In this document: positions 1-64,000 of the stretch, in pieces
Layout: every line of letters starts with the position of its first letter
Position numbering within the stretch: position 1 is the first letter of the stretch
NCBI GenBank assembly: GCA_028282785.1
Contig: JANQHE010000038.1
Location: 1-64,000 of the forward strand
DNA length: 64,000 nucleotides
Source of the DNA: Bacteroidales bacterium
Lineage (GTDB): Bacteria > Bacteroidota > Bacteroidia > Bacteroidales > UBA12077
Direction: 5' to 3'
The notes under the pieces: model-generated
Told to the model about the DNA's origin: nothing
Database searches by the model: none
Seen by the model: the letters and a program-made list of their open reading frames with translations, nothing else
Program-made: the position numbers and the translations under genes

Positions 1-767
1 CTCAACTTAACACAAGAGCTTTTGATGAACTTCGAGAACAAAAGTTGACGGAACTTAGCTCAATGATAGAATATGTTAATACTGGGAATTCAAGAATGAA
101 GTATTTGTGTGACTATTTAGGGGATAAATCACACAATCACTACCAGAACTGCGATAATACGACGCTTGAACCATTGATATTAAATCCAAAGCAAGCAACA
201 ATGCAAAAATTACAGGATTTTCGAGAATCATACTTTCCTGAATTAATTGTAAAAAGCAAATATTCAAATATTGTGAATGGAATAGCTTCAAGTTATTATG
301 GTGTGTCAAGTGTTGGAGCAGCTTTACATCGGAGTAAATATGAAAATGGTGGAGATTTTCCTGACTTTTTGCTAAAACTTACTTTAAAAGCATTTAGGAA
401 AAAATATGGTCAAGAAAAGTTTGATTTCATCGTTTATGTCCCTCCGACTGAATCAGGCGATTTAGTGAAAAACTTTGCAGAAAAGTTATCACAAGTTCTA
501 AAAGTTCCTATTTCACACAGATTGATTAAGACAGGCGAAACTCAACCTCAAAAAGATTTCAAAAATGGTTATCTGAAAAAAGACAATGTTGCACAAAAAT
601 TCAGTTACTCGGAACCAAGTGAGTTATCAGGAAAATCAATCATTCTATTTGACGACATATTTGATAGCGGTTCTACAATTAAGGAAATCGGAAATGTTTT
701 AACTAAATTTGGAGTTACGAAAATTGCACCTTTAGTAATTGCAAGAACTGTAGGTGGAGATATTTAA
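1..767 (+). CDS. RecQ-like helicase C-terminus fused to a phosphoribosyltransferase (5' part outside window)
   Basis: The reading frame is open to the left edge (first full codon at 3), so only the C-terminal part is present. Near the start is a stretch like the RecQ zinc-binding region (CDYLGD, then NCDN), although the last cysteine of the usual set is a threonine. The rest, about 190 residues, is a type I phosphoribosyltransferase domain with VYVPPTESGD and the PRPP-binding motif ILFDDIFDSGST. The domain order suggests a DNA helicase coupled to a nucleotide-handling domain. A DprA/Smf-like gene follows after 10 bases, so the two are probably co-transcribed. PRTase-DprA pairing is known from ShosTA toxin-antitoxin/defence systems; the helicase fusion makes this a variant or a relative. 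The exact activity is unknown. Confidence 0.75.
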   Translation, partial: QLNTRAFDELREQKLTELSSMIEYVNTGNSRMKYLCDYLGDKSHNHYQNCDNTTLEPLILNPKQATMQKLQDFRESYFPELIVKSKYSNIVNGIASSYYGVSSVGAALHRSKYENGGDFPDFLLKLTLKAFRKKYGQEKFDFIVYVPPTESGDLVKNFAEKLSQVLKVPISHRLIKTGETQPQKDFKNGYLKKDNVAQKFSYSEPSELSGKSIILFDDIFDSGSTIKEIGNVLTKFGVTKIAPLVIARTVGGDI

Positions 768-777
768 ATGGTTGATT

Positions 778-1911
778 ATGAATGAAAAATTAACATATTG
801 GTTGGCTTTGGCTCACGTTCCAAAGATTAAAACAAAAAAGAAAAACGAAATAATAGTTCAACTTTTTGAACAAGGTAAATCTATTATTAATTTTTTTGAA
901 TCTGAGTATTCAGTTTGGGAAGATAAATATCAGTTAAATAAATCAGAAGTTGAACTATTCTTAGATGCAAAAAAAGAGTTATCAAATTATGCTTTTATGG
1001 TTGAAGATCTTTTGGAACAAGGCTACAATATTCTTCCAATAACTTCACAAGATTATTCTCCAACTTTAAAAAAGAATTTAGGAAGAACGTACGCTCCGCC
1101 TGTAATTTATACCAAAGGCAATCTACAAATAATGAAAGAGAAATCAGTTGCTATTGTAGGTTCTCGAAAGGCAAATGATAATTCTTTAGAATTTACCGAT
1201 AATGTTGTGAAGAATGCGTCGAAAGATTATAAAGTTGTAGTTAGTGGTTTTGCTAAAGGCGTAGATAAACAAGCACTTGATTCTGCCTTAAAATATAAAG
1301 GTCAAAGTATAATTGTCCTCCCTCAAGGAATTGCAACATTTCAATCAGGCTTTAAAAAGTATTACAAGCAAATAATTAAAGGTGATGTTTTAGTATTAAG
1401 TACTTTCTATCCTAAAGCACCTTGGAGCGTTCAACTTGCTATGGCGCGTAATCCAATTATCTATGGACTTGCATCTGAGATTTATGTAGCTGAATCAAGT
1501 GAAAAAGGGGGAACTTGGTCAGGCGTTATGGACGGTTTGAGAAAAAGTAGAACGATTTACGTTAGAAAACCAAATCCAAGAGAAAAAAATGCAAATAACA
1601 TTCTTATTTCAAAAGGAGGAAAAGCAGTTGATATTGCAGGAAATTTGACAACTTATGAAATTAAAGATGAAATTAAATCAGTAGTTTCTGAACCAAACTT
1701 GAATAATACAGAAGAAAAGATAATTGAATTCTTAAAGTCTGGTGTTTTTCCTGCCAAAAAGATTATTGATACTTTAAAAATTGATTGGAGTTCAAGAAAG
1801 GTTTCTAATTTCTTAAAAAGCAGACAGGATATTTTGACTGTACAAGGGAAACCCCTAAAATTTGCTCATAAAGACAGGTCAATCCAAAAACAAAAATCTC
1901 TTTTTGACTAA
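778..1911 (+). CDS. DprA/Smf-like Rossmann-fold protein
   Basis: This 377-residue protein has the DprA/Smf layout: an N-terminal helical part, a Rossmann-like domain beginning VAIVGSRKA and continuing through VVSGFAKGVDKQA and SEKGGTWSG, and a C-terminal winged-helix-like segment of about 60 residues. DprA loads RecA on single-stranded DNA in transformation, but here the partner is a RecQ-PRTase fusion 10 bases upstream, so a role in a defence or DNA-stress module is more likely. The frame is open from a GTG at 754 that overlaps the upstream gene; the ATG at 778 is preferred because it removes the overlap. A housekeeping dprA copy is not visible in the window, so that alternative cannot be excluded. 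Confidence 0.75.
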   Translation: MNEKLTYWLALAHVPKIKTKKKNEIIVQLFEQGKSIINFFESEYSVWEDKYQLNKSEVELFLDAKKELSNYAFMVEDLLEQGYNILPITSQDYSPTLKKNLGRTYAPPVIYTKGNLQIMKEKSVAIVGSRKANDNSLEFTDNVVKNASKDYKVVVSGFAKGVDKQALDSALKYKGQSIIVLPQGIATFQSGFKKYYKQIIKGDVLVLSTFYPKAPWSVQLAMARNPIIYGLASEIYVAESSEKGGTWSGVMDGLRKSRTIYVRKPNPREKNANNILISKGGKAVDIAGNLTTYEIKDEIKSVVSEPNLNNTEEKIIEFLKSGVFPAKKIIDTLKIDWSSRKVSNFLKSRQDILTVQGKPLKFAHKDRSIQKQKSLFD

Positions 1912-1929
1912 AAATAAGAAAAATACTGT

Positions 1930-2003
1930 GGCTAACATTGTACATAGTTCATAGCCGCTTTGCAGGACGGTAACGCACCATACCTGCAACCGTTAGCGAC
2001 CAT
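1930..2003 (+). repeat. Intergenic palindromic element, cassette-boundary type
   Basis: A 74-base element follows the DprA-like stop codon. Its ends pair as GTGGCTAAC and GTTAGCGAC (8 of 9), and an inner stem TGCAGG/CCTGCA is perfect. The pattern TAACATTGTA, then GCCGCTTTG, ACCATACCTGC and CCGTTAGCG recurs in part at other module borders in this window. The overall fold recalls an integron attC site, but the end boxes do not fit the canonical RYYYAAC/GTTRRRY pair. Confidence 0.6.
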
Positions 2004-2063
2004 GGAAAAACAGATGCGAAATAACTGATAATAAACACATTAAAAAATAACACGAATCAAAAT

Positions 2064-3188
2064 ATGGAAATCATATTCTTGACAGGAGCAATTCAAGCAT
2101 TTTTTTTTGCAGTTTTGTTAACCGGAAAAAAAACTTCGGATTTTAACAAAAAGTTACTATCTGTTTGGTTTTTACTCTTAGGAATACATCTATCATTATT
2201 GTTTTTACTTAATAAAAGTTTATGTAATGATATTTACATTCTTACAACTATTCATTTAACATTTCCTTTGCTACATTATCCAATTTTTTATTTATATGTT
2301 AAGTCTTTAATTAACAAAACAAGTAGGCCTCGGCTTATTGAATTATTACATTTAATCCCATATCTTATTTTATTTTTATTACTTAGTTTGTTCCCTGATA
2401 ATCGGGATTTTTTAAGCATTTCAAATCAACCGGGTAGATTAATTCATTTTAACCTGCTTTTAAATTTTGTATCCGGATTGACGTATATGTCCTTATGTTT
2501 AATGCTGTTGCAGAAATATAACAAAAGAATTAAACAAGCTTTTTCAAACATTGACAAAATAAATTTAAAGTGGCTTGCTCATTTAATTTTTAGTTTTGTG
2601 GCGGTTTTGCTTATCGGAATAACTTATATTGTTCTGACAAAAGGATTTCAAATAAAATCAAATTATAGTATTGATGTATTTATTTATGGGTCAATAACTT
2701 TTTTTGTCTTTTTTATTGGATTTTACAGCATTAAAAAGACAAATTTCTTTTCTTATCAAAATTTTGGCGAAGATATAAGTGCCACTGCTTATAAACAAAA
2801 TGCAAAAAACAAATACGATAAATATGGTTTAAAGAAAAATGAAATCCCGGCACTAAAAGAAACCCTTTTACAGTTTATGGATGAAGAAAAACCATATTTA
2901 GATTGTGATTTAACATTAGCACAGCTCGCAAAAAAACTAAATGTCTACAAACACTATTTGACCCAAATATTAAATGATGAATTAAATCAAAATTTTTATG
3001 ATTTTATTAATTTTTACAGGGTTGAAGAGGTTAAAAAGAACCTATCCGATAAAAAATCTGACCAATATACTCTTTTAGGTATTGCATTTGATGCGGGATT
3101 TAATTCAAAATCTTCATTTAACCGGATTTTTAAGAATCATACAGACATTACCCCTTCTCAATACAAAAAGAATCTCTCTCAAAAATAA
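2064..3188 (+). CDS. Seven-helix membrane AraC-family transcriptional regulator
   Basis: The 374-residue product has about seven hydrophobic helices in its first 235 residues and an AraC-type double helix-turn-helix at the C-terminus (LTLAQLAKKLNVYKHYLTQIL, then LLGIAFDAGFNSKSSFNRIFK and DITPSQYKK). This membrane-sensor plus AraC architecture is common in Bacteroidota. It sits directly upstream of a methyltransferase and a membrane protein on the same strand, which are its likely targets. The signal sensed is unknown. Confidence 0.85.
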   Translation: MEIIFLTGAIQAFFFAVLLTGKKTSDFNKKLLSVWFLLLGIHLSLLFLLNKSLCNDIYILTTIHLTFPLLHYPIFYLYVKSLINKTSRPRLIELLHLIPYLILFLLLSLFPDNRDFLSISNQPGRLIHFNLLLNFVSGLTYMSLCLMLLQKYNKRIKQAFSNIDKINLKWLAHLIFSFVAVLLIGITYIVLTKGFQIKSNYSIDVFIYGSITFFVFFIGFYSIKKTNFFSYQNFGEDISATAYKQNAKNKYDKYGLKKNEIPALKETLLQFMDEEKPYLDCDLTLAQLAKKLNVYKHYLTQILNDELNQNFYDFINFYRVEEVKKNLSDKKSDQYTLLGIAFDAGFNSKSSFNRIFKNHTDITPSQYKKNLSQK

Positions 3189-3210
3189 GTCCTATCTGTA
3201 TAGTTAGGAC
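3189..3210 (+). promoter_or_regulatory. Inverted repeat downstream of the AraC gene, possible operator
   Basis: GTCCTA and TAGGAC form a perfect 6-base inverted repeat with a 10-base AT-rich spacer, starting just after the AraC stop codon and 55 bases before the methyltransferase. There is no T-run after it, so an operator is more likely than a terminator. The assignment to the AraC protein rests only on position. Confidence 0.35.
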
Positions 3211-3264
3211 GATAGATGTGTATTTCTGCTCTTTCTTTGCATCAAAATTTTAAAACAAAATAAG

Positions 3265-3816
3265 ATGTTTAAAGACAGACCCATTCCAAATTTTATAGCA
3301 CGAATAATGTTTAAAATGCATTCTTCGAAAAGATTACAGAAAGAAATAAAATTTCTTAAGTCAGGATTAATAACCCCGGGAGATACCATATTAGATTTTG
3401 CCTGCGGCCCCGGCAACCTTTCAATAGTTATAGCTGAAGAAACCGGTGACAAGGGAGAAGTTTATGCTCTTGATATTCACCCGTTGGCAATAAAGCAAAC
3501 TGAAAAATTAGCAAAACAACATCAAATACAAAACATTAAAACAATAATAACGGATAAATCCGAAACAGGACTTGCAGATAATTCTATTGATATTGTTTTC
3601 ATTTTTAATGCTATTGATATGATTAGAGACAAGAAAAAGATGATAAACGAAATCGAAAGAGTTTTAAAGCCCAAAGGAAAATTAATTATTAGAAATAAAA
3701 TAAATTTTAAGCGAAATACAAGCTATTACGAAAATCTGCTTTCCAAAACCTCAATCGAATTTTCAAAACAAAAAGAAAAATCATTTTTTTTCACTAAAAA
3801 ACAGAATATCAGTTAA
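3265..3816 (+). CDS. Class I SAM-dependent methyltransferase
   Basis: A 183-residue protein with the SAM-binding motif I ILDFACGPGNLS, an acidic residue at the end of strand 2 (YALDIHPLA), and the motif-IV-like IVFIFNAIDMI followed by EIERVLKPKGKLIIRN. This is the Methyltransf_11/25 type, in the short range for the family. The substrate cannot be deduced. It lies between an AraC regulator and a membrane protein, 20 bases upstream of the latter, and probably forms a transcription unit with it. Confidence 0.8.
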   Translation: MFKDRPIPNFIARIMFKMHSSKRLQKEIKFLKSGLITPGDTILDFACGPGNLSIVIAEETGDKGEVYALDIHPLAIKQTEKLAKQHQIQNIKTIITDKSETGLADNSIDIVFIFNAIDMIRDKKKMINEIERVLKPKGKLIIRNKINFKRNTSYYENLLSKTSIEFSKQKEKSFFFTKKQNIS

Positions 3817-3836
3817 CCCTCATAAAAAATACTCAA

Positions 3837-4529
3837 ATGAATAACATAATAAAATTCTTTATACTAACATTTTTAATGTGTATTGCATTTATATTCACAT
3901 TTATAAAATCTCCTGATCAAATCACAAATACGCTGAATCAGATTACAAAAGATATGCATATTTGGGCAATAATAATACACGCAGTTTATATAATACTTAT
4001 TTTTATTGGTATTATTTTAAAAAAGATAAGAAATATAGTTTTTCCGATACTGATGCTAATTTTATCTGCAAGTGCTACTGTAATTTCTATAATGTATATG
4101 ATTTATCCCAATGTGATAATTTTTCTAACTTTCTTTATTCTTACTTTAATTGCATTCCTGCGAAAAGAACTTAATTTTGATTTTACGGAATTAAAACCGA
4201 TAAATAAAATGATTGGTTCTGTTGCATTATTTTTTGCTTTTTATTATTTGCACTGGGTTGGCAAACCTTTATTCTTGAATGCAATATTTTACTCACCTAC
4301 AGGAATTGTAAACTGTCCAACTATGCTGGCTTTTTGTGGTTTCCTTTGTTTTTTGAAACAACCAGGCTCAAAATATCTTGATTTTTTTGCAGCTTCCATA
4401 ACATTATATTTTGGTTTTTTCGGAATAATGCGTCTTGGAGCATATATTGATGTTTTTTTAATTATAACAGCCGTATTCATAATTATAAGAAAAGCTTCAT
4501 TTCTTGATAGTAATTTTTTTTACTATTAA
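3837..4529 (+). CDS. Polytopic membrane protein of unknown function
   Basis: The 230-residue product is almost entirely hydrophobic, with six to eight predicted transmembrane helices and no extended soluble domain. I do not recognise the family. It begins 20 bases after the methyltransferase and is followed by a cassette-border element, so it looks like the last gene of the AraC-methyltransferase-membrane protein module. Confidence 0.7.
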   Translation: MNNIIKFFILTFLMCIAFIFTFIKSPDQITNTLNQITKDMHIWAIIIHAVYIILIFIGIILKKIRNIVFPILMLILSASATVISIMYMIYPNVIIFLTFFILTLIAFLRKELNFDFTELKPINKMIGSVALFFAFYYLHWVGKPLFLNAIFYSPTGIVNCPTMLAFCGFLCFLKQPGSKYLDFFAASITLYFGFFGIMRLGAYIDVFLIITAVFIIIRKASFLDSNFFYY

Positions 4530-4562
4530 ATTCGCGGCTAATAATAAAACTAAAATCACATA

Positions 4563-4738
4563 CTGTTAACATTTTATAGTAATGGCAGGTAAAGTACTAA
4601 ATATCAAGGTTTGTAGCCCACTCAAACTGCACAGCGGTTTGAAAAATTAAAAAATATTGCTAATTTGTTACCCGAATTATCAAGTATTACATAGCTAGGG
4701 ACTACCAAAACTCATACAAATTACCGTTAGCGGTCATT
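4563..4738 (+). repeat. Intergenic cassette-boundary element
   Basis: This non-coding stretch begins TGTTAACATTTTATAGTAATGGC and ends CAAATTACCGTTAGCGGTC. Both ends match the ends of the elements at 1930 and 13960. The middle is longer and contains a possible inner hairpin around AAACTGCACAGCGGTTT. It separates the AraC module from an acetyltransferase gene. Confidence 0.55.
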
Positions 4739-4783
4739 GTGAAAAGACACTTCCTAAATAAAGAACAGAAATTAATTGAATTT

Positions 4784-5296
4784 ATGAAATTTAAACTCAG
4801 GCCTTGGAACAATTTGGACTTAAAAAGTTTAGTGAAGAATGCCAATAATTGGAATATAGCAAAAAATTTGACGGATAAATTTCCTTATCCATATACCGAA
4901 AGTAATGGGAAAGCATTTATTGAGTTCGCTACTAAAAACGACCCAATTCATATTTTCGCCATTGACATTGACGGACAAGCAGTAGGTGGAATTGGTATAC
5001 ACCCTCAAGACGACATACATAGAAAAAATGCTGAACTTGGTTATTGGTTAGCAGAACCATTTTGGGGCCAGGGAATAATTAGTGCTGCAATCAAACAAGT
5101 AATTGACTTTGCCTTCGCAACCTTTGAAATTGACCGAGTATTTGCAAGGCCATTTGGGACAAATATTGCTTCACAAAAGGTTTTAGAAAAGAACAACTTT
5201 ATATTGGAAGGAAAGTTTGACAAGGTCTTAATAAAAAATGACGAATATTTAGACGAATTGATTTATGCAATTAGACGTGAAAATTGGAAGAAATAA
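4784..5296 (+). CDS. GNAT family N-acetyltransferase (RimJ/RimL type)
   Basis: From the ATG at 4784 the product is 170 residues, the usual length for this family. It has the acetyl-CoA-binding segment YWLAEPFWGQGIISAAIKQV and the following VFARPFGTNIASQKVLEKNNF typical of RimJ/RimL-like acetyltransferases. The frame stays open to a GTG at 4739, but that start lies inside the preceding repeat and adds a tail unlike the family. It is a single-gene module bordered by repeat elements on both sides. The substrate is unknown. Confidence 0.85.
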   Translation: MKFKLRPWNNLDLKSLVKNANNWNIAKNLTDKFPYPYTESNGKAFIEFATKNDPIHIFAIDIDGQAVGGIGIHPQDDIHRKNAELGYWLAEPFWGQGIISAAIKQVIDFAFATFEIDRVFARPFGTNIASQKVLEKNNFILEGKFDKVLIKNDEYLDELIYAIRRENWKK

Positions 5297-5351
5297 ACTA
5301 CGAACTTCCAACAATGCATATAAATAAGCCTTAAAATAAACTTTAGTTAAC

Positions 5352-5385
5352 ATAATCACCAAAAGTTATGCTTTTTGGTGATTAT
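5352..5385 (+). terminator. 13-bp perfect inverted repeat after the acetyltransferase
   Basis: ATAATCACCAAAA and TTTTGGTGATTAT form a perfect 13-bp stem with an 8-base loop, 55 bases after the acetyltransferase stop. The stem is AT-rich and the downstream tract (TTATTATTATTTT) is T-rich but interrupted. A transcription terminator is the simplest reading; an operator for the decayed gene that follows is possible. A short relic of a border element, AACAATGCATATAAATAAGCC-like, lies at about 5309-5330. Confidence 0.45.
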
Positions 5386-5415
5386 AGACTTATTATTATT
5401 TTCGTAAATAACAAA

Positions 5416-6533
5416 ATGTACACAAGGTATCTTCAAGATAAAATACTTAAAAAGTAGGAAAAGGTAAAGCAATTGTGCTTATTGGGCCAAAGCAAGTAGG
5501 TAAAACTACCTTGATAAAACATATCTTAAGGCCGGAAGAATTTCTATTTTTAGATGGTGACGACCCGTAAGTTCGCAGCTTATTAAATTTCCAAATACTG
5601 AAGAAATTAGGTCAATTTTAGGAAACCACGAAATTGTACTTATAGATGAAGCGCAAAGAATTCCGGGTATTGAGGTAACAATGAAAATTATAACTGACCA
5701 ATTCAAGCATGTTCAATTATTTACCAGCGGATCCTCCTCATACGACTTATCCAAAAAAATTAATGAACCCTTAACCGGGCGAAAATAGGAATATCAACTT
5801 TTTCCGATAAGTTGGGAAGAATTCGAGAATCATCATGGATATTTACTTTCGGAACAACAACTGGAAAACAGGTTGTTATATGGATTTTACCCTGATGTAT
5901 TAAATAATCCCGGTGAAGAACAAATCATACTTAAAAATCTCGTTAATAGCTATCTGTACCGGGATATTTTAGCACATTCTGATATTAGAAAACCTGAGGT
6001 ATTAGATAAGTTAGTTCAGGCACTTGCTCTTCAGTTAGGGAGTGAAGTAAGCTATAACGAGTTAGCCCAAACTGTAAATGTTGATAAAAATACAATCAGT
6101 AAATACATTGATATCCTACAAAAAGGGTACATTATGATTTAAATTAGGTAGTTTCAACCGTAATTCAAGAAATGAAATAAAAACTAATAAGAAAATATAT
6201 TTTTACGATAATGGAGTAAGAAATATGATAATTGGAAACTTCACTCCTCTTGATTTACGAACAGATAAAGGTGCATTATGGGAAAACTTCCTGATTTCCG
6301 AAAGGATAAAGCAAAATGAGTACAAAAATAGCTTATCCAGAACTTACCTCCGGAGAACTAAACAACGACAAGAAATCGATTTTGTTGAGGAAAAGAATGG
6401 ACAACTCTTTGCCTATGAGTTTAAATGGAGCGATAAAAAACAAGCGAAAATTCCAAAAACATTCTTAGAATCATATAATGCAAAAGGACAAACAATTAAC
6501 AAAAAAAATTTTAGACCATTCGTCATTATATAA
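5416..6533 (+). pseudogene. Decayed AAA ATPase with DUF4143 domain
   Basis: Pieces of one ATP-binding protein lie in several frames. They are an N-terminus MYTRYLQDKILKK ending in TAG at 5455, a Walker A motif IGPKQVGKTTL in another frame, a stop TAA near 5566, a Walker B motif IVLIDEAQRIPG, an in-frame TAG near 5786, then PISWEEFE and the DUF4143 body. A further frame change near 6139 leads to the C-terminal VIDFVEEK-like and FAYEFKWSDKK nuclease-fold segment. At least three stops and several frameshifts make function very unlikely. The family is often described as toxin-antitoxin or defence-associated ATPases. The intact pieces at 5873-6142 and 6225-6533 are parts of this wreck, not genes. 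Confidence 0.85.
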
Positions 6534-6598
6534 TCAACTGCCACTTTTACAATCCCAGTTTTAGTAGAATAAGAGGTTAAGGTCTTAATATGGTTATC

Positions 6599-6688
6599 TC
6601 ATTCATCAAATAATTGAACTGTATTTCTAGCCTGCCAATCTTTCAATGAAAGATTACCAGAGATTTTTAAGATATGGTTTTCGTTCAT
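6599..6688 (-). pseudogene. 29-codon remnant resembling the N-terminus of Tex
   Basis: Reading the minus strand from the ATG at 6688 gives 29 codons before TGA. The peptide contains ISGNLSLKDWQARNTVQLFDE, which resembles the start of the RNA-binding accessory protein Tex in Bacteroidota, where a phrase like GATVPFISRYRKE would come next. That continuation is missing, so this looks like a truncated copy. The match is from memory and the stretch is short. Confidence 0.4.
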
Positions 6689-6762
6689 GTTAACTAAATT
6701 TTAAGGAAAGCTAAATTAGCTATTTTACGATAAATAAATAAAAAAGTGTTAATTTTAGATTG

Positions 6763-6909
6763 ATGAGAAAAATCTTTTATATAAAATGCATAGCGTTATA
6801 TCTTGTTATAATCACAACAATTATATTTTATCTACCTAACCGTGGTATAAATGCATTGAATATATATTCAGTCTGGTGTAAATTTCAGAGAGAAAGGTTT
6901 AAAATCTAA
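6763..6909 (+). CDS. Possible 48-residue membrane peptide
   Basis: An ATG at 6763 opens a 48-codon frame whose first half is a hydrophobic helix (CIALYLVIITTIIFYL) preceded by lysine and arginine. It ends 12 bases before the ATG of the next membrane protein, so it could be a small partner gene. An AT-rich promoter-like tract precedes it. No family is recognised, and chance is a serious alternative. Confidence 0.3.
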   Translation: MRKIFYIKCIALYLVIITTIIFYLPNRGINALNIYSVWCKFQRERFKI

Positions 6910-6921
6910 AGCTTAGTGATT

Positions 6922-7647
6922 ATGGATAACAATAAAAGAAAACCCAATAATATTGGAGCATGGATACCTCAGTTATTCTATGATATTATAGCACGAATAA
7001 TTCCTGGTTTTTTTATTTTACTAATTCTGCTAATTAATGTTTTAGATGCTGATCAATTTATTAACTATCTCAAGAAAATATTATTAGTGGATAATACATA
7101 TGATCTATCAACGAATTTATTAATTCTATTTGGGATTGGGATATCATATATTTTTGCAATTATATTAAGAGCAATCAGCTGTATGGTTTTACATCCAATT
7201 TACAAAATCAAAGGCAATACTATTGACCCGGAATCAGAATCTGAATCGAAAGAATTATCATGGAAAGATATTGGTTTGATTGAAAATAATTGTAAAACTA
7301 ATGAAATTGCATTGCGGTATGATTTTATCAAAATCAAGGATATTGTTAATGGTAATCGAATTACTAAATTGAAAGCAGAGGTCCAAATGTCGGGCATATT
7401 ATTTATTGGATTATTAATTTCTTCAATAACTAATTCAATTATGATGTTTTTTGATTATTCGATATCCAGGTTAATAATTTTGTTTTGTACCTTGTTTATA
7501 AGCATATTTTGTTATAGGGCAAAAAAACATTTCAATGACAGGTTAAAAATTGCTGTACATAATTGTTCAGAATTGTTAGGATTCAGAAAGTATTTAAATG
7601 ATTTAATTAATATTAAGAAGCCTACACAAAGCAATTTATGTACCTAA
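6922..7647 (+). CDS. Four-helix membrane protein of unknown function
   Basis: The 241-residue product has two N-terminal transmembrane helices, a soluble central stretch of about 75 residues rich in charged residues, two more helices and a basic C-terminal tail. I do not recognise the family. The ATG at 6922 is preferred to the GTG at 6916. A degraded copy of the 3' end of this gene lies at 27237-27348, showing that it or a close relative once existed in two places in this accessory region. Confidence 0.65.
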   Translation: MDNNKRKPNNIGAWIPQLFYDIIARIIPGFFILLILLINVLDADQFINYLKKILLVDNTYDLSTNLLILFGIGISYIFAIILRAISCMVLHPIYKIKGNTIDPESESESKELSWKDIGLIENNCKTNEIALRYDFIKIKDIVNGNRITKLKAEVQMSGILFIGLLISSITNSIMMFFDYSISRLIILFCTLFISIFCYRAKKHFNDRLKIAVHNCSELLGFRKYLNDLINIKKPTQSNLCT

Positions 7648-7937
7648 TGGCTGGCAAAAATAACCCTGCTAAGTGGCATTGGAAACGAAAAGAGAACGTA
7701 AAATTCGATAACAAAAATTATATATAATTGAGGAGTTCAAAGGTATTCGAAAGATAAGTGTTTCACAGTCCACTAAAGTTGCACTTTGGCATTTAATTAG
7801 GTAATTTTAAGTCCAAAAGACACAACTTAGCTACCATTTGTCTGTGTTAGGAAAAAAGGAAGTTGCTTTTAAATCCTGTATTACAACACATAGCCAAACC
7901 GGTTATAACCAATTATCTGAAAGGAAAAACTAAAAAA
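7648..7937. other. Gene-free spacer before the lipoprotein hydrolase
   Basis: About 290 bases without a convincing gene. The frame of the next gene extends upstream to a TTG at 7863, but that part encodes no signal peptide and is likely non-coding. A stretch near 7790-7850 (CACAACTTAGCTACCATTTG) resembles the middle of the border elements, but too weakly to call. Confidence 0.4.
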
Positions 7938-9059
7938 ATGAAAAAGACTCTTTCGTTTATCCGTTATGTATCTATTCTAACATGCTCATTTGCATTCTTA
8001 CTACTTGCCTGCAAGAGCCCAAAGTATACTAAGAAAAAAGACCTGGAAGATACCCAAAGTGATTCTTTAGGTAATACTCCATTTCAATTTCAGTTCGAAG
8101 GGAAAAAATATGCCGGTCTCCTGGATATACCCAATGGAATCAAAACGAAGTCATTGATTGTTCTGGTTCCGGGAAGTGGTAAAACTAAAGTGTTTACAGG
8201 GAAATGGAACTATGAACTTAGAAAAAATCTCAACAGTATTGGTATTGCAACTTTTGCTTACGATAAATCAGGTTGTGGAAAAAGTGAAGGTGAATTCGAT
8301 TATAATCAATCTATAGACAATAGTAGTGATGAGCTTTTAGCTGCAATTAAGGAATTAAGAAAACAAAAAATACCTGGTTCCCAAAATATTGGCCTATGGG
8401 GCATCAGTAGGGCTGGTTGGATTTGCCCTTTGGCCATAAGCAAAAACCAAAAGATAAAATATTGGATTTCAGTAAGTGGCCCTAATAATTTAGGTAACAT
8501 GTACCATTTACTTACTACGAACTGGGCTATCCAAGGAAAAAGTAAAGGTGAAGTGGAAAATCTAGGAAAAGAATGGCTCGCAGGCTTGACGATTCAGAGA
8601 ACGGGTGGAACTTATTCCGAATACATGGATGCTACCCCAACACTTCAACAAGATAAATTTATCAAAAAGCTCAGAGGAGAGTATAATGAAGATAGATTTT
8701 TAAGCTACCAAAATTATTTAATTGAAAGTGATGTTGTTTTCGATGAAGAAACCGGCTTGCAAATAATGATCGAAGGATTTGAAGAAACACTTGAACAGAT
8801 CAAAATCCCGGTTTTGGCAATTTTCGGAGAGAAAGATTCTCAAGTTGACTGGAAAGAAACAATAAGCCTATATCAAAAAACTATTGCTAAAAATTCCTCA
8901 TTGACAATCAAAACACTTTCTGATTGTAATCATAATATCTTAACATGTGAGACAGGAGGATTTGATGAAAACTATAAGGTTTTGAAAGAAAAAGGACTCG
9001 GTGAAACGTGCGATGAATATTTTGAAACCATAAAAAGTTGGCTTGCCGACAAAATTTAA
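7938..9059 (+). CDS. Alpha/beta hydrolase lipoprotein
   Basis: The 373-residue product begins with a lipoprotein signal ending LLLAC (Cys25), so it is probably anchored in an envelope membrane. The hydrolase fold is shown by the oxyanion segment LVPGSGK, the nucleophile elbow GISRAG (Ser157), an acid in FGEKDSQVDW and a histidine in SDCNHNIL. It resembles secreted dienelactone hydrolase/acyl-peptidase-like esterases. The ATG at 7938 is chosen because it gives a signal peptide. The substrate is unknown. It appears to be a single-gene module. Confidence 0.85.
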   Translation: MKKTLSFIRYVSILTCSFAFLLLACKSPKYTKKKDLEDTQSDSLGNTPFQFQFEGKKYAGLLDIPNGIKTKSLIVLVPGSGKTKVFTGKWNYELRKNLNSIGIATFAYDKSGCGKSEGEFDYNQSIDNSSDELLAAIKELRKQKIPGSQNIGLWGISRAGWICPLAISKNQKIKYWISVSGPNNLGNMYHLLTTNWAIQGKSKGEVENLGKEWLAGLTIQRTGGTYSEYMDATPTLQQDKFIKKLRGEYNEDRFLSYQNYLIESDVVFDEETGLQIMIEGFEETLEQIKIPVLAIFGEKDSQVDWKETISLYQKTIAKNSSLTIKTLSDCNHNILTCETGGFDENYKVLKEKGLGETCDEYFETIKSWLADKI

Positions 9060-9075
9060 CTGAAAGAAAACAGGC

Positions 9076-9140
9076 AATAACAACGTGTATGATATTTATC
9101 ACCAACCTTTGCTGGCAACACTGCATACAATTTATCTGAT
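9076..9140 (+). repeat. Short cassette-boundary element
   Basis: It starts AATAACAACGTGTATGAT, matching the left end seen in related elements, and ends around CTGCATACAATTTATCTG, similar to the CAATTTACCG right end. It lies directly after the hydrolase gene and looks shortened or decayed. Confidence 0.45.
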
Positions 9141-9244
9141 GAGTATAAAAATCCGCAGAAAAATATAAGACAGTTTATTTAAATCGATACATATATAGTG
9201 TGATACTTTTTAATTAACAATTAAACTAAATGATAAAAATTTTG

Positions 9245-9282
9245 GTTTGCATTACAAACTTAATTAAGTTTGTAATGCAAAC
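9245..9282. promoter_or_regulatory. Perfect 38-bp palindrome, probable operator
   Basis: The 38 bases are identical to their own reverse complement. Each half contains a dyad of the form GTTTG-N5-CAAAC, and the centre is TTAATTAA. It lies 30 bases before the ATG of a membrane protein whose downstream neighbour is a winged-helix regulator. The natural reading is a double operator bound by that regulator's dimers, giving autoregulation of the two-gene unit. Confidence 0.7.
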
Positions 9283-9311
9283 TTGTTTTGTGAACTAAAC
9301 TTCTTTTTGTC

Positions 9312-9923
9312 ATGGATACAAACAAAAACACTTCGGATTTTTTCAATGAAACTCAATCACTTCTTGTAATAAAAGAAATGATAAAGGTTTCAAAAAACAA
9401 ACTCAAGCGAGATGGAATATTATTTATTGTTTGGGGATGGTTGTTCTTTTACAAATCAATAATGGGATATGTGGAAAGAAAATTTTTATTAACTTCTCAA
9501 ATACAAAAGTTAATTAACTACTTAGAATTTGTATTGTTGATTGCATGTGTAGCGTTTACCATTTATTATTTATTAAAACAAAGAAAAAAAATACAAACCT
9601 ATATTGGAATTTCACTTAGATATGTTTGGGTTTCATTATTTGTTTGTATGGTTCTGGTAAATCTTGTTCAGTTTAATGTCCTGCATAGCATAAACTTTGA
9701 ACTTCAACATCCAGTTTTTATGGTTCTTATGGCATTTGCGGTAACTGTGACCGGAGGTATTTTGCGATACCGATTAATCATTATAGGTGGAGTGATTTTT
9801 GGGGCTTTGGCATTAACAGCTTCATATCTAAAAATTCAAGAGCAATTACTTATTGAATCTGTTGCTTGGATAACAGCATTTATCATACCTGGGCATATCT
9901 TATATGCTAACCGTGAAAAATAG
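9312..9923 (+). CDS. Five- to six-helix membrane protein paired with a winged-helix regulator
   Basis: The 203-residue product has a short charged N-terminus and five to six transmembrane helices, ending HILYANREK. Its stop is five bases before the winged-helix regulator gene. Such membrane protein plus HTH_34 regulator pairs recur in Bacteroidota accessory regions, but the function is unknown. A long palindrome 30 bases upstream suggests control by the neighbour. Confidence 0.75.
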   Translation: MDTNKNTSDFFNETQSLLVIKEMIKVSKNKLKRDGILFIVWGWLFFYKSIMGYVERKFLLTSQIQKLINYLEFVLLIACVAFTIYYLLKQRKKIQTYIGISLRYVWVSLFVCMVLVNLVQFNVLHSINFELQHPVFMVLMAFAVTVTGGILRYRLIIIGGVIFGALALTASYLKIQEQLLIESVAWITAFIIPGHILYANREK

Positions 9924-9928
9924 AAATC

Positions 9929-10231
9929 ATGTTCAAAGATTTAGACCCATTATTACATTCACAGGTCAGGTTAGCGATTATGTCCATATTAATAGGTGTA
10001 AAAAATGCTGAATTCAGTTATTTACTGGAAAATATCAAAACCACAAAAGGGAATTTGAGTTTTCAAATGAATAAGCTTAAAGAGGCTGAATATATTGAAG
10101 TGAAAAAATCATTTAAAGGAAATTATCCTTTGACCACTTGTGAAATAACCGGAAAAGGTGTCAATGCCTATGAAACTTACGTCAATTCAATTGATGAATA
10201 TTTTAAACAATTTAAAGACGATAAAAAATAG
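9929..10231 (+). CDS. Winged-helix DNA-binding protein (HTH_34, MarR/ArsR-like)
   Basis: The 100-residue protein is a single winged-helix domain: LLHSQVRLAIMSIL, FSYLLENIKTTKGNLSFQMNKLKEAEYI as the recognition region, then a wing with KKSFKGNYPLTTCEITGKG. This is the PF13601-type one-domain regulator. It is the second gene of the unit preceded by the 38-bp palindrome at 9245, which it probably binds. Confidence 0.85.
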   Translation: MFKDLDPLLHSQVRLAIMSILIGVKNAEFSYLLENIKTTKGNLSFQMNKLKEAEYIEVKKSFKGNYPLTTCEITGKGVNAYETYVNSIDEYFKQFKDDKK

Positions 10232-10235
10232 AAAT

Positions 10236-10808
10236 ATGAAAACTCTTTACTTTTATATATTTATTGCATTCTTATAAATTAATTCATGCAAACAAATTGA
10301 TAATCAGACACAAGAAAAAGTATCGTTTGAGATATACGAAACATTAACACAAAATGAAGTTCCAACTCATTTGATTGAAGAATTCCAACAAATGAATATC
10401 CAATTAAACACGGATGCTCAATCGCCAATAATAGCTTTTTTTCCAATTGATTCAACAATACAATTATCTAAAATTACTGATGATAAAGGCAAATTTTTGC
10501 AAACGGCTCAACCTGTCGATAAGGATGAAAAATACTTTGCGATTGTTGCTGTTAAAAAACAACCCGATATAAATACATCCGATATAAAAAAGACAAAATC
10601 AAATCAGAATATTGTTGAGATTTATTTCCATCATAAAGGTGTAAATAAGTGGAGTGACTTTACAAAAAATAATATCGATAAATTGATTGCATTTTCGATT
10701 GATAATAAAATCTGTACATTAACATCTGTTATCGGAGAAATAAAAAACGGACTTAAAAATAAAGATTTGGCAACAAAGATTTCAAATTCACTGAATAACA
10801 GTTTATAA
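10236..10808 (+). pseudogene. Lipoprotein with SecDF-P1-head-like domain, interrupted by one stop codon
   Basis: An ATG at 10236, five bases after the regulator stop, starts a signal peptide that hits an in-frame TAA at 10275 (codon 14). Without that stop the frame continues as INSCKQ (a lipobox) through 190 codons to 10808. The C-terminal part (GVNKWSDFTKNNIDKLIAFSI and the following segment) resembles the periplasmic P1 head of SecD. Everything except this one codon looks intact, so it is either a recent pseudogene or a sequencing error. It would be the third gene of the 9312 unit. Confidence 0.7.
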
Positions 10809-10857
10809 ACCTGACACATAAAATCTTTAAGTAAGTTGACAAACATAACAAAGTCCA

Positions 10858-10986
10858 GCAGTTAACACGCAATATACGTAAGCCGGCGCTTGAGATTAAT
10901 TCAAACTTTTGTACATTTACTAAAATAGTAACAGTTCGATAGGTTGAAACTTTGAAGTGCGCAACATTCCATACCGCCATAAACGA
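10858..10986 (+). repeat. Intergenic cassette-boundary element
   Basis: It begins AGTTAACACGCAATATACG followed by TAAGCCGGCGCTTGA and ends GCGCAACATTCCATACCGCC, a layout parallel to the other border elements (TAAC, GCCGC, ACCATxC). It precedes a very small gene. Confidence 0.4.
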
Positions 10987-10999
10987 TACCGACAACATA

Positions 11000-11188
11000 A
11001 TGATTGAAAAAAGATATTTAGAGGTTAATTTTATGCCAATCCCATTCCCTGAATTAAAAAAGATGGTTTCTAAAACAGATATGAAAATCAATGAAATTTA
11101 TGGAAACTATTCTTATGGAGCCTTTGACCCTAAAGAAAGTGATTTTATGATTTGTAAAATGATTAAAAATAAAAGTAAGAATGCATAA
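11000..11188 (+). CDS. Small hypothetical protein (62 residues)
   Basis: An ATG at 11000 gives 62 residues, starting MIEKRYLEVNFMPIPFPELKK and ending with a lysine-rich tail. The composition is protein-like, but no family is recognised. It sits between a border element and the YciI/sigma pair. The frame continues upstream into the repeat without a better start. Confidence 0.4.
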   Translation: MIEKRYLEVNFMPIPFPELKKMVSKTDMKINEIYGNYSYGAFDPKESDFMICKMIKNKSKNA

Positions 11189-11295
11189 CACTTTGTAGAG
11201 TACATAGAAAAAAAATTAGATTGTTGTCCAATTTCTAAGTTTTCAATCATTATAATTATGTACGTTAATTATTTATTCATTTAAAAACAAAAGAC

Positions 11296-11646
11296 ATGAA
11301 AAATTTTATGATGTTATTCCACAGCGAACCTGATCCTAATTTTAATCCTACTCCTGATCAAATTCAAGAAGAGGTGAAAGCCTGGCAAGATTGGATAGGA
11401 GGAATTGGCGCACAAGGCAAACTTAAAAATCCGGGAGAAGCGCTGGGTTTTGAAGGAAAAACCATGCATGCGGATGGATCTGTTACAGATGGCCCCTATG
11501 CTGAAATTAAAGAGATTGTAGGAGGTTTTATCGTCGTCTCGGCAGATTCTATTGAAGAAGCTACCCAACTGGCTAAGGGTTGTCCTGCATTAAGTAGCGG
11601 AGGTAAAGTAGAAGTCAGAGACATTATGATTTTTGACGAACTGTAA
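11296..11646 (+). CDS. YciI/DGPF-domain protein
   Basis: The 116-residue protein carries the YCII-related fold with the characteristic DGPYAEIKE (DGPF-like) motif and the ending KVEVRDIMIFDEL. DGPF proteins are typical neighbours of ECF42-type sigma factors, and one follows here after 29 bases. The biochemical role of the family is not established. An AT-rich promoter region of about 100 bases precedes the ATG. Confidence 0.9.
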   Translation: MKNFMMLFHSEPDPNFNPTPDQIQEEVKAWQDWIGGIGAQGKLKNPGEALGFEGKTMHADGSVTDGPYAEIKEIVGGFIVVSADSIEEATQLAKGCPALSSGGKVEVRDIMIFDEL

Positions 11647-11675
11647 TATTCTATTTAACTGAGAAATGTAGCTTT

Positions 11676-12896
11676 ATGGACAACAAACAATTGTCTGTTA
11701 TATTTAAGTCTGAGTACAGCAACCTGATTGCTGTACTTAGCAATTATTATAGGTTAACCGACCTGCAATTAGCAGAAGATATTGTATCTGATACTTTTCT
11801 AAGAGCTATGAAAGCCTGGTCTCATAAAGGCATTCCCAAATTTCCAAAAGCCTGGCTCAGGAAAGTAGCCCAAAATCTACTGAACGAACATTACAGAAGA
11901 AAAAAAATCTATGAGGAAAAAATCACACCTGAATTAAGCGCCGGCAATCAGCAAATTGACGTTATAGAAATTACCGATAAAATAATTGAAGATAGTCAGC
12001 TTGAGATGATATTTGTGCTCTGTGATCCTCAACTCAATAGAGAATCTCAGCTTTGTATTGCGTTGAGAATTTTATGTGGTTTTACTATTGAAGAGATTAC
12101 CAAAGCACTTTTGTCAAATAAAGAAACCATTCATAAAAAAATATATAGAGCTAAAAAAGCTATCAAAGAGCGTAATCGGTTTGAAACGAATCTTACATCA
12201 AACCAATATGTTTCAAGGCTTGATAATGTATTAAGAGTTATCTACTTGATGTTTAATGAAGGGTATTATAGCAGTGTTAATGAAGAAAATATCCGGCATG
12301 AAATATGCTGGGAAGCCATGCGACTCTGCATTTTCTTGTCTGAGCAAAAAATCTTTCCTAAACAAAAAATATATGCACTAATAGCCTTAATGTGTTTCCA
12401 TGCTTCCAGATTAGATGCAAGAAAATCCGGAGAAAAAGGTTATCTCTTGTACCATGAACAGGATAAAAGAAAATGGAACAAAGATCTGATTCAAAAAGGC
12501 AGAAAATATCTTAATCTTTCTGCTGCAGGAAATGTTATAACTAAGTATCATTTAGAAGCTGCAATCGCTTATTGGCATACAGAAGAAACCAAAGGGAAAT
12601 GGAACAATATATTGCAGTTATATAATAAATTACTTACCATAGAATATTCACCTATCATAGCTATGAATCGGACGTACGCCCTTGCACAGGCTAATTCTAT
12701 TGAGGAAGCCATTCAGGAGGCCCATAAATTAGAATTAAAAGATAATCACCACTATTTCTGTTTGTTAGCTGAACTTTACCGGATGAATAACAATATTGAC
12801 AAAGAAATAGAATATTTAAATAAAGCAATTGAATTTGCAAACAAGGAAAATGAAAAGGAATTGATCAAAAGTAAATTTAAAAAAGCCAGTCGATAG
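11676..12896 (+). CDS. ECF sigma factor with C-terminal TPR-like domain (ECF42 type)
   Basis: The 406-residue protein has a sigma-70 region 2 (LAEDIVSDTFLRAMKAW, FPKAWLRKVAQNLLNEHYRRK), a region 4 (LRILCGFTIEEITKALLSNKETIHKKIYRAKKAI) and a long C-terminal helical domain of the DUF6596/TPR-like kind (LMFNEGYYSSVNEE onward). This layout is the ECF42 class, which lacks a classical anti-sigma factor and is encoded beside DGPF proteins, as here. The C-terminal domain is thought to be needed for activity. The likely target is the upstream YciI gene promoter. Confidence 0.9.
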   Translation: MDNKQLSVIFKSEYSNLIAVLSNYYRLTDLQLAEDIVSDTFLRAMKAWSHKGIPKFPKAWLRKVAQNLLNEHYRRKKIYEEKITPELSAGNQQIDVIEITDKIIEDSQLEMIFVLCDPQLNRESQLCIALRILCGFTIEEITKALLSNKETIHKKIYRAKKAIKERNRFETNLTSNQYVSRLDNVLRVIYLMFNEGYYSSVNEENIRHEICWEAMRLCIFLSEQKIFPKQKIYALIALMCFHASRLDARKSGEKGYLLYHEQDKRKWNKDLIQKGRKYLNLSAAGNVITKYHLEAAIAYWHTEETKGKWNNILQLYNKLLTIEYSPIIAMNRTYALAQANSIEEAIQEAHKLELKDNHHYFCLLAELYRMNNNIDKEIEYLNKAIEFANKENEKELIKSKFKKASR

Positions 12897-12992
12897 CATA
12901 TTTTAAAATGCGGTATTCAAACGAAACAGCTACGGTGAAAAAAGATTCGGATATTGGACATATTTTATTTTCTTAAATTAAAATACCAGCCA

Positions 12993-13115
12993 CTAACAAA
13001 GCATATACAAAATTGGCGCAGTAAAAATAAATTCAGAGTTTAGTCCCATATCAAAATTGTAGCGGATTGATAGGATTTGTGCTTGCTATTACCTACCTTG
13101 TATATGCTCGCCATT
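12993..13115 (+). repeat. Intergenic cassette-boundary element with 10-bp inverted arms
   Basis: The element begins CTAACAAAGCATATACAA and closes TTGTATATGCTCGCC. GCATATACAA (13001) and TTGTATATGC (13098) are perfect reverse complements. The middle holds TGTAGCGGATTGATAGGA, similar to the AGCGGACAAGAAA core in the element at 25988. It separates the sigma factor from a carbonic anhydrase. Confidence 0.6.
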
Positions 13116-13170
13116 GAAGTAAGGTATAAAAATATTATATTTGAAATTATCACAATTAAAACTTAACATC

Positions 13171-13938
13171 ATGCAAATTTTTTTTAAGGTATTTATTGGA
13201 ATTCTACTTCTGACATCTATCAGTTGTAGCCAGAATAACCAAAAATCAGGTCAGACTGATGAAAAAGGTTTGACTCTTTCAGAGAAAGTTAAAGAAGTTA
13301 TGACAAAGCAAGTTCAGGACAAATTGACCCCAGATGAAATTTTGGAAGATTTATTAACAGGTAATGAACGATATGTTTCGGGTGAATTAATAACCCGCAA
13401 CTTACCTGAACAAGTTGCCTCTACTACAGAGGGACAATATCCTAAGGCTGTAGTTTTAGCTTGCATCGACTCCCGTGTACCAGTTGAATATATTTTTGAT
13501 CAAGGAGTTGGAGATATTTTTGTTGTTCGAGTAGCAGGAAATATTGAAGACGAGGCACTCCTCGGAAGTATGGAGTATGGTTTAGGTGTAGCAGGCTCAA
13601 AACTTTTAATGGTGTTAGGGCACGAAAACTGTGGAGCTGTTAAATCGGCAATTAAAAAAGTAGATGTCGGTAGCGACAATGTAACAGCATTATTAAATGA
13701 AATCGAACCTGCAATTGAAGAAGTTGAAGGTGAAAGGGATGCGAAAAACAAAGAGTTTTTTGACGCTGTTATTAAAAACAATGTACACCAAACAATTGAG
13801 GACATAAGAAATAGAAGTTCAATAATTAGCGGTTTAGAAAATGATGGTAAAATAAAAGTTGTTGGGGCATACTATAGTCTTACAGATGGAAAAGTTACAA
13901 TTCTCAACGATAACGCTCATGAAGGGCATGAACATTAA
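13171..13938 (+). CDS. Beta-class carbonic anhydrase, lipoprotein
   Basis: From the ATG at 13171 the protein has 255 residues and a lipoprotein signal ending SISC (Cys19), so it should act outside the cytoplasm, reversibly hydrating CO2. The beta-CA zinc site is complete: Cys98, Asp100 and Arg102 in CIDSR, His151 and Cys154 in GHENC. The ending is His-rich (AHEGHEH). The frame is open from a TTG at 13141, but that start would put a tail before the signal peptide. A lipoprotein beta-CA is uncommon compared with cytoplasmic forms, though known in Bacteroidota. It is a single-gene module. Confidence 0.92.
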   Translation: MQIFFKVFIGILLLTSISCSQNNQKSGQTDEKGLTLSEKVKEVMTKQVQDKLTPDEILEDLLTGNERYVSGELITRNLPEQVASTTEGQYPKAVVLACIDSRVPVEYIFDQGVGDIFVVRVAGNIEDEALLGSMEYGLGVAGSKLLMVLGHENCGAVKSAIKKVDVGSDNVTALLNEIEPAIEEVEGERDAKNKEFFDAVIKNNVHQTIEDIRNRSSIISGLENDGKIKVVGAYYSLTDGKVTILNDNAHEGHEH

Positions 13939-13959
13939 CATTTTTTAATATTAATGTCC

Positions 13960-14113
13960 GGTTACTAACATTTTGTATAAGTAACCTGTCTGTCGAATTT
14001 ATCCGCCGTAGGAGGACAGGCAGGTGGCAGGGAAAGTGGCGCTCGAACTGCATAACGGATAAGAAAGTACCATACATTCTGCCACCACGCTTACAATTTA
14101 CCGTTGTGTGTAA
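13960..14113 (+). repeat. Cassette-boundary element carrying a nested REP-like palindrome
   Basis: This is one of the best-preserved copies. It starts GTTACTAACATTTTGTATAAG, and its second half has GCTCGAACTGCATAACGG, AGTACCATACATTCTGCC and CAATTTACCGTTGTGTG. A separate 43-base REP-like palindrome sits in its first third (13983-14025), as if inserted. It lies between the carbonic anhydrase and an acetyltransferase. Confidence 0.6.
13983..14025. repeat. REP-like palindrome, copy 1
   Basis: The arms ACCTGTCTG and CAGGCAGGT pair with one G-T mismatch around a centre containing ATTTATCCGCCG. A copy of the same length lies at 50286-50328, and fragments with the same CCTGCC/GGCAGG words occur at about 26035 and 53450. 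It is GC-rich compared with its surroundings. Confidence 0.65.
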
Positions 14114-14125
14114 TTTAAAAAACAT

Positions 14126-14647
14126 ATGAACTTAACTACTGAAAGGCTAACGTTAGTTCCTATAACAGGAAATGATCTGGATAGTTTCCACAAAACGAAT
14201 ATTAATCCATTTGTGAGAAAATTCTTATGGGATAATGAAGAAATTTCAGAATCAATATCAACAGGTATTATCAACGAAGTTGAAAAAAAGTTTGAAGAAG
14301 AAAAATGGGGGCTTTGGAAAATAATAAATTCAAAAAATGGAGAATATGTAGGGTATATCGGTTTTTGGTTCTTTTTTGACGAGAAACTACCACAATTGTT
14401 ATACGCTTTATTACCTGAGTTTACTGGAAATGGATATGCTACTGAAGCCGCAAATAAAATAATTGATTATGCTTTTGAAAAACTAAACTTTGAATATTTG
14501 ATTGCAGCAATGGATGAGCCAAATGAAAATTCAGTTGGTGTTTGCAAAAGATTGAAAATGGAATTCATGGAAAAAAAAGAAATAGAAGGAAAACCAACCT
14601 TATTTTATAAATTAAAAAATGAAAACTACACACAACAACGAGTATAG
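14126..14647 (+). CDS. GNAT family N-acetyltransferase
   Basis: The 173-residue protein has the RimJ/RimL layout: an N-terminal LTTERLTLVPITGNDLDSFH, the acetyl-CoA segment YALLPEFTGNGYATEAANKII (RGxGxA-like) and AAMDEPNENSVGVCKRLKMEF near the end. It is a single-gene module. A border-element left end (ACAACAACGAGTATAG) overlaps its last codons at about 14628-14650, so the gene's end is part of that repeat. The substrate is unknown. Confidence 0.88.
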   Translation: MNLTTERLTLVPITGNDLDSFHKTNINPFVRKFLWDNEEISESISTGIINEVEKKFEEEKWGLWKIINSKNGEYVGYIGFWFFFDEKLPQLLYALLPEFTGNGYATEAANKIIDYAFEKLNFEYLIAAMDEPNENSVGVCKRLKMEFMEKKEIEGKPTLFYKLKNENYTQQRV

Positions 14648-14741
14648 TTCATTGCCTCTGATTTTCCTTATCGCGTCAAGCACTTCCAGCCTAAAAAATT
14701 AGCACTCAAAACTCAATAAAAATATTTCTTGAAAAATTTAA

Positions 14742-14803
14742 TAAACGGTTACGTTTAATAAAATCGTTTTTTATACATTTGCATAATTAAACGCAAACGT
14801 CTA
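14742..14803 (+). promoter_or_regulatory. Promoter with two TetR-type operators
   Basis: Two similar dyads flank a Bacteroidetes -7 box: TAAACGGTTACGTTTA (14742-14757, perfect) and TAAACGCAAACGTCTA (14788-14803, one arm imperfect). Between them, TACATTTG at 14774-14781 fits the -7 consensus TAnnTTTG. The upstream dyad covers the expected -33 region and the downstream one lies near the transcription start. The TetR gene begins six bases later, so autorepression is the natural inference. Confidence 0.7.
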
Positions 14804-14809
14804 ATAGAG

Positions 14810-15361
14810 ATGCCGAAAATAATTGCAAAAAAACAAGATTGGATAAATTTAGGTTACAAACTCTTTTCTAAACATGGGGTATCTGGAATAGTTGTTGAAA
14901 AAATGGCAACAAAACTTAATGTAAATAAATCAAGTTTTTATTGGCATTTTAAAACTAAAAAAGAATTTGTAGATGAACTTATTAAATTCTGGATAACCAC
15001 CGAAACCGAACAAATAATTCGTGAGATAGAAAAAGCAGGAACTCCTCAGGAAAAGTTAGAACAATTTTTAAAAATTGTATTTAAAAACGATCCGTATTTA
15101 GAGTTCGTCTTTTTTCTAAAACGTTATGCTGTAAAGAATAAAGACATTCAAAACATTATTGATGAAGTAGACAATAAACGATTATTATTTACAAGTAAAC
15201 TATTTAAAGATATTGGCTACTTAAAAAAAGAAGCATACACAAAAGCAAGTATCTTTTATAAATACTTAATTGGTTATCATGAAATGATAAGGCACAAAAA
15301 GCAAAATAAAAACTATTTGAACGAAGTAAAGCTTGAAATACGGCATTTTCTGAATCTTTAA
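14810..15361 (+). CDS. TetR/AcrR family repressor
   Basis: The 183-residue protein has an N-terminal HTH of the TetR kind (WINLGYKLFSKHGVSGIVVEKMATKLNVNKSSFYWHFKTKKEFVDELI) and a helical ligand-binding C-terminal domain. It heads a three-gene unit with two small membrane proteins. Two dyads of the form TAAACG-N4-CGTnTA flank its promoter. The ligand is unknown. Confidence 0.92.
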   Translation: MPKIIAKKQDWINLGYKLFSKHGVSGIVVEKMATKLNVNKSSFYWHFKTKKEFVDELIKFWITTETEQIIREIEKAGTPQEKLEQFLKIVFKNDPYLEFVFFLKRYAVKNKDIQNIIDEVDNKRLLFTSKLFKDIGYLKKEAYTKASIFYKYLIGYHEMIRHKKQNKNYLNEVKLEIRHFLNL

Positions 15362-15372
15362 AGAATACGATT

Positions 15373-15771
15373 ATGAAAATAACAAACGGCAAAATACTAA
15401 TTCTTACCGGACTCATGCACTCTTTGTTTGGAATACTTCCCATTGCATACGGAAAACAATTTAATCGTTTTTCAAAATCATTTTTCTTTAAAATCAGTAA
15501 TGGTTTGTCAGAATTCCCATTATTAAACGGACAAATGAACCATGAAACATTCTCTGCTTTTTGGTTTTTTTATTTTGGTTTAATAATTATTTCCTTAGGA
15601 GTTTTAATCCGTAGTATTGAAAAACAAAATTTACAATTGCCCTTGAGCTTTATTTGGTCTTATTTAATAGTTACTTCTATTGGAGTTTATATGGTACCTT
15701 TTTCGGGCATGACCATTTTTATGCTACCTCATGCCATTTTCATGCTATTAACTCATAAAAAAACAAAGTAA
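15373..15771 (+). CDS. Small membrane protein, DUF6463-like
   Basis: The 132-residue product has four predicted helices and the ending MTIFMLPHAIFMLLTHK, which I associate with the DUF6463 family. It starts 11 bases after the TetR gene and overlaps the next gene by one base (TAATG). The function is unknown; in TetR-linked units such proteins are presumed repressor targets. Confidence 0.65.
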   Translation: MKITNGKILILTGLMHSLFGILPIAYGKQFNRFSKSFFFKISNGLSEFPLLNGQMNHETFSAFWFFYFGLIIISLGVLIRSIEKQNLQLPLSFIWSYLIVTSIGVYMVPFSGMTIFMLPHAIFMLLTHKKTK

Positions 15772-16163
15772 TGAAAACTAAAAATACTTTTTTAATCATT
15801 GCCGGAGTACTAAACCTGTTAACCTTTTTCGTACACCTGATTGGTGGACAAATAGACCTTGTAAATCCGATGATCAATACTTCGTTAAGTATTGCAAAAA
15901 GTTCTCAATTAGTTGGAGCCTGGAATATGGTAACTATTACACTTTTGGCTACTTCATTTGTATTAATATTAGCTGGTTTTGGAAAAAAATATTCAACAAA
16001 TAGAGAACTTATAAAATTCGTTGGATATTTAAACTTTGCCTTTTGCTTACCATTTATTATTGCAAGTTTTTATTATAACTCATTTGCACCTCAATGGATC
16101 CTATTTCTTCCAATAGGAATATTCACAATAATCGGATTACAAAAAATTAAAAAAAACGCTTAA
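15771..16163 (+). CDS. Small four-helix membrane protein
   Basis: The 130-residue product has four hydrophobic segments, with FVHLIGGQ in the first loop and a lysine-rich C-terminus. Its ATG overlaps the stop of the preceding gene, which indicates translational coupling within the TetR unit. The family is not firmly recognised. Confidence 0.7.
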   Translation: MKTKNTFLIIAGVLNLLTFFVHLIGGQIDLVNPMINTSLSIAKSSQLVGAWNMVTITLLATSFVLILAGFGKKYSTNRELIKFVGYLNFAFCLPFIIASFYYNSFAPQWILFLPIGIFTIIGLQKIKKNA

Positions 16164-16478
16164 AACAGGTGGAGTACTATATAATATCATTGCAACCGGA
16201 CACATCATACGATTAATTATAACTTCACATAATTCTCCTTATAAAAAGCGCGACAATCAACCAATTTAGAAAAGGAACATTGAAATATTGTGGAATAAAT
16301 CCTGTCAATAGCTCCAATCAAGAATTCAAGTCTAAAGTCTAGAAAAACCTGGTTAAAAAAAGTATCTTTATTAAGTGAAAAATTAAAATAACTACTGCCA
16401 AGAATAAATATGAGTCATTGGGCGGATAGTGCTAAATTTAAACATGTATACAATTAATAAAACAAAAAACCATTTAAT
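16164..16478. other. Gene-free spacer with a possible short gene remnant
   Basis: In the frame shifted from the upstream gene, about 34 codons read as TGGVLYNIIATGHIIRLII before a stop, which looks like a decayed membrane segment. The rest has no coding signal except the repeat motif near its right end. No start codon or family can be assigned. Confidence 0.3.
16414..16460 (+). repeat. Element shared with 24898-24945
   Basis: About 37 of 48 positions match the stretch at 24898-24945. The common core is GG[C/T]GGATAGT[G/A]CTAA, then TTTAA, CATGT and TTAATAAA-like sequence. Both copies stand just upstream of a gene on the + strand, and the core may be the right end of a second type of border element. 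Confidence 0.5.
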
Positions 16479-16871
16479 ATGAAATCATTTTATAAAATTA
16501 TCAATATTGTGACATCCATTTTGTTTGTTTATTTATTTTCACAATTATTTTTCTGGTCTGATTCTTTTGTCAAAGATTTAGGTTTGGAACCTTCAATTGC
16601 TTCACTTGTTCTTGCTCGAAGAGCTTCAATGTTTATGTTAGGGATTGCCATTTTGATGTTTTTTTCTAGGAATTTACCTGCTTCAAAAACAAGACAGATT
16701 ATATGTTTGTCGACGGGAGTAACTTTATTAGGTTTAGCCTGTATGGGGACATTTGAATTTATTACAGGAAATTTAAACTCTTCAATTATGGTAGCAATAG
16801 TTATTGAGTCGATTTTATGGATTTCTTACATGATAATTTTAATAAAGGATTGGAAAACAGAAAATAAATAA
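16479..16871 (+). CDS. Four-helix membrane protein
   Basis: The 130-residue product has four predicted transmembrane helices with a loop containing LARRASMFMLGIAILMFFSR. It resembles DUF4345-type small membrane proteins, but I would not fix the name. It begins 18 bases after the repeat motif at 16414 and lies 30 bases upstream of an SDR gene, so the two are probably co-transcribed. Confidence 0.65.
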   Translation: MKSFYKIINIVTSILFVYLFSQLFFWSDSFVKDLGLEPSIASLVLARRASMFMLGIAILMFFSRNLPASKTRQIICLSTGVTLLGLACMGTFEFITGNLNSSIMVAIVIESILWISYMIILIKDWKTENK

Positions 16872-16901
16872 TTAAAACATATAAAAGAATTAACAAACAA
16901 A

Positions 16902-17690
16902 ATGAAACCTCTAAAAGATAAAATAGTATTGGTAACAGGTGGAACACGAAATGTTGGAAAAGGAATTGCTTTGGCTCTTGGAGAAGCAGGAGCTACTGTA
17001 TATGTAACGGGTAGAAGTATTACCGAAAAGGATGTTGAAGACATTACAAAAGCAGGAGGAAAAGGAATAGCAATAGCTTGTAATCATGAAAATGATGACG
17101 AAGTTAAGCATGTTTTTGAGCTAATTAAAAAAAATGAAGGAAGGTTAGATATATTGGTTAATAATGCATGGGGAGGTTATAACAGGCTTAGAAACAGGAA
17201 AAAATATTCTGGTTTCAAGTGGAAAAATCCATTTTGGGAACAACCCATTGAATTGTGGGATGAAATGAACAAAGTTGGAGTTCGTTCTAATTATATATCA
17301 AGTCTTTATGCCACAGATTTGATGATAAAACAAAAGAGTGGATTAATTGTAAACATTTCTTTTTATGCAAGTCGAAAATACTATGGGAATGTAATTTATG
17401 GTGTTGCTAAAGCAGCTGTTGATAAAATGACTATGGATATGGCAGTCGAATTAAAGAAACATAAAATCACTTGTATTTCACTTTATCCCGGGTATATAGA
17501 TGACAAGAAAAAAGCGCCCAATCCAAAGAAAGAGACATCAATATTTGCAGGAAGAGCAATTGCTGCATTAGCCTCTGATAAAGGTATTATAAAAAAAACA
17601 GGACAAATATTAGTAGCAGCTGAACTTGCTAAAGGATATGATTTTACAGACATCGATGGAGTTCAACCGGAACCATTTGATGAACTGTAA
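16902..17690 (+). CDS. Short-chain dehydrogenase/reductase
   Basis: The 262-residue protein has the SDR nucleotide-binding motif VTGGTRNVGKG (from residue 11), a variant NNAWGG in place of NNAG (from 87), Ser153 and the YGVAK catalytic pair Tyr166/Lys170. TGRS at the end of strand 2 suggests NADP preference. It resembles DHRS1-like SDRs with the long QPIELWD insertion. The substrate is unknown. Confidence 0.9.
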   Translation: MKPLKDKIVLVTGGTRNVGKGIALALGEAGATVYVTGRSITEKDVEDITKAGGKGIAIACNHENDDEVKHVFELIKKNEGRLDILVNNAWGGYNRLRNRKKYSGFKWKNPFWEQPIELWDEMNKVGVRSNYISSLYATDLMIKQKSGLIVNISFYASRKYYGNVIYGVAKAAVDKMTMDMAVELKKHKITCISLYPGYIDDKKKAPNPKKETSIFAGRAIAALASDKGIIKKTGQILVAAELAKGYDFTDIDGVQPEPFDEL

Positions 17691-17896
17691 AAAAAACGGC
17701 AGGAAACAAAATCAATTTTAATCTCTATAATTAGAAATGAAGATATATATATAATTTAAAAAACGTTGTTCTACAATACGGGCGTAAACCAAATTAATGA
17801 TTATATTTGAAATGCATATACCGCTTTAGCGGGAGGATATCTGACAAAAACGGTACACAACTGTGCCTGAAACGTAATTTAAATCAACAAAGATAA
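17691..17896. other. Gene-free spacer after the SDR
   Basis: AT-rich with a small hairpin CCGCTTTAGCGG near 17820 and a stretch AACGTTGTTCTACAATACGG reminiscent of a border element's left end. Nothing coding is seen. It merges into the two gene remnants that follow. Confidence 0.35.
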
Positions 17897-18235
17897 GGAC
17901 AGATTAATTTTTATTGTTTTTTTCTTTCCTTATTCAGTTACTCAATTGATAGAACTATTGTTGAAGTATCAGAAGTTGAAAACAATATCCTCATCAATTT
18001 CCAAAAATTAGAAAGCAAGAGTATACTAAAGATTACAGGTAAGAATGAACCGGGAGAAAAACTTATACTCTGTTTAACCTTTATCGATAAAGAAAGTAAA
18101 GGAAGCCTTTCTACTCAATTGGTGAAATTTTACCACACTTCTGCAGATGGAAACTATGAACAAACTGACCCAAATGACGAATCCATATTAGCAAATTTAG
18201 AAACACCTGTTTTACCTTTTTACCGATGCATCTGA
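17897..18235 (+). pseudogene. 112-codon open frame without a start, gene remnant
   Basis: Between TAA at 17894 and TGA at 18233 the frame is open for 112 codons, with protein-like composition (RTIVEVSEVENNILINF, then KITGKNEPGEKLILCL and FYHTSADGNYEQTD) but no ATG. The first residues are hydrophobic, so the start of a secreted protein may have been lost. No family is recognised. The next wreck begins eight bases later, on the other strand. Confidence 0.4.
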
Positions 18236-18242
18236 ACGATAT

Positions 18243-18416
18243 TCAGATAGGACTACTCCACAAATAGCAAGCTAATTGATGTACATTATTGAAACAGGTA
18301 AATATCTTGGTAAACTTTTTAGTTTTTATTGGTGAATTGATGACTGTTACATCAAAAGTTAACTTAGAAACACCAATTCCAACATCAAAATCAAGAGTTT
18401 GTAAAGTTTTTTTCAT
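18243..18416 (-). pseudogene. IS110-family transposase N-terminal fragment
   Basis: The minus strand from the ATG at 18416 reads 57 codons. Residues 9-24 (DFDVGIGVSKLTFDVT) match the start of IS110 transposases, where GIDVSK carries the first catalytic aspartate of the DEDD site. Here that aspartate is glycine, and the rest of the gene is missing. It is a dead trace of an insertion sequence. Confidence 0.65.
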
Positions 18417-18564
18417 AACTTTAAATCTTAATTAAATAACTAGGCTAACTTTTCAAAACCTTTATAATAAGCCTTTATGCTTTAATACCTATTTGAACAG
18501 GTTCGCTAGAAATAAAATTATTTTATATCTCTAATTTAAAGGTTATGCACAAATTTAAAATGAC

Positions 18565-19914
18565 ATGAAATTACTTTCTAGTTTTATTATTGTAACCTTT
18601 CTATTATTTATATCTTGTCAATCAAGAAAAAATAGCCACCATGATCTTCATTGGGAAATGTACGTTTCAGCTGAAGAAGCCGGTTTTTCAACTGAAAAAT
18701 TAAATATTGCAAAAGCATATTATGATTCTATTGGCTCAGATGCAGTTTTTGTTGTGTACAAAGGGAATGTTCTCATTAATTGGGGCGAAACACATCGCCG
18801 TTTTGCTTGCCATAGTGTGCGTAAAAGTTTAATGAGTATGATATATGGTATTTATATTGACAATGCAACAATTGATACGAACAAAACTCTCCAGGAATTG
18901 GGAATTGATGATTATCCATACTATTTAACTCAACAGGAAAAGAAAGCCAGGGTTGCAGACCTACTTTCCGCTCGTTCAGGAATATACTTACCTGCAGCCG
19001 CCGAACCTATCCGCAATAGAAAACCTGAAAGGGGAAGCTATGAGCCAGGAACAAATTGGTGTTATAACAATTGGGATTTCAATGCCTTACTTACTATTCT
19101 AGAACAAGAATCAGGAAAAAATTTTAAGAAAATATTTTACGAAGATTTAGCTGCTCCTCTTCAACTGCAAGATTATCATACAAATCACCTTGACTATCAT
19201 TATGAACCCGAGAAATCAAAGCACCCAGCCTATCTTTTTAGATTATCGGCTAGGGATATGGCAAGGTTAGGATTACTGTACTTAAACAAGGGAAATTGGT
19301 TTGGAAAACAAATTATTTCAGAGGAATATATTAAAATTAGTACCTCACGAATATCAAATAAAGGTTGGGGAAATACTGGTTATGGGTATATGTGGTGGAT
19401 ACATAACGATTCACCATTTGATTCACTGGGAATGTATTCGGCCTTAGGAACTGGGGAACAATCTATCGATATTATTCCAAAGGCAGACATCGTTTTTGTA
19501 AACCGTTCAAACACTTACAAAAAAGAAAGAATAACCTGGCAACAACGGCGAAAATTAATTCGATTAATACTGGAAGCTAAAGTATCAGATATGAATCTGA
19601 AGCCAAAACTAAAGAAATTACCAGAACATGTAAAACCTATTTACTTACCTTTGAGTGATGATGATAAAGTAATTGCGGGTGAATATACAAACGATGAAAT
19701 GAATTTAATTATTTATTTTCAAGACAGTCTAATAATGACCGATTTTGGAAAAGGAAATTATCCATTATTAAAAACAAATAAAAACGAATTTTTAGTAGAA
19801 GATTTTGAAGCTGTACTTGAGTTTGAAAAAGATAATAATCAGGTGCAGTACATCAAATACTATTCATATGTTAACTGCAAGAATTATTCAATACTCAAAA
19901 TGAAATCTGAATGA
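18565..19914 (+). CDS. Serine hydrolase lipoprotein of the beta-lactamase/class C PBP fold
   Basis: The 449-residue product has a lipoprotein signal ending FISC (Cys18) and the class C signature S84-V85-R86-K87 (SxxK) with Y167-N168-N169 (YxN). Segments VADLLSARSGI and LSARDMARLGLLYLNKG are typical of the family, and GTGEQSIDI takes the place of the KTG region. Members act as esterases, peptidases or beta-lactamases; which applies here is unknown. It stands alone between transposon debris and a minus-strand pair. Confidence 0.88.
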   Translation: MKLLSSFIIVTFLLFISCQSRKNSHHDLHWEMYVSAEEAGFSTEKLNIAKAYYDSIGSDAVFVVYKGNVLINWGETHRRFACHSVRKSLMSMIYGIYIDNATIDTNKTLQELGIDDYPYYLTQQEKKARVADLLSARSGIYLPAAAEPIRNRKPERGSYEPGTNWCYNNWDFNALLTILEQESGKNFKKIFYEDLAAPLQLQDYHTNHLDYHYEPEKSKHPAYLFRLSARDMARLGLLYLNKGNWFGKQIISEEYIKISTSRISNKGWGNTGYGYMWWIHNDSPFDSLGMYSALGTGEQSIDIIPKADIVFVNRSNTYKKERITWQQRRKLIRLILEAKVSDMNLKPKLKKLPEHVKPIYLPLSDDDKVIAGEYTNDEMNLIIYFQDSLIMTDFGKGNYPLLKTNKNEFLVEDFEAVLEFEKDNNQVQYIKYYSYVNCKNYSILKMKSE

Positions 19915-20347
19915 GCAATTATATGGATACATAATGCAGGATATATGAGTATGGCCAAGAGTAATTTTCAAAACTTTGTAATCAATTATTATCCAAAGCT
20001 ACCGAACAATTTTGATTATCATTAACGAGCAAATTTAAGATCAAAAAAGCTATGTGTAACAAATATATAAAAACAATAGCAAATAGCAGTAAATTTAAGG
20101 ACTGTAACCCGCTTTAAAGTCGTCACATTCTGATAAATTCGAACCTCTCGATTGTTTAATCAACTTATAATAAATAATTTACAATAAACTTAAATTAATA
20201 AACCGTAAGTGTAAACTTTCTATATTTTGCCATGTGCTAATTTAATAATTTTTAAATAGCACAGCTAGAACATACATTACCACCGTCTTTGACGGTGGTT
20301 TTTAGATTCTAATAAAAACCGCAAGCAGCTTTGAAAGTTATTTTAGA
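19915..20347. other. Gene-free stretch with a terminator
   Basis: No convincing gene is seen; a 26-codon frame near 19945 has no support. AT-rich throughout, with a fragment GGACTGTAACCCGC. Its only clear feature is the GC-rich terminator at 20279. Confidence 0.5.
20279..20303 (+). terminator. Rho-independent terminator
   Basis: ACCACCGTC, loop TTT and GACGGTGGT form a perfect 9-bp stem followed by TTTT on the + strand. It lies 365 bases after the beta-lactamase-like gene and before the end of the minus-strand NTF2-like gene, so it would stop + strand transcription from entering that gene. Confidence 0.8.
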
Positions 20348-20779
20348 TTAATTTATTTTTTCTATGTGGTCTATGGCAGTCACAATTTTCCATTTGTTTT
20401 GGAACTTATATAAAAATAAGTAATCCACAGCTTTTATATTGCTTCTTTGCATCTCTATTTTAGCGCTGGCAGCATTACCTGTAATATCGATATATACGAT
20501 ATTATACTGCACATCAGGTAGGTTCTTTTTTTTACTTCGCTGGCTTATCCATTCATCTCTTGATTTTGATATCAACAAGCTATCAGAATGGCCCAGGATC
20601 CTGAACTCATTATGAATACCTTCTTTTGCCTTAATAAAATCATGTGCATTTATTAAACCATTAATGTATGATTTTATAATTACCTGCTCAACTTCCTCCA
20701 TATCGCTAGGTTGCGCCATTATTATTAATGGAAAGAGAAATATAAAGCAAGTTAAAATGATTGTTGTTAACTTTTTCAT
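20348..20779 (-). CDS. Secreted NTF2-like protein (putative lumazine-binding type)
   Basis: The 143-residue product starts with a signal peptide (to about MAQPSD) and continues as a SnoaL/NTF2-like fold: VEQVIIKSYINGLINAHDF near the start, then GNAASAKIEM and the final YLFLYKFQNKWKIVTAIDH strand typical of the lumazine-binding-like family. No function is established. Together with the next gene it is the only intact minus-strand gene in the accessory region. Confidence 0.75.
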   Translation of the reverse strand: MKKLTTIILTCFIFLFPLIIMAQPSDMEEVEQVIIKSYINGLINAHDFIKAKEGIHNEFRILGHSDSLLISKSRDEWISQRSKKKNLPDVQYNIVYIDITGNAASAKIEMQRSNIKAVDYLFLYKFQNKWKIVTAIDHIEKIN

Positions 20780-20853
20780 ATATTAAATAATTTAATGTTA
20801 CAAATATTTTAGGTGTAACTGGTTTTATAAAGATAGTATTAATATTAAGAATA

Positions 20854-21756
20854 TTAGTTTAATAACTTTTGATTAAACCAACTTACCATTTCTAACCGTG
20901 CTTTTTCTCCATACTCAAAATGATATCCTTCTTTATTTCGAAATTCATGCCCAATTCTTTCAAACTCAATAAACTTAGACTCCACGCCTAATTTCTCAAG
21001 ATGTAGCTCTAAATCTTTACAATCTTGTGTAATAAAAGGAAAGTCTTCAGAACCATAAACCACTAACATAGAAGGTGAGTTTTTTGATAATTGCTCCTTA
21101 ATAGATAATTGTTTTAATAATTCATCATCTAAGTGCAAAGCAGCCAGGTTATTAAAAGCTTCAGTTGAATTGTTTTTCAAACGAATATAATCGTACCCAC
21201 CTGGGTAAAAAGCTGCGACAGTTTTAATTCCTTCAAAAGTAGATGCCAGGTATGTTGCCAAATAACCGCCGGCACTTGCCCCAAATAATCCAATTTTAGT
21301 TGAGTCAATACCATAATTATCTGCGTTAAACTTTAAAAACTGTAATGCCCGCTTGTAGTCATCTACAATTTCATCCAGAGTAAATTTTGGGCTACTTCCG
21401 TGCCTAATATCAAAAATAGTAAATCCTTTATTCAATAACTCATCCATGCTAAATTGGGCTAATGGCGGATATTTAAAGCCTTCAGGTACTATTTCCAGCT
21501 CTTCTTTACTAAGATACTCGTAAGTTTTACCGTTATTTTTCTTTATAAATCTGATTTTACCAGATACATACCCGCCACTATTCATGAATACAATTGCTGC
21601 CTTATTGGGATTATGTGGTATTAAAACATCCATTGTTAATGCCATGCCAAACTTACATGCATAAATCTCGTCAGCTTTTATTGTTACATTAGAAACCTGC
21701 GAATGGGTATTTAATGTAGTAATCATCAGAAATAGACTAAACAAATTTTTTTTCAT
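20854..21756 (-). CDS. Secreted alpha/beta hydrolase (esterase-like)
   Basis: The 300-residue product has a signal peptide (cleavage near THSQ), an oxyanion segment FMNSGGYVSG and the nucleophile elbow GASAGG with Ser161. An acid in YGSEDFPF and a histidine in IGHEF complete a plausible triad. It belongs to the esterase/prolyl oligopeptidase-like group. It lies upstream of the NTF2-like gene on the minus strand (74-base gap) and divergent from a membrane LuxR regulator, whose target it may be. Confidence 0.85.
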   Translation of the reverse strand: MKKNLFSLFLMITTLNTHSQVSNVTIKADEIYACKFGMALTMDVLIPHNPNKAAIVFMNSGGYVSGKIRFIKKNNGKTYEYLSKEELEIVPEGFKYPPLAQFSMDELLNKGFTIFDIRHGSSPKFTLDEIVDDYKRALQFLKFNADNYGIDSTKIGLFGASAGGYLATYLASTFEGIKTVAAFYPGGYDYIRLKNNSTEAFNNLAALHLDDELLKQLSIKEQLSKNSPSMLVVYGSEDFPFITQDCKDLELHLEKLGVESKFIEFERIGHEFRNKEGYHFEYGEKARLEMVSWFNQKLLN

Positions 21757-21969
21757 TTTTTTAAGTTTTAAATTTATAATGGTAAAATTACTAGCCTTTT
21801 TTATAATTGGAAATAGTAATAAATTCTCAAAAAGCTATATAGTAAATTATTACTAAAACTAATTAATAGCTGAAAATTTTAAATAATTGTGATTTTTAAA
21901 TCTCTGCTTTTCTTAAATTGCTGCCTGGGATATTATAGTGAATAATATTCTCTATCAAAAACGTGCTAT

Positions 21970-22920
21970 ATGAAACACATACAAATACTTTTTCTTATAT
22001 TAAATGTTCTAATAGGAGTTGGCATAATATATTACTCGTATATTCAACAAAAAACCTATAAAAAGCCGCTTCTTAAAAACTTAATGCTATATATAATTTG
22101 TTTTAATGTGCTAATTTTGGTGAATTTAAGTTACAAATATTTATTGTCTAATATTTTCTTAGATGATTTTGATAAAATTCCAAATTATGTTACTTCCATT
22201 CTCTTTCTTATTATCTTTTTTAGTGAATTTGGCTTTGTCTTTTATTTAATTAAAACAATTCTAAATTTGGCCAACAAAAAGATGCCCATAACTTTAAATT
22301 ACGTGGCCGGTAGTTGGGGGTTATTATTTACAGCTTTATCTATTACAGGTATTTTTCTGTATAATAATAATTCAAATATTGATTTTATTTTTACAGTTCA
22401 TAAGTTATGGGTGTTTTCAATTATTTTAGTGGTATTTACCGCATTAACAGCATTATTTTTTATGCGCAAAAAAGCTAACCAAAAACAGAAGGAAGCAATT
22501 AAAAGGTTTTTGATTTTATTTAGCATGGCATTTTTTTTATTTGCAATATCACAAATAGATTTTTATTATTTAAAAATAGGAATAACGGATTATGATCCTA
22601 TAATTCTGTTAATAGTAAACCTGACACCTTTTTTATGGCTACAAATGAGCAAAACAAAATTAAGCTTTTGGGCAAATACCAACTCAATTAGCTTAAGTGC
22701 TAATCTTTCTAAAACAATTGATAAATACAATATCTCAGATCGTGAGGAAGAAGTAATAAAACTAGTTATTGAGGGTAAATCGAATAAAGAAATTGAGGAA
22801 GAGCTTTATATTTCATTTAATACTGTTAAAAATCATATCTACAATATTTATAAGAAAATTGGCGTAAAAAGTAGAACCCAATTAATTAACTTTTTTAGTA
22901 ATAATACCCGCATCTCATAA
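21970..22920 (+). CDS. Seven-helix membrane protein with LuxR-type HTH
   Basis: The 316-residue protein has seven hydrophobic helices to about residue 225 and a C-terminal LuxR/GerE HTH (YNISDREEEVIKLVIEGKSNKEIEEELYISFNTVKNHIYNIYKKIGVKSRTQL). It is a one-component membrane regulator. It is transcribed divergently from the esterase/NTF2-like pair across a 213-base AT-rich region, which makes that pair the likely regulon. The signal is unknown. Confidence 0.88.
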   Translation: MKHIQILFLILNVLIGVGIIYYSYIQQKTYKKPLLKNLMLYIICFNVLILVNLSYKYLLSNIFLDDFDKIPNYVTSILFLIIFFSEFGFVFYLIKTILNLANKKMPITLNYVAGSWGLLFTALSITGIFLYNNNSNIDFIFTVHKLWVFSIILVVFTALTALFFMRKKANQKQKEAIKRFLILFSMAFFLFAISQIDFYYLKIGITDYDPIILLIVNLTPFLWLQMSKTKLSFWANTNSISLSANLSKTIDKYNISDREEEVIKLVIEGKSNKEIEEELYISFNTVKNHIYNIYKKIGVKSRTQLINFFSNNTRIS

Positions 22921-23000
22921 TTTTTTTAAATAGGTTGTATTAATAAAATAACAACTATGAATATATAGTATAGTTACCAAACATATAAAAAATTACGATT

Positions 23001-23924
23001 ATGAAAAAGACAAAATTATCTATTTTATTGTTTGCTATAATGCTAGGTTCAACATTTGCACAAGAGAATACTGGGATAAATACTAACTTGCCGCTTCTAA
23101 AAGGCAAATATCTTGGACAAGAGCCTCCTGGCATGAAATCTGAAGAATTTGCTCCATATTTCTTTGCAACAGGCCTGAAGCAAAATAAGTTTTACTTTTC
23201 AAAAGATGGGCATGAACTATATTTTACTCAACGGGGAGATAAATTTAGTTCAACTAAAATATATTGTATGAAAGAAATTGATAGCGTATGGAATATCCCG
23301 GAAGTTCTGTTTTTTTCAAAAGAATATATTAATAATGAGATTTCATTATCGCCTGATAACCAAATGTTATTTTTTACTTCCAATCGGCCTGACACGAATA
23401 TTCTAAATTCAAAAATGCAACCTGATATTTGGTACGTTGAAAAAGATGAGAATGGCAATTGGGGAAATCCGATAAATGCCGGGTCAGTTATTAATACGCC
23501 CAATGTTGAAGCTCAGCCATTTTTAGGTGTTAACGGCAACTTCTATTTCACAAATATGACAGGTATTTTTGAATCTAAATTTATTGATGAGAAATTTCAA
23601 CCTCCAGTCCCAATTGAAATTGGTTTAAATACTGATACATATAAAAACAGTGGTCCCTGCTTATCCAATGGTACAAATTACTTGATTTTTCATTCTAACC
23701 GCGAAGGAGGTTTTGGCAATTGGGATTTATATGTAAGCTTCAAAACCCAATCAGGTAACTGGTCGGATCCTATTAATTTGGGCAGTACGATTAATACGGC
23801 GGATACGGAAAGCAATGCAACAATGTCTCCGGATGGAAAATACATGTTTTTTTCGCGTAATGGTAAAATTTATTGGGTTTCTACAGAAACTATTGATAAA
23901 CTGAAACCAGAAGATTTGAACTAA
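23001..23924 (+). CDS. Secreted PD40/WD40-like beta-propeller protein
   Basis: The 307-residue product has a signal peptide (to about TFAQ) and repeated PD40 blades: FSKDGHELYFTQRG, LSPDNQMLFFTSNRPD, LSNGTNYLIFHSNREGG and MSPDGKYMFFSRNG. Such propellers are found in TolB and many secreted Bacteroidota proteins and bind peptides or glycans. A paralogue lies at 24968 with an NmrA-like gene between them. The exact role is unknown. Confidence 0.82.
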   Translation: MKKTKLSILLFAIMLGSTFAQENTGINTNLPLLKGKYLGQEPPGMKSEEFAPYFFATGLKQNKFYFSKDGHELYFTQRGDKFSSTKIYCMKEIDSVWNIPEVLFFSKEYINNEISLSPDNQMLFFTSNRPDTNILNSKMQPDIWYVEKDENGNWGNPINAGSVINTPNVEAQPFLGVNGNFYFTNMTGIFESKFIDEKFQPPVPIEIGLNTDTYKNSGPCLSNGTNYLIFHSNREGGFGNWDLYVSFKTQSGNWSDPINLGSTINTADTESNATMSPDGKYMFFSRNGKIYWVSTETIDKLKPEDLN

Positions 23925-23933
23925 CAAATAAGT

Positions 23934-23972
23934 GTGGTAACAATGCATGCCCGTCCGGCGGCGGGTAGACGA
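23934..23972. repeat. Border-element start interrupted by a GC-rich palindrome
   Basis: GGTAACAATGCATG, the left end typical of border elements, runs straight into a GC-rich dyad (CCCGTCCGGCGGCGGG) with outer CGTC/GACG arms. The remainder of the border element is missing. Confidence 0.4.
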
Positions 23973-23999
23973 AATAATAGCAAATAAACAACAATAAAA

Positions 24000-24872
24000 A
24001 TGGAGAATGACATGAATATAATTGTTGGAGCAACAGGACAAGTTGGCTCACATTTAATCAACAGATTATTGGAAAACGGTGCCCTTGCAGTGGCTGTTGT
24101 TCGTGCCCCAGGCAAAGTTAAAAATACTAAAATAAAGGTTCGGCAAGCAGACTTATTTGTCACAAGCCAAGTTGTGAAAGCTTTTAAAGGAGGAACGACT
24201 GCATTTCTATTGACACCTGAAAACCCTACTTCAAATGACATTATTGGAGACACTAAGAAAATAGTTGAAAATTATAGAAGGGCTGTTGAAGTAAATGGAA
24301 TAAAAAGAATAGTTTGCTTGTCTAGTATCGGTGCTCATATTGAAGGAAAAACAGGTAACCTAACGATGTCAAGGCTTCTAGAACAAGGCTTTAGTGGATT
24401 GAACATTGAAAAAATATTTGTCAGGCCATCATATTATTTCAGTAATTGGCTTGGCTATTATGATACGATCGAACAATATGGAGTTTTACCTACTTTTTTT
24501 CCTGATGGCCTAAAAATATCAATGCATTCGCCTCTTGACCTGGCAAATTTTCTTGCTGATATTTTGACAAAAACAAGTCAAACTGAGACTAATAAAGTTT
24601 ACGAATTAGTAGGGCAAGAAAAATATAGTTCGCTTGACATTGCTAATGCTTTTTCATCTCTATTAGGAAAAGAAGTATTTACACAATCAATTCCAAGTGA
24701 TAAATGGAAAGAAACGCTTATGTCGGTAGGTTTTACAGAAAACACCGCCAATAATATGGTAGATATGACACAAGCAGTAATCGACGGATTGACAGTTCCG
24801 GAATTCCCAAACGAAACAATAGCATTAAAAACAACGATTGATAATTACTTAAAAGGACAACTAAGAAAATAA
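24000..24872 (+). CDS. NmrA-like NAD(P)-binding protein
   Basis: The 290-residue product opens with NIIVGATGQVGSHLINRLL, the GxxGxxG nucleotide-binding motif of atypical SDRs, and continues as an NmrA/azoreductase-like fold (AFLLTPENP, RIVCLSSIGAH, RPSYYFSNWLGYY). The usual SDR YxxxK is not evident, as in many NmrA-like members that act as redox sensors or quinone reductases. Translation could start at 24000 or at the ATG at 24012. Confidence 0.85.
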   Translation: MENDMNIIVGATGQVGSHLINRLLENGALAVAVVRAPGKVKNTKIKVRQADLFVTSQVVKAFKGGTTAFLLTPENPTSNDIIGDTKKIVENYRRAVEVNGIKRIVCLSSIGAHIEGKTGNLTMSRLLEQGFSGLNIEKIFVRPSYYFSNWLGYYDTIEQYGVLPTFFPDGLKISMHSPLDLANFLADILTKTSQTETNKVYELVGQEKYSSLDIANAFSSLLGKEVFTQSIPSDKWKETLMSVGFTENTANNMVDMTQAVIDGLTVPEFPNETIALKTTIDNYLKGQLRK

Positions 24873-24945
24873 CAACGGCCCGTTAACAAAAAACATAGGC
24901 CATATGGTGGATAGTACTAACTTTAAGCATGTTTACATTTATTAA
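24870..24945 (+). repeat. Cassette-boundary element, second type
   Basis: It overlaps the NmrA-like stop, with ACAACGGCCCGTTAACAAAAA at the left, and ends with the GGTGGATAGTACTAAC block shared with 16414-16460. The GGCC words at 24877 and 24897 can pair. It separates the NmrA-like gene from the second PD40 gene. Confidence 0.45.
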
Positions 24946-24967
24946 ATTATCAGAACCAACAATGAAT

Positions 24968-25960
24968 ATGAAACAAAAATCATTAATATTGTGGCTAAAA
25001 ATAGCATTCATGATAGGTTTTCTTTTTCATAGTTGCATAAGGTGCAGTATGAAAGAAAACGAATTCAAAGCGCGTTATTTTAGACAACCGGTACCTGGAA
25101 AAGAACCAGAAATTTTTGCAAAAGGAATTATATCAACTTCAAACCAAGAACATAGTTCATTGGCATTTATGCCTGATGGCAGAGAAATTATGTGGAGTGT
25201 ATGGCGGTTACCACATGACCGGCATAAGTATCCGCAGGCAATAAAATTCATTAAATTCAATAACGGGCAATGGAGCCAAGCAAGCATAGCTTCCTTTTCA
25301 GGGGTATATATGGATGGAGGCCCTGCTTTTTCGGCTAATGGAAACAGGGTATTTTATTATTCAAAAAGGTCAATTGATGAAAGTACAAGGGAAATGAATA
25401 ATCTTGATATTTGGTTTGTTGAAAGGGAAAACAATGGGTGGGGAAAACCAATTAATCTGGGCAAACCCATTAATACTGATTATATGGAAGCTTGCCCCAG
25501 TTTATCGTCAAATGGCAATTTGTATTTTGTTTCGGACAGAAACCAATACGAGAACCCTTTAGGCAATAATGATATCTTTATGTCCCGTTTAAACAATGGT
25601 GTTTATGAAGAACCTGTAAGTCTGGGAAATAATATCAATACAGATTATGCAAGAGAGTCCTTTCCTTTTATAGCTTTGGATGAATCCTATATCATTTTCA
25701 GTAGAGATAACCGCAAGTTTAATTCATCTCGAAAATTGATATCCGGGAAACGTAAATTAATGATAAGCTTTAAAGGGGAACAGGGAGAATGGAGGCAAGC
25801 AGTTGAAATGGGAAAACAATTTGAAGATGCTCGATTTCCTTCCGTATCTCCGGATGGGAAATATGTATTTTTTACTAAATACACAGAAAATGATAATGAA
25901 GATTTTTATTGGGTTGATGCAAAAATAATTGAAGAATTGCGATTTGAATTTTTCAGATAA
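24968..25960 (+). CDS. PD40/WD40-like propeller lipoprotein
   Basis: From the ATG at 24968 the 330-residue product has a signal (IAFMIGFLFHSC) fitting a lipoprotein or secreted protein. PD40 blades include LAFMPDGREIMWSVWR, FSANGNRVFYYSKR, LSSNGNLYFVSDRN and VSPDGKYVFFTKY. Upstream in-frame ATGs at 24929 and 24962 exist, but the first would put a hydrophilic stretch before the signal. It is a paralogue of the gene at 23001. Confidence 0.82.
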   Translation: MKQKSLILWLKIAFMIGFLFHSCIRCSMKENEFKARYFRQPVPGKEPEIFAKGIISTSNQEHSSLAFMPDGREIMWSVWRLPHDRHKYPQAIKFIKFNNGQWSQASIASFSGVYMDGGPAFSANGNRVFYYSKRSIDESTREMNNLDIWFVERENNGWGKPINLGKPINTDYMEACPSLSSNGNLYFVSDRNQYENPLGNNDIFMSRLNNGVYEEPVSLGNNINTDYARESFPFIALDESYIIFSRDNRKFNSSRKLISGKRKLMISFKGEQGEWRQAVEMGKQFEDARFPSVSPDGKYVFFTKYTENDNEDFYWVDAKIIEELRFEFFR

Positions 25961-25987
25961 CCAAAATAGATTATGCTTATGATACAT

Positions 25988-26163
25988 TCGTTAACGATGT
26001 ATAAAAACAGGCACATTAATATCCCGCTTCAAAATTGTAACAGGTCGGCCTGCGTGCTGGCAGGTATCAAGGCCTGTAACCTGTTCAAAGAGTGTAGCGG
26101 ACAAGAAATTACCATGCATTCTGCGACTACTCATTCAATTTACAGATAACGGTAATTATGTAT
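25988..26163 (+). repeat. Cassette-boundary element with nested GC-rich palindrome
   Basis: The left end is CGTTAACGATGTATAAAAAC. After ATATCCCGCTTC a REP-like insert (about 26035-26085, with ACAGGT/ACCTGT arms and GGCCTGCGTG) interrupts it. The element then resumes with TGTAGCGGACAAGAAATTACC, ATGCATTCTGCGACTACTC and CAATTTACAGATAACGG. This arrangement is parallel to the element at 13960. Confidence 0.55.
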
Positions 26164-26198
26164 AACGATATAATAAAAGGATACTAAAAATAAAACAT

Positions 26199-27197
26199 AT
26201 GATTACTAACAAATATAATTTGGGCTTTTTCCCAACTCCAATGCATAAGTTGGAAAACTTATCCAAAAAATATTCCGATTATAATATTTATATAAAAAGA
26301 GATGACCAAACCGGTTTGGCTTCGGGAGGAAATAAAACAAGAAAGCTTGAATATCTTATTAAAGAAGCGATTGATACAAATTGTAATGTAGTATTTACAG
26401 CTGGGGCGCAACAATCTAATCATTGTAGGCAAACAGCAGCGGCATGTGCACTTGCTAATATTGAATGTCATATTATTGTTAAAGGAAATGAGCCTAAACA
26501 ATACCAAGGTAATTTACTACTGTCGCATTTGCTGGGAGCAAAAATCCATTTCACGAATAATGATGACAAAGAAATAGATTTCAACAGTTATACAGAAAAA
26601 CTTGAAAAAGGTAAAAAGGCATTTATTATACCAATTGGAGGGTCTAATATAACAGGAACATTGGGTTATGTTGAAGCAATTAAGGAGTTGAAACTTCAAT
26701 TAGAAAAGCAAAATGTTAAAATTGATTATCTTTTTTTTGCATCTAGTTCAGGCGGAACTCAAGCCGGAATAATGCTTGGAATGCAATTATACAAATTAAA
26801 CTTTGAGCTTATTCCAATAAAAATAGATAAGGATGCAAATGAAAAAGGCGAGTTAGCAGAAGTTGTATTAAATATTATAAATGAGGGAAAAACCTTATTA
26901 AATATTGACACTGAATATAAGCTTTCAGACATTCCTTTAAATAGAAATTATAATGAGTCTGAATATGGAGTATTAACTAATAACGAAGTTTCATCTATTA
27001 ATGAATTGGCATTAACCGAGGGCATTCTGTTAGACCCTGTATATACAGGAAGGGCATTTTATGGGATGCTTGATTGTTTAAAAAACAAAATGGTTAGAAA
27101 AAAATCAAATATTCTTTTTTGGCATACAGGAGGAATACCGGCATTATTTGAATATGCAAATGGATTAACTAACATAAACTACCGTCAACAACAATAA
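26199..27197 (+). CDS. PLP-dependent D-cysteine desulfhydrase/ACC deaminase family enzyme
   Basis: The 332-residue protein matches the fold-type II PLP family: FFPTPMHKLENLS, YIKRDDQTGLASGGNKTRKLEYLI with the PLP lysine Lys46, TAGAQQSNHCRQTAAACA, and FFASSSGGTQAGIMLG for the phosphate. The likely reaction is release of ammonia, H2S and pyruvate from D-cysteine, or cleavage of 1-aminocyclopropane-1-carboxylate; the sequence alone does not decide. It is a single-gene module bordered by repeats. Confidence 0.88.
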   Translation: MITNKYNLGFFPTPMHKLENLSKKYSDYNIYIKRDDQTGLASGGNKTRKLEYLIKEAIDTNCNVVFTAGAQQSNHCRQTAAACALANIECHIIVKGNEPKQYQGNLLLSHLLGAKIHFTNNDDKEIDFNSYTEKLEKGKKAFIIPIGGSNITGTLGYVEAIKELKLQLEKQNVKIDYLFFASSSGGTQAGIMLGMQLYKLNFELIPIKIDKDANEKGELAEVVLNIINEGKTLLNIDTEYKLSDIPLNRNYNESEYGVLTNNEVSSINELALTEGILLDPVYTGRAFYGMLDCLKNKMVRKKSNILFWHTGGIPALFEYANGLTNINYRQQQ

Positions 27198-27236
27198 AAA
27201 TAGGCATGTAAGTTTTAAAACCAAGGGCATATTCTG

Positions 27237-27348
27237 TATCCAGATTGATAATTTTGTGTTGTACTGTTTATTAATCTATTTTAGTTATAGGGCAAAAAAT
27301 ATTTAAATGATTTAATTAACAATAAAAAAACTACACACAATAATTTAT
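27237..27348 (+). pseudogene. Decayed copy of the 3' end of the 6922 membrane protein gene
   Basis: The stretch aligns well with two blocks at the 3' end of the gene at 6922-7647: one ending GTTATAGGGCAAAAAA and one with TTTAAATGATTTAATTAA, followed by CTACACA and AATTTAT. About 80 bases of the intact gene between the two blocks are deleted. No open frame survives. It shows that the membrane protein gene was once duplicated or transferred twice into this region. Confidence 0.7.
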
Positions 27349-27424
27349 CCAGCTAATAGCAACGAAAGTGGCAAACCAGCCTGGTATTTACCTTGGTTTG
27401 AAAGTAAATTGCTATGATAGCTGG
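27349..27424. repeat. 76-base two-stem imperfect palindrome
   Basis: The outer stem pairs CCAGCTAATAGCAA with TTGCTATGATAGCTGG, leaving a two-base bulge. An inner stem pairs CAAACCA with TGGTTTG around a 15-base loop. Two stems, a bulge and a terminal loop are the general plan of an attC hairpin, but the sequence boxes do not match the canonical ones. Confidence 0.5.
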
Positions 27425-27451
27425 TTTAACACACCATGTGAATGGCATAAA

Positions 27452-27523
27452 ATGTCTCAATTTTCCAATTTTCACTATTTGATTGAACATACTTTTACGT
27501 TGCAACTAATTTTTAACTAAAAA
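27452..27523 (+). promoter_or_regulatory. Promoter region, copy 1 of a 72-base direct repeat
   Basis: This stretch is closely similar to 28484-28556. The shared parts are ATGTC-CAATTTTCCAATTTT, GATTGA, ATACTTTT and ACTAAAA. TACTTTTA at 27490 sits at the -7 place, 34 bases before the hydrolase ATG. Shared control with the VOC gene is implied, probably by the AraC protein encoded at 29010. Confidence 0.6.
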
Positions 27524-27530
27524 TAAGGCA

Positions 27531-28415
27531 ATGAAAAAAACTGTTTACATTACTATAGTATTGGCAAGTTTGGTTTTTATAAATGACATAAGAAGTGAAA
27601 ATCTCACGAGTCGCAAGGAAAAATTCCTGGATTATAAAGGTTATAAAATACATTATCAATTATATGGTGATGGCAACTCTAGTAAAACATTGGTTTTTGT
27701 ACATGGTTGGTGCGGTAATATAAATGTATGGAAACACCAATTAAAAGTATTCCCCAATTATAAAGTAATTGCAATTGATCTTCCCGGGCATGGAAAAAGT
27801 AGTAAGGAACCCGACCAAGATTATAATATTGAACTGTTTGTAAATTCAATTCATGCGGTTTTATATAATGAAAAAGTAGGTGAAGCTTTCATCTTTGGGC
27901 ATAGTATGGGTTTTGCCATCGCCGAGATTTTTGCATTAAAATACCCTGAAAAAACGATTGGCATAGGTAGTATAGATGGTGCTCATTTCGAGGTAGAAAG
28001 CGATGAAAAAAGCCAGAGTGAATGGATTGCCTATAACAAAGCAATGGCAGAAACCATGAATGAAGAAAAAGGACGGGAAGATTTTATTAGCCTGTTATTT
28101 CTGCCTGAAACTCCTACTGTCCTTAAACATAATATACTAAACGATAGTAAAAATACCCCATTATCCATTGGCAAAAAAATCATCTCTTCTATGAGTGATG
28201 ACATGAGTTTTTGGAAAAAAAGAGTTATGAATATCCCTTGTTTTGTAATTCATTCTCCGGTATATCAGCTTACTGATAACTACAAACATGATTTTATGAA
28301 AATGTATCCTAATGCAGAATATTATGAAATGGATGGGGTTAGCCATTTTTTGATGCTTGAAGTTCCGGATAAATTGAATGAGATGATGCATAAATACCTG
28401 AAAAGAGTTTACTAA
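27531..28415 (+). CDS. Secreted alpha/beta hydrolase
   Basis: The 294-residue protein has a signal peptide (to about NDIRSE), the oxyanion motif VHGWCGN, the elbow GHSMG with Ser125, and a catalytic histidine in GVSHFL. It is an alpha/beta hydrolase_1 type enzyme. It is followed by a VOC protein and an AraC regulator, and its promoter region is a near-duplicate of that of the VOC gene. The substrate is unknown. Confidence 0.87.
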   Translation: MKKTVYITIVLASLVFINDIRSENLTSRKEKFLDYKGYKIHYQLYGDGNSSKTLVFVHGWCGNINVWKHQLKVFPNYKVIAIDLPGHGKSSKEPDQDYNIELFVNSIHAVLYNEKVGEAFIFGHSMGFAIAEIFALKYPEKTIGIGSIDGAHFEVESDEKSQSEWIAYNKAMAETMNEEKGREDFISLLFLPETPTVLKHNILNDSKNTPLSIGKKIISSMSDDMSFWKKRVMNIPCFVIHSPVYQLTDNYKHDFMKMYPNAEYYEMDGVSHFLMLEVPDKLNEMMHKYLKRVY

Positions 28416-28483
28416 AAGCTGCCCTTTGTATCTCAGAATTATAAAAATAAAATATGCACCACAACTGTTCATAAAACCATTAC

Positions 28484-28556
28484 ATGTCGCAATTTTCCAA
28501 TTTTGACAGTATGATTGATAATACTTTTGTATCGTAACTTTATTGCTGACTAAAAG
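28484..28556 (+). promoter_or_regulatory. Promoter region, copy 2 of the direct repeat
   Basis: This copy has a full -7 box TACTTTTG (28522-28529), 36 bases before the VOC ATG. Upstream, TGTCGCAATTTTCCAA and TTTTGACA make an imperfect dyad that would overlap the -33 region. An activator or repressor site for the neighbouring AraC protein is the likely meaning. Confidence 0.65.
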
Positions 28557-28564
28557 AACAAAAA

Positions 28565-28924
28565 ATGACAAAAGTAATTTCATGGGTAGAAATCCCCGCA
28601 GAAAATTTTGAAAGAGCCGTTAATTTCTATAAATCTATTTTAAACATTGACTTTCAAATAATTGAGTGCAAACAAGAAAAAATGGCTTGCTTCCCAAATG
28701 GAGAAGGGGCAATTTCATATGCACCAAACCTTAAACCAGGTAAAAATGGTGCATTAGTTAGTTTCAATGTAGAAAAGAACCTGAAAGGTGCCATTGACAG
28801 AATTAAAGAAAATAACGGTACAATTATTCAATCTAAAACGAAAATTGAAGCTGAAGGCCGCGGGTACTTTGCCGTATTTATTGATTGTGAAGGAAACAAA
28901 GTAGGCCTTTATGGAGATGAATAG
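28565..28924 (+). CDS. VOC superfamily (glyoxalase-like) protein
   Basis: The 119-residue protein has the typical start VISWVEIPAENFERAVNFYKSIL and the ending YFAVFIDCEGNKVGLY, the paired beta-alpha-beta-beta-beta units of the vicinal oxygen chelate fold. Members include glyoxalases, dioxygenases and resistance proteins; the specific role is unknown. An AraC regulator follows after 85 bases. Confidence 0.9.
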   Translation: MTKVISWVEIPAENFERAVNFYKSILNIDFQIIECKQEKMACFPNGEGAISYAPNLKPGKNGALVSFNVEKNLKGAIDRIKENNGTIIQSKTKIEAEGRGYFAVFIDCEGNKVGLYGDE

Positions 28925-29009
28925 CTAAGAAAATGAGATTATGGTTTAGTTTTACCAGGCCATAATCTTGGTTTTAAATTACTAAATTTGTATACACGAA
29001 TAACTTAAA
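28925..29009 (+). promoter_or_regulatory. Hairpin and promoter before the AraC gene
   Basis: AGATTATGG and CCATAATCT form a 9-bp stem at about 28934-28965, followed by TTGGTTTT, a possible weak terminator for the VOC gene. TAAATTTG at 28983-28990 fits the -7 consensus, 20 bases before the AraC ATG. Confidence 0.45.
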
Positions 29010-29819
29010 ATGAAGTATTATATCTCTAAACCGTCGTTGCCACTATCAAAGTTCATAAAACATTATTGGACTATAGAGAATTGTATTCCTAATAGCCGGG
29101 AACATATTCAGAGAATTGTACCAAGTGGATTATTAGAATTAATATTTTATTTTGGAGATAAACCCGTATCAACAGACAAGAATAAATCAATTAACGAAAA
29201 TACATTAATAGCCGGGCAGTTAAGAGAGTTTTATGATATAGAAATTACCGGAAAACTTTCTTTGTTCTCGGTATTTTTTCAGCCTCACGGCTTATCAATG
29301 TTTTTAGATATTCCCCTTGACGAATTATATAACCAAAATGTTCCGTTAAAATTTATATTCAAAAACAATGTGAATGAATTAGAAGCTAAATTATTCGAAG
29401 CAAACTCATTTACCGAAAGAGTAATGATTATTGAACATTATTTTCTTGCTCTTCTGAAGAAAAATGAACAAGAATATAATTTTGAAAGGATTAAAAAAAG
29501 TATTGAACTAATAAAAAAATCAAAAGGAGTTATAAAAATTGGCTTCCTTGCATCAGAAGCATGCTTTAGTCGAAAACAATTTGAACGGATTTTTTCCAGT
29601 TTTATCGGAACTTCTCCTAAACAATTTCTAAAAATTATACGGTTTCAAAATGCGATCAATGAAAAATCGAAAGATGAAAACATAAACCTGACAACTCTGG
29701 CTTATAAATGCGGTTATTACGACCAATCGCATATGATAAATGATTTCCGGAAACTATCCGGAATGTCGCCAAAACAATACTTCAACCAGTGTGAACCATA
29801 TTCAGATTATTTTCAATAA
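29010..29819 (+). CDS. AraC family regulator with DUF6597-type N-terminus
   Basis: The 269-residue protein has an N-terminal sensor domain beginning YYISKPSLPLSKFIKHYWTIEN and containing RIVPSGLLELIFYFGD and LFSVFFQPHGLSMFLDIP, as in DUF6597 AraC regulators. A C-terminal double HTH follows (IGFLASEACFSRKQFERIFS, then TLAYKCGYYDQSHMINDFRKLSGMSPKQY). It probably controls the two preceding genes through the repeated promoter region, and is the last gene of the accessory region. Confidence 0.88.
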   Translation: MKYYISKPSLPLSKFIKHYWTIENCIPNSREHIQRIVPSGLLELIFYFGDKPVSTDKNKSINENTLIAGQLREFYDIEITGKLSLFSVFFQPHGLSMFLDIPLDELYNQNVPLKFIFKNNVNELEAKLFEANSFTERVMIIEHYFLALLKKNEQEYNFERIKKSIELIKKSKGVIKIGFLASEACFSRKQFERIFSSFIGTSPKQFLKIIRFQNAINEKSKDENINLTTLAYKCGYYDQSHMINDFRKLSGMSPKQYFNQCEPYSDYFQ

Positions 29820-29916
29820 CCTTGAGAAAATTATGGTGGTAATTGAATAATTGGACTGTTGAATTAACAAACGCACCATGTTCATCAAGCCGTTAAACTT
29901 TTAATCTTTTTAAATA

Positions 29917-29945
29917 CAAAAGGAACTACCCTTTTAAGTAGCTCC
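29917..29945 (-). terminator. Terminator for the Gate-domain membrane protein gene
   Basis: On the minus strand GGAGCTAC and GTAGTTCC pair (one G-T) around an 8-base loop and are followed by TTTTG. It lies 27 bases past the stop codon of the minus-strand gene at 29972. Confidence 0.65.
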
Positions 29946-29971
29946 ATAAATATTTGACTTTGAGTCCTAAA

Positions 29972-31135
29972 TTATATATTAAACCAAATACTTAACAATA
30001 AATAAATGTAGTGGGCAATTGCTCCGGCAAAAACACCACCTACGGTATGTGATATTAATGCTTTTGAAGTTAGATGTCTATAATTTAAAGTATCCAGCAT
30101 TGCTGTATGTGTGCTTAAATAACCGCTCCAACACATTCCCATAGCAGTAAATACCGCTATCTCGTTTCCTGAGATTATTCCCTGATTAATAAATTCCTTT
30201 ACCAATGAAAGAGCTGCACCAACAGCACCCAAAGAAGTAATGGGGAAAGCTACCAGTTCAGGATTTTTAAATCCAAACAATCCATTAAATAACCAATCGA
30301 ACCAACCTGCTATTTTAGGGAGAATAGGAACGCCTTCATATGCTAAGCCCTGGTATCCAACATTCGGGTCATTCGGGCCAAACGTTATAATCATAATTAT
30401 TGTACTTATGATTAAAACTCCGGGTATAATTTGCAAACCTAAATCTACTCCTGATTTCCCCCCATCTAATATTGAGTTTAAAAATCGCAAAAATACCCCT
30501 CCTTTAGACTTAAATGAAATGGTTGAGGAATCTTCTTTTATTACAAGCTTTTCTTCTTTTGGAAATTCTTTTCTTATCATTATTTGCATTAACCGGGTCG
30601 AAATCACCGCACCAATGATAGCTCCAAGAAAACCAATCATTGCAGGACCAAAATATCCAAAACTGGACATGAAAGTTAACACAATCAATCCCATTCCAAA
30701 AGCAGTTCCAAAATTGGTTAATGAAATTAGTTCATACTTTTTAAAGTATTTGCTAAAATTTTTATCGTTCGAAAGACTGATAATCGCTGGATTATCAGAA
30801 AAAAATGTCATTAATGCAGCCAATGATGCAACACCCGGTAATTTAAATATAGGTTTCATGAGTGGAGCCAGGAAAATCTCTAACAGCCTGACTACTCCAA
30901 ATTCTATCATTAATTTACCAAGAGCACCTGACAAAACAGTAATACCCAGAATAAAAAATACGGTATTCATCAGTAGATCCCATGCCGTGTTCATTAAGGT
31001 GTTTAAGAGGTTGGTTACTCCCATAACATTTGCTAAATACCCAAAAAAGCCAAAAAACAAAATAAGAAACACAAAAGCTTCATACCTTCTATTTCTTAAA
31101 AAATCGGACTGTTTTATTGAATTAAAAGCATTCAT
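29972..31135 (-). CDS. Nucleoside-recognition (Gate) domain membrane protein
   Basis: The 387-residue integral membrane protein has about ten helices and two Gate-like segments. Features include NTVFFILGITVLSGALGKL, FFSDNPAIISL, LTNFGTAFGMGLIV and GMCWSGYLSTHTAML. It resembles the CD0519/CD1768 family, relatives of spore maturation and YjiH-type proteins. Transport of a nucleoside or similar solute is suspected but not shown. It is transcribed on its own, 125 bases downstream of the hybrid kinase gene. Confidence 0.75.
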   Translation of the reverse strand: MNAFNSIKQSDFLRNRRYEAFVFLILFFGFFGYLANVMGVTNLLNTLMNTAWDLLMNTVFFILGITVLSGALGKLMIEFGVVRLLEIFLAPLMKPIFKLPGVASLAALMTFFSDNPAIISLSNDKNFSKYFKKYELISLTNFGTAFGMGLIVLTFMSSFGYFGPAMIGFLGAIIGAVISTRLMQIMIRKEFPKEEKLVIKEDSSTISFKSKGGVFLRFLNSILDGGKSGVDLGLQIIPGVLIISTIIMIITFGPNDPNVGYQGLAYEGVPILPKIAGWFDWLFNGLFGFKNPELVAFPITSLGAVGAALSLVKEFINQGIISGNEIAVFTAMGMCWSGYLSTHTAMLDTLNYRHLTSKALISHTVGGVFAGAIAHYIYLLLSIWFNI

Positions 31136-31260
31136 TTCTTTAATCTATTCTTGCATTAATAATGTAAACAAAAATAGATTCTCGTATAATCAAAATAGTT
31201 GATAATTCTCATGTATATCAACTCTGTAAGATGTTATTTAACAATGATAAAAGTCAGCAA

Positions 31261-33555
31261 TTAACTTATTTCAGATGTATTAAGGTACTTATCAATTTTT
31301 TGTAGCAATTCTATTCTATTTACAGGTTTAGAAATGTAGTCATCGCATCCGGTTGAAATAATATTGGATTCGTCATCATCCATCGTATTAGCTGTTTGTG
31401 CTATAATTGGTAATTCAGCCCGAAATTTCTTAATATGTTCAGTAGCTTCCAAACCATCCATAATTGGTAATTGAATATCCATTAAAACAAGGTCGATCCG
31501 GTCATTTGATTTACACAATTCCACAGCTTGCTCTCCATCTGGTGCATGAAGAAAATGAACCTTTGCATCCTTTAAGAACTTAGTTAACAACTCGTATGAT
31601 ACTTTTGAGTCTTCAACAATCAAAATTGTTCTATCTGGCCAAGTAAACTCTTTGTGATCCGGTAAAACTTTCTTTTTATCAGTTTCTGATTTAGTTTGAT
31701 TAAGTGGTAACGTAAAATAGAATGTTGATCCCTTACCTTTTTTTGACTCCACCCATATTTTCCCATTTAAATTCTCAACAATACCTTTGCAAATAGAAAG
31801 ACCAATACCCGATCCACCATATCGTCGAGTGGATTTATCGTCAACCTGCCTAAATCTATCAAATATTACAACTTTCTCCAACTCGGTAAGACCAATTCCC
31901 GTATCCTTTACAAAAAATACAATATTTGGTAATTCAACATAATAACCAAATTTAATGGAACCTTTAATCGTAAATTTTAATGCATTGGTTAATAGGTTAT
32001 AAAGTACTTGCCTAATTCTGTTACTATCGGAATATATAGTCAAATCTTGATAGTTATATTCTTTTTCAGCTAAGATCTTAATACCTTGTTTTTCCAGATT
32101 GTCTCGTTCTGAAATAAAGAAACTTAATAACTCATCTATAAGTTCATTTAATTTAAACTCTGTATTATTTAATTTTAACTGTTTTGCTTCAATTTTAGAA
32201 AGGTCAATTATATCATTTACCAGATCAAGTAATATGTATCCACTTTTATGAATTATATTTAAATACTTTACTTTTGTTTCTTCATCAAGATCCTTCGACT
32301 CAAGAATTAATTTGGAAAAACCAATAATACCGTTCATCGGAGTTCGAAGTTCATGTGACATATTAGCCAGGAAAGCTGATTTTAAACGGTCAGCCTCTTC
32401 TACTTTTTCTTTTGCTGATTGTAATTTCTCATTATTAAGTTCCAACCTCTTTAAATAGCGCCTTTCTCTTCTCATTGTCCGTTTTCGAAAGATAATATAT
32501 GTCCACAGAATAAGAATAATGAGTACTAGTAAAATCAGGATAATACCAAAAAAGATAGTTTGTTGCCTGTTCTTTGTAATAAAAGTTAACGGGCGATTTA
32601 TAACCTTGCGATCTTTTGGCAAAGCAGATTTTTTAATTCCAAATTGCTTTAGTTTTGAATAATCAAAAATATAATTCGATAATGATAATCCAATACCAAT
32701 ACCCTCTGCCTTTTCTCCATTTAGAATCTTATTTGCAATCAGAGCTGCTTCGTATCCCTGATTGTAACCTATAATAAGCTTACCACCTGTAATACCTTTA
32801 TTTAAATAAAAATCCCATGTTCCATATATTGGAACGTTTGCATACTTATGAAGATTATTAATTATCTCGTTATGAGAGCAGTAAACGTTTAATCTATCTT
32901 TAGTAAAAGAAGTTAAAAAAATTATTGCATTCTTATCCAAATTCTCAACCTTTTTAAATAATTCTTCAAAACTATAACTTCTTACAAATTCGTATTGATA
33001 TTCGTCTTTTAATGGCAAATATGCTTTGTAAGCTCTATCATAAATTATATTACCTGTTTCGGTTTCATCAACAATAAAATAAATTTTTGAATAATTTGGA
33101 TGTAAATTCTTTATTAGCTTAAAGTTTTCTACATATGCTATTGTTTCTAACACTCCAGTATAAGTTTTTGGATAATTATGAGGATTATTTATTCCGCAAA
33201 AAACAACAGGAACTTTTCCAAATAAGCTATCGCGATAATCTAGCATGAACTTGAGAGCATAATCATCAGAAACTATAATTACATCCAGTTTAATTTTAGC
33301 ATACTTGGTTTTAAAAAGGGAGGTATAGTAATCATTTTGATTAAAAAATCTCTTCGAATCCATGAATTCTGCATAAATCTCTATATCAAACGAATTCTCC
33401 GAGAGTCCTGCATTTATTCCGGTGATAATATCATCGGTCCATTGTAAACCCTTATGATAAGAATTTAAGATAAGCACATTTCTTTTTTCTTCCGAAAAAA
33501 GAAAAAAAGAATTTATTACAAAAATGAAAAGTAGTATATACTTTTTATACCTCAT
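31261..33555 (-). CDS. Hybrid sensor histidine kinase with ABC-substrate-binding-like sensor
   Basis: The 764-residue protein has, in order, a signal peptide, a periplasmic domain of about 300 residues like ABC_sub_bind ([30 protein letters not shown]), one transmembrane helix near 345, a HisKA domain with the H-box [12 protein letters not shown] near residue 400, HATPase ([24 protein letters not shown]) and a C-terminal receiver with the phospho-accepting Asp in LMDIQLP. It is an orphan in this window: no regulator or transporter gene lies beside it. It probably senses a small ligand in the periplasm and phosphorylates its own receiver. Confidence 0.92.
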
Positions 33556-33610
33556 TTAATCAACTGCTGTAATCGACAGCAATTTAAAAAAAACAAATGC
33601 AATTTAAAAC

Positions 33611-33640
33611 AAAAAGAGCAACCTATTTTAGTTGCTCTTT
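33611..33640 (-). terminator. Terminator of the rnf operon
   Basis: AAAGAGCAAC and GTTGCTCTTT form a perfect 10-bp stem with an 8-base loop. Read on the minus strand it is followed by a T-run. It lies 20 bases after the rnfA stop codon and before the histidine kinase gene. Confidence 0.85.
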
Positions 33641-33659
33641 AAAAGTATATTGTGAAAAA

Positions 33660-34232
33660 TTAACCTAGTCCTGAGAATCCCAAAAAGGCCAAAGCCAACA
33701 ACCCAGCCACAACAAAAGCTATTGGTACACCTTTCATTGCTTTTGGAATCTTAACCATATCCATATGTTCGCGTAATCCTGCAAATACAATTAACGCCAA
33801 ACCAAAACCGATTGCATTTGCAATGGCATAAACAACGCTTTCTAAAAGGTTATATTCATTTTGAACAGCTAAGATAGCAACACCAAGAACTGCACAGTTC
33901 GTTGTAATTAGTGGTAAAAAGATACCCAGTGCCTGGTATAAAGATGGGCTAACCTTCTTTAAAATAATCTCAACTAACTGTACTAGTGATGCTATCACAA
34001 GAATAAATGTAATGGTTTGCATAAATCCAATTTCGAAAGCATCCAATACATATTTCTGTAATAAATAAGTAACAATTGTTGCAATAACCATTACAAAAGT
34101 AACTGCTCCTGTCATTCCCACTGAAGTTTCAACCTTACTTGATACTCCTATAAAAGGGCAAACACCAAGGAACTTCATTAATACAATATTATTTGCAAAT
34201 ATTGCTGCTATTATAATTAGTATATATTCCAT
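33660..34232 (-). CDS. rnfA: Rnf complex subunit A
   Basis: The 190-residue protein has six transmembrane helices and the conserved [18 protein letters not shown] and [16 protein letters not shown] motifs of RnfA/NqrE. With RnfE it forms the membrane core that carries a [2Fe-2S] centre and passes electrons across the membrane in the ferredoxin:NAD oxidoreductase. It is the last gene of the operon, 11 bases after rnfE, and is followed by a strong terminator. Confidence 0.95.
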
Positions 34233-34243
34233 AGTATTTTAAT

Positions 34244-34831
34244 TTAAGCAGTTTTTTTATTGATTTTATTGATCATTACAATTAGATAACCTAAAGCGAT
34301 AAATGCTCCCGGTGCTAATACAAAGGCTAACATTCCATCACCTTCAATGAATTTGTATCCGAATATTGCTCCACTACCTAATATTTCACGTACACCGCCT
34401 AAAATGGTTAAAGCCATTGAGAATCCTAATCCCATTCCTAGTCCATCAATTATAGATGATAAAACACCATTCTTTGAGGCAAATGCTTCTGAACGGCCAA
34501 GAACAAGACAGTTCACAACAATAAGTGGAATAAATAAACCTAATTGTTCAAATAAAGCCGGAACATAAGCTTGCATCAATAGTTCCACCATGGTTACGAA
34601 AGAAGCAATAATTACAATAAAAGAAGGAATACGAACCTTATCAGGAATTTGTGATTTTATAATTGAAACTACCAGGTTCGACATTACCAACACAAACGTA
34701 GTAGCCAAACCCATTCCCAATCCATTTATTGCAGATGTAGTCACACCTAATGTTGGACATAATCCAAGGAATAAAACGAATACCGCATTTTCCTTAAAAA
34801 AACCTTTGGTAAAGTTTTTCATTTGACTCAT
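34244..34831 (-). CDS. rnfE: Rnf complex subunit E
   Basis: The 195-residue membrane protein is related to RnfA and NqrD. FVLFLGLCPTLGVTTSAINGLGMG and FIPLIVVNCLVLGRSEAFASKNG are diagnostic of RnfE. It pairs with RnfA in opposite orientation in the membrane. Its start overlaps the rnfG stop by four bases, suggesting translational coupling. Confidence 0.95.
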   Translation of the reverse strand: MSQMKNFTKGFFKENAVFVLFLGLCPTLGVTTSAINGLGMGLATTFVLVMSNLVVSIIKSQIPDKVRIPSFIVIIASFVTMVELLMQAYVPALFEQLGLFIPLIVVNCLVLGRSEAFASKNGVLSSIIDGLGMGLGFSMALTILGGVREILGSGAIFGYKFIEGDGMLAFVLAPGAFIALGYLIVMINKINKKTA

Positions 34832-35409
34832 TTTTTACCTCCTTCCATATATGCATTGTAAGCTCTTTGAACTGCATCACAAAATGCTCTGGAGCTAATG
34901 GTCGAAGCTGTAATAACATCAACATCACCTCCATCTTTAGTTACACTTAATTGAAAATCAGATGGATTCTTTCCATTAAATTGAACACTCCAATCGGATT
35001 TATTCTTTTGCATTTTATCTCCTAAACCAGGTGTTTCTTTGTGATCCAGTACTGATATATTATTGATAGTACCATCTGGCAAAAATCCTACCATTAAAGT
35101 TATTTCACCTGAAAAACCCTGGGTTGTAAACGTATTAACAGCAGTGCCTACCAATTCACCATTTCTCTTTGCAGGAAAAAACTTGAGTGTTCCACCATCT
35201 ATATCTATTGTATATGATTCTTCGGTTGGCTCATTATCAAACTCAGGAACAACTTGTAAAATTGCAGCATTTTGTTTTGCAAGTTTAACCTCCGCAATAG
35301 GTCCTTTTGTTAATTCATAAAGGTAACCTAAAGCTGCTGATGCTACAAATGTTACTAAAAACAAAGTTAGCACCATTGTTACGAATGTTGATTCTTTTTT
35401 GCTAGCCAT
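34828..35409 (-). CDS. rnfG: Rnf complex FMN-binding subunit G
   Basis: The 193-residue protein has one N-terminal membrane helix and a periplasmic FMN-binding domain. DHKETPGLGDKM and the flavinylation region ITASTISSRA are present; the usual SGAT reads as TAST, with the modified threonine kept. FMN is attached through a phosphoester bond by an ApbE-type enzyme not seen here. It overlaps rnfD by eight bases. Confidence 0.94.
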   Translation of the reverse strand: MASKKESTFVTMVLTLFLVTFVASAALGYLYELTKGPIAEVKLAKQNAAILQVVPEFDNEPTEESYTIDIDGGTLKFFPAKRNGELVGTAVNTFTTQGFSGEITLMVGFLPDGTINNISVLDHKETPGLGDKMQKNKSDWSVQFNGKNPSDFQLSVTKDGGDVDVITASTISSRAFCDAVQRAYNAYMEGGKK

Positions 35410-36400
35410 TTTTTACCTCCTCTCCAAAACGTTTTGGTTTAACATACATATTAATAAGAGGAACAAATGCGTTCATAATAAGAATTGCAAATGATATTCC
35501 TTCGGGATATGCTCCAAATACACGGATTGCTACCGTTATAATTCCAATGCCAATACCGAATATCCACATTCCTTTTACCGACATAGGTGAAGTAACATAG
35601 TCTGTTGCCATAAAGATAGCTCCTAACATTACACCTCCTGTTAATAAGTGGAAAATTGGATCAGCGTTTGATTCCGGGTTTACTAACCATAAAATTCCTG
35701 TAAATACTCCAATTGTTAAGAATATTGAAAGAGGAATATGAATTTTTATTACTTTTCTAAACAACATATATCCTAAGCCTAGTAATAATGCCAATGCAGC
35801 AATTTCTCCCATCGAACCTCCCATATGTCCATAGAAAAGTTCCATATGGCCAGGTATCTTATCCATAATTGCTGAAACAGGTTCTCCGGCACTAATTCCT
35901 TCTTTCATTACTCCTAAAGGAGTTGCTCCGGTTACAGCATCGGTGTAACTATTACTGAATCCTGTTGGTACTGGCCAACTTGTCATTTGAACAGGAAATG
36001 AAATTAATAAGAAAACACGCCCTACTAAGGCTGGATTAAAAGGATTGTTCCCTAACCCACCAAAAGACATTTTACCAACACCTATTGCAACCAGGCTACC
36101 AATAATAATAATTCCAATTGGAAGGTTTGTTGGAACGTTAAATGCTAATAGAATTCCTGTTACTAAGGCAGACCCATCCGTAATTGAGGGTTCTTCTTTT
36201 AAAATATATTTTTGAATTAACCATTCAAAAGCTAAGCAAGATACTACAGCTGTTAAAGTTACGATGATTGCTCCCATTCCAAAGAAATAAACTGAAAATA
36301 GAAGTGCAGGAAGCAAAGCAATCACAACATCAAACATCAGCCGTTTTACTGTTGTATCCTCATAAACATGAGGAGATGGTGATATAAATAATTTACTCAT
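35402..36400 (-). CDS. rnfD: Rnf complex subunit D
   Basis: The 332-residue protein starts MSKLFISPSPHVYEDTTVKRLM and has about nine helices. VTGATPLGVMKEG holds the threonine to which FMN is attached, and FGGLGNNPFNPALVGRVFLL is typical of RnfD/NqrB. The frame is open upstream to 36505, but the ATG at 36400 overlaps the rnfC stop as TAATG and fits the family. RnfD is part of the ion-translocating core. Confidence 0.95.
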   Translation of the reverse strand: MSKLFISPSPHVYEDTTVKRLMFDVVIALLPALLFSVYFFGMGAIIVTLTAVVSCLAFEWLIQKYILKEEPSITDGSALVTGILLAFNVPTNLPIGIIIIGSLVAIGVGKMSFGGLGNNPFNPALVGRVFLLISFPVQMTSWPVPTGFSNSYTDAVTGATPLGVMKEGISAGEPVSAIMDKIPGHMELFYGHMGGSMGEIAALALLLGLGYMLFRKVIKIHIPLSIFLTIGVFTGILWLVNPESNADPIFHLLTGGVMLGAIFMATDYVTSPMSVKGMWIFGIGIGIITVAIRVFGAYPEGISFAILIMNAFVPLINMYVKPKRFGEEVKNG

Positions 36401-37731
36401 TATTGTTTTCTTGATCTTATGATTTGACTTACTCTGGATTTTCCTAACCTGATGTAATCTAGTAATGGTAACCCCGCAGGACATGTGTATGCACATGAAC
36501 CACATTCAATACAATCCATTACACCATCAGTTTCCAGTTTATCATTTTTCTCTAATTGGGCTAGCCTATTTAAAAGATAAGGTTCTAATCCTTGTGGGCA
36601 AACTGATACACATTTTGCACAACGGATACAGTTTACTTCTTTCTTTCTTTGCGATAACTCAGCAGGCATAATTAATATCCCAGATGCACCTTTTACAACA
36701 GGAACATCTAAAGCATTAAGAGCTTTACCCATCATTGGACCGCCATTAATAACCTTACCTGTATCTTCAGGTAAACCACCTGCAGCCTCGATTAAATAAG
36801 AAACAGGAGTTCCGATACGAACCATAAAGTTCGAAGGTTTTTTAACTGATTTACCGGTTAATGTAACCACTCTTTCGAATAATGGCTTGTTCTTTTGAAC
36901 TGCCTCATATACAGCATATGCAGTTCCTACATTGTGAACCACTGCTCCAACATCCAAAGGTAAACCTCCTGATGGAACCTCACGATTAATCAAAGCTTTG
37001 ATTAATTGTTTTTCTCCTCCCTGAGGATACTGAACCTTTAATGCATGAACCTCAATGCCAGGATAATCTTTTACCAATTTCTCAAGGTGCTCAATTGCAT
37101 CAGGCTTATTGTTTTCAATTCCGATTAAAGCTAAATTCACACCTAAGGCCTTCATTAATATCTGAATACCTACCAGCATTTCTTCAGCTTTTTCGAGCAT
37201 TAACCTATGGTCCGAAGTTAAATAAGGCTCACATTCAACACCATTGATAATTAATACATCGATTTTTTTACCATCCGGAACTGAAAGTTTAACGTGAGAT
37301 GGGAATGTTGCACCACCTAAACCAACAATACCTGATTCATTTATTCTATGGATTATTTCTTTATCTGTTAAACTGATCTCTTTTTTCAAATCAGTCGACT
37401 TGTCAATACTTTCATGCCATTCATCTCCCTCAACATTAATAATTACACAAGGGCGTTTGTAACCTGTCGAATCCAAAACCTTGTCAACTTTAAACACTGT
37501 TCCGGAAACAGATGAATGAATATTAGCAGATACAAAACCGGTACTTTCGGCTATTTTATCTCCCACTTTTACTTTATCGCCTTTTGTAACAACAGGCTTA
37601 GAGGGAGCACCAATATGCTGTGCTATTGGAATTGATACTTGTTTCGGAAGCGGAAGTACTTCAATTGCACTATTAGCAGAATATTTACCTTCTGCCGGAT
37701 GAACGCCTCCTTTTGGAAATGTTTTTAACAC
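36400..37731 (-). CDS. rnfC: Rnf complex NADH-binding subunit C
   Basis: The 443-residue protein has an N-terminal RnfC barrel-sandwich domain (FPKGGVHPAEGK), an NADH/FMN-binding region with GGATFPSHVKLS and NGVECEPYLTSDHRLMLE, an SLBB domain, and two 4Fe-4S sites, CIRCAKCVSVCP and CIECGSCAYTCP. It is the soluble subunit that binds NAD(H). It lies 14 bases after rnfB. Confidence 0.96.
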   Translation of the reverse strand: MLKTFPKGGVHPAEGKYSANSAIEVLPLPKQVSIPIAQHIGAPSKPVVTKGDKVKVGDKIAESTGFVSANIHSSVSGTVFKVDKVLDSTGYKRPCVIINVEGDEWHESIDKSTDLKKEISLTDKEIIHRINESGIVGLGGATFPSHVKLSVPDGKKIDVLIINGVECEPYLTSDHRLMLEKAEEMLVGIQILMKALGVNLALIGIENNKPDAIEHLEKLVKDYPGIEVHALKVQYPQGGEKQLIKALINREVPSGGLPLDVGAVVHNVGTAYAVYEAVQKNKPLFERVVTLTGKSVKKPSNFMVRIGTPVSYLIEAAGGLPEDTGKVINGGPMMGKALNALDVPVVKGASGILIMPAELSQRKKEVNCIRCAKCVSVCPQGLEPYLLNRLAQLEKNDKLETDGVMDCIECGSCAYTCPAGLPLLDYIRLGKSRVSQIIRSRKQ

Positions 37732-37745
37732 GTTATCCCTCCTTT

Positions 37746-38717
37746 TTATTTAGTTTCGTTTTTATTCTCGCCTGTCGGACGAGCAGGCGTTTCTTCCGGC
37801 TTAGCCTCACCTATCGTACCTGCCTTTTCGGCAGATGTGCGAACAGGTTTAGAAGCTTCTACCTTTGGTTTTTCAGGTGTTTCGGTCCTTACCTTTTTTG
37901 GCGGAAAGTTAATCTCCAAAATAGCGTTTGTTGGACATTCAGCTACACATTTTCTGCATAACTTACATTTGTTTGCATCAATAAATGCACAAAAATTATC
38001 CATAGTAATAGCGTCGAAAGGACAAACCTTAACACATTTGCTACAACCAATACAAGCTACTTTACAAGCTTTTTTTGCAACCCCACCTTTATCGTGGTTA
38101 ACACAAGAAACGAATATTTTTCGGTCCTTTTTATTTTTCTTTCTCAGTTCGATGATTACATTTGGGCAAGCCTTAACACATGCTCCACAAGCTGTACAGT
38201 TGTCATCAATTACAACTGGCAAACCTGTTTCTTCGTCCATGTAAATAGCATCAAAATCACAAACGTCAACACAATCACCTAATCCTAGGCAACCAAACTG
38301 ACATCCCGTTTCGCCTGAGTATAAACTTGAAGAGATAGCGCAAGATGATGCACCATCGTAAGAATTAATTCTCTCGCGATGAGCTGGTGAACCAGAACAT
38401 CGAACAACAGCAACCTGTGGATCTTTAGCTTCAACTGCCTTCCCAAGAACTTCGGCAACCTGAGCCATTGTTTCATTACCACCAACAGGACAGTAGAAAG
38501 GAGATAAATCATCTGCCTTGACCATAGCTTCGGCAAATCCTCTACATCCTGGGTAACCACAACCACCACAATTCGCAGCAGGTAGAATTTCATCAACCTG
38601 ATCAATGCGCGGGTCCTCATACACTTTAAATTTCTGAGCTACAAAATACAAGATTATTGCAGCTGTCGCCCCTATCGCACTCAGAGAAATAATAGTAAAC
38701 AAAATTGTTGCACTCAT
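37746..38717 (-). CDS. rnfB: Rnf complex ferredoxin-interacting subunit B
   Basis: The 323-residue protein has one N-terminal helix, an Fe-S domain CGGCGYPGCRGFAEAM ending in a further cysteine, and several ferredoxin-type clusters: CTACGACVKACP, CIGCSKCVKVCP and CKLCRKCVAECP. It accepts electrons from ferredoxin. After the last cluster is a low-complexity tail of about 45 residues rich in Pro, Glu, Lys and Thr. The DNA for its last residues contains a REP-like dyad (CGCCTG/CAGGCG at 37769-37789). Confidence 0.95.
   Translation of the reverse strand: MSATILFTIISLSAIGATAAIILYFVAQKFKVYEDPRIDQVDEILPAANCGGCGYPGCRGFAEAMVKADDLSPFYCPVGGNETMAQVAEVLGKAVEAKDPQVAVVRCSGSPAHRERINSYDGASSCAISSSLYSGETGCQFGCLGLGDCVDVCDFDAIYMDEETGLPVVIDDNCTACGACVKACPNVIIELRKKNKKDRKIFVSCVNHDKGGVAKKACKVACIGCSKCVKVCPFDAITMDNFCAFIDANKCKLCRKCVAECPTNAILEINFPPKKVRTETPEKPKVEASKPVRTSAEKAGTIGEAKPEETPARPTGENKNETK
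37769..37789. repeat. REP-like dyad inside the rnfB 3' end
   Basis: CGCCTG and CAGGCG pair perfectly around nine bases, within the coding region for the RnfB tail. The words CCTGTCGG and GCAGGC are those of the intergenic REP-like palindromes. An in-frame insertion into a tolerant tail is a reasonable inference. Confidence 0.4.
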
Positions 38718-38728
38718 GTTTCAGATTT

Positions 38729-39151
38729 TTAATCTATTTTATTTATAGTAAATGTAAATTTCTTTTGAATTTTGTTTCTAAGCAGATATAAACTTAAATA
38801 ATAAGGAACAAGTATTGCTAATGCACTTAAGCCTGCAATTGCCTCATTATTAGTTATTGCTGTTAAAACAATAAGTATCAGTAATACAAATATGAATGGT
38901 AATACATAACCTAAAAACAATGCCCTAAAACCAAGCGTTTGTCTTAGAATTACATTTACCTCATCACCAACCTGATACTGATCAGTAAAATCGTACACCT
39001 CAACTGCTTTTTCCTGCATGTCAGCAGCTCCACAAAATCCCTTAGCATGGCACGATGCGCATCCTGATAATGCAATAAAACTAACGTTGATTTTGTTACC
39101 ATCAATAGAATCAATACGTCCCCTATGTTCGATCGATTTAGTATTTGACAT
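38729..39151 (-). CDS. RseC/SoxR-reducing-type protein heading the rnf operon
   Basis: The 140-residue protein has an N-terminal domain with the cysteine cluster CASCHAKGFCG and two central transmembrane helices, as in the RseC_MucC family. In other bacteria the Rnf-related Rsx complex and RseC keep SoxR reduced; here it may help mature or stabilise the Rnf complex. The ATG at 39151 is preferred to a TTG at 39163. It lies 11 bases upstream of rnfB and is the first gene of the seven-gene operon. Confidence 0.88.
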   Translation of the reverse strand: MSNTKSIEHRGRIDSIDGNKINVSFIALSGCASCHAKGFCGAADMQEKAVEVYDFTDQYQVGDEVNVILRQTLGFRALFLGYVLPFIFVLLILIVLTAITNNEAIAGLSALAILVPYYLSLYLLRNKIQKKFTFTINKID

Positions 39152-39163
39152 CCGAATTTTCAA

Positions 39164-39880
39164 AATTTTGAAATCGGATACAAAAATAACCGTATTTAAA
39201 AATTAAAAATTGCTTTTTGTCAGTTTTTCAAACATTAACACTTATTTATTTTAATTTTAAATAAGCATTAAATATTTGAAATTGTTGTTTAAATTAAAGA
39301 ATAAATTAAACGTTTTTCTAAGATTAAATAATCTCAATATTCATTATCTTAAGAAAGAAATTCCAAATTATACTAAATAATAATAATATTTCATTAAATA
39401 GCACAGTAATTCAAGTCATTATATGTAATGATACGGTTAATTGCAAATATCTAAAAATTAAGATATATTGTAATTTATATGTGTTTTTATAAGTTATTGG
39501 ATTTTAACTTTAATATATTTAATTCCAGTCAATTCAATTTACTAGGGTTAAGTTATTTATATAGATTATACTATATATTTTCTTAATGGAACTTTTATAT
39601 CAAATAATAAATTATTTATCATTACAAATTTAATTCTATCGTCTCACTCTTCCTATATTTAACTATCTTCATATTAGTCATTTAAAAATTCTTTTTACTT
39701 CCGCAGATAGTCTTAAAAAAACAAGTATTTTTTTTCTATTCAATTCTTTAACTCCCTTTCTTAATTGAATTCAATAAAATATTTTCTACGATTTTTCTTT
39801 CCCGAAAAAATCATAATAAGTAAGGATTGATAGAGCTACCAGATGAATATAACTTCACACCTTGTTTTGGGCATGTAATA
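39164..39880. other. Long AT-rich divergent intergenic region
   Basis: About 700 bases between the rnf operon and the TonB receptor operon, with no gene seen on either strand. It must hold the divergent promoters of both operons. No RNA gene, riboswitch fold or strong dyad is recognised. Its base composition is the most AT-rich of the window. Confidence 0.5.
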
Positions 39881-42853
39881 ATGATAAGATATTTTATAAT
39901 TTTTATATTCGTTAGTTTTTATTTAAATGTTTGGAGCCAGGAGTATAGTATATCTGGTATAATAACCGACAAAGAAACTCAAAAACCCATTGAGTTTGCT
40001 ACCCTTTCACTAAGAGAACATAACCTATGGGCCATTTCTGACACAAAAGGTACATTTGTTATCAAAAATATCCCGGAAGGAAAAATTCATATTATAGTAA
40101 GTTGTTTGGGATATGTTAAACAAAATCTGGAGATAGGAGTAAAATGGGATATACAAAATTTACAGGTTCATTTATCTCCGGATAACCTGGCATTGGAAGA
40201 AGTTGTTGTAACAGCAAAAAAAAAGTCTACAGATTTAAGTTCATCCTACACGATTGAGAAAAACACAATTAATCATCTACAAATGATTAACGTTGCTGAT
40301 GTTTCAAGTCTTTTACCCGGTGGACAAACCAATCAAAATTTAAAATTAACAACTCCTTCCTATGTTTCCTTAAGAAGCGAAGCAATTGTAGAAGAAGGTT
40401 TGCCATCGTTTGGTACTGCTATAGAAGTTGATGGCATAAGGCTTTCCAATAATCACAATTACTCAGGTGATATTAAGGATCGTTATGGCGACCAGAATGA
40501 TTTCACTGGAAAAACCAAAGGTGCAGATATTCGAACAGTAAGCACTACCAATATTGAATCTGTTGAAATTATTACCGGAATTCCTTCAGCAGAAGAAGGT
40601 GATCTGGAAAATGGTATAGTAAGAATAAATACAAAAAAAGGGAAATCACCTTTATCTATCGAAATGTTTACAAATATAAATAGTAAGCAAATTTCGGTTA
40701 ATAAAGGATTTCAGTTGGGAAAAACGAGCAGAATACTCAACACCAGTTTCGATCATACCAGGTCAATAAGTGAAATAATGTCGCCATATTCGATATATCA
40801 GCGTAATATTCTAACACTTAAATATTCACAATCTTTTAATAATTCTAATGGACAGCCATTATTACTTTCTGCAGGAGTTACAGGTAATTTAGGCGGTTAT
40901 AATTCCGAATCGGACCCCGATTTATTTGTAGATACTTACTCAAAAGAAAGAGATAATACCATACGAGCAAATTTAAGTTTAAAATACCTTGCTAACCTGC
41001 CGTGGTTAACTAATTTGAATTGGTTTATGTCTGCAGTATATACTGATAAATTATATACAAGCAAAGAAAAAAAATCATCGGCAAGTTACGTTGCAGCTAT
41101 TCATTCAACGGACCATGGATATTTTATCGGAGAGCTATATGAAGACAATCCCGATGCAAACATCATTTTAATTGATCAGAGAAACTGGTATGAAACATAT
41201 TATGATGATAGTAAATCTTTGGATCTTAGGTTTAAATTAAAAGCTGACTGGGTTCGCAGGTTTAATATATTTCAAAGTAACTTTAAGTTAGGTGCAGATT
41301 ATACAATAACAGGGAATTTAGGAGATGGTATGTATTATTCTGACATTAAAACTGCACCAACCTGGCGAAGCTATCCATACAACGAAATTCCATTTATGCA
41401 TAACCTTGCTATTTTTGGTGAAGAAAAGCTTACGGTTCAATTAAGAAAAAAACAACAATTTCAACTTTCCGTAGGGTTACGTTCAGATAATACTTGGATT
41501 AAAGAATCGGCTTATGGAACCGTAAGTAGCTTATCACCAAGAATAAATGCCAGATACACAAGGTTATTCCCTGGAAAAACGTTGGAAAAATTTAATGTCC
41601 ATGCCGGATGGGGACAAACAGTTAAACTCCCTTCTTTTTATATGCTACATCCCAAAACCACCTATCGTGACCTGTTAGCCTTTGCTCCGGGCACAATGAG
41701 CGATGGTTCTGTTTTTTATGCTTATCATACCATTCCTAACACGCCTGTTTACAACCCGGATTTAGAATGGCAAAGAAGTGAATTAATGGAAATTGGTTTC
41801 GATACAAAAATTAAAAATATTACTTTTTCATTAACTGCCTACTATAGAAAAACCCTTAATCCTTATAATAAACAGGTTTTATATACTCCGTTCAATTATA
41901 AGCTTACACCGCAAGAATCACTTAATAATTGCAACATCCCTGAAGAAAATAGAAGTTACGAGATCAATCAGGCAACAGGGGTGGTTACCGTAAATGACAT
42001 AACGGGCAATTTACCATCACAATTGTTAGATTATAAAACAATTAACAATTTCTCTTCGAACTATACTTATGAAAATGGTACTCCGATTCATCGTTATGGT
42101 TTAGAATGGATTCTTGATGTTGGAAAAATAAAAGCACTCAATACCTCTTTTCGTATAGATGGTAATTTATATAAATACAAATGGTCCGATGAAACATTAC
42201 AAGCCGGCCGTGTTTCAAATACAGAATCGTATGAATACATTGCTTTCTATAGAGGAGGTACAAATCTTGCTAATGCAAAATTGAAAAAACAAGTTAGATC
42301 CAATTTTACTGTAATTACACACATCCCAAAGATCAGGTTGATTGTTTCGTTAAGACTGGAAGCTACTTTTTATGAGTTTAATCAAAACCTTAGCGAGTAT
42401 AATGGCGAACAACGAGGTTTTGTAATAGATAGTAAAAATGATTATTTCCCTTCGGAGATTTACACGGATATTTATGAAGGTAGCCACTATGTAGCGATCT
42501 ACCCCGAGTATTACGTGACCCATGATGATATGGAAACTAAGATTCCATTTACCGAAATGTTTGCCTGGGCAAAAGAAAATGACCCGGAATTATATAGCGA
42601 TTTAGCTAAAATGGTTAAAAAGACCAGCTACCTTGATTCTTTTCAAGCAGATGAAATTTCTCCTTATCTATCGGCTAATATAAACTTAACCAAAGAAATA
42701 GGCGAACATATATCTATTTCATTTAATGCTAAGAACTTTTTTAACAATATGGGAACTGTAACATCCAGTAAATATGATAAAGAATCAACTCTTTATGGAA
42801 GTAGATATATTCCAAGCTTTTATTATGGTCTGACATTAAGACTTAAACTATAA
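39881..42853 (+). CDS. TonB-dependent outer-membrane receptor
   Basis: The 990-residue protein has a signal peptide (cleavage near VWSQ), a carboxypeptidase-regulatory-like domain (ISGIITDKETQKPIEFATLSL), a plug domain (EEVVVTAKKKSTDLSSS, VEIITGIPSAEEGDLENG) and a large beta-barrel ending in YYGLTLRLKL with the expected aromatic/hydrophobic terminus. It imports a ligand using TonB energy. No SusD partner follows; a DUF4876 lipoprotein does. The ATG at 39881 is chosen over a TTG at 39827 because of the signal peptide. Confidence 0.93.
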   Translation: MIRYFIIFIFVSFYLNVWSQEYSISGIITDKETQKPIEFATLSLREHNLWAISDTKGTFVIKNIPEGKIHIIVSCLGYVKQNLEIGVKWDIQNLQVHLSPDNLALEEVVVTAKKKSTDLSSSYTIEKNTINHLQMINVADVSSLLPGGQTNQNLKLTTPSYVSLRSEAIVEEGLPSFGTAIEVDGIRLSNNHNYSGDIKDRYGDQNDFTGKTKGADIRTVSTTNIESVEIITGIPSAEEGDLENGIVRINTKKGKSPLSIEMFTNINSKQISVNKGFQLGKTSRILNTSFDHTRSISEIMSPYSIYQRNILTLKYSQSFNNSNGQPLLLSAGVTGNLGGYNSESDPDLFVDTYSKERDNTIRANLSLKYLANLPWLTNLNWFMSAVYTDKLYTSKEKKSSASYVAAIHSTDHGYFIGELYEDNPDANIILIDQRNWYETYYDDSKSLDLRFKLKADWVRRFNIFQSNFKLGADYTITGNLGDGMYYSDIKTAPTWRSYPYNEIPFMHNLAIFGEEKLTVQLRKKQQFQLSVGLRSDNTWIKESAYGTVSSLSPRINARYTRLFPGKTLEKFNVHAGWGQTVKLPSFYMLHPKTTYRDLLAFAPGTMSDGSVFYAYHTIPNTPVYNPDLEWQRSELMEIGFDTKIKNITFSLTAYYRKTLNPYNKQVLYTPFNYKLTPQESLNNCNIPEENRSYEINQATGVVTVNDITGNLPSQLLDYKTINNFSSNYTYENGTPIHRYGLEWILDVGKIKALNTSFRIDGNLYKYKWSDETLQAGRVSNTESYEYIAFYRGGTNLANAKLKKQVRSNFTVITHIPKIRLIVSLRLEATFYEFNQNLSEYNGEQRGFVIDSKNDYFPSEIYTDIYEGSHYVAIYPEYYVTHDDMETKIPFTEMFAWAKENDPELYSDLAKMVKKTSYLDSFQADEISPYLSANINLTKEIGEHISISFNAKNFFNNMGTVTSSKYDKESTLYGSRYIPSFYYGLTLRLKL

Positions 42854-42890
42854 CAAATTACATTTTACTAACTATTTAAAAACAAAAAAA

Positions 42891-44213
42891 ATGAAAAAAT
42901 TACTTTATTTATTAATGATTAGCTTGTTAATTATAAGCTACTCATGTGAAGAAGATGACCATGTAGATCCTACATTTATTGTGCAAGTTGAGCTGGATTA
43001 TCCGGATGATGAAGCAACAGCCAGTGATGTAACAGTTACTTTAACTAACAAAACGGATGACACTAAATTTGAAGCTAAAACAAATGAAAACGGTATTGCC
43101 GAATTCGAAGTTATTGCAGGAATATATGAAGCTGCAGTAAGTGAAAAACGAAGCAGCGACTATTTTACATATCTGTATACCGGATTAAAAAGCATTACTG
43201 TTACAAATGACTGGAACAATGAAAACACTGTTAAAATAGAGTTATCTAAATCCAAAGCAACTCAGATCATTGTAAAAGAATTATTTGTTGGTGGCACACC
43301 TAAAGATGATGGTTCCGGATATTTTGGATATGACAAGTATGTGGTACTATATAATAACTCAGAATTTCAAGCCGACATTTCGGATGTAACGTTAGCAATG
43401 GTTATGCCTTTTAATTCTAGCGGTAGTAATAACTATTATGATGGAAGTACGCTTCTATATGAAAGTGAAGGATGGATTCCTGCAGCACAAGCTGTATGGC
43501 ATTTTAACACACAAGTTGTTGTTGAACCTTATGAGCAAATTGTAGTTGCTTTTAATAACGCTATTGATAATACGGTTACCCATAGCCAATCTATCAACTT
43601 TGCTAACTCCGAATATTATTGTACATATGATATTGAAGACTTTAGTCATGCCTTAACTTATGTTTCACCTTCAAGCGCTATTCCAACTTCGAACTATTTA
43701 TCAGCTTTAAAGTATGGTGTTGGAACAGGGTGGGCATTAAGTAACAGCAGCCCGGGTTTCTTCATTTTCTCAGCACAAGATGTAGCATTAGAAAGTTTTG
43801 TTAACGATGCTTCAACAACTTATGATATTTATGGCAGTGGTATGTTACTTGACAAAAAAGTACCTGTTGAATGGATTATTGACGGTGTTGAAATTTTTAG
43901 AAATGGATACGATAATCAAAAACGTTTTACTGCAGGAGTGGATGCTGGTTCTGTATTAATGACCAACAAATTAGGTTACAGTATTTACAGAAATGTTGAT
44001 AAAGATGCAACAGAAGCAATTGAAGGAAATGCTTCAAAACTTGTATATAGTTATTCGGGAGGAACAGAAGGTATTGATGGAGGTTCAACTGATCCAAGTG
44101 GAATAGATGCAGAAGCGTCGATTGCGAATGGAGCAATTATTATCTATAAAGATTCAAATAACTCAAGTGATGATTTCCATCAACGTGAACAAGCTTCATT
44201 AAGATCAATCTAA
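42891..44213 (+). CDS. DUF4876 lipoprotein
   Basis: The 440-residue product has a lipoprotein signal ending SYSC, a beta-sandwich of the Cna-B/carboxypeptidase-regulatory kind in the first 120 residues (VTVTLTNKTDD, TNENGIAEFEVIAGIYEAAV), and a long DUF4876 body starting IIVKELFVGGTPKDDGSGYFGYDKYVVLYNNS. It lies 37 bases after the TonB receptor and probably takes the place of a SusD-like surface ligand binder. Confidence 0.83.
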   Translation: MKKLLYLLMISLLIISYSCEEDDHVDPTFIVQVELDYPDDEATASDVTVTLTNKTDDTKFEAKTNENGIAEFEVIAGIYEAAVSEKRSSDYFTYLYTGLKSITVTNDWNNENTVKIELSKSKATQIIVKELFVGGTPKDDGSGYFGYDKYVVLYNNSEFQADISDVTLAMVMPFNSSGSNNYYDGSTLLYESEGWIPAAQAVWHFNTQVVVEPYEQIVVAFNNAIDNTVTHSQSINFANSEYYCTYDIEDFSHALTYVSPSSAIPTSNYLSALKYGVGTGWALSNSSPGFFIFSAQDVALESFVNDASTTYDIYGSGMLLDKKVPVEWIIDGVEIFRNGYDNQKRFTAGVDAGSVLMTNKLGYSIYRNVDKDATEAIEGNASKLVYSYSGGTEGIDGGSTDPSGIDAEASIANGAIIIYKDSNNSSDDFHQREQASLRSI

Positions 44214-44229
44214 AAAATTGTTTTTACTG

Positions 44230-44264
44230 GAAGAATTTGGAGAAAAACTCCAAATTCTTCTTTC
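44230..44264 (+). terminator. 13-bp hairpin within the TonB operon
   Basis: GAAGAATTTGGAG and CTCCAAATTCTTC form a perfect stem with an AAAAA loop, followed by TTTCTC. It lies between the DUF4876 and DUF6850 genes. It may be a partial terminator or an mRNA end-stabiliser that sets different levels for the two halves of the operon. Confidence 0.6.
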
Positions 44265-44296
44265 TCAATTACAGAAGTAAACTATAAGCTTAAAAT

Positions 44297-45913
44297 ATGC
44301 AAAAAGCGATCAAGAATTGTGTATTAATATTTCTTTTATTTTTTCAAATTTGCTTAATTCAAATTGGCAAGGCTCAATTAAACGACAGCATTCCTGCTGA
44401 CTTTTTGTTTGTAAAAAACTCACAAATTTGGATTAATTCAGAAAATGCAACCGGTTTACATCACTTTTTACATTCACATGCCTCAACTGCCAACATAAGC
44501 TACAATTTAAGCAAAGGAAACTTCATAGATTATTACCAATCAAACAACAGTCGTAATTGGAAAGTAGAAACGGAATCTTTTAACCGATTGAATGAGAAAA
44601 TTGTTTTCTACGGTTTGATTAATTATCAAAATTTTTCAGGTCAAAATATGGGCGGTTCAGCTTTTATTAACCCATATGAAACTCCATTTAACTTTGTTGA
44701 ATATGCCGACACAAACAAAGGAGAAAAAAACAAGGAAAGTTATCGTTTAATTGGCGGATTAAGTTATGCTCTTACCAATAAGCTATTTGTTGGTGGAAAA
44801 ATCGATTATAATGCGGTTAATTATGCCAAGCAAAAAGACTTAAGACATAAAAACAAACTTTTAGACTTAAGCCTTAGCCTGGGTTTAAGTTACACATTTA
44901 AAAAACTTGAACTTGGTTTAAATTACTTTTATCATAGAAATATTGAAGAAATAACTTTCAGAACTTTTGGAAATACCGATCTCCACTATATGATGTTAAT
45001 TGATTATGGAAACTTCTATGGAGAAACTGAGGCATATGACACAAAAGGGCAAGGTTTTATTCATGGCAAAAGTTTTAAACCTTTATTTACTGAAATTAAA
45101 GGAGGAACTTTTCAACTCTCATTATTGCTTGGAAATCATTGGAATTGGTTTAATGAGTTAAAACTGAATACTGGCAATGGTTATTTCGGAAAAGAAGGGA
45201 CCCACAGTGTTTTATACACTATCCATGATGTAAAAGAATGGAACTATCAAACCATATTACAAAAATCTACAGATAAAAGTTTGCAGAACATTAAAATTTC
45301 AGGAGGAAATAAAAAACTCAATAACTATCGGAATGTAATAAATTATGTTTCAATACCCGGCGAAATTGAAGATGTAATGGAAATTGTGAAAACAAGAAGG
45401 CTACAGAGAAGTTATTGGCACGCATCTTTAAGTTATGATGGATACTTTGCCATTAAACAACTACAACCCAAATGGCACATGAATAGTCAAATAAAATATT
45501 ATACCAATTCTCAAAAAACTCACTTATTCCCCTTCTATAGGGAACAGGATATTAATTATTATCAGATAGATGCTTCAATAGAACGAAATATTACAAAAAA
45601 TAAAAAACACTGGTGGTTAAGGCTAGGCAGTGGATATGGAGAAGGTTTTGGGACTAAAAATAACGATTACCAAAGTGGATCAACATCATCTGAAGCTCCA
45701 AGAACTACTGAATTCAATTTAAATAGAACTTACGAATATAATACGCTCCCCAGATTATATGGTAGTGCTCTAATAAAATATGGAATTAGTTCGTATGCTT
45801 CAAGTTTAATTTACATCGAATTAAATTACACATACACTAAAGGTTTTAATTCCAAGTACTTAAAGTCAGCAGAGTTTCATGAAATAAAAATAAAATTGGG
45901 ACTGGAATTTTAG
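44297..45913 (+). CDS. Outer-membrane beta-barrel protein, DUF6850-like
   Basis: The 538-residue product has a signal peptide (to about GKAQLN), repeated amphipathic strands with aromatic residues, and a C-terminal strand ending LGLEF, as expected of an outer-membrane barrel. It fits the DUF6850 family, which accompanies DUF4876 and DUF4857 genes in Bacteroidota. It may form a second pore or an assembly partner of the receptor. Confidence 0.72.
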   Translation: MQKAIKNCVLIFLLFFQICLIQIGKAQLNDSIPADFLFVKNSQIWINSENATGLHHFLHSHASTANISYNLSKGNFIDYYQSNNSRNWKVETESFNRLNEKIVFYGLINYQNFSGQNMGGSAFINPYETPFNFVEYADTNKGEKNKESYRLIGGLSYALTNKLFVGGKIDYNAVNYAKQKDLRHKNKLLDLSLSLGLSYTFKKLELGLNYFYHRNIEEITFRTFGNTDLHYMMLIDYGNFYGETEAYDTKGQGFIHGKSFKPLFTEIKGGTFQLSLLLGNHWNWFNELKLNTGNGYFGKEGTHSVLYTIHDVKEWNYQTILQKSTDKSLQNIKISGGNKKLNNYRNVINYVSIPGEIEDVMEIVKTRRLQRSYWHASLSYDGYFAIKQLQPKWHMNSQIKYYTNSQKTHLFPFYREQDINYYQIDASIERNITKNKKHWWLRLGSGYGEGFGTKNNDYQSGSTSSEAPRTTEFNLNRTYEYNTLPRLYGSALIKYGISSYASSLIYIELNYTYTKGFNSKYLKSAEFHEIKIKLGLEF

Positions 45914-45960
45914 TTATCCTAAAGATAAAATTTATATAAGAACAAAAATAAAAATCTAAA

Positions 45961-46845
45961 ATGCAATCAGTTATAGAATGTAAAAACCTGACCCATTATT
46001 ACGGAAACAGGTGTATTTACGAAAACCTGAATTTTACTGTACAAAAAGGCCGTATTACAGGACTACTCGGAAAAAATGGCACTGGTAAAACCACAACCAT
46101 AAACATTATGAATGGTTACTTAAAACCCAGATCCGGTAATTGCTATTTACTTGGTGAACCTTCGCATAGCTTATCTCCCGCTACAAAAAGTAAGATAGGC
46201 CTATTAATTGAAGGGCATGTACAATATTCATTTTTTAATATTGAGCAAATAGAGAAGTTTTATTCTTCTTTCTTCCCCGGATGGAAAAGGGAACCATACT
46301 ATGAGCTTATGAGCAAATTAAAAATTGCACCGGGCCAAAAAATTTCAAAAATGTCGTGCGGGCAACGTTCGCAAGTAGCATTAGGGCTGATACTTGCCCA
46401 AGATCCTGAACTATTAATTCTTGACGACTTTAGCATGGGCCTTGACCCTGGTTATCGTAAATTATTTGCCGACTATTTAAGAGAATATGCCAAAGAAGAA
46501 AAGAAATCGATTTTTATAACATCTCATATAATTCAGGACCTGGAACATTTAGTTGATGACTGCCTGATATTGGATTATGGAACAGTTATGCTTCATAAAC
46601 CAACAGAAGAAATTTTAAATAGCTTTAAACGCTATCGATTTAAAGTGAATAACAATTTTACAATGCCAGATAACGATCAGTTTTATAATACTGAAGTTAC
46701 TAAAGGTATGGCAGAAACTTATAGTTTCTTAAATAAGGAAGAGGCCCTTAATCAAATTAAGACTTATAATCCTGAAATAAGCGAAATACAAGGAAACAAG
46801 CTAACACTTGAAGAAGCATTTATTGGTTTAACCGGAAAATACTAA
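45961..46845 (+). CDS. ABC transporter ATP-binding protein
   Basis: The 294-residue protein has Walker A GLLGKNGTGKTTT, a signature motif KMSCGQRSQVALGL (CGQ in place of SGGQ), Walker B LLILDDFSMGLDP with Asp instead of Glu at the usual catalytic position, and an H-loop SHI. The DDF substitution is worth note because the catalytic carboxylate is normally Glu; Asp may still support slow hydrolysis. It pairs with the permease gene 8 bases downstream. Confidence 0.9.
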   Translation: MQSVIECKNLTHYYGNRCIYENLNFTVQKGRITGLLGKNGTGKTTTINIMNGYLKPRSGNCYLLGEPSHSLSPATKSKIGLLIEGHVQYSFFNIEQIEKFYSSFFPGWKREPYYELMSKLKIAPGQKISKMSCGQRSQVALGLILAQDPELLILDDFSMGLDPGYRKLFADYLREYAKEEKKSIFITSHIIQDLEHLVDDCLILDYGTVMLHKPTEEILNSFKRYRFKVNNNFTMPDNDQFYNTEVTKGMAETYSFLNKEEALNQIKTYNPEISEIQGNKLTLEEAFIGLTGKY

Positions 46846-46853
46846 GAAAAACA

Positions 46854-47528
46854 ATGAAAAAAGCATTTTTTTATAAAGAGTGGATAAAAACCCGTTGGTT
46901 TTTATTGGCTATACTAATCGGAGGAATTCTTGTAGAAATATATTTGTTTTTAAAATTGGGGCGATCATTCCGCTATGCAGGCCACGAACATTTATGGGAT
47001 GTAATTGTAAATCGCAACCAATTTATGTTTCATACCTTAAAATACTTTCCAATATTGGCGGGGTTATTAATCGGAGTTGTTCAAATGATACCGGAGATAG
47101 TGGAAAAAAGATTAAAACTATCGCTACACCTGCCATTATATGAGAGCAAATCTATCACATTAATGGTTGGATATATCCTGATCATACTTATATCGATATT
47201 TATAATCAGCTTTATAACTTTAATATTGGGTGCTGCTATTTATTTTCCGTTAGAAATTATTAAAAGTATTGCAATTACAGTACTTCCTTGGTATTTATGC
47301 GGTATAACGGCATATTTGTTAGTTGTGTTTTGTTGCCTGGAGCCATTATGGAGACGCAGAATAATTAATATTTTAATATCGGTTTGTTTCCTTGGAACTT
47401 ATTTTTTAAGCAGCGTCCCGGGAGCTTATAGTAAGAATATTCTTACCATGATGATTATTCCTGCAATTTCATTCCTTTTAATTTACCTCTCGGTATTCAG
47501 GTTTAAAACCGGAGTACAAACTAACTAA
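46854..47528 (+). CDS. ABC transporter permease
   Basis: The 224-residue product has six hydrophobic helices, the usual size for a type-2 (ABC-2-like) half permease. It starts KKAFFYKEWIKTRWF, a common opening of ABC-2 permeases. It is co-transcribed with the ATPase upstream and DUF4857 gene downstream (23 bases). Confidence 0.83.
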   Translation: MKKAFFYKEWIKTRWFLLAILIGGILVEIYLFLKLGRSFRYAGHEHLWDVIVNRNQFMFHTLKYFPILAGLLIGVVQMIPEIVEKRLKLSLHLPLYESKSITLMVGYILIILISIFIISFITLILGAAIYFPLEIIKSIAITVLPWYLCGITAYLLVVFCCLEPLWRRRIINILISVCFLGTYFLSSVPGAYSKNILTMMIIPAISFLLIYLSVFRFKTGVQTN

Positions 47529-47551
47529 TTATAACAATAAATAAAACGATA

Positions 47552-48769
47552 ATGAAACAATTTAAACATATAAACAAAGTAATACTTGTTATCATGATTT
47601 TAGGATTATCGTGGCTCTTACCGCAAATCTGGCATTTAATTACGGATAAGGCTACCCGATATCCATTTACTTATTTTAGCTCCGTAAACCATACATTTTG
47701 CACGTTAGAATACGAAAAAGAAGAATTTATCAGAAAAGATGCACACGGTAATACATATACCGAAGAACAATGGGATAGTATTTTACCTATGTTTTCATTT
47801 CGTCAACTGGCTACTGATGGTTTATTACCTGATACATTAAACGGGATTGCACTGAGTGTAAAAGATATCAGGAAAACAAATTACTATTTTCGTTATAAGC
47901 CCAATGAGCTTTTTTCTCCATCGATACCTCTGTATCCACTTTTTGAGTCCATGTCGGGACGAGTTGATTTGGAAATGCCGGGTGATGTATTTCGTGTTAC
48001 CAAGGATGGAGTGGAGTTTATTAATCCTAAAACCAATAAAATAAATTTTACAAAAAGCTTAAAATATTCAAAATCATTGTTGGATAAAGGTTTTGGCGGG
48101 CCGGCTAAATGGGTTGCCGGCAGTCCGACTACCCGCAAAAGTTACGATGAAGGTTATTTTATACTGGATCAAAATTCAAGGTTATTCCATTTTAAAAGAG
48201 TAAATGACAAACCTTTTGTTAAAGAAATAAAAATACCCGAAAACATTGATCCGATATTTATGAAAACTACTGAATATGGTGATAAACGTTTCTACGGATT
48301 TGTAATTAGCTCTGATAGTAAATTGTATGTAATTTCTTGTAATAAATATAAGTTTATAAATATTCCAATTCGTTTCGATTACAAAAACGATAACATTATG
48401 CTCATGGCTAACCTTTTTTACTGGAACATGGGTATTACAACCGACTCAGGAAAAGTTTGCTATGCGATTAATACAAACGACTTTAGTTTAGTCGATACGT
48501 TAAAGTATCATAAAGAACCAAACAAAATGGCTGAAGCATCAAAATATTTTCTTCCATTTTCATTAAAATTTAAATCTTATAAAAGCAATTATATAAAACC
48601 ACGATTTTCGGCAGTACCACTAAAATACATGCTGGTTAATCTGTTTTTTGTAATCCTCTTGGTTCTGTTAAAACCAATAAGAAAGCAAAAACCAACGCCT
48701 TTAGCCATTATTATTACTTTAATTACAGGAATTTATGGCCTTACAACTACTTTGTTGCTCAAACTTTAA
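47552..48769 (+). CDS. DUF4857 membrane protein
   Basis: The 405-residue product has an N-terminal helix (VILVIMILGLSWLLPQ), a periplasmic domain of about 310 residues and two C-terminal helices (YMLVNLFFVILLVLL, AIIITLITGIYGLTTTLLL). It resembles DUF4857 proteins that accompany this ABC pair. It may form the periplasmic part of the transporter. The function is unknown. Confidence 0.72.
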   Translation: MKQFKHINKVILVIMILGLSWLLPQIWHLITDKATRYPFTYFSSVNHTFCTLEYEKEEFIRKDAHGNTYTEEQWDSILPMFSFRQLATDGLLPDTLNGIALSVKDIRKTNYYFRYKPNELFSPSIPLYPLFESMSGRVDLEMPGDVFRVTKDGVEFINPKTNKINFTKSLKYSKSLLDKGFGGPAKWVAGSPTTRKSYDEGYFILDQNSRLFHFKRVNDKPFVKEIKIPENIDPIFMKTTEYGDKRFYGFVISSDSKLYVISCNKYKFINIPIRFDYKNDNIMLMANLFYWNMGITTDSGKVCYAINTNDFSLVDTLKYHKEPNKMAEASKYFLPFSLKFKSYKSNYIKPRFSAVPLKYMLVNLFFVILLVLLKPIRKQKPTPLAIIITLITGIYGLTTTLLLKL

Positions 48770-48808
48770 TAAATGCATTTATATCAATACATTAAAAAAT
48801 AAATCAGA

Positions 48809-49372
48809 ATGAAAAAAACATTATTCTTTTTAGTTGCAATAGCACTAATAACACAAGCTTGCTCAAATAATAAAGAAGCAAATAACCAATTGGAAACAAA
48901 TGAACAAAGCTGGGTAGCCGATTCAAAAATTATTGCTGACGTTATTGAGTCGTCTGAAAAAAACCTTGAAAAAGAAGTATTTATAAAAGGAATGGTTGAA
49001 CATGTGTGTAAACATTCCGGTAAACGCGTTTTTATTTTAGATACCATCAATGATATAAGTATTCGAGTTGAATCAGGAGGAAATATCTCTGGCTTTAATA
49101 ACGAATTAGCTGGAATGACAATTGCTGTAAAAGGAGTTTTAAAAGAAAAACAAATTACCAAGGAGTATATCGACAATTGGGAATCAAAAGTAAAGGCTAA
49201 AATAGAAGAAGAAGAACATGACCATGATCATGATCATGAAACTGAAGGACATTCTCACAGCTGCAGTGTTGAAATAAATAGTATAAATAAAATGCGTAAA
49301 TGGATGAAAGAAAACAAAAAAGATTATTATTCTGTTTATTTTATATTGGGACAAGATTATGAAGTTTTATAA
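48809..49372 (+). CDS. Histidine-rich OB-fold-like lipoprotein
   Basis: The 187-residue product has a lipoprotein signal ending TQAC, a central domain that looks like an OB fold (VFIKGMVEHVCKHSGKRVFILD, with an HVCKH metal-like motif), and a His/Asp/Glu-rich stretch HDHDHDHETEGHSHS near residue 145. The His-rich loop is typical of proteins that bind zinc, nickel or copper. As the last gene of the TonB-ABC operon it is the best clue that the operon handles a metal. Confidence 0.7.
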   Translation: MKKTLFFLVAIALITQACSNNKEANNQLETNEQSWVADSKIIADVIESSEKNLEKEVFIKGMVEHVCKHSGKRVFILDTINDISIRVESGGNISGFNNELAGMTIAVKGVLKEKQITKEYIDNWESKVKAKIEEEEHDHDHDHETEGHSHSCSVEINSINKMRKWMKENKKDYYSVYFILGQDYEVL

Positions 49373-49394
49373 TTAACTTCGGTATAATTACGAG

Positions 49395-49427
49395 TTGAGT
49401 TTTGCTTATTGCAAGACTCAATTCTTT
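49395..49427 (+). terminator. Terminator of the TonB-ABC operon
   Basis: TTGAGTTTTGC and GCAAGACTCAA pair over 11 bp with one G-T, loop TTATT, followed by TTCTTTA. It lies 23 bases after the lipoprotein stop codon and directly before the end of the convergent DUF3108 gene. Confidence 0.75.
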
Positions 49428-50247
49428 AATATTCTTTAATCATTGATTTCATAGGATATTTTAAGCCTTCATAATTAACTAACCGGGCTTTTATAGTTCC
49501 AATGATTATTGGGCTCTCTGCCCAAACAGGAATTCGGTTCTCATCATCGGTAACCCAAAATACCAGATCCTCACCCCCTTTAAATACATCACCTGCTACA
49601 AGCGATCCGGTAAATTTCAAACACCTGAATTTTCCGACACCGCGTACTTTTCTCTCTTCTTTTCCCTTGTAACGAATATAAATATCATGCATTTCATTAT
49701 CCAGCAGAATCTTAAAAGGAATTTTCTCATCTACCTCGTATTTTGAGAAATCTATATTACGTGCCTGATAAATTACCGAAACTACATCATACGTACACGG
49801 AGGAATTTCTATTGTGTCCCGAAAGTATGGTTTATGTGTTTTTTCAACTTCAGAATATGCTAACATGCTATCGTAATCGAAAGTATATTTAATATCTATT
49901 AAATATCCACCTTCATCCACATCGCGGTGATAATATACCGGTAATAAATTTTCAGGTTTTACCCAAGATTGGTAAACATCATATACGGGAAAAAACCAAT
50001 CATAAAAAGTGTAAGTAATTCCGGTAGCTTTTAAGTTAATTACATCTTCTCCGAACATCTTGTCTTTATTAGCCTCAAAGCGAACTCCTCCTACATCTGT
50101 CCACACTAAAAACCAATTATATGTAATAACATAATCAACTATTTCGCCTGTTTGGAATGCTTTATTTTTTATTTCACAATTATCTTGTGGCATTGAAGGC
50201 ATTGCCATTATTATAATTAATATAAAATTTAAAATTATTGTTTTCAT
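49426..50247 (-). CDS. Secreted DUF3108 protein
   Basis: The 273-residue product has a signal peptide (to about SMPQ) and the DUF3108 body: FQTGEIVDYVITYNWFLVWTDVGG, DSMLAYSEVEKTHK, PPCTYDVVSVIYQARNIDF and a final FWVTDDENRIPVWAESPIIIGTIKARL. The family is periplasmic with unknown function. It lies about 105 bases downstream of recG on the same strand, with a REP-like palindrome in between. Confidence 0.85.
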   Translation of the reverse strand: MKTIILNFILIIIMAMPSMPQDNCEIKNKAFQTGEIVDYVITYNWFLVWTDVGGVRFEANKDKMFGEDVINLKATGITYTFYDWFFPVYDVYQSWVKPENLLPVYYHRDVDEGGYLIDIKYTFDYDSMLAYSEVEKTHKPYFRDTIEIPPCTYDVVSVIYQARNIDFSKYEVDEKIPFKILLDNEMHDIYIRYKGKEERKVRGVGKFRCLKFTGSLVAGDVFKGGEDLVFWVTDDENRIPVWAESPIIIGTIKARLVNYEGLKYPMKSMIKEY

Positions 50248-50285
50248 GGATGGATGTTTCAGATTCCAGATTATTCTTAATTTGA

Positions 50286-50328
50286 AACCTGTCTGCGGAT
50301 TTATCTGCCGAAGGCATGACAGGCAGGT
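50286..50328. repeat. REP-like palindrome, copy 2
   Basis: The arms ACCTGTCTG and CAGGCAGGT are identical to those of the copy at 13983-14025, and the element has the same 43-base length. The centre reads GGATTTATCTGCCGAAGG. It sits between recG and the DUF3108 gene. Confidence 0.7.
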
Positions 50329-50352
50329 CTTTAATACAAAACTACGTTTTGT

Positions 50353-52458
50353 TTAACTTATTACACTAAAATCAACTTTTTTCTTTGAAATTTTCTTTAA
50401 CTGATTAGCAAGCATTTGATTTTCCGTCTTTTTTAAATCAGAATCGTTATCTAAAATTCCATCCGCAATATCACGAACATACTGTATGAGTTGTCCATCC
50501 CGCCCGAGGTTTGCAATTTTTAAATCAAAGGCCAATCCGCTTTGTTGCGTCCCTTCAATATCACCGTGGCCACGAAGTTTTAAGTCGGTTTCTGCTATCT
50601 CAAAGCCATCGTTTGTTTTGGTCATAATATCGATTCGTTTCCGTGCTTCATTGGAAAGTTTAAATCCGGTCATTAAAACGCAATAAGACTGACTTGCACC
50701 TCGTCCAACCCTACCTCTTAACTGATGTAATTGTGATAAACCAAATCGTTCGGTACTTTCTATGACCATTACCGATGCATTGGGAACATTTACACCAACT
50801 TCAATTACTGTTGTTGCTACCATGATATGCGTTTTACCTTTGACAAATAATTCCATTGCAGCATCCTTTTCCTCAGCTTTCATTTGGCCATGAACCACAC
50901 TAACTGAATATTTTGGCGGGGGAAATGCTCGGGATATACTTTCATATCCATCTTCCAGATCTTTATAATCCATCTTTTCAGATTCTTTTATCAATGGATA
51001 CACAATATATATCTGTCGGCCTTTTTCAATTTGTTCTTTTAAAAATCCAAACATTCTTAACCGTTTAGAGTCATATAAATGAATGGTTTGGATTGGTTTT
51101 CTTCCTGGTGGCAATTCATCAATTACAGACACATCCAAATCGCCATATATGGTCATTGCTAATGTTCTTGGGATTGGTGTAGCGGTCATTACTAAAATAT
51201 GCGGAGGTTGTTCGTTTTTCTTCCAAAGTTTTGCGCGTTGCGCTACACCAAAACGATGTTGCTCATCTATAATAACTAAGCCAAGATTTTTAAACTGAAC
51301 GGTATCTTCAATCAAAGCGTGTGTTCCGATTAGTATTTGAAGCTCCCCATTCTGTAGATTCTCATGAAGTTCTTTTCTGACTGAATTTTTGGTTGAGCCT
51401 GTTAATAAACCAACATTTATAGGCATTCTTTCAAGAAAATCATTTACGGTTTCAAGATGCTGATTTGCCAGTATCTCTGTGGGAGCCATTATGCAAGCCT
51501 GAAAACCATTATCTAAAGCAATTAACATGCTCATTAGTGCAACCAAAGTTTTTCCACTGCCAACATCACCCTGAAGTAATCTGTTCATTTGTTTACCGGA
51601 ACCGATATCTTTTCGAATTTCTTTTAAAACTCTCTTTTGTGCACCTGTAAGTTTGAAAGGTAAGTTTTCATCATAAAACTGATTCAAATATTTACCAACT
51701 TTAGAAAATACGTAACCATTCCACTTATGGATACGAATTGTTCGTTTTTGAAGAATATTTAATTGTATATAAAACAATTCTTCAAATTTCAAACGGTAGG
51801 TAGCTTTTCTGAGTAAATCATTATTTTGAGGAAAATGAATGTTAAAAAGAGCTTCATCCAGTGATAACAGTTTATATTCTCTGATCATATAAGCCGGTAA
51901 AGTTTCCTGAATTTTACCTTTTAATACTATTAAAAGATTATTAATTAGTTTAGAAATGGCTTTAGAGTGTAAAAAGCTTTTTTTAAGTTTCTCCGTTGTA
52001 TTATAATGAGCCTGTAATTTTGCACTTATTGTATTCTGATTTTTTAATGAGGTTTCAACTTCAGGGTGAATTATATTATATTTTCCATTAAAATAACCCG
52101 GTTTTCCAAATACAATATATTCCGTATTTTGCATTAAACTTTTTTGAATATAACTCAATCCTTTAAACCAGATCAATTCAATACTTCCGGTTCCATCAGA
52201 AAAAAATGCAACTAATCGTTTTTTATTTCCACCACCCATCATTTCAAATCCTGAGATTTTTCCCTTGATCTGAATGTAAGGAAAATTTGGATTTAGCTCA
52301 CTTATCTTGTAAAATTTCGAACGATCTATGTATTTGAAAGGGAAATAATAAAGCAAGTCCTCAAAAGTATATATTCCTAATTCTTTTTTTAGAAGCTCTG
52401 CTCGCTTAGGTCCTACTCCAGATAAGAATTTTATTTCCTGGTTTAAGTAATCTGGCAT
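50353..52458 (-). CDS. recG: ATP-dependent DNA helicase RecG
   Basis: The 701-residue protein has the RecG wedge/OB domain at the N-terminus (DRSKFYKISEL, IELIWFKG) and superfamily 2 helicase motifs: Walker A LLQGDVGSGKTLVA, DEQHRFGVAQR, MTATPIPRTLA, and motif VI RGRVGRG. It remodels stalled forks and Holliday junctions. The length and order match the family. It starts its own minus-strand unit. Confidence 0.96.
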   Translation of the reverse strand: MPDYLNQEIKFLSGVGPKRAELLKKELGIYTFEDLLYYFPFKYIDRSKFYKISELNPNFPYIQIKGKISGFEMMGGGNKKRLVAFFSDGTGSIELIWFKGLSYIQKSLMQNTEYIVFGKPGYFNGKYNIIHPEVETSLKNQNTISAKLQAHYNTTEKLKKSFLHSKAISKLINNLLIVLKGKIQETLPAYMIREYKLLSLDEALFNIHFPQNNDLLRKATYRLKFEELFYIQLNILQKRTIRIHKWNGYVFSKVGKYLNQFYDENLPFKLTGAQKRVLKEIRKDIGSGKQMNRLLQGDVGSGKTLVALMSMLIALDNGFQACIMAPTEILANQHLETVNDFLERMPINVGLLTGSTKNSVRKELHENLQNGELQILIGTHALIEDTVQFKNLGLVIIDEQHRFGVAQRAKLWKKNEQPPHILVMTATPIPRTLAMTIYGDLDVSVIDELPPGRKPIQTIHLYDSKRLRMFGFLKEQIEKGRQIYIVYPLIKESEKMDYKDLEDGYESISRAFPPPKYSVSVVHGQMKAEEKDAAMELFVKGKTHIMVATTVIEVGVNVPNASVMVIESTERFGLSQLHQLRGRVGRGASQSYCVLMTGFKLSNEARKRIDIMTKTNDGFEIAETDLKLRGHGDIEGTQQSGLAFDLKIANLGRDGQLIQYVRDIADGILDNDSDLKKTENQMLANQLKKISKKKVDFSVIS

Positions 52459-52531
52459 AAAAATGAGAAAACAAATTTCATTACTTTATTTTTGTTACAC
52501 AATATTACGTTTTTTTTGACAATCAGAAAAT

Positions 52532-53362
52532 ATGAATCAACGATTAAGATATGCATTAAATTTTATTAAATATTGGCTTTTTGCTAAACATCGAAAAGGA
52601 CATGGAATCCACTCTCCATTTCTTTTTCAATTAATTACTAAAGTTTTAAACAATAAAAATATCAATAGTGATTTAAAGAAGGTTTTTACAATTTATGATA
52701 AATACAAAAAGTCGAGTAAAGTGATTGATTTTAATGAAATTGGAGCAAAAAGTAATGTATTAAAGCGTGTAAGGAATCAAATAAGCCCCTCGGGGGTTTT
52801 GAACCCTCAAAGGGCTTCCATAGGTAGAATTATAAAAACTTCATCTGTAAACAAAAAATTTGGATGCTTTCTTTATAATCTTGTTAATCATTTTAAACCA
52901 GGTAATATCTTGGAATTAGGTTCTTCTGTTGGAATAAGTACTTCTTTTATTGCCCTAGCCAATCCTAAATCTCATTTTATAAGCATTGAAGGGATTGAAG
53001 AAAAAATTAAAGTTGCAAAAAATGTGGCATGTGAACTTCATCATAATACAAAGTTTGTAACAAGTAATCTGGATGATTCTTTAGAAAATATTATTAAAGA
53101 ATTTGATAAACTAGACTTTGTTTATTTTGATGCCAACCATACTAAAGAAAGTACGCTAAAATATTTTAATCTCTGTATAAACAAATCACATAATGATTCC
53201 GTTTTTGTTTTTGATGATATTCATTGGTCCAAAGGAATGGAAGAAGCATGGGCTGAGATCAAGAACAATAAAAATGTAAGGCTTTCAGTTGATTTATATC
53301 GAATGGGTTTAATTTTTTTTAGGAAAGAATTGTCAAAAGAGCACTATGTTATTAAATTTTAG
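52532..53362 (+). CDS. O-methyltransferase-like SAM-dependent enzyme
   Basis: The 276-residue protein has motif I ILELGSSVGISTSFIALANP, an acidic residue in SIEG, and DFVYFDANHTKESTLKYF followed by VFVFDDIHWSKGMEEAW, as in O-methyltransferase_24-type enzymes common in Bacteroidota. A segment ISPSGVLNPQRASIG near residues 85-98 is encoded by a GC-rich palindrome and looks like an in-frame insertion. It is divergent from recG across 73 bases. Confidence 0.85.
   Translation: MNQRLRYALNFIKYWLFAKHRKGHGIHSPFLFQLITKVLNNKNINSDLKKVFTIYDKYKKSSKVIDFNEIGAKSNVLKRVRNQISPSGVLNPQRASIGRIIKTSSVNKKFGCFLYNLVNHFKPGNILELGSSVGISTSFIALANPKSHFISIEGIEEKIKVAKNVACELHHNTKFVTSNLDDSLENIIKEFDKLDFVYFDANHTKESTLKYFNLCINKSHNDSVFVFDDIHWSKGMEEAWAEIKNNKNVRLSVDLYRMGLIFFRKELSKEHYVIKF
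52783..52817. repeat. GC-rich palindrome inside the methyltransferase gene
   Basis: AAGCCC and GGGCTT close a 35-base imperfect palindrome with inner GGGTT/AACCC pairing. It is read in frame and keeps the gene open. Its composition stands out from the AT-rich gene around it. Confidence 0.55.
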
Positions 53363-53722
53363 TTTATAAATTCTTAATTTTCCGCACTCTAGTTCATTGT
53401 TTTGAGTTCTTTACTTTAAATTCTAAATTTTAAATTTCAGATTTCAAACCCGCCTGCCGTGTAATACTTCATAATTCTGGTTTCAAATTATTACTATCTG
53501 TATAACAACCATGGTTCACTCTTTTATCTTTCACAGTTTAACTATTTTACTAATTCACACTACTCCTTTTCAATGCTTTCAATCTTATTTCATAAAACCA
53601 ACTAATTCAGTTTTATATAAAAAAAGTATCAACTCAAAAATCAAAAAACACAATAAATATTGAATTATCCCTTTTAAAATAATTAAATTCGTACTTTCGA
53701 AAATTATCACAAGCAGCTAGTG
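53363..53722. other. Gene-free region before the ABC ATPase
   Basis: About 360 AT-rich bases without a gene. A decayed REP-like word CCCGCCTGCCG is near 53450. A promoter-like TACTTTCG near 53692 may serve the ABC gene. Confidence 0.45.
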
Positions 53723-54427
53723 ATGGATAAAATAATAGAAATCAATAATTTAGTAAAACACTATCATGTTGGAACAGAAACTATTCGTGCGCTACGTTCT
53801 GTTTCTTTAACAATAGACAAAAATGAATATGTAGCGATAATGGGACCTTCAGGGTCAGGAAAATCTACTTTAATGAATATTCTTGGTTGCCTGGATACTC
53901 CAACCGGGGGTGATTATGTTTTAAACAATACAAATGTTAGTCATTTGGAAGATGATCAGTTAGCTGAAATCAGAAATAAGGAAATTGGCTTTGTTTTTCA
54001 AACGTTTAATTTGTTGCCAAGGTATTCTGCTCTTGAAAATGTTTCTTTACCATTGATTTATGCAGGAGTTAACAAAGAGGAAAGATTTGAAAGAGCTGAA
54101 AGTGTTTTGGTTAGTGTTGGATTAGAAGATAGAATGACGCACAAACCTAATGAACTTTCAGGAGGACAAAGGCAAAGAGTAGCAGTTGCAAGAGCAATGG
54201 TAAATTCTCCATCAATAATTTTAGCCGATGAACCCACAGGAAATCTTGATTCTAAAACATCTATAGATATTCTCAATTTGTTTGATCAAATTCATAAAAG
54301 AGGAAACACTATAATTCTGGTAACTCACGAGGAGGATATTGCTCAACACGCACATAGAATAATTAGGCTCAAGGACGGGATGATTGAATCAGATGAAATA
54401 AATAAAGATCCTGTATCGTTAAATTAA
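53723..54427 (+). CDS. LolD/MacB-type ABC transporter ATP-binding protein
   Basis: The 234-residue ATPase has Walker [16 protein letters not shown], the Q-loop [18 protein letters not shown], signature [15 protein letters not shown], Walker [14 protein letters not shown] and an H-loop THE. These features place it in the MacB/LolD/FtsE group that works with long-loop permeases. No permease gene is adjacent, so its partner lies elsewhere. The ATG at 53723 follows an in-frame GTG. Confidence 0.92.
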
Positions 54428-54494
54428 ACTTTTAATCAATATTATTTAAACAAAACTAATTGTACTTCGTTCTCTCTTTAAAACACAGAAAAGA

Positions 54495-55055
54495 ATGGAA
54501 AAAGAATGGAAAATATATACTAAAACAGGTGATAAGGGAGAAACATCACTAATTGGAGGGACAAGAGTTCCGAAATATCATGATAGAATTGAAGCTTATG
54601 GAACAGTTGATGAACTAATCTCATATATAGGTTTAATTCGAGACCAGGAAATTAATAAGGATTTAAAGATAGTTTTAATTGAAATACAGGATCGGTTAAT
54701 GACCTGTGCATCAATTCTTGCAACAGATTGCAGTGATTGTAAAGTGAAAATTCCTGAGATGTATGATAGCGATGTTGAAAAGTTGGAAAAAGAAATTGAT
54801 AAAATGAATGAAGAGCTACCTCCATTAACATCATTTATTTTACCTGGAGGACATACAACTGTTTCTTATTGCCATATTGCAAGAAATGTTTGCAGAAGAT
54901 CCGAAAGATTGGCAATAAAAGTACAAAGCCAGTACAAAAACAGTGAAAAAGTTATAAAATATTTAAATAGATTATCAGACTACCTGTTTGTTTTATCTCG
55001 CAAGCTTTCTATTGACCTAAATGCCAAAGAAATACCTTGGACACCGAGAGTTTAA
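54495..55055 (+). CDS. Cob(I)alamin adenosyltransferase, PduO type
   Basis: The 186-residue protein has the PduO-type motifs KIYTKTGDKGETSLIGGTRVPK, RIEAYGTVDELISYIGL, RNVCRRSERLAI and YLNRLSDYLFVLSR. It transfers the adenosyl group of ATP to cob(I)alamin to make coenzyme B12. It lies 67 bases after the ABC ATPase, probably in the same unit but without an obvious functional link. Confidence 0.95.
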   Translation: MEKEWKIYTKTGDKGETSLIGGTRVPKYHDRIEAYGTVDELISYIGLIRDQEINKDLKIVLIEIQDRLMTCASILATDCSDCKVKIPEMYDSDVEKLEKEIDKMNEELPPLTSFILPGGHTTVSYCHIARNVCRRSERLAIKVQSQYKNSEKVIKYLNRLSDYLFVLSRKLSIDLNAKEIPWTPRV

Positions 55056-55131
55056 TAATAAAAAGTTTTGTTTTTCAATTTTATTTTTATATTTGCAAAA
55101 TTTTAAGGGTATAATTAAAACATAATTATAT

Positions 55132-55353
55132 ATGTATTGGACACTAGAATTAGCATCTAAATTAGAAGATGCACCATGGCCAGCGAGCAAAGAAGAACTT
55201 ATTGACTATGCAATTCGTTCGGGAGCTCCGTTAGAAGTTATTGAAAATCTTCAGGAAATTGAAGACGAAGGTGAGATTTATGAGAGCATTGAAGACATTT
55301 GGCCTGATTACCCTAGTAAGGATGATTTCTTCTTCAACGAAGATGAATACTAG
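55132..55353 (+). CDS. DUF2795 protein
   Basis: The 73-residue acidic protein begins MYWTLELASKLEDAPWPASKEELIDYAIRSGAP and ends in an acidic tail, matching the small DUF2795 proteins of Bacteroidota, which are highly conserved and of unknown function. A bidirectional terminator follows six bases after its stop. Confidence 0.9.
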   Translation: MYWTLELASKLEDAPWPASKEELIDYAIRSGAPLEVIENLQEIEDEGEIYESIEDIWPDYPSKDDFFFNEDEY

Positions 55354-55358
55354 AATAA

Positions 55359-55385
55359 AAAAGGGACTTTATAAAAGTCCCTTTT
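55359..55385. terminator. Bidirectional terminator
   Basis: AAAAGGGACTTT and AAAGTCCCTTTT form a perfect 12-bp stem with a three-base loop. The flanks give a T-run on each strand. It ends the DUF2795 gene on + and the OstA-like gene on -, which stop on either side. Confidence 0.9.
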
Positions 55386-55388
55386 ATT

Positions 55389-56894
55389 TTATCTCCAAAT
55401 AAATATATCATTTTTTTCTTTAGGCCTTAAATGTTCTAACCACCTAAAATCCTTTAATTTTGTTTGTTCCAGCTCATCTAGCGGATAAAGTATACCGGTA
55501 GGTTCTTTTATCATATTAATTCTATTTACTTGCCCCTCCTTCATATATATGATTATATCACTACTTTCTGCAAAGTTTACTCCAACTATTTCATTTTCTT
55601 TTTCATCCACGGTAAAATATATGGTTTGCCCATTCCCAAAAACATCAACACGGCTTAGTTTATTACTTCTTATATAACCAATCATTTGTTTACCCCTGAT
55701 TTGGTCAAACCTGGTTGTGTCTTTTTCAGAGACTATGAATGCGGTATTTATAAGTTTAAAGAAATCAATAACCTCATTTTTAATATGAATTTCTACTTTA
55801 TCTGCTGTCATCTGACTACCTTCTGACCATATAATTGGTTCCGTATACATTGTTACAACCGAATCCTGAAAATTATAAACCATGGAATCACAACGAGCTT
55901 GAAAATCTTCGCGGAATATTTGTACTTTATGATAGGCTTTTAATATTCTGTAAGTTCCTGTAGAATCAAAATTCGAGGAAATGGAATCTGCATGTAAATA
56001 CAAAGAATCTGTATAATTCGAAACCTGAATTAATATAGTACTATCAGTTATCAGGAAAGTCTCCGGATCTTTGGTATAATATGCATAATTCCCTTTAAGA
56101 ATCATATTCTCCGTCGTATCAATCATTTCAATGTTATCAATAGCAATTCCAATACCATTCAGATCATCATAATACAAGCTATCTCCAGTTAAAACCTTTT
56201 CTTTATTTTGATATCTTGCATTTTCATTAAACTGAAACTTTTTTTCTTCTGATCTATACCAACCATTTTCTGCATATAAATGGTTTTCTTCGTTATAAAT
56301 ATTCGTTGGCCCCAAGAAATATGTTATTTTTTCTTCGGTATAATACTTCATAGTATCAGTGTAGATAATGTAATCAGGTGTCGTTGCAACTACACTATCC
56401 TTAAAGAAAAACATGTCATCGTTTGCGTAATAATATCCTACAACACTTGTTAAGGTATTACTTTCATTAATTATTCTTCCACCCTCGAAGTAGTTAGCCA
56501 CATTGGAACTTGAATAATAATCCAAAGAATCCGTATAAAGGGTTGTGGAATCATTTTCGAGGCGAACATTATTTCTAAACTTTCCTATTTTGGTATTTCC
56601 ATTATATAACATGAAATCACCATATAAATGAATGGAATCTCCTCGATTAACATGTACATTACTAAATGCATGAAAAGTATTTTGAGTAGTGAACAAATAG
56701 GCGCTGTCGCAGTACATTGTTGCATTATCATGCTCTAAAATAACATCACCAAGTAAACGTCTTACTCCCTCGCCAATTTCCCGGTTAAATTCTAATGAGT
56801 TTGAATTAATAATATTAATTTGCTCCTTTTGTTGAGCAGAAGCAAATAATACTCGGAATAATAAAAAAGTAACGAAAAACAAATATTTATTCAT
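55389..56894 (-). CDS. OstA-like protein (LptA/LptD N-terminal fold)
   Basis: The 501-residue product has a signal peptide (FASAQQ) and repeated OstA-type beta-jellyroll units (EHDNATMYCDSAYLF, ENDSTTLYTDSLDYY and similar). This OstA-like family is typical of Bacteroidota and is presumed to bridge lipopolysaccharide transport across the periplasm. It is the last gene of the minus-strand unit with the parvulin chaperones, 15 bases downstream of the SurA-like gene. Confidence 0.85.
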   Translation of the reverse strand: MNKYLFFVTFLLFRVLFASAQQKEQINIINSNSLEFNREIGEGVRRLLGDVILEHDNATMYCDSAYLFTTQNTFHAFSNVHVNRGDSIHLYGDFMLYNGNTKIGKFRNNVRLENDSTTLYTDSLDYYSSSNVANYFEGGRIINESNTLTSVVGYYYANDDMFFFKDSVVATTPDYIIYTDTMKYYTEEKITYFLGPTNIYNEENHLYAENGWYRSEEKKFQFNENARYQNKEKVLTGDSLYYDDLNGIGIAIDNIEMIDTTENMILKGNYAYYTKDPETFLITDSTILIQVSNYTDSLYLHADSISSNFDSTGTYRILKAYHKVQIFREDFQARCDSMVYNFQDSVVTMYTEPIIWSEGSQMTADKVEIHIKNEVIDFFKLINTAFIVSEKDTTRFDQIRGKQMIGYIRSNKLSRVDVFGNGQTIYFTVDEKENEIVGVNFAESSDIIIYMKEGQVNRINMIKEPTGILYPLDELEQTKLKDFRWLEHLRPKEKNDIFIWR

Positions 56895-56909
56895 TAAAAT
56901 ATTTTCCTG

Positions 56910-58268
56910 TTATTTAATCCAACCTTCTTTTAAGAGTTCACACCCCCTAAATGATTCATCAATATGAATGTATGTTTTTCTTTTCTTCTCCTCAATCCAT
57001 TTATTTACAACCTCAAGTTGCTTTTCTTGCTTGGCCATTTGCTCAATCAATCCATAATCATCTTCTAAGTTAGCTCTGTGCGCTTCTATTTCGTTTTTGA
57101 TCTGCATGATTTTAAACACAACCTTACCATTTTCATCACGAGATTCAAATGGTTCCGATATCTCACCAGGTTTAAGATCTTTAATAACATTATATTCATA
57201 AGTTGGCAACTCATCCAGATTAAATTTTGTAGAAGCATCCATTGGATTAACCATTAATCCGTCATTTAATCTTGATTGCTCATCTACTGAAAATTTAAAT
57301 GCTGCTCTTTCGAAACTTAATGAATCAAGCTTAATTAAATTAGAAATACTATCCAATTTATTTTTTGCTTCAATTTTTTCTTCGATGTTTACCTTTGGAA
57401 TGATTAAAATATGACGAACGTTTACCTGGTTGCTTTCACTAGCAATTAACTGTATAATATGAAAACCATATGCAGATTCCACAATTCGTGATATTCCTCC
57501 ATCATCAGTTAACCTAAATGCCGCTTTTGCAAATTCAGGATCTAACTCATCTCTTGACCTAAAACCTAATTCACCACCTCTTCTTGCTGATCCCGGATCT
57601 TCCGAATACAATACTGCTAATGTCGAAAATCTTTCACCATCAATAATTCTTTGACGCAGATTTAATAATTTTTCTCTCGCTTCATTTCTTGCCCCTTCAT
57701 TTTGTGATGGATAAACCATAATTTGATTAATCTCATATTGAGTATTTACCATCGGAATACTATCTTTAGGTAAATCTTTATAGTATTTTTGAACTGCTTT
57801 GGGAGAAACATCAATATTAGAAACCAAGGTGGCTTGCATCATTTGTGTCTTTAATTGTTCCTCTATCAAAGGCCTAAAGTCTTCTTTAATCTCTAACATT
57901 GTTTTATTATAAAACTCTTCCAGTTTTTTCTCAGAACCCACCTGACGAACAAAATACATTAACCTTCGGTCAAGTTCTGATTCTACTCTTCCTGCACCAA
58001 CTTCAATACTATCTAATTCTGATTGGATCAAAAGCATTTTTTGAACTAGCAATTGTTCCATTACCTCACATTCAATTCCTGGTGTAGTAGGAAACCCCTG
58101 AGATATCATTTGAAGAACTTGATTTTCAATATCTGATTGTAATATTATTTTATCTCCGACTGTTGCTACAACTCTGTCTATCATCTCATTTTCCTGGCCA
58201 ACTGCTATTTTTACAAAAAATACAACTAATATGCCCAAAAGAGTGTGTTTAAAAAAAGAAATCTTCAT
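56910..58268 (-). CDS. SurA-like periplasmic peptidyl-prolyl isomerase
   Basis: The 452-residue protein has a signal peptide, a SurA N-terminal domain (DRVVATVGDKIILQSDIENQVLQM) and one clear parvulin domain (YEINQIMVYPS through SEDPGSARRGGELGFRSRDEL and AYGFHIIQLI), followed by a second, more divergent one (VNVRHILIIPK). It is expected to help fold outer-membrane proteins. It lies between two other chaperone-type genes and the OstA-like gene. Confidence 0.92.
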   Translation of the reverse strand: MKISFFKHTLLGILVVFFVKIAVGQENEMIDRVVATVGDKIILQSDIENQVLQMISQGFPTTPGIECEVMEQLLVQKMLLIQSELDSIEVGAGRVESELDRRLMYFVRQVGSEKKLEEFYNKTMLEIKEDFRPLIEEQLKTQMMQATLVSNIDVSPKAVQKYYKDLPKDSIPMVNTQYEINQIMVYPSQNEGARNEAREKLLNLRQRIIDGERFSTLAVLYSEDPGSARRGGELGFRSRDELDPEFAKAAFRLTDDGGISRIVESAYGFHIIQLIASESNQVNVRHILIIPKVNIEEKIEAKNKLDSISNLIKLDSLSFERAAFKFSVDEQSRLNDGLMVNPMDASTKFNLDELPTYEYNVIKDLKPGEISEPFESRDENGKVVFKIMQIKNEIEAHRANLEDDYGLIEQMAKQEKQLEVVNKWIEEKKRKTYIHIDESFRGCELLKEGWIK

Positions 58269-58284
58269 TTTAAGATGTTTTATT

Positions 58285-59142
58285 TTAATAGATTATAAAT
58301 TCGTTATGATTTAATGCTTCGTTATATACTGAATTTTCAAGTTCATCAATAAATGTGAACTTTCGCTTATTTAATAAAATGCTTTTTATTTTTGCCTGTG
58401 CATATTCCAAAGGTTGAATTGTGCTTTTTAATGAATATTCATTTATTTTAACAAAATAATAATACAAATCATCCTCTGTTTCAATATGTTTGTAGTATTT
58501 CAAGTACCTTTCCTGATCTTCAATATTGGTTGGTATTTCCAATAAAAGATTATTAAATGGTATCCATTTATTTTCAAAATCATCGAATTTTGTTGCGTAT
58601 TGATAACAATAATCTTCTAATCTGGATATATTATCCGGACTGGTAGATTTATACCACCATCGAACCTTATCAATTTCCGGAGCCTCTTTTGAGATTTTTA
58701 AATAAAGTGCCTTAACAATATTATGATTTAGAATAAAATTTCCGGAATATTCATTGTAGTATTCCTCAATTTCTTCATCTGTTATAATGGTATCAAGCTT
58801 CTGATTAATAAGCTCTTGCTTATATCTAAAAATTAATAAAGATGACCTGTAATCTTCAATTTCCTTCTCTATATCTTTACTTTTCTCATTTAAGTTTTGC
58901 TCGGCTTTTTCAAGTAATAATTGTTTTTTTACCCAATCGTTGATAAAGTTTCTTGCAATAATTACACTATCTTCCTTTGTAACATTAGAATTAAATAATC
59001 CCTCCATGTCTGATTCATATAAATATTTATTATGAACCTTTGCAAGTGGTTTATCCGTTATTTCATTATTACTTTTTTTACATGAAAATGCAAAAACAAT
59101 TAAAAGCAATAAAATAATTCTTTGAAGATCAAGCTTTGTCAT
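58285..59142 (-). CDS. Parvulin-related SurA_N-like lipoprotein
   Basis: The 285-residue product has a lipoprotein signal ending FSCKKS, an N-terminal SurA/PrsA-like helical domain (LAKVHNKYLYESDMEGLF) and a degenerate parvulin-like core. The typical catalytic GGELG segment is missing, so it may act as a chaperone rather than an isomerase. The ATG at 59142 is preferred to TTG at 59148. It follows the larger PPIase gene by six bases. Confidence 0.75.
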   Translation of the reverse strand: MTKLDLQRIILLLLIVFAFSCKKSNNEITDKPLAKVHNKYLYESDMEGLFNSNVTKEDSVIIARNFINDWVKKQLLLEKAEQNLNEKSKDIEKEIEDYRSSLLIFRYKQELINQKLDTIITDEEIEEYYNEYSGNFILNHNIVKALYLKISKEAPEIDKVRWWYKSTSPDNISRLEDYCYQYATKFDDFENKWIPFNNLLLEIPTNIEDQERYLKYYKHIETEDDLYYYFVKINEYSLKSTIQPLEYAQAKIKSILLNKRKFTFIDELENSVYNEALNHNEFIIY

Positions 59143-59148
59143 TTTCAA

Positions 59149-61086
59149 CTATTTTATAGATGATAAAACTGAATTATTCACCTGTATATTGTATTTATCT
59201 CTTAAACTTTTTATCCATTCTTTATCTAAATAATCCTGGTAGTCGGATATTACAAGTCCTTTACATTCAGAAAGTTTCTTTTCTGCAGGTTGTATCTTCT
59301 TCCCCTTGCTTAAAACATACTCATATTCCGGCTTATTTTTCCCCTTTTTCCAAATCATATAATCAACTAACTCATTTTCACCCTTTTCATAAATGTCATT
59401 TTCAATTTTCAATACTTCTTCTTCCATATTGATCTGATTTAGTAAATCCTGATTTGTCAGTTTCTTTCCAAAGCTTTTTTTATTAATAACTTTAGCTACT
59501 TTATCGTATGTCTCTTCATTTGAACAATAATATAGTGACCCTTTCCATCTTTCGTCCCACATATACGATCTTCTATTCTTATTAAAATAATCTTTTAATC
59601 CAACGGAATCTTCTACAGCCTTGGACCAAACATTTTTATCGGTTATTTCAAAAAGCAACATTCCATCGTAATATTCTTTCAGAATGTATTTATAATCAGG
59701 GTATTTTTCCGATAAACGCGATTCTTCAATTTCAAGGATCTTACTTTCAATATATTTATCATACAACAATTTATAATCGTAAGGGCGAAGTTCATTTCTA
59801 CTTTTTTGATTTTCAACATACTCCATAAAGTCTTTTTCTTTGTAATCATTATCCAAAAAACTAAATAATGTTTTATTCAAACTGGCATTTTTCGTTAAAT
59901 ATTCCTTTTTCAATACAAAAACATGATTTATGGTATCATGTGTTACAGGAGCATTTTCGTTATACTCCACAAAATTATATTCCTTCTTTAATCTATTTAT
60001 TAACGATTTTCGTCCTACATCTGCTCTTTGATCTCTTCCAACTTTTCTTTTGATCTCATTAATAGCCTCTTCATAAGTTGGAATTTCTTTTCTATCAATT
60101 CTTTTAATTATGTGCCAACCAAAACTTGTACGAACTGGCTGTGAAACTTCTCCATTAAATTTTAATTCAAACGCTGCCTTCTCAAACTCTTCGACCATTC
60201 TTCCTGCCCCAAACCACGGTAATTCGCCGCCATTACGGGCAGAACCTTTATCATCCGAATACTCTTTAGCCAGTTCGTTAAAATCATTCCCTTGTTTTGC
60301 CTTATGATATATTTCATTAATTCTTTGTTTTTTTTCATCAACAACTTCAGGTGTTGTTCCTCTTGGAACAGTTAACATTATATGTGCCACTTTAACCTGC
60401 CCTTGCGCTTTTCTTTTATCTTTTACCTTTACAACATGATATCCAAAGCGTGTCCTAACCGGTTTTGTTATTTCACCAATTTGAGCGTCATATACAGCAT
60501 TTTCGAAAGGATAAATCATTTGAAAAACTGTGAAATAGCCTAAATCACCACCATTATTTTTAACCGACGGATCATCTGAGCTACCTCTTGCAACATTTTC
60601 GAATGGTTCCCCCCTCATGATTCTTCCCCGTAACTCCATTGCTTTATTATAAGCAACGAGGGTATCTTTGGGAAGTGCATCAGGAGCAACTTTTACTAAA
60701 ATATGACTTGCCCGTACTTCATATTGCATTCGTTCATATGCTTCCTTAATAATTTTTTCATTTGCCTCTTTATCCATTAGATAAGGGCTTGCTAATTGAT
60801 CTTTGTATCCTTCAAATTCTCTGATGAAAGATTTCAACGTATCATAACCTTGTTTTTCAGCTTCTAATACTTTCAATTTAAAGTTGATAAAAAGATCCAG
60901 ATATTCATCAATCGGAGTAACTTCTCCGGTTGACAAATTGGTTTTATTCTTATTATAGATTCGTTGAAATTCTTCTTTGGTAATCTTTTTATCATCAATA
61001 GTTAATAAAACTTCATCATTTAACTCTTGTGAAATAGAACTAAAAGTAATTAACAAAGAGCAAATTATTAAGCATACTTTTTTCAT
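59149..61086 (-). CDS. Peptidyl-prolyl isomerase with two parvulin domains
   Basis: The 645-residue protein has a signal peptide, a SurA-like N-terminus (LLTIDDKKITKEEFQRIYNKN), and two well-kept parvulin domains at about residues 120-225 (VRASHILVKV, NNGGDLGYF, FGYHVVKV) and 230-335 (VKVAHIMLTV, RNGGELPWFG, FGWHIIKRI). A long C-terminal region of about 300 residues completes it. It should act on outer-membrane proteins. It lies 32 bases after guaB. Confidence 0.93.
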   Translation of the reverse strand: MKKVCLIICSLLITFSSISQELNDEVLLTIDDKKITKEEFQRIYNKNKTNLSTGEVTPIDEYLDLFINFKLKVLEAEKQGYDTLKSFIREFEGYKDQLASPYLMDKEANEKIIKEAYERMQYEVRASHILVKVAPDALPKDTLVAYNKAMELRGRIMRGEPFENVARGSSDDPSVKNNGGDLGYFTVFQMIYPFENAVYDAQIGEITKPVRTRFGYHVVKVKDKRKAQGQVKVAHIMLTVPRGTTPEVVDEKKQRINEIYHKAKQGNDFNELAKEYSDDKGSARNGGELPWFGAGRMVEEFEKAAFELKFNGEVSQPVRTSFGWHIIKRIDRKEIPTYEEAINEIKRKVGRDQRADVGRKSLINRLKKEYNFVEYNENAPVTHDTINHVFVLKKEYLTKNASLNKTLFSFLDNDYKEKDFMEYVENQKSRNELRPYDYKLLYDKYIESKILEIEESRLSEKYPDYKYILKEYYDGMLLFEITDKNVWSKAVEDSVGLKDYFNKNRRSYMWDERWKGSLYYCSNEETYDKVAKVINKKSFGKKLTNQDLLNQINMEEEVLKIENDIYEKGENELVDYMIWKKGKNKPEYEYVLSKGKKIQPAEKKLSECKGLVISDYQDYLDKEWIKSLRDKYNIQVNNSVLSSIK

Positions 61087-61118
61087 TGCTAAGGGTTTAA
61101 TTCGAGTATTTAGTTATT

Positions 61119-62888
<1,770 letters not shown>

Positions 62889-64000
62889 ATGAACAGATAC
62901 GAACAAATACTCATAAAATTCTGGGGTTACTCCAAATTCAGACCATTACAGGAGGATATAATACGATCGGTGATGGAAGGTAAAGATACCCTGGCTTTAA
63001 TGCCAACCGGCGGAGGTAAATCTATTACGTTCCAGGTTCCAACAATGGCTAAAGAAGGTATTTGTATAGTTATTACACCATTAATTGCCTTAATGAAAGA
63101 TCAGGTTGAAAACCTTCACAAAAGAAACATAAAAGCTCTTGCGATCTATTCTGGAATGACTCAGAATGAAATTGAGGTAGCGTTAGATAATTGTATTTAC
63201 GGCGGTGTTAAATTTCTATATGTATCACCGGAAAGAATTTCAACTGAAATTTTTAAACTACGTGTAAAACACATGAATGTTAACCTGGTTGCAATAGATG
63301 AGGCACACTGTATTTCTGAGTGGGGTTACGATTTCCGCCCATCATATTTGGAAATTGCCCGCTTAAGAGAATTAGTTCCTAATGCTCCATTTTTAGCTCT
63401 AACAGCCACAGCGATTCCTAAGGTTGTAGACGATATACAGGAAAAATTACATTTTACTGAAAAGAATGTTTTTAGAAAAAGTTTTGAAAGAAAAAATCTG
63501 GTTTACCTGGTTCGTGAATTGGACGATAAAATGAAGTATTTGGTAGATACCATTAATAAAGTAAAAGGTAGCGGTATAATATATGTCCGAAACCGAAAAG
63601 CAACAAGAGAAACAGCATTGTTCCTTCAGAAAAATAATATTTCGGCAGATTATTATCATGCTGGTTTAGGACACGATATAAGAAACCATAAGCAAAGCAA
63701 ATGGAAGGTTGGAAAAACACGGGTTATGGTGGCTACCAACGCTTTTGGAATGGGAATCGACAAATCGGATGTTCGTTTTGTGATACATATTGAATTACCG
63801 GACAGTATTGAAGCATATTTCCAGGAAGCCGGACGTGGCGGACGCGATGAAAAAAGGGCCGTTGCTGTATTACTTTATAATAATTCGGACAAATTAAAAG
63901 CCGAACAAAGAATCGACAGAAGTTTTCCTGAAATAAAAGAAATTAAAGCTGTTTACCAGGCACTTGGAAATTATTTTCAAATACCGTATGGAGGAGGAAA
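62889..64000 (+). CDS. recQ: ATP-dependent DNA helicase RecQ (3' part outside window)
   Basis: The frame opens at ATG 62889 and runs to the window end, 370 codons so far. It has motif 0 (FWGYSKFRPLQEDII), Walker A MPTGGGKSITFQVP (Lys44), DEAH in AIDEAHCISEWGYDFRPSY (Asp137), LTATA, IIYVRNRKAT and motif VI QEAGRGGRDEKRA. This is a full-type RecQ of the housekeeping kind. It is divergent from guaB. Its conserved helicase motifs are intact, and it is a different gene from the RecQ-like C-terminus at position 1. Confidence 0.96.
   Translation, partial: MNRYEQILIKFWGYSKFRPLQEDIIRSVMEGKDTLALMPTGGGKSITFQVPTMAKEGICIVITPLIALMKDQVENLHKRNIKALAIYSGMTQNEIEVALDNCIYGGVKFLYVSPERISTEIFKLRVKHMNVNLVAIDEAHCISEWGYDFRPSYLEIARLRELVPNAPFLALTATAIPKVVDDIQEKLHFTEKNVFRKSFERKNLVYLVRELDDKMKYLVDTINKVKGSGIIYVRNRKATRETALFLQKNNISADYYHAGLGHDIRNHKQSKWKVGKTRVMVATNAFGMGIDKSDVRFVIHIELPDSIEAYFQEAGRGGRDEKRAVAVLLYNNSDKLKAEQRIDRSFPEIKEIKAVYQALGNYFQIPYGGG

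Follow-up and report, generated by a model that had tools for sequence, protein, structure and literature searches.

Very probably, the 64-kb stretch of DNA analysed here (the window) once formed part of an integron-type cassette array and has since decayed; the working form of this system is a Bacteroidota integron. We think it likely that this system is a second integron lineage in Bacteroidota, sister to or independent of the classical one and found in roughly half of the Bacteroidia genomes. The integrase would not need the IntI-specific domain and would have an N-terminal domain peculiar to the lineage, and the system would have a hairpin attI 3' of the integrase gene, a different attC geometry, and cassette exchange between families. 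On this reading, the system would have escaped detection tools, which depend on the IntI domain and a canonical attC.

The genome also has an intact array, on its contig C53. It comprises a gene for a 364-aa tyrosine recombinase, then an attI-like site, then approximately 14 cassettes. The relics in the window may once have been part of this array. A preliminary description of the window had noted that it contains no integrase and that most ORFs of its first 30 kb are on the + strand, both of which we confirmed, and had suggested a search for a tyrosine recombinase outside the window, which C53 supplied. This genome has arrays on 10 contigs and one integrase was found. In this it resembles CALIN (clusters of attC lacking integrases), and the window is of the CALIN kind at best. 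Unlike those of CALIN, the attC elements here are not of the canonical kind.

We found that the first 10-20 nt of each cassette resemble the reverse complement of its own last nucleotides, typically with an A/G change at position 11, a feature that sets these cassettes apart from those of integrons. For 13 C53 cassettes between hand-anchored elements, cognate starts and ends matched at a mean of 12.3 of 17 positions, compared to 6.5 for the 156 non-cognate pairs, 39 of which reached the lowest cognate score. Plain counts of end pairs were noisy: 216 downstream of integrases (268.6 kb), 251 upstream (649 kb), and 87 in one downstream shuffle. A strict chained form of the pair was devised after this plain counting, with its threshold tuned on the same data. 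With it, 158 strict pairs were counted in the named loci over 311,706 bp on the downstream side of the integrase, and 41 over 663,429 bp on the upstream side. A single mononucleotide shuffle of each locus gave 33 strict pairs versus 208 in the real sequences. Among the 32 loci with at least 3 kb downstream, 26 had at least one strict pair, 18 had at least three, and six had none. In the upstream comparison, 27 of 71 loci had at least one and four had at least three. No strict downstream pair was found in 45 of the 80 named loci. Ends were complementary at 9/9 positions in 131 of 292 chained pairs, and 92 of 102 genes in arrays were on the same strand.

Cassettes appear to move as exact units, judging from sequence comparison. 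One cassette, 94-98% identical between copies, was found at full length in six neighbourhoods that differ from one another, and its borders fall at the GTT and at the attC end (three partial copies were also found). Another was duplicated with 99.0% identity. The preliminary description had proposed to check whether exact element-to-element units are gained or lost; this was seen for intact arrays (C53 and other Bacteroidota), in which the elements were not scattered independently of module borders.

The attC-like elements form hairpins of 115-130 nt in 70 of 78 cases. In 65 elements, covariation was 0.758, compared to 0.191 after shuffling and 0.06-0.15 after sliding, and 84.2% of cells were paired (49.4% shuffled, 33-40% slid). 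Stem pairs were changed on both sides in 14/14 cases. In most elements, unlike in integrons, the stem is separated from AAC by 1 nt and from GTT by 5 nt, and the stem offset difference is 4 in 67 of 76. The only invariant parts are CGTT on the right and AAC on the left, and the positions that follow GTTA are variable. The canonical integron core is GTTRRRY / RYYYAAC, and these elements do not match it. The non-canonical site with a shared single-strand fold that had been postulated, like the strong covariation, was seen in the intact arrays and not in the window's own copies.

We found that the attI-like site is located on the 3' side of the integrase gene. On C53 it is 102 nt past the stop codon. 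The motif was present approximately 104 nt 3' of the integrase in 67 of 71 Bacteroidota loci (four failed the test), and in 41 of 45 loci outside the set from which it was built. Segments of attI folded better than shuffles (z<-2) in 44 of 63 cases, compared to 2 of 58 controls. The integrase, the attI-like motif and the hairpin elements recur together in Bacteroidota. On a Chryseobacterium oryzae plasmid (L151), there was an attI-like site, one match to covariance model R2, and no strict pair downstream.

The recombinases have all the catalytic residues (R220, K245, H309, R312, H335 and Y344 in 29/29 aligned sequences), as do integron integrases (VchIntIA, structure 2a3v; IntI1), and share with them the C-terminal SPxxxL motif. 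In contrast to integron integrases, all 22 family members lack the IntI-specific insertion of ~42 aa (28-29 residues versus 70-71 in three IntI) and have an extra N-terminal domain of ~85 residues. HARP (1/22, E 0.072) and DUF5710 (6/22, best 5e-4) were considered as identities for this domain and not adopted. In a tree, the family was monophyletic and outside the Xer group (82/92), in an analysis that took in only three IntI and three Xer rows, with an unsettled bootstrap, long branches, and two IntI rows of deviating composition. The family is probably sister to IntI.

The integrase family was present in 197 of 395 Bacteroidia genomes. Integrase and attC occurred together in 178 genomes, integrase only in 19, attC only in 86, and neither in 112; the Fisher value for this co-occurrence is inflated because the genomes are related. 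Passages of two papers regard the IntI-specific domain as necessary for integron recombination (PMC9668308, PMC2426708), and a passage of a third describes integrons as nearly absent from Bacteroidetes, with one complete integron, in Salinibacter ruber (PMC9024848). Searches of an open-access library gave no description of the present system. If it works as we infer, a large gene-capture route has been overlooked in a major phylum, and comparing the two lineages would make it testable what the IntI domain, extrahelical bases and attI structure are needed for.

We suggest that circular cassettes bearing an attC-like hairpin of ~124 nt would be captured by a tyrosine recombinase other than IntI, whose gene is followed, ~100 nt past its 3' end, by a hairpin attI, with strand exchange at the GTT that opens each cassette. 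Comparison shows the cassette unit, its exact borders and spread between genomes, the attI, the link between integrase and array, the lack of the insertion, and the fold and covariation of attC. By inference, the enzyme would be this integrase, a single attC strand would be folded and recombined, and recombination would proceed by cleavage of a particular bond and through a circular intermediate.

It is very unlikely that the array is a canonical integron or a CALIN served by IntI. The logic is the same in both: an attI at the array start, cassettes with hairpin sites and a GTT core, genes mostly on the same strand, and toxin-antitoxin cassettes. The best Foldseek match of the recombinase is also the integron integrase 2a3v. 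However, the family scored 193.3 bits with the IntI model TIGR02249, below the cut-off of 265. This model was over its cut-off in one of 395 Bacteroidia genomes and not in this genome, for which an IntI explanation is largely refuted. The missing insertion, the array 3' of the integrase and the hairpin-forming attI also argue against it.

Even less probable is movement of modules by XerC/XerD at dif-like sites. The family does score with Xer models (173 bits for XerD and 165 bits for XerC, neither reaching its cut-off), NF040815 (NCBIfam) matches 22/22 members (the first below cut-off, 198.7 of 220), and archaeal XerA/XerC-like recombinases (5hxy, 4a8e) have a similar core without the insertion. 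Yet the family falls outside the Xer sequences in the tree and is array-associated, with a dedicated recombinase and an attI at the array start, and its sites are mostly long covarying hairpins, unlike dif-like sites, which are short. We give equally little weight to miniature mobile elements or RNA terminator-like hairpins lying between operons without cassette movement, the former an alternative raised in the preliminary description. The elements are intergenic hairpins, and their copies in the window are scattered and degraded. However, gene and element move together with exact shared borders, and the start of a cassette matches the end of that same cassette rather than the element.

The putative features of the window, with E1-E8 the eight stretches previously listed as one family, are:

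E1, 1934-1994, + strand: short attC-like relic, AAC...GTT spaced 58 nt, right end AACCG|TTAGCG
E2, 4568-4728, + strand: attC relic, right half longer by ~40 nt
7902-9081, + strand: possible decayed cassette with an alpha/beta hydrolase gene (7863-9059)
E3, 9079-9130, + strand: possible left half of an attC, weak (R2, E 1.3)
E4, 10864-10988, + strand: unproven attC-like stretch (R1, E 0.82; R2, E 8.2 for 10855-10882)
E5, 12995-13114, + strand: attC relic, right GTT not intact, arms AGCATATACAA and TTGTATATGCT still pair
E6, 13967-14105, + strand: attC relic, interrupted within 13982-14028
14103-14636, + strand: cassette carrying a gene for a GNAT acetyltransferase (14126-14647; Pfam PF13302)
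E7, 24885-24970, + strand: not supported as attC (R1, E 5.5)
E8, 25993-26150, + strand: attC relic, right GTT altered, contains an insertion

Of these, E2, E6 and E8 alone are firmly attC-like, by homology to an intact element of another genome, and E5 is weakly so; the rest are decayed or unproven. Aligned with L176, an intact attC-like element from another genome, E2 scored 103, E6 73, E8 72 and E5, weakly, 30 (maximum of 300 random windows, 25); E3 (24), E1 (18), E4 (17) and E7 (14) were below this maximum. In unfiltered covariance scans, E1 and E5 were the two best places, with weak E-values (0.022 and 0.36 with model R1 on 1-30000; 0.11 and 0.065 with R2 on 1-64000). With default filters, R1 had no window match at E<=1.

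Motif counts and pairwise scores do not back a single family of eight. ACCATnCATTCTGC occurs exactly twice in the 64 kb, in E6 (14069) and E8 (26111), and AGCGGACAAGAAA once (26096). On the + strand, ACCGTTAGCG is confined to E1 and E2 and CCGTTGTG to E6; CAATTTACCGTTAGCG is absent from the whole window. The supposed shared left end TAACA(A/T)nnnTATA is in none of the eight stretches; its short form TAACA(A/T) is present but common (88 on the + strand). Of the 28 pairs among E1-E8, E6-E8 alone was clearly above shuffles (53 versus a maximum of 26), with E2-E8 (29) and E3-E5 (28) slightly above. Since 66 pairs of other intergenic stretches reach a score of 30, E1-E8 are not one family by direct comparison.

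Broader scans gave little signal. The first half of the window was not enriched in hairpin matches by arm scoring or in cassette-end pairs (60 in 1-30 kb, 67 in 30-60 kb). CGTTAGCG with at most one mismatch occurred 16 times, no more than chance would give (11.3 expected; 11 of 100 shuffles reach 16). A TAAC/GTT duplex scan of the 64 kb gave one match, within an ORF (60113-60280), and did not see the window's elements. CAATTTACCGTTNNGNG had one match in the whole genome, and a reversed control pattern also had one per strand. An Rfam search gave no matches.

The cassette layout originally proposed is borne out by intact arrays (C53 and other Bacteroidota), not by the window's own copies. Of 11 ends tested for the end signature, one was above the 99% null value and one more, E8, equalled it; the cassette start of E8 is otherwise unsupported. 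One window cassette, 14103-14636, passes, with a start/end score of 12.5 (99% null value 12.0). Its ends still match: the first nucleotides, GTTGTGTGTAATTT, and the last, AAACTACACACAAC, are complementary at 10/10 and 14/20 positions, and position 11 shows the A/G change usual for these cassettes. The possible cassette at 7902-9081, which ends at E3, scored 11.0, just below the 95% null value of 11.03. Its gene has hydrolase Pfam matches, and the listed TTG start of that gene precedes the cassette start at 7902. The stretch interrupting E6 recurs at C1:86683-86729 with 96% identity.

We found a tyrosine recombinase followed by a clean cassette array on contig C53 of this genome (5.50 Mb, 81 contigs). 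The preliminary description had suggested looking for such an enzyme outside the window, and tyrosine recombinases are indeed located on other contigs: C39, C53, C55, C1 and C13, with a weak match on C9. The features of C53 considered here are as follows (L numbers are extracted loci).

L013:937-2031, tyrosine recombinase of 364 aa with Phage_integrase and Phage_int_SAM_4 domains
L013:937-1191, family-specific N-terminal alpha/beta domain (integrase residues 1-85), predicted, pLDDT mostly 86-91
L019:7313-8383, IS110-type transposase gene, within attC a7

The first cassette begins at the junction of GATAAAAACAA and GTTA, 102 nt past the integrase stop codon. We use attI and attC here by comparison with integrons. 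Fourteen attC elements (a1-a14) border 13 cassettes, and one more cassette lies between attI and a1. Cassette products include MazF-like, ParE-like and Gp49/HTH toxin-antitoxin pairs and RlaP, HNH and glyoxalase proteins. In all 13 bordered cassettes the reverse complement of the last nucleotides resembles the first nucleotides; a frequent form is GTTATAAGGC-A-TTAAATT at the start and GTTATAAGGC-G-TTAAATT at the reversed end. Over 17 positions after GTT, starts and ends matched at a mean of 12.3 positions in cognate pairs and 6.5 in 156 non-cognate pairs, with overlapping ranges (cognate minimum 9, non-cognate maximum 12; 39/156 non-cognate pairs at 9 or more). This relation would be expected if a circular cassette held both halves of one core site.

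Similar arrays follow related integrases in other genomes. We searched the GTDB collection for the integrase with a profile and retained the best 80 of at least 594 loci. Among these are Flavobacterium, Pedobacter, Algoriphagus, Cyclobacterium, Chitinophaga and Bacteroidales; one record each labelled Ignavibacteria and Azoarcus may be misbinned. The distance from the integrase to a contig end was at most 2.5 kb on the downstream side in 46/80 loci and on the upstream side in 6/80, as would be expected from a repetitive array. We counted 158 strict chained cassette pairs in 311,706 bp downstream, compared to 41 in 663,429 bp upstream. Where 3 kb or more of downstream sequence was available (32 loci), at least one strict pair was present downstream in 26 and at least three in 18; the upstream figures were 27/71 and 4/71. 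Mononucleotide shuffles (one per locus) contained 33 strict pairs compared to 208 observed. The strict definition uses position 11 and was thus tuned on the same data, in which 131 of 292 chained pairs matching 9/9 had A at start position 11 and G in the reversed end. The array of F. terrisoli is a textbook example. Among 102 cassettes from arrays of at least three, median length was 635.5 bp and the longest ORF was on the plus strand in 92, on the minus strand in 9 and absent from one.

Two plasmids also carry the integrase. That of Chryseobacterium sp. SNU WT5 (L150) has an attI-like site, at least three strict cassettes and six matches at E<=0.01 to R2, a covariance model of the attC-like element; that of C. 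oryzae (L151) has an attI-like site and no cassettes by the strict test. An IS110-family transposase gene (L150:18272-19273) lies in or beside an attC-like element, as in a7 of C53. A group of IS1111/IS110 elements targets attC sites, and the IS110 genes at attC-like elements of these two arrays are reminiscent of it.

Both types of site have conserved features. From 26 loci with a first cassette near the integrase we built a 16-nt attI matrix (consensus GCATATAAACAA, then GTTA). Leave-one-out scores of the motif exceeded the 99% level for 180 control windows in 67 of the 71 loci that have 130 bp or more of downstream sequence, and in 41/45 loci outside the matrix-building set. Passing sites were mostly 100-108 nt past the end of the integrase match. 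The 85 nt preceding the site were more stably folded than their two-base block shuffles, at z<-2, in 44/63 loci (controls, 2/58), and several of these segments are long perfect hairpins. Taken between consecutive strict cassettes, attC elements were 115-130 nt long in 70/78 cases. Their arms paired above the 99% background in 67/76; the stem began 1 nt after AAC in 47/76 and 5 nt before GTT in 48/76, and the two offsets differed by 4 in 67/76. Across 65 aligned elements, each of the 14 predicted pairs had both-sided changes. Paired cells were 84.2%, compared to 49.4% shuffled and 33-40% slid, and the covariation score was 0.758, compared to 0.191 and 0.06-0.15; the structure was derived from this same alignment and is therefore favoured over slid versions.

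Cassettes occur as exact units in different surroundings. In blastn among downstream stretches, the cassette that is first after attI in F. denitrificans (L080) was 94.3% identical to one deep inside the array of a Bacteroidia MAG (L109). At the left border agreement was 11/45 before GTT and 34/35 from GTT on; at the right border it was 40/45, then 12/35. A cassette duplicated at 99.0% in F. saccharophilum (L065) had the same borders (25/45 then 35/35; 45/45 then 13/35). We searched 395 genomes with the L109 cassette (L109:17871-19305) plus 100-nt flanks. Four more genomes, of other families, had 96-98% matches, starting 4 nt (three) or 24 nt (one) before GTT and ending 3-12 nt inside the next cassette. 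The cassette has six distinct full-length contexts (L109, L154, L155, L156, L157 and L080; L153 is identical to L109 and the two were counted once). The neighbours on both sides differ from context to context, those on the left being other attC ends or attI. Partial copies are in L159, L161 (86%) and L168, the last two again adjoining attI-like ends.

The integrase is related to, and distinct from, IntI, the canonical integron integrase. The six catalytic residues all aligned in 29/29 recombinases. Where IntI carries its insertion, 22/22 family members have 28-29 residues, three IntI have 70-71 and three Xer rows have 32-36, and profile alignment of the integrase to 2a3v skips the same stretch. 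The IntI domain is reportedly the subject of a 2001 paper by Messier and Roy. In a tree whose bootstrap had not settled, the family formed one group (96/95) and IntI another (100/99), joined against Xer (82/92). With an AlphaFold model (pLDDT 83.7, pTM 0.55), Foldseek placed 2a3v first (E 2.9e-16, TM 0.57) and XerA next.

Among 395 Bacteroidia genomes, 197 had the integrase at E<=1e-40, a threshold that may let in other tyrosine recombinases, and 264 had an R2 match at E<=1e-5 (best eight candidates per genome scored): 178 had both, 19 had the integrase alone, 86 had attC alone and 112 had neither. Canonical IntI exceeded its cut-off in one (L137, genome G142). Searches of an open-access library with few subscription papers and no preprints gave no description of such a system, so its novelty is provisional.

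The window itself is less clear. R1, a model built from C53 elements, matched this genome at E<=0.01 in 45 places across 10 contigs, 13 of them on C53 (12 had built the model) and none on C65, the contig whose positions 1-64000 are the window. The preliminary description had grouped at least eight intergenic stretches at module borders in 1930-26163 (E1-E8) into one family and had suspected a cassette array whose recombination site might be non-canonical. Most of its motifs define no family: the core is common to E6 and E8 only, and the ACCGTTAGCG right end to E1 and E2 only. E6 and E8 are clearly alike, the only such pair in direct comparison. Counts of end pairs, hairpin arms and the 8-mer CGTTAGCG showed no excess in the window. 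One cassette kept both ends:

14103-14636, cassette with start GTTGTGTGTAATTT and end AAACTACACACAAC

Its end score (12.5) alone, of 11 candidate ends tested, exceeded 12.0, the 99% level for 300 random ends. E8 equalled that value (12.0), its paired start at 22973 having no other support, and E3 (11.0) was slightly below the 95% value (11.03).

A search with 13935-14860 led to G027, a genome of another family, where one element shares 80% identity with part of E6 and is recognisable as an attC (R2, E 5e-6). Because this attC aligns to E2, E6 and E8 (scores 103, 73 and 72) and to E5 (30), compared to a maximum of 25 for 300 random windows, three window elements are, by sequence comparison, attC relics, and a fourth probably is. 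E1, E3, E4 and E7 did not exceed 25. E1 and E5 were also the two best places in covariance scans of the window; the others, E3, E4 and E7, are unproven as attC. The window starts at a contig end and is possibly the decayed distal part of the C53 array.

E6 is interrupted at 13982-14028 by a stretch of ~47 nt that may be a small inserted repeat; it recurs in this genome at C1:86683-86729 with 96% identity. The gene at 45-1911, adjoined by a DprA-like gene, encodes a phosphoribosyltransferase domain and weakly matches a RecQ zinc-binding domain. An ATPase-like reading frame at 5460-6533 is, by eye, apparently broken by stops.
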